This document shows positions 1-33,118 of a stretch of 33,118 nt of DNA, piece after piece (position 1 is the stretch's first letter; each line of letters opens with the position of its first letter). Origin of the DNA: a virus; IMG/VR virus record IMGVR_UViG_3300043444_000269, positions 1 through 33,118 of that record. The stretch is one strand, 5' to 3'. The position numbers and the translations under genes are program-made. The notes beneath the pieces were generated by a model. The model was not told the DNA's origin, did no database searches, and worked only from the letters and a program-made list of their open reading frames with translations.

Positions 1-24
1 TTAACTGGTTTTACTGAGGTTTAA
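1..24 (+). CDS. Possible 3' end of an upstream gene (partial)
   Basis: Frame 1 is open from the window edge and ends at a TAA at 22-24, giving a C-terminal tail of seven residues (LTGFTEV). The stop lies three bases before the next start codon, the spacing typical of this phage, so it is probably the end of another structural gene. Seven codons are too few to identify it, and the open frame could be chance. Confidence 0.3.
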   Translation, partial: LTGFTEV

Positions 25-27
25 TAA

Positions 28-2160
28 ATGCCATATATCGTAAATTTTACAGACAAAGACAATAAAAGCCCAGTTACTGTATTCGATAACACATCGAGCA
101 CAGATACTAGTTTAATTTTTCCTGGAAGAAACGTCACAGGTTACGGACAGATAATAGCTGAAAACTTTTTACACCTATTAGAAAATTTTGCCAGCGGAAC
201 ACAACCAGTAAATCCTGTCGAGGGACAGCTTTGGTATGACAGCACCAACGGCATATTGATGGTTTGGGACAACACTAATTGGAAAGCGGCTTCGAACATA
301 CAGAAGTCAGCTACAGAGCCAAGTGTTGAAACATCTAAAGTTGGTGAATTGTGGGTTGATACTACTAACCAACAGTTAAGAATTTATACAGGAACGCGAT
401 GGATCTTAGTTGGTCCTACAGAGAGTTCAGTAGATGGCTTACGATATGGCCCAGCAGTTGAAAAAATAGCAGACTCTGATAACATTGAAAGATCAGTTTT
501 AATATTTTACTTGGCTGATGTGCCTGTAATTATATTTTCAAAAGATAGCTTTACTCCTAAGGTTGAGATCTCTGGTTTTGTAACCATTAAGTCCGGCATT
601 AATATTAATACTCCGTTGACCACTGCCGAGATCGAAAGATTCGTGGGCGGTAATCTTCCTAAATTATATGGAACAGCATCAAGTGCAGATGCATTAAACA
701 TTGACGGAACTGCGATAGCTTCTGGAAAATTTTTAAGATCGGATGTAACAAATACAACTGACTATGCTTTTAATATTAGAAATAACAGCGGTATAACTTT
801 AGGTATTGACGGAACATTTAATCTATCAACTTCTCCAACAGCCGCTAAAGTTTATAACTCCGCAGCAGGCAGTTCATTAGACCTGCAAGTTAATAGAAAC
901 GGAACTCCTAGCACTATCTTAAGAATTTTAGATAATAAAGTTGGAATTAACAAAGCTGCTCCAGATCAGGAACTTGACGTTGATGGAAATATCGCATTAA
1001 CTGGTTCTTTGATTGTTTCTAATAATTCAGAGAGCAGCAATTTAAATAACGGATCTCTAAGAGTAGCTGGTGGTGCAGCAATAACTAAAAATCTTTTAGT
1101 TGGAACAACACTAGATGTTGCTGGAATAACACAGGTTACATCAATACAGCCGAAAGTTACAGATACGTATGATTCTGGAACTGAATTAAAGAGATGGAAC
1201 ACCGTAAGAGCTAAAACACTCATAGCGGATCAGATTGAAGGTGTGTTGAATGGAAACATTAACGGAAATGCCAACACAGCTACTAACTTAAAGCGTGTTA
1301 CGACTTTCCAACTTTCCGGAGACGTTGTTAGCCCTGCGATTCAATTTGACGGCCAGGTAGGAAGTTATTCGAAAGTTTTCAATACTACGCTGACCGCTAA
1401 CATTATCTCAGGTAAACCTACTCCTGCTCCTAACGTATCAAAAGCAACAGATTTTATATTAACATACAGAGCCAGTGAAGCTACAGGTGCTTCTTCAGGC
1501 TTGTTAAAACAAACTAGAGATACATTTATTGGAGATCTCGGATTACCATTAGGTGCAATACTTCCATATGCAGGTTCGACAGCACCGTATGGATTTTTGC
1601 TCTGCGATGGTTCCGAAGTCGAGAAAGCTAAGTATCCAGAATTATACGACGTGATAGGAACTACATATAACGGAACAACAGCATTAGTTGGCGTTAATAC
1701 ATTTAGACTTCCAGACCTAAGAGGTAGATTTGCTCTAGGACGTGATAACATGGATAATGGTGTTACAGTTCCTAACAGTCTTGGAGGCTATGTTGACGGC
1801 GGTGGCGGAACAGCTAGTAGAGTTCCTGACACAAAAGCACAGATCCTTGGCGGAGACGCTGGACAAAGCTCTGTTACACTAACACTAGGCAACCTACCAG
1901 AACACAGCCATAGTTTAAATTATAACGGAATACAATACTCTGTAGTCAAGTATGATACTGCGATTAATCCTCCAGCATCAACTGGACTTGGTCCTACAGC
2001 TCCTGGTCAGATGCAATACTTACAAGACTCTGGCGGTATCAAAAAACCAGATCCAAGTTTTGCTTTAGGAACAGCGGTTGGTATAATGAATCCTTTCTTG
2101 ACATTGAATTACATTATTAGATCCGGTCCTCCAGCATTTACTACTACAACAACTACATAA
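28..2160 (+). CDS. Tail-fibre protein with C-terminal phage tail-collar domain
   Basis: A 710-residue virion protein, likely part of the distal fibre or its attachment to the tail. Residues 1-135 form the N-terminal module shared with three neighbours: a GRNVTGYG motif, then NFLHLLENFA, then two tandem units of the type GQLWYDSTNG/GELWVDTTNQ followed by a short strand ending in LVGP. The middle is low-complexity, Thr/Asn/Gly-rich sequence expected of a trimeric beta-structured shaft. Residues about 508-700 match the phage tail-collar family: LPLGAILPYAG, GFLLCDGSE, FRLPDLRGRFALGRD and the closing NPFLTLNYIIR. The chain ends in a short Thr run. The start has a GAGG ribosome-binding site nine bases upstream. 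The T4 counterpart by domain is gp12 or a related collar/fibre protein, but the N-terminal module is not that of T4, so no symbol is given. Confidence 0.85.
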   Translation: MPYIVNFTDKDNKSPVTVFDNTSSTDTSLIFPGRNVTGYGQIIAENFLHLLENFASGTQPVNPVEGQLWYDSTNGILMVWDNTNWKAASNIQKSATEPSVETSKVGELWVDTTNQQLRIYTGTRWILVGPTESSVDGLRYGPAVEKIADSDNIERSVLIFYLADVPVIIFSKDSFTPKVEISGFVTIKSGININTPLTTAEIERFVGGNLPKLYGTASSADALNIDGTAIASGKFLRSDVTNTTDYAFNIRNNSGITLGIDGTFNLSTSPTAAKVYNSAAGSSLDLQVNRNGTPSTILRILDNKVGINKAAPDQELDVDGNIALTGSLIVSNNSESSNLNNGSLRVAGGAAITKNLLVGTTLDVAGITQVTSIQPKVTDTYDSGTELKRWNTVRAKTLIADQIEGVLNGNINGNANTATNLKRVTTFQLSGDVVSPAIQFDGQVGSYSKVFNTTLTANIISGKPTPAPNVSKATDFILTYRASEATGASSGLLKQTRDTFIGDLGLPLGAILPYAGSTAPYGFLLCDGSEVEKAKYPELYDVIGTTYNGTTALVGVNTFRLPDLRGRFALGRDNMDNGVTVPNSLGGYVDGGGGTASRVPDTKAQILGGDAGQSSVTLTLGNLPEHSHSLNYNGIQYSVVKYDTAINPPASTGLGPTAPGQMQYLQDSGGIKKPDPSFALGTAVGIMNPFLTLNYIIRSGPPAFTTTTTT

Positions 2161-2172
2161 TTGAGTTAAAAT

Positions 2173-3984
2173 ATGGCCTATCAAATTAATAAAACAGACG
2201 GAACGATCGTAGCAACTGTAGCTGACGGGCAAGTTGATCAACTCAGCACAGACCTAACTCTTATAGGTAAGAACTATAGCGGATTCGGTGAAGCACTAAA
2301 CGAAAACTTTATCAAACTTTTAGAAAATTTTGCCAGCACAACTAGACCGACACATCCAGTGAGGGGTCAGATTTGGTTTGATGTATCTGAATTAAAATTA
2401 AAAGTTTATAGCGGAACAGGATTTCAGCCAGTTAGTTCGGCGACTATTTCCAACACACAGCCTTCAAATCTTGGTGTTGGAGATCTTTGGTTTAACGACG
2501 TTGATCGACAGCTTTATTTCTTCGATGGAACAACCACTATATTGTTGGCTCCGGCTTATTCGGCTTCTCAAGGTGTTAGCGGATTAAGGGTAGCTAGTAT
2601 TCTTGACACACTTAACCAAACACGAGTAGTTACATATTTTTATAACAATGGAATTTTATTAGGTATATTTGCCAAAGACAGCTTTACACCAAAGAATGCT
2701 ATCGAAGGATTTACAGGAAGCATTGTTCCTGGGTTTAATGCAGGAAACCTAGCCGGGATTAAATTTAATGTAACCTGCACAAACGCGGAGCAGTTAGGCG
2801 GAACAACAGCAACGACCTATGTTAGAAAAGATACTTCCAATGCTATAGCAGGCCAATTGCGTATTACAACCGACCTTGGACTAGTAATCGGTTCAGCAGG
2901 TCAAGCTAACTTAACAGTTAATAACGGAAACGTATTTTTATCAAATGCTGCCACTGATAAAAATATGATCTTCAACGTTAGAAAAGGTATTAACCAAGAA
3001 GATGCTGTTACAATATATGCAGATACTAGAGAAGTCAAAATTTACGATGGTTATACAGACAGCACGGTCACATTAGGTGGCGGTCTAGTTATAACTGGAG
3101 ATTTAACAGTTCAGGGAACTACTACAACAGTCAATACTGCTACAGTATCGATTGAAGATAAGAATATCGAATTAGCTAGAAATGCTGTCGATAATACTGA
3201 TGCAGACGGCGGAGGTATAACCTTAAACGGTGGTAGCGACACAGACAAAACATTAATATGGACTACGGCAAGCTCTGCATGGAATAGTTCAGAACACATG
3301 AATCTTGCATCGGGCAAGAGTTATAGAATTAATGGAATTGAAGTTTTAACAGGTAATTCCTTGGGCGTAGGTATTACCAGCATTCCGGGCGTTACATCCT
3401 TTGGTAAGCAGACAGTTATTAACGTTGGCCCTGGCCTAGTAACAGATCCCGCCTATCTAAGATTAGAAAATAATAAGATCAGCACACTGATAACGAATCA
3501 GGATCTCGAATTAGAGCCGCAGGGAACAGGAAATGTTGCTCTTATCGGTAGTCCTAAAATTACAGGAATGGCAGATCCGACCGCCGCACAAGATGCAGCT
3601 ACTAAAGAATATGTCGACGATACTATCGAAACAAGATCTATAGTATTAAGTATGGACCTATCGGACGGTAAGCCGAACAGTTATATTATAACTAACATTC
3701 TAAATAATATCGCACCAGTGACCGATTATAGAGACGGCACAGTTGCTAGAATATTATGCACGATTTTAAGTAATTCAACAGTTAACTTAGATGTTAACCC
3801 GTTAATAAATCAAAGTAGTTCAACGTTTAACACTCCTACCGGAACGGCACCGGCATTAACTAACGTTAGTATCAGCGTTGCCACTGTTCCGGCACCTAGT
3901 GTCAGCACAACAAGAATTATCAAAATTTTCCAAGTTATCGCCGGTGCATGGAACCATGTGTCAGACACCGTGCTTCCACCATAA
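2173..3984 (+). CDS. Tail-fibre protein, shared N-terminal module
   Basis: A 603-residue structural protein, second of the fibre series. Residues 1-130 repeat the module of its neighbours (GKNYSGFGEALNENF, LLENFAS, GQIWFDVSE, GDLWFNDVDRQLYFFDG). The middle carries motifs common in marine phage fibres: VQGTTTTVNTATVSIEDKN near residues 313-331, a SYRINGIEVLTGN stretch, and GMADPTAAQDAATKEYVDD near residues 470-490, which in fibre proteins usually precedes a trimerising region. The last 110 residues have no recognisable domain and end in VLPP. It follows the previous stop after 12 bases. Receptor binding or a shaft role is inferred from architecture; no enzymatic motif is visible. Confidence 0.8.
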   Translation: MAYQINKTDGTIVATVADGQVDQLSTDLTLIGKNYSGFGEALNENFIKLLENFASTTRPTHPVRGQIWFDVSELKLKVYSGTGFQPVSSATISNTQPSNLGVGDLWFNDVDRQLYFFDGTTTILLAPAYSASQGVSGLRVASILDTLNQTRVVTYFYNNGILLGIFAKDSFTPKNAIEGFTGSIVPGFNAGNLAGIKFNVTCTNAEQLGGTTATTYVRKDTSNAIAGQLRITTDLGLVIGSAGQANLTVNNGNVFLSNAATDKNMIFNVRKGINQEDAVTIYADTREVKIYDGYTDSTVTLGGGLVITGDLTVQGTTTTVNTATVSIEDKNIELARNAVDNTDADGGGITLNGGSDTDKTLIWTTASSAWNSSEHMNLASGKSYRINGIEVLTGNSLGVGITSIPGVTSFGKQTVINVGPGLVTDPAYLRLENNKISTLITNQDLELEPQGTGNVALIGSPKITGMADPTAAQDAATKEYVDDTIETRSIVLSMDLSDGKPNSYIITNILNNIAPVTDYRDGTVARILCTILSNSTVNLDVNPLINQSSSTFNTPTGTAPALTNVSISVATVPAPSVSTTRIIKIFQVIAGAWNHVSDTVLPP

Positions 3985-4004
3985 TGAGATCAGGAGCGTA
4001 TTAA

Positions 4005-6266
4005 ATGGCTTATACAATTAACAAATACAGCGGCGTTCAACTGGTAGTCTTAGAAGACGGCACAGTTGATACATCTACCAGTATAGGCCTTGTAGGAAGA
4101 AATTATGTTGGTTACGGTGAGATTCAGAATGAAAATTTCTTATACTTACTAGAAAACTTTGCAAACACCAATCCTCCTGCAAGACCTTTAGAAGGCCAGC
4201 TTTGGTATAATACCACAAACGATTTATTACATGTCTACGATGGTGGCAAGTGGGTCATTGTTGGATCAGCTGTTATATCAGAAACTCCTCCAACCGATCC
4301 ACCGAACGGCGCCTTATGGTATAAAATGCCTTATAGAACTCTGCATGTTTGGGAAGGTGGCGACTGGAGATTTATCGGACCAGAAACCGCAGAAGGCTTT
4401 GGCAGAACCAGAGCTAGGTCCGCAGTATTAAATGATTCCGATGGCGGAACTAAACCAGTTATATTAATTGAAATAAATGGTAACATCGTAGGTATAATTA
4501 CATCCCAAGCCTTTACTTTAGCACCAGCTACTGCTCCGGCAGGATTTGGAACATTAATCGCTGGTATAAATTTAATCTTTGGTATAGACATCAAAGGAAA
4601 TCTACAAGGTAAAGCAGCAAGGGCAGAAAGATTAGAAACTGCAAGATCGATAAACGGAACACCGTTTGACGGAACCTCGGATGTTACAGTTAAGTCGAGC
4701 ACACTAAATTATCTAGTCAGGGGTGCGTATCTTACAGGTTCGAATTTTGACGGTGCTGATCAAACTACATGGGCAGTTGATGCTACGCCTAACAACTTAA
4801 TAGGAAAAGTAGTTGCTAGAGATTCTAGTGGTAATTTTAGTGCAGGAACGATTACAGCAAATTTAGTTGGAAATGTTCAAGGTAATGTTACAGCAGAATC
4901 AGGAACCAGCAGTTTCAATATAGTATCTGCTAATAGATTTATCGGCGCTACCTTAACAGGTAATGCTGCCACTGCGTCGAGATTAGAAACTGCGAGATTA
5001 ATCAATGGTGTGAGTTTCGATGGCGGATCTAATGTAACAATTCCGGCGGCCGGCGAAACACTTACAGGTGTTTCTCTTAGCACAAATATTAAACATTCGT
5101 ATTTAGAAAATCTAGGAACACTGGCAAATCTAAATGTTGCAGCTGAAGGTATAACTGTAGGTTCAAAATTAAAAATTATAGCCACAGGTTCTTCGACTAT
5201 AAGAAATCAATCTGCTGATGCAAGTATCGTTATAGATACTGCTGATTCTACTAGAACTGGCGGTTATGCTAGTATGTCTTTGGTGTCTAGTGCGATCAGT
5301 TTATCAGGCAGCGGCGACAATAAACCAGCATTGATACCGTCTGCGGGGAACGATACAAACTTAGGTCACCCGTCGTTTAAATGGGGTAAGATCTATGCTA
5401 ACGAATTAAAAGGAAATGCTGATACTGCAACTCTAGCCGTAGGAGCTAGTAATTTAACAGGCGGTGCTGCGGGTTCGATTCCGTATCAAACAGCAGCTAA
5501 TACAACAACTATGTTGCCACTGGGTCCTGCAGGAACATATCTAAGAGCTTCTGCATCCGGGATCACATGGAGCTCGCTAGCGTTTGAAGGTTTAGTGGCA
5601 GGATCTTATTTGATAGGATCTAATTATAACACATCGCTACAGACAACTTGGTCTGTAGATGCTACTCCTAATAACACAGCTAATAAGGTTGTGGCTAGAG
5701 ATGCCAGCGGCAATTTTTATGCAGGAACGATCAGTGCTAATCTAGTAGGTCAAGTTACCGGCAATGCCAGCACAGCTACAAGGTTACAAACACCGAGATC
5801 TATCAACGGAGTTTCTTTTGACGGCTCCTCGGATATTACGGTAACAGCTAACGATCCAAACAGAGTTGCCAAGTCTGGCGATTCAATGACTGGATATTTA
5901 ACATTAGTTGGAAATCCTGTTAATGCTAATCATGCAGCTACTAAACAATATGTAGATACTTTTGCTCAACAGTTTAGATTTACTTACGGTAATACAATTT
6001 ATAGCCAGTCTGGATTCACTAATCAGGTTGGTTCATGGAATAATGGTGCAAACTATTTCGATGTATTTCCGCCCAGCGGAAAATCGATGAGTAATTTAAT
6101 CGCATTTATTCCTAGTATCGCAGTTATACATTATGCCGGCGGAGTTGACGGAAATGACTCATTACGATGCACATGGAGTAATTTAGGTGATCGAATCAGG
6201 GTCTATGTTCAAAATACAGAACAACGTTCTACACCTGCTGCAAACTATTTGGCTATTTGGAGTTAA
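4005..6266 (+). CDS. Tail-fibre protein with internal repeats
   Basis: A 753-residue structural protein with the shared N-terminal module (GRNYVGYGEIQNENF, LLENFANT, GQLWYNTTN, GALWYKMPYRTLHVWEGG). The shaft contains three copies of a unit of the form RLETARSINGTPFDGTSDVT (near residues 208, 326 and 594) and two copies of a roughly 55-residue unit (near residues 240-293 and 533-587) that begins GAYLTGSN/GSYLIGSN and contains VDATPNN and KVVARD. An ANHAATKQYVDTF motif near residue 650 precedes the C-terminal domain, which ends ANYLAIWS and matches nothing I recognise. An AGGAG-type ribosome-binding site lies just upstream. The repeats suggest growth of the shaft by internal duplication. A receptor-binding role for the C-terminus is inferred. 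Confidence 0.8.
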   Translation: MAYTINKYSGVQLVVLEDGTVDTSTSIGLVGRNYVGYGEIQNENFLYLLENFANTNPPARPLEGQLWYNTTNDLLHVYDGGKWVIVGSAVISETPPTDPPNGALWYKMPYRTLHVWEGGDWRFIGPETAEGFGRTRARSAVLNDSDGGTKPVILIEINGNIVGIITSQAFTLAPATAPAGFGTLIAGINLIFGIDIKGNLQGKAARAERLETARSINGTPFDGTSDVTVKSSTLNYLVRGAYLTGSNFDGADQTTWAVDATPNNLIGKVVARDSSGNFSAGTITANLVGNVQGNVTAESGTSSFNIVSANRFIGATLTGNAATASRLETARLINGVSFDGGSNVTIPAAGETLTGVSLSTNIKHSYLENLGTLANLNVAAEGITVGSKLKIIATGSSTIRNQSADASIVIDTADSTRTGGYASMSLVSSAISLSGSGDNKPALIPSAGNDTNLGHPSFKWGKIYANELKGNADTATLAVGASNLTGGAAGSIPYQTAANTTTMLPLGPAGTYLRASASGITWSSLAFEGLVAGSYLIGSNYNTSLQTTWSVDATPNNTANKVVARDASGNFYAGTISANLVGQVTGNASTATRLQTPRSINGVSFDGSSDITVTANDPNRVAKSGDSMTGYLTLVGNPVNANHAATKQYVDTFAQQFRFTYGNTIYSQSGFTNQVGSWNNGANYFDVFPPSGKSMSNLIAFIPSIAVIHYAGGVDGNDSLRCTWSNLGDRIRVYVQNTEQRSTPAANYLAIWS
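4722..4884 (+). repeat. Fibre-shaft repeat, copy 1
   Basis: Encodes the first copy of the roughly 55-residue shaft unit (YLTGSN, VDATPNN, KVVARDSSGNF, ANLVGN). The second copy lies at 5599-5764 in the same reading frame. Conservation is clearer in protein than in DNA, indicating an old duplication under selection for structure. Confidence 0.65.
5599..5764 (+). repeat. Fibre-shaft repeat, copy 2
   Basis: Second copy of the shaft unit found at 4722-4884 (YLIGSN, VDATPNN, KVVARDASGNF, ANLVGQ). It is followed directly by the third copy of the shorter SINGVSFDGSSDIT unit. Confidence 0.65.
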
Positions 6267-6268
6267 CC

Positions 6269-6625
6269 ATGCATTACGTATGTGTAGAAAATGAAACTAT
6301 TGTAAGTATTTTAAATTATCAGCCTTCGGTGCCTGCTTCAGTGACCGTGTTTGAAATCACTGATCAACAGGCTGCTCAGATACAGGCTCAAACACACTAC
6401 TTTGATCTTAGCTCTCAAACAGTTAAATCGGTGGTAGGAGATTTAGCAGCTCAAAAATCTCAAGAGTTATCGAATGCCGAGAAACGAGAGTTGTTAAATT
6501 CAACAGATTGGAAAGTTTTACGTCATATTAGACAAAAAGCGTTAGGTATCCCAACAACATTATCAGATGCACAGTATTTAGAATTAGAGCAACAGCGAGA
6601 AACAGCATCACAGGGAATCGTGTAA
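6269..6625 (+). CDS. Small tail-fibre assembly-type protein
   Basis: A 118-residue protein. The frame is open from a TTG at 6257, but the ATG at 6269 has a GGAG site six bases upstream and avoids overlap with the preceding fibre gene, so it is preferred. The C-terminal half (residues about 70-118: NSTDWKVLRHIRQKALG, then LSDAQYLELEQQRETAS) matches a motif common in small phage proteins encoded next to tail fibres, annotated as tail-fibre assembly or chaperone proteins: a TDW motif, an alpha-helical middle and a closing Gln/Arg helix. The N-terminal half is a short beta-rich segment. Position between two fibre genes supports a chaperone or fibre-accessory role, but that function is inferred. 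Confidence 0.65.
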   Translation: MHYVCVENETIVSILNYQPSVPASVTVFEITDQQAAQIQAQTHYFDLSSQTVKSVVGDLAAQKSQELSNAEKRELLNSTDWKVLRHIRQKALGIPTTLSDAQYLELEQQRETASQGIV

Positions 6626-6628
6626 ATA
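6621..6628 (+). promoter_or_regulatory. Weak T4-type late-promoter candidate
   Basis: TGTAAATA differs at one position from TATAAATA and lies about 24 bases before the start of the fibre gene at 6652. A start site about six bases downstream would leave room for the GCGGAG ribosome-binding site. In AT-rich DNA a one-mismatch match is weak evidence. Confidence 0.25.
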
Positions 6629-6651
6629 TAAGAATATTGCGGAGTATATAA

Positions 6652-8424
6652 ATGGCCTATCAAGTTAACAAATTCAATGGAACGTTCCTAGTAGCAGTAG
6701 AAGACGGAACCATTGATACAACTACAGATCTAAGATTTGTAGGTAAAAATTATGCCGGTTACGGCGAAGTTCAAAACGAAAACTATCTACATTTGTTAGA
6801 AAATTTCGCTAATACTAGTGCGCCGCCAAAGGTGATCGCTGGTCAGATCTGGTATGATAGCGGTAACAAAAAATTAAAATTTTACGACGGTTCAAGATTC
6901 CGTTTAGCAGGAGGAGCTGAATCATCTAGTTCAGCACCATCCGGTCTTACTACTGGCGATTTCTGGTTTGATACTTCCGCAAAGCAATTATATACTTGGA
7001 CAGGAACAGATTTTGTATTAATTGGCCCCGCAGCAAGTCCTGATCTAGGAGCCAGTGCAGTTACAGCACAGGTAGTTAAAGATACTCTAAACAATAACCA
7101 TACTATCGTTAAATTGATATCTGGCGGTAAAACTATCGCCATAGTGAGCCAAGACGAATTCACTCTAAACAGTTCTACTAATCCTATCGAAGACTTTTCT
7201 GTAATCAAGAAAGGTATCACTATGTTAAGGACTGGCACAACTGGTGTTACATCGGATGATCACTATTTTTGGGGAACAGCTTCAAATGCTGCAAGATTGG
7301 GTGGTGTAGAAGCATCTAATTTCTTACAAAGAGGCAGTGTTGTATTTGATAACGAGATTAGATTCAAAGATGCCGGCTATCAGTTAGGCGACAACAACGA
7401 CCTAAGAGTAAGAAAAGAAGCCGTTGACGGCATTGTTTTTGAAAATCGTCTAGGTAATGACCTAACATTTAAGATTACAGTATCTGAAAGTGACCAAAGG
7501 AAGCCGTTACTAATAAGATCAACAGGAGTAACTCCGGGGGCTAACTTAACTTTTGACCTTGGATCTGTTTCTGCAAAATGGAATAATGTTTATGCCGGCA
7601 CAGTAAACGGTAACGTAGTTGGCAATGTAACTGGTAACTCAACTGGAAACCACACTGGAAATGTGTTAGCTACAGATACCCAGGTTATGATCAATGCTAC
7701 TACCAAAGAAATTGGTTATGCGGGTGCTACGTTAAGAGGTAACTTGTTTGGTTCCGTAGAAGGTAACTTAACAGGTATAGCAGACGATGCTACTAAACTA
7801 AATGGTATTAGTCCTAGCGTATCGGTTCCTGCTACAGTAGACAAAACATCGGTGCCGATTAGAGATTCCAGCGGTAATATCGCAGCGGTTCAGTTCGTGG
7901 GAACAGCAGATAAGTCGGTGAGATTAAAAATTGACGACTCTGCAACTGATTCAGATCCAAGTTTTAGATCAGCTAAAACTACAGCAACCGCAAATACTAT
8001 CGCAGCTCGAGACGGTAGTGGCAATTTAGTAGCTGTATTGTTTGACGGAACAGCCACAGCGGCTCGTTACGCTGATTTAGCTGAAAAATATCTACCAGAT
8101 GCCGACTATGAAGTTGGCACGGTTATGGTAGTAGGCGGTGAAAAAGAAGTAACAGCCAGCACATGGGGACAACGAGCCATTGGTGTAATTAGTGCTAACC
8201 CTGCATTTATGATGAATAAAGATTTAGATGGCGGTGTATATGTAGCATTAAAAGGTCGTGTTCCTGTTAAAGTTATAGGATCCGTTAAAAAAGGAGACAG
8301 ATTAGTAGCATCGAATCAAGGATGCGCTGTGGCAGGAGTTCCACATTCATCTGATGTATTTGCCGTAGCTTTAGAAAGCAACAGTGATGCATCGATCAAG
8401 ACTATCGAAGCAGTGATTTTATAA
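6652..8424 (+). CDS. Tail-fibre protein with possible self-processing C-terminal domain
   Basis: A 590-residue structural protein, fourth with the shared N-terminal module (GKNYAGYGEVQNENYLHLLE, GQIWYDSGN, GDFWFDTSAKQLYTWTG, LIGP). Residues about 320-345 carry a run of xGN units (NGNVVGNVTGNSTGNHTGN), suggestive of a beta-solenoid or collagen-like spacer. From about residue 474 the sequence (YADLAEKYLPDADYEVGTVM, then a Gly/Val-rich beta region with KGRVPVKVIG and GDRLVAS) resembles C-terminal domains of marine phage fibres that are sometimes related to the peptidase_G2 intramolecular chaperone family. I cannot confirm the catalytic residues, so autoprocessing is only a possibility. A GGAG site precedes the start by eight to nine bases. 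Confidence 0.8.
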   Translation: MAYQVNKFNGTFLVAVEDGTIDTTTDLRFVGKNYAGYGEVQNENYLHLLENFANTSAPPKVIAGQIWYDSGNKKLKFYDGSRFRLAGGAESSSSAPSGLTTGDFWFDTSAKQLYTWTGTDFVLIGPAASPDLGASAVTAQVVKDTLNNNHTIVKLISGGKTIAIVSQDEFTLNSSTNPIEDFSVIKKGITMLRTGTTGVTSDDHYFWGTASNAARLGGVEASNFLQRGSVVFDNEIRFKDAGYQLGDNNDLRVRKEAVDGIVFENRLGNDLTFKITVSESDQRKPLLIRSTGVTPGANLTFDLGSVSAKWNNVYAGTVNGNVVGNVTGNSTGNHTGNVLATDTQVMINATTKEIGYAGATLRGNLFGSVEGNLTGIADDATKLNGISPSVSVPATVDKTSVPIRDSSGNIAAVQFVGTADKSVRLKIDDSATDSDPSFRSAKTTATANTIAARDGSGNLVAVLFDGTATAARYADLAEKYLPDADYEVGTVMVVGGEKEVTASTWGQRAIGVISANPAFMMNKDLDGGVYVALKGRVPVKVIGSVKKGDRLVASNQGCAVAGVPHSSDVFAVALESNSDASIKTIEAVIL

Positions 8425-8425
8425 A

Positions 8426-9334
8426 ATGCCTAAACTAGATTCTCAAACTCCAGCTAGAATTTCGAACCTGGATTATAACAGTATTAGAGATAAAATAGTC
8501 AGCATCCTTGGAACTGGATCTGGATCGAGAGGATACGGCCAAAGTATAATTAGTTCTCCTGTATACGCAGGTAATTTAATAACAGCTCAACAGTGGGACG
8601 AATTAAAAACTGATTTGATTAACATTAAAGTTCATCAAGATGGTCTTTTACCAGCAATCGCTGATATTCAAAGAAATGATGTAGTTAGTTATGGTGCAGG
8701 ACATCCTAATACAAATTATGACTCATTAGCAGACGCTGCCTTACTTACTAGATTCAACATAGGAACTGGACAATCAGTTGTGGCTAATAAAGCTACACAA
8801 TCGACTTCCTCTGCGTGGTCCACACAAGCTCAAGCAGTGTTAACAATTACATTTGGATCAGCAGACCAAGGACGTTACTTTTTTAACAGCGGCGGTGATA
8901 TTAGGATTAGTGCTACAAGAGCCGGCGGCAGCGCCACGCAACAAAACAATGCTTGGACTAATTTGCTGAGTAATGTAGGTGTTCAAAGATTTTCTGGTAA
9001 TTTTCCTACTTTAGTAAATTACTATGCTTTAACTAATTCCTATCAAACATACTATTATTTGCCTTATTCTACTCCGTATAGTTCAAACTTTGTAAGATTA
9101 GAAGCTTCTTGTAATGTGGCTAATAATTCCGGAGGAACCGCAACAGTGGTTTATATTAAAATAACATTACAAGACGATTATGTTGATTTAGGACCACCGT
9201 CACCTGGCGATTCGGTCGACGGCACACTAACTATTACAGTAGATGAATTAAAAGCTTCTGGTTTAATGCAGCCTTCGGGGTCATTTAGTGTAACTAGTCC
9301 TAGTTATTCGCTTTCAGCGATCAGCACAACTTAA
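8426..9334 (+). CDS. Structural protein, tandem paralogue A
   Basis: A 302-residue protein of unknown specific role, one base after the previous stop. It aligns along its length with its right-hand neighbour: an N-terminal ISNLDYNSIRDKIVSILGTG segment followed by a YGQ motif, a central beta-rich segment with RYFFNSGGDIRISATRAGG and AWTNLLSNVG, and a C-terminal SVDGTLTITVDELKASGLMQ. The composition (Ser/Thr/Asn-rich, no Cys pairs, no signal peptide or membrane segment) fits a virion surface or tail-tip protein, and the position directly behind the fibre genes agrees. No domain of known function is recognised. Confidence 0.7.
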   Translation: MPKLDSQTPARISNLDYNSIRDKIVSILGTGSGSRGYGQSIISSPVYAGNLITAQQWDELKTDLINIKVHQDGLLPAIADIQRNDVVSYGAGHPNTNYDSLADAALLTRFNIGTGQSVVANKATQSTSSAWSTQAQAVLTITFGSADQGRYFFNSGGDIRISATRAGGSATQQNNAWTNLLSNVGVQRFSGNFPTLVNYYALTNSYQTYYYLPYSTPYSSNFVRLEASCNVANNSGGTATVVYIKITLQDDYVDLGPPSPGDSVDGTLTITVDELKASGLMQPSGSFSVTSPSYSLSAISTT

Positions 9335-9362
9335 TCCTTTAAATACATCTGAGGAATAACGG

Positions 9363-10313
9363 ATGCCAGCTGTAAACGATAAAATATCAAAAACAGACTA
9401 CAATAATATTAGAAATAAAGTAGCCAAGGTTCTTGGAACTAGCCTCACCTCAGATTCTACATACGGTTACGGACAAGTAGTCCAAAGCACCGAAGTAACT
9501 GAATCTAATAGAATTACAGTCAATCACATAGCGAACCTTAGATACGATATCATTAATGCTTGGGTTCATTTGAACGGATCTGCACCTGCATTAGCGTCTG
9601 TGGTCGAAGGCGGAACAGTTAGGTATAATCTTACAGATGCTCCTGTAAGTCAATTTGATACCTTTGCTAACACACTTACAACAAATAGATTAAGCACTCC
9701 GCATTCTAGTCAATACATCACGGCAAATAAAGGAACAACAGCAACCACATGGCCGGGATTATACGGCTCAGCTTGGACAACGTTGGCAACCTGCACGATC
9801 ACTGTGTCCTTTAGTTCAGCAGAAAAGGCTAGACACTTTTTTAATTCTGGCAGCACTATACGTTTTAGCTCAAGTCAAAGTGGCGGATCAGGCACTAGCC
9901 AAAATACGTCTTGGAGAAACTTATTAGCATCTGTAGGAACACAGTCGTGGGGCGGCAATACTCCGGGAACAGGAGTTTCTCCTGGCGACGGTCAAAACTT
10001 TTATAGATGCACTAATACTCTAAATCTGTGGTATTCGGCTGCTGCATCATCGCCATACGGATCGAATAGCTACAAAATATATGCAAGAACTCCCTTTGTA
10101 GCAAATAATTCAACCGGAACTGCTAATGTGATCGAATTTAAGATTGAATTTGTAGATGGACACATTGGATTAGGTGGAGGCCCCGATTCGGTCGACGGAA
10201 CTTTTACAATAGCCGCAGAAACATTGGAGTCCTTCGGAGTTTTACAGCCAATTACCGCTGGTAATTTTACAGTAGAATCTCCAACTGTGACTTTGGGAGC
10301 TATTATCAGCTAA
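9363..10313 (+). CDS. Structural protein, tandem paralogue B
   Basis: A 316-residue paralogue of the preceding gene. Matching blocks include ISKTDYNNIRNKVAKVLGTS against the neighbour's N-terminus, ARHFFNSGSTIRFSSSQSGG, SWRNLLASVGTQ and the C-terminal SVDGTFTIAAETLESFGVLQ. It carries an insertion of about 12 residues rich in Gly and Pro after the central block. A GAGGA ribosome-binding site is seven bases upstream. The pair is probably a duplication within the tail module; whether the two products form a hetero-oligomer or alternative receptor-binding parts cannot be judged from sequence. Confidence 0.7.
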   Translation: MPAVNDKISKTDYNNIRNKVAKVLGTSLTSDSTYGYGQVVQSTEVTESNRITVNHIANLRYDIINAWVHLNGSAPALASVVEGGTVRYNLTDAPVSQFDTFANTLTTNRLSTPHSSQYITANKGTTATTWPGLYGSAWTTLATCTITVSFSSAEKARHFFNSGSTIRFSSSQSGGSGTSQNTSWRNLLASVGTQSWGGNTPGTGVSPGDGQNFYRCTNTLNLWYSAAASSPYGSNSYKIYARTPFVANNSTGTANVIEFKIEFVDGHIGLGGGPDSVDGTFTIAAETLESFGVLQPITAGNFTVESPTVTLGAIIS

Positions 10314-10324
10314 TAATTTTTTCT

Positions 10325-10363
10325 TGATTATCTGAAGCAATAAATAAACTGCGTAGATAATCA
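10325..10363 (+). promoter_or_regulatory. Hairpin abutting the ribosome-binding site of the next gene
   Basis: A perfect 9-bp inverted repeat, TGATTATCT (10325-10333) and AGATAATCA (10355-10363), separated by 21 bases. The last base of the 3' arm is the first base of the AGGAG ribosome-binding site (10363-10367) of the gene at 10373. A late-promoter-like sequence lies in the loop. RNA made by read-through could fold and limit access to the site; RNA begun inside the loop could not. Confidence 0.5.
10339..10346 (+). promoter_or_regulatory. T4-type late-promoter candidate
   Basis: AATAAATA, one mismatch from TATAAATA, in the loop of the hairpin at 10325-10363. Using T4 spacing, transcription would begin near 10352, about 20 bases before the ATG at 10373 and just before its AGGAG site. 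It would drive the whole modification cluster that follows. Confidence 0.45.
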
Positions 10364-10372
10364 GGAGAAAAT

Positions 10373-10723
10373 ATGCAAGAGCATCTTAAGCAAGCTCTAG
10401 ATTTTGCCAATTATAGGCAAACATTATCAATCCAAAGAAGAACACTAAAAGAAAAAATTGATGCTAAGTTAACCTACGGCCATGCAGGCGGACTTTTTAA
10501 AATCGATCAAACATTAATTTCTTTTGTTCAACTTCTTATATCTCAAGGAAGGACATCCGGTGTTCCTCTTGTAGACAGCAATGAAAATCCTGTAATGATA
10601 GAAAATTTAGAATCTTTCAGAGATGAGATTCTAGATCGGTATTTCACAGCCACTCAGGAATACTATGAAGAATATCAAAAAATTAAAAAAAGTAGATCTG
10701 TGGAGAAATTAGTGGATCTATGA
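10373..10723 (+). CDS. Conserved phage protein of unknown function
   Basis: A 116-residue protein predicted to be mostly helical, with charged N-terminal (LKQALDFANYRQTLSIQRR) and C-terminal (YYEEYQKIKKSRSVEKL) helices around a central FKIDQTLISFVQLLISQGR segment. I do not recognise a family of known function. An AGGAG site lies six bases upstream. The gene overlaps the next by four bases (ATGA), so it heads the coupled modification cluster, although its size and composition also fit a small virion or scaffold-type protein belonging to the structural module on its left. Confidence 0.65.
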   Translation: MQEHLKQALDFANYRQTLSIQRRTLKEKIDAKLTYGHAGGLFKIDQTLISFVQLLISQGRTSGVPLVDSNENPVMIENLESFRDEILDRYFTATQEYYEEYQKIKKSRSVEKLVDL

Positions 10724-11583
10724 ATAGAGGTGTTTTGATATTTGCTCATAATAATAGAGATATCGACTATGCATTGATGTCTATTATTTCAGGCGGACTT
10801 GCTAAAAAGAATCTAGGAGTTCCGGTTAGTCTGGTTACGGATCCTACCACGGTTAATTGGTTGATAGAATCTAAACAGTTTGAAAAAGCAGCAACAGTAT
10901 TTGATAAAATTATTTCGGTTGATAAACCAGAAACCGATAATAAAAGAAAATTACATGACGGATTGAATAACAAAGTGGTTCCGTTTGTTAATTCAAATAG
11001 ATGTTCAGCCTGGGACCTAACTCCTTACGATAAGACCTTAATCATAGACAGTGATTTTTTTATATTCTCTGATAGATTATCTCAATTCTGGGATCTGGAT
11101 TTTGATGTAATGATTGGTAATTCGGCATTAGATATTGTCAATGATTCTAGACTAGGATATCATGATAGATATGTTTCAGATACCGGTATACATATGAATT
11201 GGGCCACTACTGTTATGTTTGAAAAAAATGAAAATTCTAAAATATTTTTTAACACAGTAGATCTAGTAAAAGAGAAATATAAATTTTACGGAGATATATT
11301 TAGATTTTCTACCGATCAGTTTAGAAACGATATCGCATTTAGTGTAGCCAAGCATATCTTACAGGGTTTTGAGACAGAAAATATATCAGACTTACCTCCG
11401 ATATTAACTACGTTAGACAGAGATATACTACACTCCGTAACTCCGGACGGCAAATTATTTTTCTTAGTATCTCCTAATTTAGGCGATAAGTTCTGTATAT
11501 CGTCTATTAAAGACATGGATGTTCATATCATGAACAAACAAAGTATCATAAGAAATGCTGACTCATTGTTGGAGTTAATATGA
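10720..11583 (+). CDS. GT-A-like glycosyltransferase candidate
   Basis: A 287-residue protein likely transferring a sugar from a nucleotide-sugar donor. The N-terminus (GVLIFAHNNRDIDYALMSII, then VPVSLVTDP) resembles the donor-binding half of GT-A enzymes, and a DSD motif at residues 110-112, preceded by hydrophobic TLIID, fits the metal-binding DxD site seen in GT8-type enzymes. A second Asp-rich stretch (STDQFRNDIAF) follows near residue 200, where GT-A folds often carry the acceptor-side DQD-like motif. It overlaps both neighbours by four bases (ATGA), consistent with translational coupling. Family membership is inferred from motif layout only, and the acceptor is unknown. Confidence 0.6.
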   Translation: MNRGVLIFAHNNRDIDYALMSIISGGLAKKNLGVPVSLVTDPTTVNWLIESKQFEKAATVFDKIISVDKPETDNKRKLHDGLNNKVVPFVNSNRCSAWDLTPYDKTLIIDSDFFIFSDRLSQFWDLDFDVMIGNSALDIVNDSRLGYHDRYVSDTGIHMNWATTVMFEKNENSKIFFNTVDLVKEKYKFYGDIFRFSTDQFRNDIAFSVAKHILQGFETENISDLPPILTTLDRDILHSVTPDGKLFFLVSPNLGDKFCISSIKDMDVHIMNKQSIIRNADSLLELI

Positions 11584-12419
11584 ACTTTGGATATCTACTA
11601 ATAGTGTCTAGCCATCCGGATGTTGATTATCTTAGATTGGCTTATGCTCTAGCATTAAGTATAAAAAATACTCAACGGCCGGGATACGACCAAGTTGCTC
11701 TAGTAATTGATAATGCCGACGATGTAAAACAACTAAAAAGCTCGTGGGTCTTTGATCATGTGATCGAATGGCGACAAGAAACATATTGGGACGGTCGTAG
11801 TTGGATGGATAAATTAACTCCGTTTGAGAATACGGTATGCCTTGATGTTGATATGTTGTTTACTCGAGATTACAGCCATTGGGTTGATTATTTTATTGAA
11901 AATTCTGAACTGTATGTTGCTAATAAAAGCTATACCTATCGGGGTGAATTAGTAGAAGACGATTTTTATAGACGTGCCTTTACAAAAAATAAACTGCCTA
12001 ACCTTTACAGTTTTTATACATTCTTTAAAAAAGACAGCAAGTTGGTAAGAGATTTTTTTGAGTTAGGTAGACATATTATAAAAAATCCCACAGAATTTTC
12101 TAATAATTTTTTAACAGAACTCAAGCCTAAGGTAGTCGGAACAGATGAAGTATTCGCCTTGGCAGCAAAAATTTTAGATATATCTGATCAAATAGCTTAT
12201 GACTTAGAATTTCCTAGAGTAGTGCATATGAAACCTATGGTTCAGAATTGGCCCTGGCCTGCAACATTGTGCAGTGACCATGTTGGATTCTATTTGAATA
12301 GGAATGGAAAAATAAAAATAGGAAATTATGAACAACATGATATAGTTCATTATGTTGAAAAAGATAAAATCGACGATGAGATGATTAATATTTTAGAGGA
12401 GATATCATGGAAGAACTGA
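11580..12419 (+). CDS. GT-A-like glycosyltransferase candidate, related to left neighbour
   Basis: A 279-residue protein with the same plan as the preceding gene: an N-terminal LLIVSSHPDVDYLRLAYALA segment, VALVIDNAD, a DVD motif at residues 89-91 (TVCLDVDMLF) matching a DxD metal site, and a GTDEVFALAAKI segment near residue 195 resembling the DQ-like acceptor region. The final third contains VVHMKPMVQNWPW, an aromatic stretch possibly lining the acceptor site. It probably arose by divergence from a common ancestor with its neighbour. It ends 13 bases into the next gene. The donor and acceptor cannot be inferred. Confidence 0.6.
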   Translation: MNFGYLLIVSSHPDVDYLRLAYALALSIKNTQRPGYDQVALVIDNADDVKQLKSSWVFDHVIEWRQETYWDGRSWMDKLTPFENTVCLDVDMLFTRDYSHWVDYFIENSELYVANKSYTYRGELVEDDFYRRAFTKNKLPNLYSFYTFFKKDSKLVRDFFELGRHIIKNPTEFSNNFLTELKPKVVGTDEVFALAAKILDISDQIAYDLEFPRVVHMKPMVQNWPWPATLCSDHVGFYLNRNGKIKIGNYEQHDIVHYVEKDKIDDEMINILEEISWKN

Positions 12420-13009
12420 TATTAAATTTTCCTCCTCTAAAATACAAAGCAGAATATTCTGTAGACACTGGCGCACTGTTAGCTGTAGGCCCTGATCATT
12501 ATTTTAAAGATAAAGAAAATGTGATCGACATAGATCAGGAAACCGCCGAACTAATAATGGAAGGCAAGATAAAAATACATTCTTGTTTTGTTGATCTGCT
12601 TAATAATGAACTAGATATAACAGAAACAAAAAGTATTTTTAAAATAGATAATGTTTTGCATAGGATAATTGAAAAGAAGTGGTCTACGATAGACAGGCCA
12701 GATGTTTATGTATCTTATAATTCTAAAAAGAAAAATATCAAATTTGAGTTGAGTGAAGAATTTGGCGGCACCAAAAAACTAGCCAAAAAATTTCAACCGG
12801 TTAAAAATCGTAAGATTAATTGGAACGGTGAAACAGAAATGAACTTTATGATCACAGATTACAATGATCCGAACTTGCTCTTTGATATGATTTCGTTTAA
12901 AATAAATGATATCGTAGGAAAATCTATAATTGTAGATATAGAAGTTCCAAAAAAATTCAGCGTTTATACACGAAGGATTTTTAAAAATTATGTATTCGAG
13001 ATAAAATGA
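12407..13009 (+). CDS. Protein of unknown function in the modification cluster
   Basis: A 200-residue, Lys/Ile-rich protein with no motif I recognise. The first 100 residues contain YSVDTGALLAVGPDHY and a predicted helix around IDQETAELIMEGKI; the second half is mostly beta (VYVSYNSKKKNIKFELSEEF, MNFMITDYNDP, KSIIVDIEVPKKF). It has no signal peptide, membrane segment or Cys cluster. A strong AGAGGAG site lies inside the preceding gene, and it overlaps the following gene by four bases, so it is expressed with the glycosyltransferases. An accessory or structural role is possible. Confidence 0.6.
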   Translation: MEELILNFPPLKYKAEYSVDTGALLAVGPDHYFKDKENVIDIDQETAELIMEGKIKIHSCFVDLLNNELDITETKSIFKIDNVLHRIIEKKWSTIDRPDVYVSYNSKKKNIKFELSEEFGGTKKLAKKFQPVKNRKINWNGETEMNFMITDYNDPNLLFDMISFKINDIVGKSIIVDIEVPKKFSVYTRRIFKNYVFEIK

Positions 13010-13899
13010 AAACTGTTGAATTTGACGTTGTATTTTTAAGTTATGATGAACCTAATGCAGATTTGCATTATGCCGACCTTTGCAATAAAGTGCCTTGGGC
13101 AAAACGTGTTCACGGTGTAAAAGGCAGCGACCACGCACACAAGGCCGCAGCAGAATTATCAGATACTGAATGGTTTATTACGGTAGATGCTGATAACATC
13201 GTTGATCCTAAATTCTTTGATCTCGAGTTAGACATGACTGATCCCAAAATACAGGTCTACGGTTGGTGCGGAAGAAATAAAATTAATGGTCTTCGTTATG
13301 GTAACGGTGGACTAAAGATTTGGCGTAAAGATTTTGTCTTAAATATGCAGACCCATGAAAACGCAACTAGTGATCGCGCACAGGTAGATTTTTGTTGGGA
13401 AGATGGATATAAGAATTTTCCTAGAGTGTATTCGGAAAGTGTTATTACCGGCTCGCCATTCCAGGCATGGAGAGCAGGATTCCGTGAAGGTGTTAAGATG
13501 ACCTTGCTTGACGGTGTTAAAGTTCCTCCCCAGGAAATTAAAGAACGTATTTGGTGGCATAACATTCATAGATTGCGCATGTGGTCTACAGTGGGTATGC
13601 ACGAAGAAAACGGAAAGTATGCTATCCTTGGTGCTCGTATGGGAACATGGATGACAAATTGCAGTGATTGGAATTATGTTGATGTTCGTGACTTTGAAAT
13701 ACTTAGAGATATCTATGAAGAAAAAGTTAATCATACATTTGTTGAAGAAGACGCCCAAGACTTTGCAGTAAAGATAAAAGATCAGCTAGGGTTAGAATGG
13801 CCGTGGCTAGATGCTCAACAAAGCAAATATACCTTAGATCTTTACGATGAAACGATTAATCTTGGCCTAACCTATTATGTGATGCCTGAAAATGTATGA
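13006..13899 (+). CDS. GT2-like glycosyltransferase
   Basis: A 297-residue protein with GT2-like features: an N-terminal strand FDVVFLSYDEPNA, a central KGSDHAHKAAAEL helix and a DAD motif at residues 61-63 (WFITVDADNIV) matching the DxD metal/nucleotide-sugar site. NGLRYGNGGLKIW near residue 100 is repeated almost exactly in the next gene and is probably part of the acceptor or donor pocket. Residues 150-200 (SPFQAWRAGFREGVKM, WWHNIHRLRMW) are aromatic-rich. The product is probably a cytoplasmic enzyme because no signal or membrane segment is present. It overlaps the next gene by eight bases. Confidence 0.65.
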   Translation: MKTVEFDVVFLSYDEPNADLHYADLCNKVPWAKRVHGVKGSDHAHKAAAELSDTEWFITVDADNIVDPKFFDLELDMTDPKIQVYGWCGRNKINGLRYGNGGLKIWRKDFVLNMQTHENATSDRAQVDFCWEDGYKNFPRVYSESVITGSPFQAWRAGFREGVKMTLLDGVKVPPQEIKERIWWHNIHRLRMWSTVGMHEENGKYAILGARMGTWMTNCSDWNYVDVRDFEILRDIYEEKVNHTFVEEDAQDFAVKIKDQLGLEWPWLDAQQSKYTLDLYDETINLGLTYYVMPENV

Positions 13900-14944
13900 T
13901 ATATTTTTTGTTAGTCGCACTAGGATAGAAGATCAAGTCTGGGAAGAGATTAGAGAACGATTTCCTAGAGCACAGAAACTTGAGCATGTTAAGACATTCG
14001 ATGATGTAAAGTCTAAATCTTTCACTAAACATTTTTGGGTAGTCTGGGATCACATCGTTTTAAGAGACGAATGGAAATTTGAATATGTAATCCCTAAATG
14101 GGATGAAGAATATATTCATGTTTTTAAAAACAATGATTATTATGACGGTGTGTGTATATTTCATAAAAATCATAAAATTTTACAACGTGAGTGGGACTAC
14201 AGATTTTTTACAAAGAAGAAAGAAGTAGATATCCTTTCAAGTCGTCCTAAGCCGTTTGACATAGTTTTTATTTCATATAACGAATCCTTTGCTGATACTA
14301 ATTGGCACAATCTTTTAACTAAGGTAGATGGTTATCGCTGTTATAGAGTAAATGGCGTTAAAGGTATACACCAAGCACATAAAGCAGCCGCCGAGATGGT
14401 AGGAACTGACATGTTCTGGGTAGTAGATGCCGATGCTGAATTGTTAGATACATTTGATTTTGATTATCAGATTCCTTACTACGATTTTAATGCGAAATCT
14501 ACGGTGCATGTTTGGAAAAGTCAAAACCCAGTTAACGGTCTTGAATATGGAAATGGTGGTGTGAAATTACTGCCTACTGAATTGACAAAGAATATGGATA
14601 TGTCTAAACCGGACATGACTACTAGTATCAGCAAGCAATTTAAGCCGATGCCGACGATATCTAACATTACACGATTTAATACAGATCCATTTACTACATG
14701 GAGATCTGCGTTTAGAGAGTGTTGTAAATTAGCTAGTAGAATCATCGACAGACAAGATGATAAAGAAACTCAAGAACGATTAGATATATGGTGTGAAAAA
14801 TCTAATGACAGTTTTGCTCTTGAAGGTGCTCGAGCAGGTCGTGCCTTCGGCACTGAAAATAAAACCAACCTCGATGCGTTGAAAAAAATCAACGATTACG
14901 ATTGGTTAAAGGAACAGTTTGATGGACGACATAGCACGAATTAA
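13892..14944 (+). CDS. GT2-like glycosyltransferase with degenerate N-terminal duplicate domain
   Basis: A 350-residue paralogue of the preceding protein, with an extra N-terminal half. Residues about 126-350 align with the neighbour: FDIVFISYNESFADTNW, KGIHQAHKAAAEM, a DAD site at residues 179-181 (FWVVDADAELL) and NGLEYGNGGVKLL. Residues 1-115 look like a second, worn copy: YDIFFVSRTRIEDQVW at the start, and FWVVWDHIVLRDEWKFEYVI where FWVVDADAELLDTFDFDYQI stands in the second half, so the DxD is replaced by WDH. The first half therefore probably lacks catalysis and may be structural or acceptor-binding. The gene overlaps its downstream neighbour by 23 bases. Confidence 0.65.
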   Translation: MYDIFFVSRTRIEDQVWEEIRERFPRAQKLEHVKTFDDVKSKSFTKHFWVVWDHIVLRDEWKFEYVIPKWDEEYIHVFKNNDYYDGVCIFHKNHKILQREWDYRFFTKKKEVDILSSRPKPFDIVFISYNESFADTNWHNLLTKVDGYRCYRVNGVKGIHQAHKAAAEMVGTDMFWVVDADAELLDTFDFDYQIPYYDFNAKSTVHVWKSQNPVNGLEYGNGGVKLLPTELTKNMDMSKPDMTTSISKQFKPMPTISNITRFNTDPFTTWRSAFRECCKLASRIIDRQDDKETQERLDIWCEKSNDSFALEGARAGRAFGTENKTNLDALKKINDYDWLKEQFDGRHSTN

Positions 14945-16289
14945 AAAGTTTATTCCCATCATGAATGAAATTTCGCCAACATTCTGTTTGGCTAAATGGC
15001 ATCACACGACTATATATCTACAAACAGGAGAAACACATAGTTGTTATCATCCCCCTCCACATAAGATTTCTATAGAAGAAATCACTATCGATCCTGGTGC
15101 TCTGCATAATACAGAACAAAAGAAACACGAACGGTTGGCGATGCTCAACGGAGAAAAACCTAGCGGCTGCGACTATTGTTGGAACATCGAGTCATTAGGT
15201 GAAGATTATGTCAGCGATCGTAAGGAACGCAACTCAACTATCTATACACCAGAACGTTTTCAACAGATCAGAGACGGAGATTGGGATCAAAACATAAATC
15301 CACAATACATAGAAATTTCATTTGGTAACGAGTGTAATTTTAAATGCGGTTATTGCCACCCTAAACATAGCAGTGCTTATCATAAAGAAATCAGAGACAA
15401 TGGTCCCTATGATATGGTTAAGAATCATAGAAATGATATTGACTGGTTTAAAATCTATGAAGAAGAAACTAATCCTTATGTAGATGCATGGTGGCGCTGG
15501 TGGCCCGAAGTTCGTAAGACACTAACAATTCTGCGTATCACAGGTGGAGAGCCGTTGCTTCAACAAAGCACATGGCGTTTATTAGAAGATCTAGAAGCAA
15601 ATCCGTTGCCTAATTTAGAATTAAACATTAACACAAACCTTGGAGTTAAGCCCGTCCTCATAGATCGCCTAGTTGAAAAGGTTAATAATCTAGTTAACGA
15701 AAAGAAAATAAGAGATTTTAAAATCTTTACTAGCATGGATACGTGGAATGAGCAGGCAGAATATATTAGAACAGGATTAGATATTGATGTTTGGGAACGA
15801 AATTTAGACACATACTTAACAAAAACTTCGTTGCCTATTACGTTCATGATAACGTTTAACATATTAACTGTAACAAATTTTCAAAATTTATTATCTAAGA
15901 TTTTAGAATGGAGATCGAAGTATAATGGATCAAATCAAAATAAATGGCAACGTGTTAGATTTGACACACCTTTCTTAAAGGAACCCCTGCAATATGATAT
16001 GAACATTCTACCTAAGGATCAATTTATGCCATATATGCACAGCCATTTACAGTTTATAAAAGATAACTTAGATGATAAAGACAGGACTAAATTTAGTGAT
16101 CTAGAATACGAAAAATTTAGACGTGTGGTTGATTATATGCAAAACACAATATATGACGATCAAAAACTTGAAGAAGGTCGAAGAGATTTTTATCAATGGT
16201 TTACTGAATATGATCGAAGACGAGGAACTGATTTTATAAAAACTTTTCCTGAATTAGAAAATTTTTATTATGAATGTAGAACCGTCTAA
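14922..16289 (+). CDS. Radical SAM protein with N-terminal twitch-like region
   Basis: A 455-residue radical SAM enzyme. Cys138, Cys142 and Cys145 form the CX3CX2C site (CNFKCGYC) that binds the [4Fe-4S] cluster used to cleave S-adenosylmethionine, and GGEPLL at residues 208-213 is the SAM-binding motif. The first 130 residues carry additional Cys residues (FCLAKWHH, HSCYHPPP, CDYCWN), resembling the N-terminal twitch/SPASM-like region of phage radical SAM proteins, which may hold an auxiliary cluster. An open TTG lies three bases upstream, but the ATG at 14922 has an AAGGA site at the proper distance. It overlaps its neighbour on each side by 20-23 bases. The substrate, perhaps a sugar or a peptide side chain, is unknown. 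Confidence 0.8.
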   Translation: MDDIARIKKFIPIMNEISPTFCLAKWHHTTIYLQTGETHSCYHPPPHKISIEEITIDPGALHNTEQKKHERLAMLNGEKPSGCDYCWNIESLGEDYVSDRKERNSTIYTPERFQQIRDGDWDQNINPQYIEISFGNECNFKCGYCHPKHSSAYHKEIRDNGPYDMVKNHRNDIDWFKIYEEETNPYVDAWWRWWPEVRKTLTILRITGGEPLLQQSTWRLLEDLEANPLPNLELNINTNLGVKPVLIDRLVEKVNNLVNEKKIRDFKIFTSMDTWNEQAEYIRTGLDIDVWERNLDTYLTKTSLPITFMITFNILTVTNFQNLLSKILEWRSKYNGSNQNKWQRVRFDTPFLKEPLQYDMNILPKDQFMPYMHSHLQFIKDNLDDKDRTKFSDLEYEKFRRVVDYMQNTIYDDQKLEEGRRDFYQWFTEYDRRRGTDFIKTFPELENFYYECRTV

Positions 16290-17457
16290 AACTTTTTGTA
16301 TACTGCCTTGGATTCATATCTATGTTAATCCGGACGGTAGTGTCTTGCCTTGTTGTATCGGCGACCATAATATTCATCTAGGTAATACAAGATTTAATAC
16401 AATAACTGACATATGGAATAGTGATCAATATAAGGTCATTCGACAGAATATGTTAGAAGGTAAAAGATGCGATGAATGCAAAGCCTGTTACTCAAGTGAA
16501 GATGCTGGGCTTAACAGTTTTAGAAAAAGTGTTAATAAACAATATAACAAATATTTTCATTTAGTTAATGATACACAAGAAGACGGATTTTTACCGTCGA
16601 TGAATCTGAGATATTTTGATGTTAGGTGGAGCAACATCTGTAATTTTAAATGCAGGTCTTGTAGCGGAACTTATAGCTCTAGTTGGGCCACTGAAGAAAA
16701 AAGGCCCAACGTATATATTTTTGCAGGTGGAAAAAATAACGATAATCTATACGATCAATTTTTACCTTACTTAAAAGATATCGAAGAGTTTTATTTTGCA
16801 GGCGGTGAGCCATTATTGACTGATAAGCATTACGATATTTTAGAATATTTGATCAGCATAGGTAAGACTGATGTAAAATTAAGATACAATACTAATCTTA
16901 GTTCTTTGACCTATAAAAAATCTTCAGTTTTAGATTTATGGAAGAATTTTAAAAATATCAATGTAGATGCGAGTTTAGACAGTTGGGGAGATAGAGCAGA
17001 ATACATCAGAGAAGGAACTGATTGGAAACTAATAGAACAAAATATAAAAAATATACAATCAGTTACTCCTCACGTTAATTTGCAGATCAATTCTGTTGTA
17101 TCGATTTTCAATATAGCTACTATGGCAGAGTTCTATAATTATCTTATTAATAATTCTATATTTGATAAAAATAAATTTTCTCCGAATCATTATAACCTTT
17201 TAAATCCTAATTTTTATAATGTGAATATAATTCCCAACGAATTAAAAATAAGAATAAAAAACAGATTATCTTCCGTATCTATTTCTAAAAATATAGATCA
17301 AAAAATCCAAGACATGATAAAATTTTTAGATTCTTCGACGTATGATAGAAATCTACATATAGAGTTTATAGAACAGACTAAGCATTACGATGCTATTAGA
17401 AATAGGAATTTTATTAACACCTTTCCTGAGATTTCGGAGATGTATGAAATCAAGTGA
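16270..17457 (+). CDS. Radical SAM protein with N-terminal SPASM/twitch-like domain
   Basis: A 395-residue radical SAM enzyme with a domain order opposite to that of classical SPASM enzymes. The N-terminus has the usual SPASM signature (Cys10 in FCILPWIHIYVNPDG, Cys28-Cys29 in LPCC, a GNTRFNTITDIW stretch and Cys67, Cys70, Cys73 in CDECKAC), expected to bind an auxiliary Fe-S cluster. The radical SAM core follows, with Cys124, Cys128, Cys131 (CNFKCRSC) and GGEPLL at residues 178-183. SPASM enzymes typically modify peptides or sugars. It is adjacent to another N-twitch radical SAM gene and was probably recruited or duplicated with it. The reaction is unknown. Confidence 0.8.
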   Translation: MNVEPSKTFCILPWIHIYVNPDGSVLPCCIGDHNIHLGNTRFNTITDIWNSDQYKVIRQNMLEGKRCDECKACYSSEDAGLNSFRKSVNKQYNKYFHLVNDTQEDGFLPSMNLRYFDVRWSNICNFKCRSCSGTYSSSWATEEKRPNVYIFAGGKNNDNLYDQFLPYLKDIEEFYFAGGEPLLTDKHYDILEYLISIGKTDVKLRYNTNLSSLTYKKSSVLDLWKNFKNINVDASLDSWGDRAEYIREGTDWKLIEQNIKNIQSVTPHVNLQINSVVSIFNIATMAEFYNYLINNSIFDKNKFSPNHYNLLNPNFYNVNIIPNELKIRIKNRLSSVSISKNIDQKIQDMIKFLDSSTYDRNLHIEFIEQTKHYDAIRNRNFINTFPEISEMYEIK

Positions 17458-18205
17458 ACGTGTAGCAGTATATATCCGTGGACATATTAGGACATGGGAT
17501 TATATCAAGCAATTAAATTTTGATTTTTTTGATAGTCTTCCTTGGCAGATAGATTTTTATCTAGCGACTTGGACCTATTCCGAAAAAAAATTAAACAGAT
17601 TAAAGAAAGATTTTAAAAATAGAAATTTAAAAACTTTAAAGACTTTCCCTAGGACTAATTTTTATAATCCGTGGACTGCTCCAGCAGCTATGTCTACAGA
17701 ATTATCAAAAGTAAGATCGGAAGAAGAATCGAGGAACAACATCTCTTATAAATTTATTTTAGAAACTCGATTCGATGTTGTCCTTAGTTTGTTAACTACT
17801 CCGCAGATTCCAAATGACAATTCGTTTGGTGCAACAGAAATCGAAGGAAATTTTATTCCAAATTCGAACGTTATCGTTGGAGGTTTATCAGACCATTGCT
17901 TTTTAACTAATCCTGATACTTTACAAATTATGAATTTGCGTTTATCAATAGACGCCGGCGAAGACGGAAATCATATAACTCTAATGAAATTTGCAAAAAA
18001 ACATAACATTGAAATTTTTAAAATTAATTGGTTTAGTGCAAGTATATCTAGACCTAACATAGTCGATACAGATAATACACGTTCTTGGAACATGCTATCT
18101 GAAGATAAAAAAATGAATTATTTAAGAATAGCAAATATAGATCCATACGATTACGCTGAAACATATCATGTTGGTAATATATTAAGAGATAATAATGGAT
18201 TTTAA
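17444..18205 (+). CDS. Possible glycan-related protein, unassigned
   Basis: A 253-residue protein. The frame is open from 17390, but the ATG at 17444 has a GGAG site four bases upstream and overlaps the preceding gene by only 14 bases, so it is chosen. The N-terminus VAVYIRGHIRTWDYIKQ is followed by WQIDFYLATWTYS and a later YKFILETRFDVVLS. A GH(x)R segment, an x-D-F-Y-L/W-T-W-like strand and a KxRFD motif occur together in a group of viral and bacterial glycan-associated proteins, so a glycosyltransferase-type role is plausible. I do not see a DxD pair that I would call with confidence, and no function is established. Confidence 0.5.
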   Translation: MKSSERVAVYIRGHIRTWDYIKQLNFDFFDSLPWQIDFYLATWTYSEKKLNRLKKDFKNRNLKTLKTFPRTNFYNPWTAPAAMSTELSKVRSEEESRNNISYKFILETRFDVVLSLLTTPQIPNDNSFGATEIEGNFIPNSNVIVGGLSDHCFLTNPDTLQIMNLRLSIDAGEDGNHITLMKFAKKHNIEIFKINWFSASISRPNIVDTDNTRSWNMLSEDKKMNYLRIANIDPYDYAETYHVGNILRDNNGF

Positions 18206-18950
18206 AAAATATAAAAGATTCTTTGCATTTGGATGTAGCATGACATCCTATGGTTGGCCTACTTGGGCTGATATTATTTCTCAGGAAATTCCGGAATCTT
18301 ATAACTACGGACAAAGTGGTGGCGGCAATTTGTTTATAGCTAGTCAAGTCGCAGAAGCAAATACGCGATATAAATTTAATAAAGATGATCTTGTAATTAT
18401 AATGTGGAGCTCGATAGCAAGAGAAGATAGATGGTTAAAAGGGCAGTGGCTAACACCTGGAAACATTTATACACAGGATTTCTACGATCAAAAATTTATT
18501 GAAAAGTTTATCGATCCTAAAGGTATGTTAATTCGAGATATGGCTATTATTACCATGTGCAAAGGTATGCTGGATAATTTAGAGATTGACTATTATATGT
18601 TGAGCATGTCTCCTTTTATATACATGCAATTTACAAGTCCTAATCACAAATTCGATAATGGAGAAGGTGTGATAGAATTTTATAAAGATACACTTAACGC
18701 TATTAAGCCTGATATATTGACAGTAGAATTTAACGGAACATGGCCTCAACATCCTATGAAACGAAAAGGTAGTCAAACAGCCGATTATCATCCTAGTCCT
18801 AGACAACATTTCAATTACCTAAACAAAGTATTTTCAGATATACAATGGTCTACGCAAACTTTAAAATTTGTAAAACGATCTCAGTCATATATGGAAAGCC
18901 TACAAAATTTTGAAGATATGCAATTTAAATTGCCGCCGACAAGATTATGA
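18195..18950 (+). CDS. SGNH/GDSL hydrolase-like protein
   Basis: A 251-residue protein matching the SGNH/GDSL hydrolase fold. Ser15 in the block I motif FFAFGCSMTSYGWPTW stands in for GDS, the NYGQSGGGNLF segment (residues about 32-42) supplies the glycine of block II, and the C-terminal DYHPSPRQH (Asp197, with His199 and His205) matches block V, whose His completes the catalytic set. In block III the expected G-x-N-D is not clear (VIIMWSS). Family members are esterases or acetylases that act on glycans and lipids, which suits a modification cluster, for example O-deacetylation. It overlaps the preceding gene by 11 bases and the following one by four. There is no signal peptide, so the action is probably cytoplasmic. 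Confidence 0.7.
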   Translation: MDFKKYKRFFAFGCSMTSYGWPTWADIISQEIPESYNYGQSGGGNLFIASQVAEANTRYKFNKDDLVIIMWSSIAREDRWLKGQWLTPGNIYTQDFYDQKFIEKFIDPKGMLIRDMAIITMCKGMLDNLEIDYYMLSMSPFIYMQFTSPNHKFDNGEGVIEFYKDTLNAIKPDILTVEFNGTWPQHPMKRKGSQTADYHPSPRQHFNYLNKVFSDIQWSTQTLKFVKRSQSYMESLQNFEDMQFKLPPTRL

Positions 18951-20128
18951 GATTATTAAATTCAAAGGTTCCTATAATTAATACCTACGATGTTAAAAAT
19001 CCATCGGTGTCATGGACTGATCAAACATCTGGAATTTCTGAATTATTGAGTATTCCTGAACACGATTTTAAATTTTGGTATTGTTTATTTTCTTGTGAAA
19101 ACAGTTTTAAAATATTCGACCTTGTTGAAATGATGGGAGAGCATGTATCTCAATTAATAAAAAGCAAGCAGGCATTTTTAGTATTAGATAATACTCTAGA
19201 ACCATTTGAAAAAGTTATAGATTCTATATATGAAAATATTGTAAGCAAGGGTATACCGGCATCTCAGATAATTTTATTAACAAATTTATATGATGTTAAG
19301 GATTATTGTAAAACTATAGCAGAAAAATTTAACGAAGAACCAATAAGAATATTTTGGTATACCGTATTCGAACAAAGTTTAAAGAATGATTTACTGCATG
19401 TTGTTTATAAAATAAACGAAGAAAATAAGTTACCTGCTACACTACAGATAAAAAAATATCATAAGAAATTTCTAAATTTCAATAGACGATGGAGATTACA
19501 TAGACCTTTTTTAATATCTCTGATGCATGGTAGAAATCTTTTAGAGAAAGGATTTGTTAGTTTGGGTCCTTGCGAAGAAAGAGATAATTGGGATTATAGG
19601 TGGAGAGAATTAATTAACTATTTTAGAGATGATGATAAAATTTTAAAAATATTAGAGTCGTGTGAGAAAGTAAAAGAGATTCCGCCTCTATTTTTAGATA
19701 CGGAGGAATTACATATTAATCGGGCTGTGTCAACTACAGATACAAATCGATATTATGAGGATAGTTATTTTAGCGTCGTATCGGAAACTACATTTTTTAC
19801 CAAACAATATTATCACTCATTTAGGTTTTTAAGCGAAAAGGCATTTAAACCAATAGCTATGAAACATCCATTTATTTTAGTAAGTGTTCCTCGTAGTTTG
19901 GAAATTTATAAAATAATGGGATATAAGACATTTTCGCCTATCATCGATGAGAGTTACGATCTTGAATTAGATGATGGTAAGCGTATGTTAATGATCTTAG
20001 ATGAAATTGAAAGATTATCAAATCTCGATAAAAGAGAACGAGCAAATTTTATCTTGCAATGTAGAGACATTTGTGAGTATAATTATAATGTCTTACTTTC
20101 TAAGACTAGATTTATTACGGAACTTTAA
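18947..20128 (+). CDS. SEK/DESYD-motif protein, glycosyltransferase-like C-terminus
   Basis: A 393-residue protein related to the minus-strand protein at 22211-23416. The C-terminus holds a run of motifs common to both: FLSEKAFKPIAMKHPFILVS, SLEIYKIMGYKTF, IDESYDLELDD and an adjoining Lys/Arg helix. The order SEK...HPF...GYKTF...DESYD is recurrent in large phages and viruses and resembles the C-terminal donor half of glycosyltransferase family 10-like enzymes, but a firm family call is not possible. The N-terminal half is alpha/beta without recognisable motifs. It is joined to its neighbours by ATGA (upstream) and TAATG (downstream). Confidence 0.6.
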   Translation: MRLLNSKVPIINTYDVKNPSVSWTDQTSGISELLSIPEHDFKFWYCLFSCENSFKIFDLVEMMGEHVSQLIKSKQAFLVLDNTLEPFEKVIDSIYENIVSKGIPASQIILLTNLYDVKDYCKTIAEKFNEEPIRIFWYTVFEQSLKNDLLHVVYKINEENKLPATLQIKKYHKKFLNFNRRWRLHRPFLISLMHGRNLLEKGFVSLGPCEERDNWDYRWRELINYFRDDDKILKILESCEKVKEIPPLFLDTEELHINRAVSTTDTNRYYEDSYFSVVSETTFFTKQYYHSFRFLSEKAFKPIAMKHPFILVSVPRSLEIYKIMGYKTFSPIIDESYDLELDDGKRMLMILDEIERLSNLDKRERANFILQCRDICEYNYNVLLSKTRFITEL

Positions 20129-22230
20129 TGGCATATCATTTAGGAGACGACAAACATCTTAATACGCTCAAAGCTATAGAGCAGTATGTCAAACCTATCG
20201 AACAGAAAAATACCACTCCTATAAAAATTAATCATGCCAGCAGACGATCTAAGTTAATGTTGGTTTTATTGCCGCAGTGGGCTGCTGAATTTCCTCCTTT
20301 CAACCTTTGTAGATTATCAGCAGTGGCTAAAGAAGCCGGTTATCAAAGTCGTGTCTTGGATGCAAATATAAAAGCATATAGATATTACGAAAATAAAATC
20401 AAAGATAAACTTCCATACAAATTGTGGGATCCTACTACAATTTGGAGATGGTGCGATAACAATTATAAAGATATTCACGTTCACCTAGAACCATTGCTTC
20501 TAGAAGTAATTGATCAGATACTTGAATATGATCCAGACTTACTAGGTTTTAGCATTTATCAAATGAATGAAGAACCTACAAAGTGGATGATCCAGCAGAT
20601 TAAATCTATCAAACCTTATATTAAGATAGCAGTTGGCGGGCCGAACGTTCATAAAGGTTATTTTGTAAAAGAAGATTATTACGATTATGTAGTAAGCGGC
20701 GAAGGCGAAGAAGCTATTTTAAAAATACTAGATGAAGTTGAACAAGATATTCTTCATATAGATCAACAACATATAATACAGCCAGAAGATCAGCGCCTTG
20801 GATTAAATCGATTACCCATGCCCGATTATGATAATATTGATTTTAATGAATATAGGATTTCCAACGGTGTGACAACTGAATTAAGTCGTGGGTGTATAGC
20901 AAAATGCACCTTTTGTGAAGAAACACATTTCTGGAAATACAGACAACGTATGGCTGTTGATGCCTTGGAAGAAGTGTCGTATCTCTATGATAGAGGCATT
21001 AGACTGTTTTGGTTTATTGACAGTCTAGTCAACGGAAATCTTAAAGAACTTAGGGGATTCGCCAAAGGTATTATTGCTAAAGGTCTAGACATAAAGTGGA
21101 CAGGATATGCTCGCTGTGACGGACGTATGGATCTTGAATATATGAAAGACTTAGCAGATAGTGGTTGCGTTTATTTAAATTACGGTTGCGAATCTGGAAG
21201 TCAGAAAATTCTCAACGATATGGCCAAAGGGGTTACTATCGCAGAGATGGAACAGAATTTTAGAGATGGCAAAGCAGTTGGGATCAAGGCTGCTACTAAC
21301 TGGATTGTTGGTTTTCCTACAGAGACACATCAAGATTATGCAGATACTATGACATTCTTGATTCGCAATAGAGATATGAATATCAGTAATATCAGCACAG
21401 GTATCGGGTTCGGTCAAGGACCGGAAACGATTACCGGTCAGAATCCAGATAAGTTTAATTTGTCTTATCAAAAATATTTAGGATATTGGATCACTAAAGA
21501 TTTTAGGATGGGGGGTTCTCATGTATTAATCCGTGTAAAATGCATGAGCATCTTTTTAGATCAAATTATTAAAGATAAGAAAATAGATTATCCTATACGT
21601 CCTAATCTTAGAAAGTTTCATTACACTATAGAATATGAGGATGATATTGAAAGAGAAGTCGAGTATGAAATTTTTGATTACGACATAATTAACACTGATA
21701 TCAATCCTTATGCTGATGGGCTGGTAAATGAGATGTGGCCTTTCCTTAGAACTCTTTGGAGAGTAAAAGGTGGATATTCTACAGTAATACGATTTAACCC
21801 AGAACTTGACTCTGCTGAATTCGGTAATACATTCGGAACAGGAAAGTTCACTGGAGAATTTAAGTTTAAGATTTCAACAGATGGAAAGTGGACTGCTGAT
21901 TTTAAATGGGATTTTATTCAGCACTGGGAAATAGATTCTTATAGGAATGCTGATAGACAAGGTCCTTTCTTTGCACAAGATTTTAGTAACATGACCAGCA
22001 ATGCATCTATACGTGCAAGGCGATTGGCTAAACCTGATTGGGGAATGGACGGACGTTCGGCAGACGATTACAATAAGTTATTTGTCGAAGAAAAAGACCT
22101 TAATAAAAATATAGATTGGACCTTTAACTTTCATTGGTCAGGAAAAGGTGATTGGGGAGATTACAATTCATATTCGACTGATGTTCCTGACAGTCTCGTT
22201 GAAACACAAACTATACAATTTTATCGTTAA
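20128..22230 (+). CDS. B12-binding-type radical SAM protein with extra C-terminal domain
   Basis: A 700-residue enzyme. Residues about 46-195 fit the cobalamin-binding domain of class B radical SAM proteins (LMLVLLPQWAAEFPPFNLCR, DPDLLGFSIYQMNEEPT, VGGPNVHKG). The radical SAM core has Cys256, Cys260 and Cys263 (RGCIAKCTFCEE) and the typical LNYGCESGSQKIL and WIVGFPTETHQDY segments. Enzymes of this class perform difficult methylations or C-C bond chemistry, and some act on sugars. The last 160 residues (from near 540) form an aromatic- and Gly-rich beta domain (GGYSTVIRFNPEL, GEFKFKISTDGKWTADFKWD) that I do not recognise. The gene shares one base with the upstream stop codon and its stop overlaps the convergent gene by 20 bases. 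Confidence 0.8.
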   Translation: MAYHLGDDKHLNTLKAIEQYVKPIEQKNTTPIKINHASRRSKLMLVLLPQWAAEFPPFNLCRLSAVAKEAGYQSRVLDANIKAYRYYENKIKDKLPYKLWDPTTIWRWCDNNYKDIHVHLEPLLLEVIDQILEYDPDLLGFSIYQMNEEPTKWMIQQIKSIKPYIKIAVGGPNVHKGYFVKEDYYDYVVSGEGEEAILKILDEVEQDILHIDQQHIIQPEDQRLGLNRLPMPDYDNIDFNEYRISNGVTTELSRGCIAKCTFCEETHFWKYRQRMAVDALEEVSYLYDRGIRLFWFIDSLVNGNLKELRGFAKGIIAKGLDIKWTGYARCDGRMDLEYMKDLADSGCVYLNYGCESGSQKILNDMAKGVTIAEMEQNFRDGKAVGIKAATNWIVGFPTETHQDYADTMTFLIRNRDMNISNISTGIGFGQGPETITGQNPDKFNLSYQKYLGYWITKDFRMGGSHVLIRVKCMSIFLDQIIKDKKIDYPIRPNLRKFHYTIEYEDDIEREVEYEIFDYDIINTDINPYADGLVNEMWPFLRTLWRVKGGYSTVIRFNPELDSAEFGNTFGTGKFTGEFKFKISTDGKWTADFKWDFIQHWEIDSYRNADRQGPFFAQDFSNMTSNASIRARRLAKPDWGMDGRSADDYNKLFVEEKDLNKNIDWTFNFHWSGKGDWGDYNSYSTDVPDSLVETQTIQFYR

Positions 22231-23416
22231 GTAGAACAGTATCTAAGACAGATCTGTTATGTTTTATTACAGATCGCATGTCATAATAAATTTCAGATAG
22301 TTCTTTCAATGATTTAGAGTTGATAAAATCTATAACATCAAAAATTTTAACGATTCTTTTATAGTGGTCTTCTTCTAAATCGTAACTTTCATCCCACCAC
22401 TTATCGAATGTTTGGAATCCAAACGTTTTTAGATATTCTAAACTGTGTGGGGGTGCTGCTAATATCACTGGCATATTGTTGCCGATGGCCGTTAGTGTTT
22501 TTTCACTAAAGTAACCAAACGGTTGCGCATATCTAGTTTCGTTAACTACAGCACAGAAATTAGATTCGTAGCTTTTTAGAAACTCAGGAGTCCAGTTGGG
22601 TGCATGACCGCCTGGAATATAAACATCGTTTACTTGATTAACTGATAACGAATTTATACTTTGATCTATAGCTAACACATTATTCTCTAAAAAATCAATA
22701 CCTTTCTTTAATTGTTCGTGTTGTGCTGGTCTTTCCTGCTTGAATTTTTCTAAGTCAAACCAATCGTTATTTTTTAATTCATCATATGAGCATTTAAGAT
22801 TCCACGTATATGTGCCACTAAGCTGAGATAGATAACCGGTAACAACATGCCTATGTATAGTGTATCTCCAATTTCCACACCAGAACTTTTTATTAACATG
22901 ATGTTTTACAAAATACTTAGGAAATGATTTATAACATTTTCCCATCTCTCTAAGGAATAAATCTAAACAGTCTAACTTTATTTCTGGATAGTTTTCTTGT
23001 ATCAGTTGTATTTTATAATCAGAAGTAAAGACTCTAAAATTTTTAATGTTATTATTTTTTACAAATATTTTTATACTTTCGAGTTCGTCTACGATTATGT
23101 CTTTGAGATTTATATTTGATTTAAATTCACTGTAGAAATTTCTATTATGTTCACCGATACGAAAACAACTAGGTTCGTAAAGATAAAAATAAATTTCCGA
23201 TCGTTGAATACTTGGATCAACAATCATATTTTCTAAAGATTTTATTGTTCCGTTTCCTGTATAAATGAAATACGGATTTTTTAATTTTTTTAAGAAACAC
23301 TGATTAACTAAAAACTCTTCTAGGTAGCCTAGCTTTTTTTCAGCACCTGGAATATTGTTCCAGAATAAATCTTGAGTGTATTGTTCTTCAGTCTCTGAAA
23401 AGATCGAGAGTAACAC
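22211..23416 (-). CDS. SEK/DESYD-motif protein, minus-strand relative
   Basis: A 401-residue protein that shares the C-terminal motif order of the plus-strand gene at 18947-20128: YFSEKTLTAIGNNMPVILAA, SLEYLKTFGFQTF and DESYDLEEDHYKR. The N-terminal part (YIPGGHAPNWTPEFLKSY, WNLKCSYDELKNNDWF) is unlike the other copy. The start is a GTG at 23416, inside the end of the upstream amidinotransferase gene, with a strong AGGAGGAGGT site seven bases before it; no closer ATG is available. The 3' end overlaps the convergent radical SAM gene by 20 bases. A glycosyltransferase-like role is inferred only from the motif layout. Confidence 0.6.
   Translation of the reverse strand: MLLSIFSETEEQYTQDLFWNNIPGAEKKLGYLEEFLVNQCFLKKLKNPYFIYTGNGTIKSLENMIVDPSIQRSEIYFYLYEPSCFRIGEHNRNFYSEFKSNINLKDIIVDELESIKIFVKNNNIKNFRVFTSDYKIQLIQENYPEIKLDCLDLFLREMGKCYKSFPKYFVKHHVNKKFWCGNWRYTIHRHVVTGYLSQLSGTYTWNLKCSYDELKNNDWFDLEKFKQERPAQHEQLKKGIDFLENNVLAIDQSINSLSVNQVNDVYIPGGHAPNWTPEFLKSYESNFCAVVNETRYAQPFGYFSEKTLTAIGNNMPVILAAPPHSLEYLKTFGFQTFDKWWDESYDLEEDHYKRIVKIFDVIDFINSKSLKELSEIYYDMRSVIKHNRSVLDTVLLNDKIV
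22235..22268 (+). terminator. Weak intrinsic terminator candidate
   Basis: AACAG-T-ATCT (22235-22244) pairs with AGAT-CTGTT (22250-22258) with one bulged T and a 5-base loop, followed by the T-rich ATGTTTTATT. It lies immediately after the stop of the plus-strand cluster, inside the convergent gene. The stem is AT-rich and the T tract broken, so it may be weak. Confidence 0.4.
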
Positions 23417-24299
23417 AGTGATGACCTCCTCCTAATGTTCTACTATGCCTTAGGTCTATCCCTATGCTTTCTACATTGTGTTTTGATAGTTGATTCCGAA
23501 GATACGTTTGTTTAGGATCGCATATAACTAGATAAGGATTTATAGTTAAGAAATTTAAAGCGATATATTTACTAGCATACGGATATCCAGTAAATGATTG
23601 AGTGACTAAGTCGTTTCCGGTGATCCAGATTTTATCCCAGGTTTTAAATATGCTAGGCAAATTATCTTGATTTATTCTATCTGCATTTAACATAACTAAA
23701 CCTTCTCTGATAGGACAAATAGTGCTGTCTATGTGAACTCCGTTATAGATATTGTCTAGTATATGAACTCGATAACTGGGTAATACGGATTGTAGCCATT
23801 CACCGCCTTTGCGATTTCCGCTTTCGCTGATAAGATATAACAAATCGTCATTTAATCGACAGACATTGGCCGCATCAAATTTAACATCGGGATCTACAGT
23901 TGATATTAGATCTTTTTCAAACAGATGTTTTATGGCATCTATTTCTTTTACTCTCGTAGGATATAGAACTGGAGCATCAATTACTTGATCACCTATTACT
24001 AATATTCTATCTCTAGGACAGTAATTATACATACCGTCAAATGATTGGAAGTCTAGATCTTTAGGTCTATGAACAACAATGCCTAATGATTCTAACGTTT
24101 CGCGGAAGATTTCTAAATCTTCATTTGATTCTTCTATTATTCTAGTATCAACCGGACCTGCAGGAACCGGAGTGTCGTTCCATAGGGTAGTGTTTTCTAA
24201 ATTTCTAAAAGAAGGACACTTTGCAGGCCAATGAGCATTAGTAGCAGTTCCGAGTATAACTTCTTTTAAATTATCCCATTCGTTTTTAGAATTAATCAT
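23388..24299 (-). CDS. Glycine amidinotransferase/StrB-like amidinotransferase
   Basis: A 303-residue enzyme of the amidinotransferase family, which moves an amidino group from arginine to an amine, usually through a Cys-amidino intermediate. The sequence keeps the catalytic framework: FDAAN at residues 141-145 (Asp142), VHIDST at residues 188-193 (His189) and GGGHHC at 290-295 (Cys295), which parallel the FDAAD, MHIDAT and GGGFHC motifs of vertebrate L-arginine:glycine amidinotransferase and its bacterial StrB-type relatives. It is shorter than those (303 against about 347-423). It is coupled by four-base overlap to the aminotransferase upstream. The arginine donor is expected from the family; the acceptor is unknown and could be an amino sugar. 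Confidence 0.85.
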   Translation of the reverse strand: MINSKNEWDNLKEVILGTATNAHWPAKCPSFRNLENTTLWNDTPVPAGPVDTRIIEESNEDLEIFRETLESLGIVVHRPKDLDFQSFDGMYNYCPRDRILVIGDQVIDAPVLYPTRVKEIDAIKHLFEKDLISTVDPDVKFDAANVCRLNDDLLYLISESGNRKGGEWLQSVLPSYRVHILDNIYNGVHIDSTICPIREGLVMLNADRINQDNLPSIFKTWDKIWITGNDLVTQSFTGYPYASKYIALNFLTINPYLVICDPKQTYLRNQLSKHNVESIGIDLRHSRTLGGGHHCVTLDLFRD

Positions 24300-24883
24300 T
24301 TAATTTCTATTTCTCTACAGTCCGGATATTCTACAAATTTAATATCAAAGTCTTTTTTATTTTTATATTCTTGTAATTTTTTAATACCAATTACACACTC
24401 TTCCGGATTTAATTTATAATGAAATCCTAAGGAAAATGATTTTTGATTGACCCATGGGCTTATGCTTAAATCTCTACCGTCATATCGTAACATTGAAAGT
24501 TTTTTATAGTCTTCGTAGTTATCTAGTAATATAGCACCGCCTCTGCCTATTTCTAAAGGTTTCGTATGACCAAAACTTAAACATTGCATCATTCCTTCTC
24601 TATACATATCGGGTTCTAATCTTCTAGCACTATCCCAAATATCAGTTCCGTAGAACCTATATTCACCGGTCCATTTTTCAGGAATTAAATTATATTCAAT
24701 GCCTAGCTTATGAAGCGTCATAGGAACCGATAGGTATGTAAAGGCGGTAAACCCTGTTCTCTTAACTTTTTTATATCGCAAACATAATTCTATGGCATGT
24801 GTGCAGCAATCCGTAGTTACTACATACGGAGCACCGGTGAACTCAGCTAATTCTTTTTCGAACTTGAATATTTTATCAAACAT
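24296..24883 (-). CDS. Compact DegT/StrS-type aminotransferase
   Basis: A 195-residue protein resembling the PLP-dependent sugar aminotransferases of the DegT/DnrJ/EryC1/StrS family. Recognisable pieces are FEKELAEFTGAPYVVTTDCC with a small loop and helix, TGFTAFTYLSVPMTLHKLG, Asp84 in DIWDSARRL (expected PLP pyridine partner) and Lys108 in SFGHTKPLEIGRGGAI, the likely Schiff-base lysine. Normal members have about 370 residues, and here a large part of the middle and most of the C-terminal small domain are missing, while the active-site spacing around Asp84-Lys108 is kept. It may work as a dimer with altered architecture, or it may have lost activity. It overlaps both neighbours by four to eight bases. 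Confidence 0.7.
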   Translation of the reverse strand: MFDKIFKFEKELAEFTGAPYVVTTDCCTHAIELCLRYKKVKRTGFTAFTYLSVPMTLHKLGIEYNLIPEKWTGEYRFYGTDIWDSARRLEPDMYREGMMQCLSFGHTKPLEIGRGGAILLDNYEDYKKLSMLRYDGRDLSISPWVNQKSFSLGFHYKLNPEECVIGIKKLQEYKNKKDFDIKFVEYPDCREIEIK

Positions 24884-25376
24884 CGGTGAATGTTATCTGT
24901 GCAGTATATCTAGGTTCTACTCCTAGATTAGCAGCCATGTGAGGTGAATCGTATTGCCATAATACATATTCTCCAGCTCTCCATTTAGTTATTGGTTCAC
25001 CTTCGATCTCAAATACATGACCGGGTTTCCAATCTTCTAAAAATATTACGGCTCTCCATATAGAACTGTTGTTGGAGATATTAAAAATTTTTTTGTAATA
25101 GCTGTAAGTATCTTGATGATATGGTAAAATATTACAGGTTTCCATTTTATAAAAACTTAACCCGTGATTGGCACCTTTAAAGATTGATAGGAATTTTTCA
25201 GTCCACGGCGGCATTACTGATTTCATATCATATAGTAATCCTGTGAAATGAGTTTGAGAAAATCCTTGAGACCTCCATAGAGATACATCGTCGTGACAAT
25301 TAAACGGTTCTCGTTGATACACTAGATATCTATGATTCAGGTCCCAGAATGGTTCTATCAAACCCTGTTTATACAA
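24876..25376 (-). CDS. 2OG-Fe(II) oxygenase-like protein
   Basis: A 166-residue protein with the metal and co-substrate motif of 2-oxoglutarate-dependent Fe(II) oxygenases: His87-x-Asp89 (ILPYHQDTYSYY), His146 (YDSPHMAAN) and Arg156 (EPRYTAQITF), within a double-stranded beta-helix pattern that includes WRAVIFLEDWKPGH and KWRAGEYVLWQ. Such enzymes hydroxylate or otherwise oxidise proteins, nucleobases or small molecules. No ATG occurs near the start; a TTG at 25376 with a CGGAG site seven bases before it is used. It is first in the minus-strand operon that continues with the aminotransferase and amidinotransferase. Confidence 0.7.
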   Translation of the reverse strand: MYKQGLIEPFWDLNHRYLVYQREPFNCHDDVSLWRSQGFSQTHFTGLLYDMKSVMPPWTEKFLSIFKGANHGLSFYKMETCNILPYHQDTYSYYKKIFNISNNSSIWRAVIFLEDWKPGHVFEIEGEPITKWRAGEYVLWQYDSPHMAANLGVEPRYTAQITFTDV

Positions 25377-25387
25377 AAATATACTCC

Positions 25388-25395
25388 GATAAATA
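25388..25395 (+). promoter_or_regulatory. Late-promoter candidate, plus strand
   Basis: GATAAATA, one mismatch from the T4 late consensus TATAAATA. A start near 25401 would leave a 25-base leader with a GAGG site before the ATG at 25426. It mirrors a minus-strand candidate at 25408-25415. Confidence 0.5.
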
Positions 25396-25414
25396 ATATG
25401 CTGCTATTATTTAT
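25389..25414. promoter_or_regulatory. Palindrome with divergent late promoters
   Basis: ATAAATAATA (25389-25398) and TATTATTTAT (25405-25414) form a perfect 10-bp inverted repeat around TGCTGC. The two arms are the core of the plus- and minus-strand late-promoter candidates, so the intergenic region is nearly symmetrical. Confidence 0.5.
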
Positions 25415-25415
25415 T
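25408..25415 (-). promoter_or_regulatory. Late-promoter candidate, minus strand
   Basis: Read on the minus strand the sequence is AATAAATA, one mismatch from TATAAATA. A start near 25402 would give a leader of about 26 bases, containing CGGAG, before the TTG start at 25376 of the oxygenase operon. Confidence 0.45.
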
Positions 25416-25425
25416 GAGGTTAAAG

Positions 25426-26652
25426 ATGCAAATTGGGTTTATTGGATTGGGTAAATTAGGATTGCCGTGTGCAGAAGAGATCGCTAAAAAAGGTCACGAT
25501 GTTTCTGGATACGACATACGGATAGTAGATCCTACAATGCTTGTAAAAATTTCTAAGTCGATTAAAGATGCAGTTGAAGATAAAGACATTGTTTTTATCG
25601 CTGTGCCTACTCCTCATGACCCTGCATATGATGGAAGAGCCCCAACAGCGCACCTCGATCCAAAAGATTTTTCTTATGAGATAGTTAAACAATGTTTAGT
25701 TGAAGCCAACAAACATATGAATAAAAATCAATTGTTAGTATTGATATCTACAGTATTACCTGGAACGACTCGAAGAGAATTTATTCAATTAGTTAACAAT
25801 ACAAGATTTGTTTACAATCCGTATCTTATCGCTATGGGATCAGTGGCATGGGATATGGTCAATCCTGAAATGGTCATGATCGGCACAGAAGACGGAACCG
25901 AAACCGGTGATGCCAAACAGTTAGTAGATTTTTATAAAACTGTCATGGAAAACAATCCTAGATATGTAATTGGAACGTGGGACGAATGCGAATGCATTAA
26001 GGTTTTTTATAATACATTTATATCTGCTAAGATTGGGCTAGTTAATATGATTCAAGATGTTGCTGTAAAACAAGGAAACATCGATGTTGATGTAGTAACC
26101 GATGCTCTAGCAAAATCTACTATGCGCATCATGGGGCCTCAGTATATGAAAGCAGGTATGGGAGATGGCGGCGCATGTCATCCTAGAGATAATATCGCTC
26201 TACGATATATGGCAGATCATTTAGATCTCGGATATGATTTGTTTGATGCGATAATGAATGCTCGAGAAATTCAGGCAAAAAATCTTGCTAAGGAATTAGT
26301 AAAACATGCCGAGGAACATCGAATGAGTATTTTTATCCACGGCAAAGCATACAAGCCCGGAGTAGAATATTGTGATGGTAGTTATAGTTTATTAATCGGT
26401 CACTATTGTGAGGAATTGGGACATAAACCAACATACATAGATCCATTGACTGATGATGACATTCAAGGATGTTATGGTGTAGTTTTATTAGCCCACAACA
26501 AAAAAGTCACATACGAATATCGTGGGTTTAACGAGTCTCAACAATTATATTGTAAAATAGAAAAAGGGTCAATTGTTATTGACCCTTGGAGAAGTTTTAA
26601 ATCAGATGATCACCGAGTGATCCACTACGGAAATACTAGAAAATACTTTTAG
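25426..26652 (+). CDS. UDP-glucose 6-dehydrogenase-like nucleotide-sugar dehydrogenase
   Basis: A 408-residue NAD-dependent dehydrogenase of the UDP-glucose/GDP-mannose dehydrogenase family, which oxidises the sugar C6 alcohol to the acid in two steps. GLGKLG at residues 7-12 is the GxGxxG dinucleotide motif, VFIAVPTP marks the end of the NAD domain, and Cys251 in GDGGACHPRDN corresponds to the catalytic Cys of the GFGGSCFPKD motif. CIKVFYNTFIS supplies the conserved Lys-Asn helix. An open TTG at 25414 precedes the chosen ATG, which has a GAGG site seven bases upstream. It is the only plus-strand gene between two minus-strand operons and would supply a uronic-acid nucleotide sugar to the glycosyltransferases. 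Confidence 0.85.
   Translation: MQIGFIGLGKLGLPCAEEIAKKGHDVSGYDIRIVDPTMLVKISKSIKDAVEDKDIVFIAVPTPHDPAYDGRAPTAHLDPKDFSYEIVKQCLVEANKHMNKNQLLVLISTVLPGTTRREFIQLVNNTRFVYNPYLIAMGSVAWDMVNPEMVMIGTEDGTETGDAKQLVDFYKTVMENNPRYVIGTWDECECIKVFYNTFISAKIGLVNMIQDVAVKQGNIDVDVVTDALAKSTMRIMGPQYMKAGMGDGGACHPRDNIALRYMADHLDLGYDLFDAIMNAREIQAKNLAKELVKHAEEHRMSIFIHGKAYKPGVEYCDGSYSLLIGHYCEELGHKPTYIDPLTDDDIQGCYGVVLLAHNKKVTYEYRGFNESQQLYCKIEKGSIVIDPWRSFKSDDHRVIHYGNTRKYF
26561..26587 (-). terminator. Intrinsic terminator of the right-hand operon
   Basis: AAGGGTCAAT (26564-26573) and ATTGACCCTT (26578-26587) form a perfect 10-bp stem with a 4-base loop. On the minus strand it is followed by TTTTTC and more T, the standard pattern of a factor-independent terminator. 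It lies about 50 bases beyond the stop of the last minus-strand gene (26636), inside the dehydrogenase coding sequence on the other strand. Confidence 0.75.
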
Positions 26653-26941
26653 TAGAATTTTTGATATCTAGTTTCAATCTTTCGACATCAACTTTAAAAT
26701 CTATTTTCTTAATATCGTCTTTGTATTCTTGAAGTGTGTCTAGCAATGTCTCGGCTATAACATCGGCCGATTTATTTTCTAGTTCTTTTTTAACATCTAT
26801 CTGCCAAATTTTTCCGTCAGTGAATTCTAAATGAACAAGATCTAAATATGCCACCGGCATAGTATTCATATATAGATCTTCAAACACTTCGGGCCATTCT
26901 TTGACCAGATGTCTTGGTGGTCTGAACAGCGGATTAGGCAT
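26636..26941 (-). CDS. Conserved phage protein of unknown function
   Basis: A 101-residue protein with an aromatic and Pro-rich N-terminus (PNPLFRPPRHLVKEWPEVF) and a Lys/Asp-rich helical C-terminus (ELENKSADVIAETLLDTLQ). The middle GKIWQIDVKKELE is typical of small conserved proteins of marine T4-like phages, but I know of no function. It overlaps the upstream gene by eight bases and ends 17 bases inside the convergent dehydrogenase gene. Confidence 0.7.
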   Translation of the reverse strand: MPNPLFRPPRHLVKEWPEVFEDLYMNTMPVAYLDLVHLEFTDGKIWQIDVKKELENKSADVIAETLLDTLQEYKDDIKKIDFKVDVERLKLDIKNSTKSIF

Positions 26942-27605
26942 CTAACGTTTCTTTACTCTTTACGGTTTTCTTTTGAGGTGGATCTAATTCATCTGCCTCT
27001 CTTCTTAATCTAGCTGCTTCCTTATACATAGCATCAGCCTGGCTTCTATAGCTCTTTGCGATGTCTTTATCAGTTAGTGCTTGGTTCTCTGGAGCTTTAA
27101 GGGGCTCTGGAACGTTTCTTGGTTCTCCAATATCTCTTCCTAACACTTCTTCTGTTTTAGGAACTTCGCTGATCTTCGCAACGTCTTCAACTTGAGCATC
27201 TGGATTAGGCGCTCCAGAGACAAATTTGCATAGATCATCTACAGCACAGTTTCTTTGTTCTGCGATAAGAACATTGAGTTGATGTAGCTCGATGTTATCA
27301 TTCGGTGTGGGAGTCATTGTAACAGAGTCTGTCGGAACCTTTTGCAGGTCTCCGTCTGCTTTGAGCGCCTGTAGCATTGGTCTTCCGTCTGGAAAAGATC
27401 TAATGAATAAGATCTCGCCGAACTCAAACGTTTCTTGTGCTTGATCGCTCTCTACTACCTTCATGATAGCATCGTGATAAGAATCGCTTAAACCAGCCAC
27501 AGGAATTACAAGAGCGTAGTTTGATTCTCCGGGTAATGTTCTGAAAGCAACCAGAACTTTCGCTCCTGTTTTGGTAATTCTTCCTATGTGTTTTAAGACT
27601 GGCAT
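26934..27605 (-). CDS. Conserved phage protein, T4-like core accessory
   Basis: A 223-residue protein. Residues 1-140 are a compact beta-rich domain that begins VLKHIGRITKTGAKVLVAFR and holds LPGESNYALVIPV and ILFIRSFPDGRPM; residues 141-190 are a Pro/Glu-rich linker; the C-terminus (AKSYRSQADAMYKEAARLRR) is a charged helix likely to form a coiled coil. A similar plan occurs in cyanophage T4-like genomes, where I recall no function. It sits between two small genes, with two bases separating it from the gene upstream. Confidence 0.7.
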   Translation of the reverse strand: MPVLKHIGRITKTGAKVLVAFRTLPGESNYALVIPVAGLSDSYHDAIMKVVESDQAQETFEFGEILFIRSFPDGRPMLQALKADGDLQKVPTDSVTMTPTPNDNIELHQLNVLIAEQRNCAVDDLCKFVSGAPNPDAQVEDVAKISEVPKTEEVLGRDIGEPRNVPEPLKAPENQALTDKDIAKSYRSQADAMYKEAARLRREADELDPPQKKTVKSKETLDA

Positions 27606-27606
27606 A

Positions 27607-27852
27607 TTAAGCCTCCTTTTTAGCTACTGACTCTAGAAAAGCATTCAGTTTGTTAAATGTTCTTCCAACGGCTTCTAGCTCGTTGGCTTTAAATGCACCT
27701 CGCTGGCTTGCAACTTCTAAAATGCTCTTTAATGCAACTAGGTCGCTGATATTTAAATCAGTTCCTTGTTGTTGAGGAGCCTGTTGGGCTGCGGCCGGCT
27801 GTTGTGCTTTTGCAGCTTCTTCTGCTACTGCACTGGCAAGTTCTTCTGACAT
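27607..27852 (-). CDS. Small conserved phage protein
   Basis: An 81-residue protein with an Ala/Gln-rich acidic N-terminus (AAKAQQPAAAQQAPQQQG) followed by a helical DLVALKSILEVASQRGAFKA and ELEAVGRTFNKLNAFLE region. It resembles a short conserved protein of marine T4-like phages without known function. The start has an AAGGAG site, and the ATG shares a base with the stop of the upstream gene. Confidence 0.7.
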   Translation of the reverse strand: MSEELASAVAEEAAKAQQPAAAQQAPQQQGTDLNISDLVALKSILEVASQRGAFKANELEAVGRTFNKLNAFLESVAKKEA

Positions 27853-28124
27853 TAGTTTCTCCTTAAAAATGGGCAGGCTAACATAAAGTATGTTAGCTCT
27901 TTTTGATCTTCAAAAGCTGCGAATGTGACTGATTTTAAAACTCCACTCTGATCAACATGAGGAGTTCTAATTACACAATATCTGCCTTTGAGTTTATCCT
28001 TAATCCAATTTTTGATTTTGTTATCAAACATTTCAGTATCGCTAATTTTAATTTTAGCGAAGTGGGGCGGGAGAGTTTTAACTTCTCGCTTTTTCAAAAT
28101 CGCAATAGGATTTAAATTAAACAT
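27852..28124 (-). CDS. Small phage protein, possibly leaderless late transcript
   Basis: A 90-residue basic protein (REVKTLPPHFAKIKISD, DKLKGRYCVIRTPHVDQSG, ELTYFMLACPFLRRN) with two Cys residues that do not form a motif. No ribosome-binding site is visible upstream of the ATG at 28124; instead an exact TATAAATA ends eight bases before it. Start by initiation at the very end of the late transcript is possible. The function is unknown. Confidence 0.65.
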   Translation of the reverse strand: MFNLNPIAILKKREVKTLPPHFAKIKISDTEMFDNKIKNWIKDKLKGRYCVIRTPHVDQSGVLKSVTFAAFEDQKELTYFMLACPFLRRN

Positions 28125-28131
28125 AGTGCAA

Positions 28132-28139
28132 TATTTATA
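28132..28139 (-). promoter_or_regulatory. T4 late promoter, exact consensus
   Basis: The minus strand reads TATAAATA at 28139-28132. With the T4 spacing, RNA would begin near 28126, two bases before the start codon at 28124, giving almost no leader. Confidence 0.6.
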
Positions 28140-28147
28140 TGGTCAGT

Positions 28148-28549
28148 TTATTCTGGTATAGATTCTTGGTTTAATCTTTTAGAAAGAGCTTTGTTATGCC
28201 CGAACTTTCTTATATCGCCGGAAAACAGATATAATTCAAACGCAGCTTTTTCTTTCAATACTGTGATATTTTTTTTGGTTATAAAATAAGGCGAATCTAT
28301 AAAATTGTCTAACCAAATTAAAACCTGCGGAGTGAATGCAAATTCATTTGGAAATTCTATTTTATATGTTTTTATTTTAGCATATTCTTCAATGAATTGC
28401 AACCCTGCTTCAGTTAGTCTTAGACCACCTTGGTCTTTATTTCTAAAGCTGAACCAAAATACAGCAGAATATTTTTTGATGTTATCGTCGGAAGGATCAA
28501 TGTCTGATGCCTGTAAGAATACCCGTGTATAGGCATCCTTGGTATTCAT
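28148..28549 (-). CDS. Conserved phage protein of unknown function
   Basis: A 133-residue protein with the segment YSAVFWFSFRNKDQGGLRLT followed by a helix (GLQFIEEYAKIKTYKIEF) and a beta pair (PQVLIWLDNFIDSPYFITKK). Some cyanophage proteins resemble it, but I know no function. It is separated from the next upstream gene by one base. Confidence 0.65.
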   Translation of the reverse strand: MNTKDAYTRVFLQASDIDPSDDNIKKYSAVFWFSFRNKDQGGLRLTEAGLQFIEEYAKIKTYKIEFPNEFAFTPQVLIWLDNFIDSPYFITKKNITVLKEKAAFELYLFSGDIRKFGHNKALSKRLNQESIPE

Positions 28550-28550
28550 T

Positions 28551-28835
28551 TTATTTTACCTCTTCGCCTGAGGTTAGTTTATATACAGCGAAGTCTGAAG
28601 TCTTGAAGAGCTTGTTTAACTTTTTGGCGAGATTATATGCATGACCAGGATTTGAAAAACTAACTTTTTTATATTTAGGTCCTGGATAACTAGCGACTAA
28701 ACTTCCGCTTTTTAAATTAAAAGGTTGACCTTTGTAGAATACAGCCCAGATGGCTTCGCTGTCAAGGATCTGTTCTACTTTGAATGTTTCCTTGTTAGCG
28801 TATTCTAAAAGAATCTTCGGTTTTGGTCTACTCAT
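28551..28835 (-). CDS. Small conserved phage protein
   Basis: A 94-residue basic protein: SRPKPKILLEYANKETFKVE, then EAIWAVFYKGQPFNLKSG and GHAYNLAKKLNKLFKTSDFA. The function is unknown. Its start is unusual because the ribosome-binding-like AGGA lies in the loop of a 9-bp hairpin, next to a late promoter (see the regulatory features at 28837-28874). Confidence 0.65.
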   Translation of the reverse strand: MSRPKPKILLEYANKETFKVEQILDSEAIWAVFYKGQPFNLKSGSLVASYPGPKYKKVSFSNPGHAYNLAKKLNKLFKTSDFAVYKLTSGEEVK

Positions 28836-28836
28836 A

Positions 28837-28867
28837 ATATACGTGTTTCCTAATTAACCACGTATAT
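28837..28867 (-). promoter_or_regulatory. Start-region hairpin
   Basis: ATATACGTG (28837-28845) and CACGTATAT (28859-28867) form a perfect 9-bp inverted repeat around a 13-base loop. On the minus strand the loop holds AGGAAA and the 3' arm ends one base before the ATG at 28835, so the fold would hinder start-codon access on long transcripts. Confidence 0.55.
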
Positions 28868-28874
28868 ATTTATA
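28867..28874 (-). promoter_or_regulatory. T4 late promoter, exact consensus
   Basis: The minus strand reads TATAAATA at 28874-28867, directly beside and sharing one base with the 5' arm of the start-region hairpin. RNA beginning near 28861 would carry only part of that arm and could not fold the full stem. Confidence 0.65.
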
Positions 28875-28877
28875 CCT

Positions 28878-29126
28878 TTAGAAGCTTCCGCCGTCGAACT
28901 TAACGTCTATGTTAGTGGTTGATTCTTTGATTTCGGCCAGCATTTGATGTATTTCTTGAACGGTTTTACCTAATTTGGATGTCAAGATGGCCAATTCTGC
29001 GGTTAGGTCCTTAGCCTCTTGTATGGTAATCCTGATTTCTTTTTGTTGACTTCTATCAGCTGCTACTACCTTTTGTATGAGTTTTTCAACACTAGGTAGG
29101 TTAGTAGGAAGGTTATTTTGAGACAT
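28878..29126 (-). CDS. Small helical phage protein
   Basis: An 82-residue protein with two long amphipathic helices (SVEKLIQKVVAADRSQQKE, EAKDLTAELAILTSKLG and TVQEIHQMLAEIKE) that probably form a coiled coil. No known motif. It overlaps the upstream gene by 14 bases. Its place after an RNase H-type gene is where T4 has dsbA and gene 33, but I see no sequence reason to assign either. Confidence 0.65.
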   Translation of the reverse strand: MSQNNLPTNLPSVEKLIQKVVAADRSQQKEIRITIQEAKDLTAELAILTSKLGKTVQEIHQMLAEIKESTTNIDVKFDGGSF

Positions 29127-29589
29127 TTGAAAGCACCTGTTTCATTTCAAACTCGGTTTTAAACGGGCCTTTGAATTCATAACGTTGTAGTGTAATGAGC
29201 TTAGGACAAAAACTTTTCACCCATCCTTTTTCAAATTTGATTGTATAGTAACCTGCACAATATAAACTTTTCGAATCACTGCTCTTTGTAAACAACGGTA
29301 ATTTTCTTTTTACGTCATATAAAGGATTATGAGGAGCGGTGCTGGTAGGAAAGCCATGAACTTCGTTTGGTTCTGAGTTATCTGCTTCTTTAACAATTTT
29401 AACAACGAAAAAGTTTTTTCCAAACTCTCGAGTGAGACTCTCTTTCGTTTCGTATATCTTAACACCGTCGTGGTTGCTCATGACGAATCGGTCGTCTTCA
29501 TTTTTTCTAAGAGTTGCAACCTTTTCTCCGTTTTCTTCAATGATCCAAAATTTATCTTGGATGATTGGTTTAGCGTGTAGCTCTGTCAT
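29113..29589 (-). CDS. Conserved phage protein of unknown function
   Basis: A 158-residue protein. The frame is open from 29676, which would overlap the upstream nuclease gene by 44 bases; the ATG at 29589 has a GGGAG site seven bases upstream and is chosen. The protein has a beta-rich first half (DKFWIIEENGEKVATLRKNE, KNFFVVKIVKEADNS) and YCAGYYTIKFEKGWVKSFCP near residue 115 with two spaced Cys residues. A similar protein occurs in marine T4-like phages. The function is unknown. Confidence 0.65.
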   Translation of the reverse strand: MTELHAKPIIQDKFWIIEENGEKVATLRKNEDDRFVMSNHDGVKIYETKESLTREFGKNFFVVKIVKEADNSEPNEVHGFPTSTAPHNPLYDVKRKLPLFTKSSDSKSLYCAGYYTIKFEKGWVKSFCPKLITLQRYEFKGPFKTEFEMKQVLSNVSK

Positions 29590-29632
29590 AATGTTCTCCC
29601 AGCATGTGTCTGTTTTAGATTCACAGGTATCT

Positions 29633-30643
29633 TTAAACCGACAGATCCTGTTCTTCTTTGATAATATATCTAGCATTTAATGGCTCCGCATAACTCTGTG
29701 CTTGTTCTGCGATCTTTTTAAGATCGTATAAGTGACAGAATTTCATTAATCTAATTCCTACCTGGCTGATGTTTTTGTTAGCACCAGTCGCCTCGGCAAT
29801 AGTAGTAAAAATAATTTCTTTGATATGATCTGGTTGATGACTTAGATCGATAAGTCTACGATTGCGTTCGTAATCTTCTAAGACACGATGTTCTTTGCCT
29901 TCGTGATCAGTCCATCTCTGAAGCATGAGATTGTTCCACGCAAATCCTTTGCTTTTACGATCTTCGAACGCTTCAGTAAGACCCACTTTTTTGCTTGTGC
30001 CTTTAGTGCGAACACCAGGATACGCCGAGAAGACATTATCACTGGTATCACCACGCATACATTTTTCAAACAACAACCATTCTGGGTCCGGTGCTGCTTT
30101 TGCTTCTTTGGTTTTTTTGTCGATAACAGGCTTGCCTTTGTCATCGAAGATTCCTTCGTGTGTAATTACGTGTTCCATTACACCGTTGTATTGTTTTACA
30201 TTGGGTGCGATAAGTTGCACAAAATCTGTGTCTGTGCTGATAATGACATGATTGTCTTCTGGATGGCTCTGTATCCAACCTGCGATAAGATCATCTGCTT
30301 CTAATTGATCGTGACGCAAAACTGTGCAATTAGTTTTATCTTTGATAAATTCTTTGAATGTATCAAATGCTTCCCAAAACACACGATCTTCTTCTTGCTC
30401 GCGTTCATTTAACGCAGCACGAGCATCACTGCGATTGCGCTTATAAGGCTCATAATAGTCCTTACGCCACGATCTTCCTTCTAAGCAGAAAATAACGTGA
30501 CTGCCGTTGAACTGCTGCCACGCTTTGCGAATAGAGTTTAGAGTTATATGGAATGCCATGCCGAGCTTGATGTCAGCATCGCCGTTGATAACATGTCTAG
30601 CACGAAAAAACGTATTAGCAGTATCGACTAAAATATAGGTCAT
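29633..30643 (-). CDS. rnh: RNase H-type 5'-3' nuclease (T4 Rnh family)
   Basis: A 336-residue metal-dependent 5'-3' nuclease of the FEN/T4 RNase H family, which removes RNA primers and flaps during lagging-strand synthesis. Expected acidic residues are present: Asp7 in ILVDTANTFFRARH, Glu115/Asp117/Asp118 in LEADDLIAGW, Asp138 and Asp140 in STDTDFVQL, and Asp199/Asp202 in MRGDTSDNVF, with PGVRTKGTSKK following as a DNA-binding helix-turn element. It is close to T4 Rnh in length (about 305). The start overlaps the upstream stop (TAATG). Confidence 0.85.
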   Translation of the reverse strand: MTYILVDTANTFFRARHVINGDADIKLGMAFHITLNSIRKAWQQFNGSHVIFCLEGRSWRKDYYEPYKRNRSDARAALNEREQEEDRVFWEAFDTFKEFIKDKTNCTVLRHDQLEADDLIAGWIQSHPEDNHVIISTDTDFVQLIAPNVKQYNGVMEHVITHEGIFDDKGKPVIDKKTKEAKAAPDPEWLLFEKCMRGDTSDNVFSAYPGVRTKGTSKKVGLTEAFEDRKSKGFAWNNLMLQRWTDHEGKEHRVLEDYERNRRLIDLSHQPDHIKEIIFTTIAEATGANKNISQVGIRLMKFCHLYDLKKIAEQAQSYAEPLNARYIIKEEQDLSV

Positions 30644-31077
30644 TAATTATTCTTCTTTACACTCTGTATGTCCAAAGATCCAGTTTCTACCGGACCACCG
30701 TAATCGCCATCTACTACCACATTGGCACAAAGTTCACGGAACCAGCGATCAACGATTTCTTCATCATTATCACCTTCTACACCGTAACCTTCTTGCTTTA
30801 ATTGTAGCACAAAATGTTCGTTCCAGTCAAGTTCAAAAAAGCCATTGCGAACATTTTCTTTGTTTACATGGGTATTTAACACCCCAACCCACGGTTCTTT
30901 CTTGCGAGTAGCCCGATCTTTGGGAGATAATTTAGCCAATTCTTGCTCTTGAGCAATTTCTTTTAGATTTTTTTCGGCTTCATCTTTTAATTTGGTAGCT
31001 TGTTCCAACGCTACTCTTGCTTCTTCAATATTGGCTTCGATTTTATCCAAACCAAATAGTTTTTTAATAATCTTCAT
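30643..31077 (-). CDS. Coiled-coil phage protein of unknown function
   Basis: A 144-residue protein. A GTG at 31089 is also open, but the ATG at 31077 has a GGGGA site five bases upstream and touches the QueE stop codon (TAATG). Residues 10-55 (NIEEARVALEQATKLKDEAE and LKEIAQEQ) form a long charged helix. The C-terminus (EPWVGVLNTHVNKENVRNGF, FELDWNEHFVLQLKQEGYG) is compact and acidic. Similar small proteins occur in marine phages; function unknown. Confidence 0.65.
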   Translation of the reverse strand: MKIIKKLFGLDKIEANIEEARVALEQATKLKDEAEKNLKEIAQEQELAKLSPKDRATRKKEPWVGVLNTHVNKENVRNGFFELDWNEHFVLQLKQEGYGVEGDNDEEIVDRWFRELCANVVVDGDYGGPVETGSLDIQSVKKNN

Positions 31078-31928
31078 TAAGTTCCCCACTCATTTTTAAA
31101 CAAAGGCACCTGTAAACGATCTGAATAGCGAAGTCCGTTCTTCATTGCTAGTTCCGCTACGCGGCGATTATTTAATGTATAAACGCTCTCCACACCGCCT
31201 ACAGGCATCAGATATACTGGCCCTGTGAATCCTTCTGCACGATAAATGTCCGCAGTTTCTAATGCTTCTTCTGCATCTTCTTCAGTGGCTACAACAAATT
31301 TAAGATATGTATACCCGACTTCTTCGTATTCGCAAACGATGTCGGGTCGAATAGCTTCGTGTCGTTCCTCACCACTGCAACTTAGTTTAGCACTCACAGA
31401 AAAAGTTAATTTATGATAGTCTCTATGATCTAATCCCCATGTGATTAGATATTCTTTAAATTCTTTTGATAATTTTTGTGTGCCATTTGTTTCGAATGTG
31501 ATTTCTTTAAGTCCCGCCATCTTAGGATGATTGAGCAAATCTGGATAAGCACGTTGCCAACCTAGTAAAGGCTCGCCACCTGTGATAACTAAATGCTCGT
31601 CTCTCCACTCACCGTAAGGCAAAATTTCACAGATCCTGTCTGCGATTGCGTCTGAAGTGAGCATTGGGCTAAGGTCTTTAAAACGTGGATCCCAACTAGC
31701 ATAACTGTCGCAACCGGTAGTAACCAATGGTAATTCCTCATAAGTTTTAAACTGACCGACTCTTGAGGCGATAGCTTCGATTTCATTGCTCAATTCTCCC
31801 CTAGGCATGCCAAAACCAGCACACTTAAAGTTGCAACCAAATGTGCGTAAGAAAACAGAAGGCACACCCATATAGCGTCCTTCACCTTGAATGCTGTAAA
31901 ACAGCTCTGCGATTTTAATTTTGCTCAT
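31077..31928 (-). CDS. queE: QueE, 7-carboxy-7-deazaguanine synthase (radical SAM)
   Basis: A 283-residue radical SAM enzyme that turns 6-carboxy-tetrahydropterin into 7-carboxy-7-deazaguanine, a precursor of queuosine and of 7-deazaguanine DNA modifications used by phages. The N-terminal signature SIQGEGRYMGVPSVFLRT, the start of the Cys motif GCNFKC (Cys32, Cys36), GGEPLL at 117-122 and the TFETNGTQ segment are diagnostic. The third Cys is not two residues later; instead Cys73 appears in GCDSYASWDP, which matches the CDTxYTW sequence that follows the second Cys in other QueE proteins. So a loop of about 36 residues seems inserted inside the cluster motif. FolE, QueD and QueC are not in the window. 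Confidence 0.85.
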   Translation of the reverse strand: MSKIKIAELFYSIQGEGRYMGVPSVFLRTFGCNFKCAGFGMPRGELSNEIEAIASRVGQFKTYEELPLVTTGCDSYASWDPRFKDLSPMLTSDAIADRICEILPYGEWRDEHLVITGGEPLLGWQRAYPDLLNHPKMAGLKEITFETNGTQKLSKEFKEYLITWGLDHRDYHKLTFSVSAKLSCSGEERHEAIRPDIVCEYEEVGYTYLKFVVATEEDAEEALETADIYRAEGFTGPVYLMPVGGVESVYTLNNRRVAELAMKNGLRYSDRLQVPLFKNEWGT

Positions 31929-32109
31929 TGTTTATTATACCTTTTTTAATGAAGTTTGTCAAGTCTTCTTCTTTGATTAAACTCCAACTGCCGTCGTGAT
32001 TATCAATCCAATGTAAGGTATCACCTTCTTCCCATCCTGCCTCTAATAACAGATCGGGAGGAAATGTTAAAATACCGTCTTCTTCTATAGATAGTGTCCA
32101 AGATTTCAT
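31915..32109 (-). CDS. AbrB/MazE-like small protein
   Basis: A 64-residue protein with a swapped-hairpin AbrB-type pattern: WTLSIEEDGILTFPPDLLLE, GWEEGDTLHWIDNHDGSWSL. SpoVT/AbrB and MazE proteins of this form bind DNA as dimers. The predicted role is as a small regulator, perhaps of the operon, but similar short proteins in phages have no proven function. It overlaps QueE by 14 bases and its upstream neighbour by four (ATGA). Confidence 0.6.
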   Translation of the reverse strand: MKSWTLSIEEDGILTFPPDLLLEAGWEEGDTLHWIDNHDGSWSLIKEEDLTNFIKKGIINNEQN

Positions 32110-32354
32110 GCTGTGATATATTTTTTCTTTGACTCTTCTTCTTTAATACGTTTCATTTCTTCATGTAAGAGTCTGTTACATTCTTTTTTTACTTCGACCG
32201 GAACGTCGGGATGCCAGTGAGCATCTCGGCAATCATAGTAGCGTCCTTGCTGTTCTCCGAAGTTTGTAGAAACAAATACAAGAACACATATCAATGCTAC
32301 GATAATAATCCACGTATCTTTTTTTAAATTTTGTCGCTGATCATTATCTTGCAT
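32106..32354 (-). CDS. Small single-span membrane protein
   Basis: An 82-residue protein with a single hydrophobic span (residues about 14-32, TWIIIVALICVLVFVSTNF), a short Lys/Arg/Asn-rich N-terminus and a hydrophilic C-terminus with GRYYDCRDAHWHPDVP and a highly charged LLHEEMKRIKEEESKKK helix. Two Cys and two His residues cluster just beyond the membrane span. The topology suggests a membrane-anchored phage protein with unknown role. It overlaps the gene upstream by 31 bases in another frame. Confidence 0.55.
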   Translation of the reverse strand: MQDNDQRQNLKKDTWIIIVALICVLVFVSTNFGEQQGRYYDCRDAHWHPDVPVEVKKECNRLLHEEMKRIKEEESKKKYITA

Positions 32355-32518
32355 AATAAGGCATCTCTTTCGTCTTGGAAATCAAAGTGCATACATTCAG
32401 AGGAAACTTCTGTTACATACTTACCGCCAGGTAAACCAAAATGTTCTACAACCTGAGCACAGGTTTCATTCCACCAATGGTTGCTTTGACTTTGCCACGG
32501 AACTGTAACTCTTACCAT
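32324..32518 (-). CDS. Small conserved phage protein
   Basis: A 64-residue protein. The frame is open from 32617, but the upstream extension is Arg/Ser-rich and lies fully inside the HIT gene, so the ATG at 32518 (MVRVTVPWQSQSNHWWNETC) is taken. It has a Trp-rich N-terminus, VVEHFGLPGGKYVTEVSSEC and a C-terminal FDFQDERDALLCKIMI with Cys residues. It overlaps the HIT gene by seven bases. The function is unknown. Confidence 0.6.
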   Translation of the reverse strand: MVRVTVPWQSQSNHWWNETCAQVVEHFGLPGGKYVTEVSSECMHFDFQDERDALLCKIMISDKI

Positions 32519-32904
32519 TTGCGATAATTTCCTCGTTCTGGAATCACATGACGCACCCCGCCTGTGGGATCTTCCATATCGCCTTTGCGTCTTGGAATTA
32601 AATGAACATGCGGCCATGGAACAGTCTGTCCGGCAGCTGGACCGTAATTCATACCGATATTAAAACCGTCCCATTCGCCTTCGTGAACTCTTTTGATGCC
32701 ATCTTTGATAGCATCTTCAAAACAGTCCATTAATACAGCAACGGTATTATATTTAGGCACGAACAGCAGATGCCCTTCTGTGACAGGGTAGATATCACGG
32801 AATACTTTGACATGATAGTCTTCTTCTACTAGCTCAGTCCAAGGTGCCTTAGAATCTTCAATCATTGCTGGCTCAGCAGGAAATATTTTGTATGTGTCTT
32901 TCAT
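32512..32904 (-). CDS. HIT-family nucleotide-binding protein
   Basis: A 130-residue protein of the histidine triad (HIT) family, which hydrolyses or transfers nucleotide phosphates. The key segment is GQTVPWPHVHLIPRRKGD (Gln93, Trp97, His99, His101): the first His of the usual H-x-H-x-H triad is replaced by Trp97, but the middle His, which is the nucleophile in the family, remains as His99. The N-terminal half has VFRDIYPVTEGHLLFVPK, also typical. The frame is open from 32940; the ATG at 32904 overlaps the upstream stop by four bases (ATGA) and is chosen. Confidence 0.75.
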   Translation of the reverse strand: MKDTYKIFPAEPAMIEDSKAPWTELVEEDYHVKVFRDIYPVTEGHLLFVPKYNTVAVLMDCFEDAIKDGIKRVHEGEWDGFNIGMNYGPAAGQTVPWPHVHLIPRRKGDMEDPTGGVRHVIPERGNYRKW

Positions 32905-33101
32905 TTTTTCCACCAATCTTCGTAAGGAAATTCTACCCACACATCTTCTTCGGCTTTGTTGATTTCCATTCCAACAAAATCCATTTCGACTTTGCAGTTA
33001 CTGGACAAGTTATCGACGATTACAGCAAATTTCACATTGTTGTTCCATACCTCTTCCCAACTAGGGTCATCGGGTAAACAACTATTAGGCCAATCGTTCA
33101 T
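32901..33101 (-). CDS. Small acidic phage protein, may extend beyond the window
   Basis: A 66-residue acidic protein (MNDWPNSCLPDDPSWEEVW, FAVIVDNLSSNCKVEMD, VWVEFPYEDWWKK). The frame remains open to the right edge of the window (INWI upstream of the ATG), and the ATG at 33101 has no clear ribosome-binding site, so the true start could lie outside. Its stop overlaps the HIT start. I do not recognise a family. Confidence 0.5.
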   Translation of the reverse strand: MNDWPNSCLPDDPSWEEVWNNNVKFAVIVDNLSSNCKVEMDFVGMEINKAEEDVWVEFPYEDWWKK

Positions 33102-33118
33102 GATCCAATTTATCGTAG

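Follow-up and report, generated by a model that had tools for sequence, protein, structure and literature searches.

A fixed glycosyltransferase and radical SAM core with an exchangeable cassette behind the tail-fibre genes of large aquatic phages: a candidate pathway for virion glycosylation

The window analysed here is the whole 33,118-nucleotide stretch of the IMG/VR virus record IMGVR_UViG_3300043444_000269, and it comes from a family of large aquatic phages that has not been cultured. Behind the tail-fibre genes lie a fixed core of seven genes and an exchangeable cassette. With moderate confidence, we propose that they encode a late cytosolic pathway by which a virion protein, probably one of the neighbouring fibres, receives a variable glycan. 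Clusters combining glycosyltransferases with radical SAM enzymes are known already in aquatic phages; the fixed core, the late switch and the guanidino-sugar sub-cassette are new.

Results

Organization of the block

A preliminary description of this DNA had placed here one nearly gap-free modification island starting at 10720. The genes were indeed found in such a block, but the single uniform island was ruled out, since g08-g17 vary among the relatives and g01-g07 are constant. As shown in Table 1, twelve ORFs on the + strand (10373-22230) each overlap or abut the next; they are followed by a convergent operon on the - strand, g16-g13 (25376-22211), and then by g17. Almost every relative has the core g01-g07 (10373-16289) in unchanged order after its fibre genes, whereas the cassette, i.e. 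everything past g07 (16270-26652), differs among them. The start of the unit was moved to 10373, preceded by a leader that begins near 10315. The genes g00f and g00g sit immediately 5' of the module.

Table 1. Features of the block and its surroundings in the window
Feature	Position	Strand	Assignment and evidence
g00a-g00e	28..8424	+	tail-fibre genes; PHROG tail-fibre and tail-collar families; candidate acceptors
Fibre assembly protein	6257-6625		within the 28..8424 stretch
g00f, g00g	8426..10313	+	ORFs, fibre-like paralogues; same position in relatives; candidate acceptors
g01 leader hairpin	10315..10372	+	predicted; ATAAATA (10340-10346) in loop, SD in 3' arm
g01	10373..10723	+	116 aa ORF, first core gene; no functional assignment; median identity 65% in clade
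g02	10720..11583	+	GT-A candidate (glycogenin/GT8-like); family profile; D110/D112 invariant
g03	11580..12419	+	GT-A candidate (glycogenin/GT8-like); family profile; D89/D91 invariant
g04	12407..13009	+	conserved core protein, 200 aa
g05	13006..13899	+	GT-A fold glycosyltransferase (model); D61-x-D63
g06	13892..14944	+	g05 paralogue with additional N-terminal part
g07	14919..16289	+	N-terminal twitch radical SAM enzyme; NF033640 1.8e-94
g08	16270..17457	+	second N-twitch/SPASM radical SAM enzyme; NF033640 2.3e-116; SPASM 2.6e-14
g09	17390..18205	+	nearly private cassette gene; 3-4 homologues among loci fetched
g10	18195..18950	+	SGNH-like hydrolase/acyltransferase; motif call, GCS...DYHPSPRQH
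g11	18947..20128	+	GT-B fold glycosyltransferase (model), SEK/DESYD family
g12	20128..22230	+	B12-binding radical SAM enzyme; Pfam 1.1e-16 and 7.1e-12
g13	22211..23416	-	second SEK/DESYD protein; SEK motif
g14	23388..24299	-	StrB1/AGAT-type amidinotransferase; D142/H189/C295 invariant
g15	24296..24883	-	half-size DegT/StrS aminotransferase, 195 aa; Pfam 1.9e-16
g16	24876..25376	-	2OG-Fe(II) oxygenase-like; motif call, HxD...H...R
Back-to-back late promoters of g16 (-) and g17 (+)	25377..25413	-/+	predicted; ATAAATA at 25389 (+) and 25408 (-)
g17	25414..26652	+	UDP-glucose dehydrogenase-like; PHROG 1.1e-98, Pfam
QueE	31077-31928

Enzymes of the core

The AF2 model of g05 (pLDDT 86) matched GT-A enzymes with VIA Z up to 11.8 over ~142 residues, its best Foldseek match was the PBCV-1 capsid glycosyltransferase, and both D61 and D63 were invariant in the family. 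On its modelled fold and DxD motif, g05 is a GT-A enzyme, and g06 aligned with it at an hhalign probability of 100 (E 3.9e-43). For the paralogues g02 and g03, the best glycogenin E-values were 0.03 and 0.04, respectively, a weak but consistent result from two independent profiles. Of the four glycosyltransferase-like proteins described initially, g05 is sustained by its fold and g06 as its paralogue, and g02 and g03 are candidates. Furthermore, g07 scored 317 bits against N_Twi_rSAM (NF033640), for which the curated threshold is 170 bits, and the cysteines C139/C143/C146 (CxxxCxxC) and C23/C42/C84/C87 (N-terminal auxiliary cluster) were all invariant in its family alignment. No match to g04 was obtained in the PDB, Pfam or PHROG.

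Enzymes of the cassette

Against the same N_Twi_rSAM profile g08 reached 389 bits, and the PDB matches of g12 include AprD4. The three radical SAM proteins previously recognized were confirmed, with Pfam scores above or at cut-off, a B12-binding domain in g12 and N_Twi_rSAM matches in g07 and g08. The AF2 model of g11 (pLDDT 91) was aligned over residues 1-392. All of the VIA matches listed are glycosyltransferases (Z 8.9-11.3), the top one among them being T4 beta-glucosyltransferase (Z 11.3, 7% identity), and a two-domain GT-B fold extends along the whole chain; by this model g11 is a GT-B enzyme. In the cassette pool g13-like proteins group with g11-like ones, and g13 is presumed from its sequence to be GT-B as well. 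The two SEK/DESYD proteins, noted earlier apart from the glycosyltransferases, would raise the count of the latter to six if g13 follows g11.

The amidinotransferase call for g14 was substantiated: the window protein alone gave no match in the Pfam search, but its family profile matched the inosamine-phosphate amidinotransferase StrB1 in the PDB at E 2.9e-91, and the Asp-His-Cys triad is present. The StrS-type aminotransferase g15 was sustained as to family, with the PLP-Lys region aligned and its motif retained, but it covers part of the DegT/DnrJ/EryC1/StrS profile and is shorter than the full length of about 370 aa. The UDP-glucose dehydrogenase call held for g17. Profile searches with g10 and g16 gave no match; the SGNH and 2OG oxygenase calls are carried by motifs and by relatives in other cassettes, which for g10 were found in 38 of 106. 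The folds and profiles back the sugar-decorating role suggested at the outset, and sugar enzymes predominate in the cassette pool.

Convincing membrane segments were found neither in g01-g17 nor in 495 cassette ORFs, and among the latter there was no flippase, polymerase or lipid-linked transferase. Neither a protease nor a transporter was seen in the cassettes. Assignment to defence genes was rejected, since the viperin (pVip) matches of g07 and g08 are at a weak superfamily level, far under their N_Twi_rSAM scores, and the PDC-M51A match of g12 is likewise at that level.

Linkage, conservation and exchange

Loci were fetched by g18, a gene outside the island, so that the linkage sample (n=48) was unbiased. 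The radical SAM gene g07 was present in 44 of these loci, 0.5-8.3 kb off, and the remaining four either stop short of g07 or lack enough flank to reach it. The order fibre, g01, g02, g03, g05 also recurred in 9-10 distant MAG-binned contigs at 23-52% identity. The expected linkage, both among the genes of the block and with the fibre genes, was borne out in the relatives and is tight. The median identity to the window was about 80% for g05 and g07 and 84% for RNase H; by this sequence measure the two core genes are conserved nearly as RNase H is, unlike sporadic accessory genes. Moreover, among 529 pairs of loci whose g07 genes are >= 80% identical in nucleotide sequence, 247 had < 30% of the cassette in common.

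Among the cultured phages of INPHARED, tblastn returned zero matches for g05, g06, g07 and g11. PA5oct, CBB, Phosso and Vibrio 2.275.O were rejected as carriers, as N_Twi_rSAM was never over cut-off in them, and the g02 profile found nothing in Phosso, 2.275.O and PA5oct in a search for which a clade contig served as positive control. Moraphages possess four core glycosyltransferases (PMC12619734); since radical SAM enzymes and PA5oct are both unmentioned there, they were not equated with the present clade. A g05-g06-radical SAM cluster is also present, among bacterial genes, on a Bdellovibrionia contig, so that virions are not necessarily the target of these enzymes.

Late promoters and the leader hairpin

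The g01 leader of the window folds at -23.3 kcal/mol (z -7.5), and a predicted T4-type late promoter box (TATAAATA-like) lies close 5' of g01, within the stem that holds the SD. TAAATA was found 5' of g01 in 42 of 47 distinct relatives (5.0 expected), 5' of the fibre genes in about 20 of 23 distinct leaders, 5' of g16 in 12 of 16 distinct relatives and 5' of g17 in 14 of 31, but in 0-4 of 50-69 cases 5' of g02, g03, g05, g06 and g07, and in 1 of 74 5' of QueE. The exact TATAAATA is below chance frequency across the whole window; the promoter argument is one of position, since the five ATAAATA of the window are all close 5' of genes.

A z below -3 was obtained for 17 of 28 distinct g01 leaders, and the median hairpin z was -3.45 at g01 versus about +0.5 at the fibre late promoters. 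A helix enclosing TAAATA was present in 26 of 28 g01 leaders and 9 of 17 fibre leaders; because such counts discriminate poorly, the distinction between the two rests on z-scores. RNAalifold yielded zero consensus pairs for the 28 leaders, each folding in its own register, and the hairpin claim is therefore based on per-sequence z-scores.

The g01 leader has the arrangement of T4 genes e, soc, 49 and I-TevI, in which a late promoter lies within the DNA of an RBS-sequestering hairpin and the RBS is exposed in late RNA only (PMC3014915, PMC2988022). The T4 hairpins precede lysis, Soc or endonuclease genes, whereas the one predicted here heads a glycan operon. In read-through RNA from the fibre genes, the hairpin would mask the g01 RBS; RNA started at the promoter in the loop would be missing the 5' arm, and g01 would be translated. 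Judging from these leaders, the operon is apparently switched on late in infection only.

Discussion

The virion pathway that we propose draws on the gene families and their order, two folds, the promoter with its hairpin, the exchange of cassettes and the lack of membrane segments, all read in sequences or models; its timing, acceptor, sugar chemistry and step order we infer. The GT-A pairs g02/g03 and g05/g06 may start and extend a short glycan, and g07 may oxidise or rearrange a sugar or its peptide anchor. Tailoring by the cassette would come next, through the GT-B proteins g11 and g13, the radical SAM enzymes g08 and g12, and the SGNH protein. The UDP-glucose dehydrogenase, mini-aminotransferase, amidinotransferase and 2OG oxygenase could yield a guanidino sugar in the manner of streptidine synthesis. 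The acceptor would most likely be a co-produced virion protein, such as the adjoining tail-fibre or fibre-like products. Tentatively, and with clearly less confidence, the reading may be extended as follows: tail fibres get a radical-SAM-tailored glycan, in some members of the clade guanidino-capped by the UGD/mini-StrS/StrB-like set, the universal core attaching it, the cassette diversifying it and the late RNA switch holding it off until assembly.

The main rival, which we consider rather unlikely, is host-surface modification, by which the infected cell would have its O-chain or LPS core altered, excluding other phages or releasing progeny. It is how the authors read the pelagimyophage host recognition cluster, located in the structural region between VrlC and gp14 (PMC7029224). 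It has the same neighbourhood as our block and similar gene classes, with GT8-type glycosyltransferases, UDP-glucose dehydrogenase and cassettes of radical SAM genes next to tail fibres. The large polysaccharide clusters of cyanophages are viewed alike (PMC7824862), and the extent of cassette exchange resembles serotype diversity. However, no membrane protein turned up in the 495 cassette ORFs, flippases, polymerases and lipid-linked transferases included, the predicted promoter is late with a late-only hairpin, and the core evolves slowly and is present in practically the whole clade, neither of which is required of a superinfection trait. The preliminary description had left virion or host surface open; the hairpin with its late promoter, together with the absence of membrane proteins, now favours the virion, short of proof. 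Late promoters also serve lysis genes and some non-virion genes, LPS cores too are assembled from the cytosolic side by GT8 and GT9 enzymes that have no membrane segments, and GT-A and GT-B folds are uninformative on the acceptor.

Tailoring of a peptide or small molecule is improbable in our estimate. The SPASM/twitch enzymes would modify a peptide (g01, g04 or one of the host) in a RiPP-like manner, and the transferases would glycosylate the product. Peptides are frequent substrates of SPASM/twitch enzymes, g01 and g04 of the core are both small and have no known relatives, and SunS and ThuS, the S-glycosyltransferases of glycocins, are among the Foldseek matches of g05. Nevertheless, on inspection g01 and g04 have neither a leader-core nor a Cys/Ser-rich precursor appearance, and in the cassettes, chiefly of sugar enzymes, proteases and transporters were not seen. 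DNA hypermodification, with modified bases glycosylated as by T4 beta-glucosyltransferase and possibly a guanidino group and the nearby QueE pathway, is very improbable: g11 is structurally nearest, among the matches listed, to the T4 enzyme and the phage HY126 glycosyltransferase, but the T4 match reflects a common GT-B fold, the predicted control is late and not early, cassettes turn over wholesale between close relatives, and a thymidylate synthase/hydroxymethylase family was found in 1 of 9 large contigs, which are fragments.

The earlier statement that no phage pathway with such a set had been described is not supported, given the pelagimyophage (PMC7029224) and cyanophage (PMC7824862) clusters. 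The pelagimyophage cluster is likewise a hypervariable region of a T4-superfamily aquatic phage; the present block differs in that its variable part is preceded by seven fixed genes, which have a late-promoter hairpin of their own. In pelagiphage HTVC008M, the g06 and SEK profiles had no match, in searches that lacked a positive control, and the sole N_Twi_rSAM candidate fell short of E 0.001. The LPS cluster of P-SSM2-type jumbo cyanophages also brings several transferase families and sugar-tailoring enzymes together (PMC7824862), but its epimerases, kinases and nucleotidyltransferases form a whole sugar supply, whereas the present block has few genes for supply and is dominated by twitch radical SAM enzymes. 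P-SSM2 gave no N_Twi_rSAM match. In the synthesis of streptomycin, the streptidine branch (StrS, StrB1) similarly has an aminotransferase followed by an amidinotransferase, and StrB1 is the best match of g14; here g15 is half-size, and UGD, a 2OG oxygenase and a GT-B gene stand alongside.

For mycobacteriophages, Freeman et al. in 2023 (cited in PMC12619734) reportedly showed that capsid and tail proteins carry phage-encoded glycans. That link is experimental, whereas here the acceptor is proposed from gene context and the pathway is much larger.

Aquatic-phage clusters of this kind are usually assigned to the host LPS; the near-universal core, the late-only switch and the lack of membrane parts point to the virion instead, and the question becomes testable on a single isolate. 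The analysis places SEK/DESYD proteins of the g11 type in the GT-B fold and g05/g06 in the GT-A fold, both left unnamed by Pfam and PHROGs. Moreover, the guanidino-sugar gene set is recurrent in distant phages.

Fixed core and exchangeable cassette

All genes named in the preliminary description were found to be present, tightly packed and with overlapping ends. They had been taken as a single 16-kb island, and in relatives they were indeed linked to each other and to the fibre genes; however, only the core (g01-g07) was fixed, while the cassette behind it changed. In the loci fetched with g07 (radical SAM), the core order was constant between the fibre genes and g18, and the content of the g07-g18 interval differed between loci. 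Since this locus set had been selected by g07, the linkage was retested with 48 loci fetched by g18, each with a flank of 5 kb or more towards the module. g07 was present 0.5-8.3 kb away in 44 of them; three of the other four had long, window-like cassettes with the contig or flank stopping before g07, and one had 5.4 kb. Median identity to the window was about 80% for g05 and g07, and 84% for RNase H.

The 495 cassette ORFs of 106 loci belonged to only 34 families, including SEK GT-B (74 loci), N-twitch radical SAM (60), UGD (UDP-glucose dehydrogenase-like, 46), SGNH (38), NAD-dependent epimerase (27), 2OG oxygenase (18) and further ones. In 247 of the 529 locus pairs with at least 80% DNA identity in g07, less than 30% of the cassette DNA was shared. 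The g13-g17 set recurred with g14, distant phages included: near g14, the 38 loci fetched by it held g15 in 28, g16 in 32, a SEK gene in 28 and UGD in 27. Coordinates of individual features are collected in the table.

Features in the window and in related loci
Feature	Location	Position
g09	window	17390-18205
g15, StrS-type aminotransferase	window	24296-24883
Late promoter box before g21	window	28132-28139
Late promoter box before g23	window	28867-28874
QueE	window	31077-31928
Tandem N-twitch radical SAM units, one ~820 aa protein	L035	11367-13817
Tandem N-twitch radical SAM units, one ~820 aa protein	L083	11385-13859
Four N-twitch radical SAM genes clustered between unannotated genes	L277, Vibrio phage K566 (cultured)	11962-18698
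g05, g06 and N-twitch radical SAM gene together	L306, 494-kb Bdellovibrionia MAG contig	5980-9144
g05 relative beside glycosyltransferase-like genes	L311, 937-kb Bdellovibrionia contig	5917-6942

Enzyme identities

The radical SAM, UGD and aminotransferase calls passed profile tests, and the amidinotransferase call held as well: the Asp-His-Cys triad is invariant in the g14 family, whose profile matched both StrB1 (2.9e-91) and AGAT (about 1e-52). The g05 model (pLDDT 86) has a GT-A fold, its first Foldseek match being a PBCV-1 enzyme with a described part in glycosylating the major capsid protein of that virus, and g06 is a paralogue of g05; g02 and g03 are mutual paralogues with weak matches to glycogenin. 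For the SEK/DESYD protein g11, the model (pLDDT 91) was GT-B over its entire length. For g10 (SGNH) and g16 (2OG) the assignments are still motif calls; other cassettes hold a 2OG oxygenase recognised by Pfam and a protein with a weak match to GDSL.

The aminotransferase g15 is half-size (195 aa) with the PLP-lysine motif present. Since the same short length was found in other phage loci, it is probably a genuine compact enzyme. g09 had only three or four homologues among the fetched loci; as listed, its first 68 bases lie within g08, and an ATG further in, near 17444, seems the likelier start.

Predicted late expression of the core

A T4-type late promoter box lies immediately 5' of g01. TAAATA occurred in 42 of 47 distinct 80-base regions upstream of g01 (5.0 expected from shuffles) and before about 20 of 23 fibre genes, and was almost lacking upstream of g02, g03, g05, g06, g07, RNase H and QueE. 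The box also preceded g21 and g23 in every distinct relative (98 and 95, respectively), where it may mark more late genes. The g01 box sits in the loop of a predicted hairpin of unusual stability (z -7.5 in the window) with the Shine-Dalgarno sequence in its 3' arm, an arrangement lacking at the fibre genes; the median z was -3.45 over 28 distinct g01 leaders versus about +0.5 at fibre late promoters. RNAalifold found no consensus among the g01 leaders, which are not in one common register. In the T4 genes e, soc, 49 and I-TevI, a late promoter box likewise lies inside a ribosome-binding-site hairpin, which blocks translation of early read-through RNA (PMC3014915, PMC2988022). We thus predict a late switch at g01.

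Possible acceptor

No membrane segment was predicted in g01-g17 of the window, and the 495 cassette ORFs gave six marginal hits, which resemble buried strands; by these predictions, the island enzymes are soluble. Early DNA modification would be one use of the enzymes, but thymidylate-synthase-family genes occurred in only one of nine large contigs; a lipid-linked surface glycan would be another. Since the core appears late, soluble, near-universal, slowly evolving and adjacent to the fibre genes, we infer that glycosylation of a virion protein fits better than either. However, g05, g06 and an N-twitch radical SAM gene on one Bdellovibrionia contig (L306) and a g05 relative on another (L311), with ordinary bacterial genes around them, suggest that such enzymes serve cells too, and for this reason we consider virion glycosylation about evenly balanced.

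Ten contigs assigned to bacterial or archaeal MAGs (L297-L300, L302-L304, L307, L309, L312) carried fibre-like genes and, behind them, g01-g02-g03-g05, except that no g01 was seen in L309. Since they bear both fibre-like and core genes, they are probably phage DNA binned with cells.

Origin of the window

The window is the complete IMG/VR record (33,118 bases), and no cultured phage was related at the DNA level to its first 25 kb. Of nine large contigs carrying the same genes, eight have a T4-superfamily major capsid gene, and the capsid protein of one was 67-72% identical to those of Sinorhizobium phage Phosso, Vibrio phage 2.275.O and Pseudomonas phage PA5oct. RNase H of the window was 52-53% identical to that of PA5oct, in which QueE adjoins RNase H too. 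These identities and this shared neighbourhood indicate that the window is part of the genome of a large, uncultured phage related to that group. QueE beside RNase H may also point to a 7-deazaguanine pathway in this clade.

Relation to described phage clusters

The preliminary description knew of no phage pathway with this set, but clusters of the kind are already on record: pelagimyophages have host recognition clusters (PMC7029224), cyanophages have polysaccharide clusters (PMC7824862) and moraphages have conserved transferases (PMC12619734). To these are added here a fixed core, a predicted late switch, modelled folds for two transferase families and a putative guanidino-sugar gene set, and the cluster of Vibrio phage K566 is a possible laboratory model.
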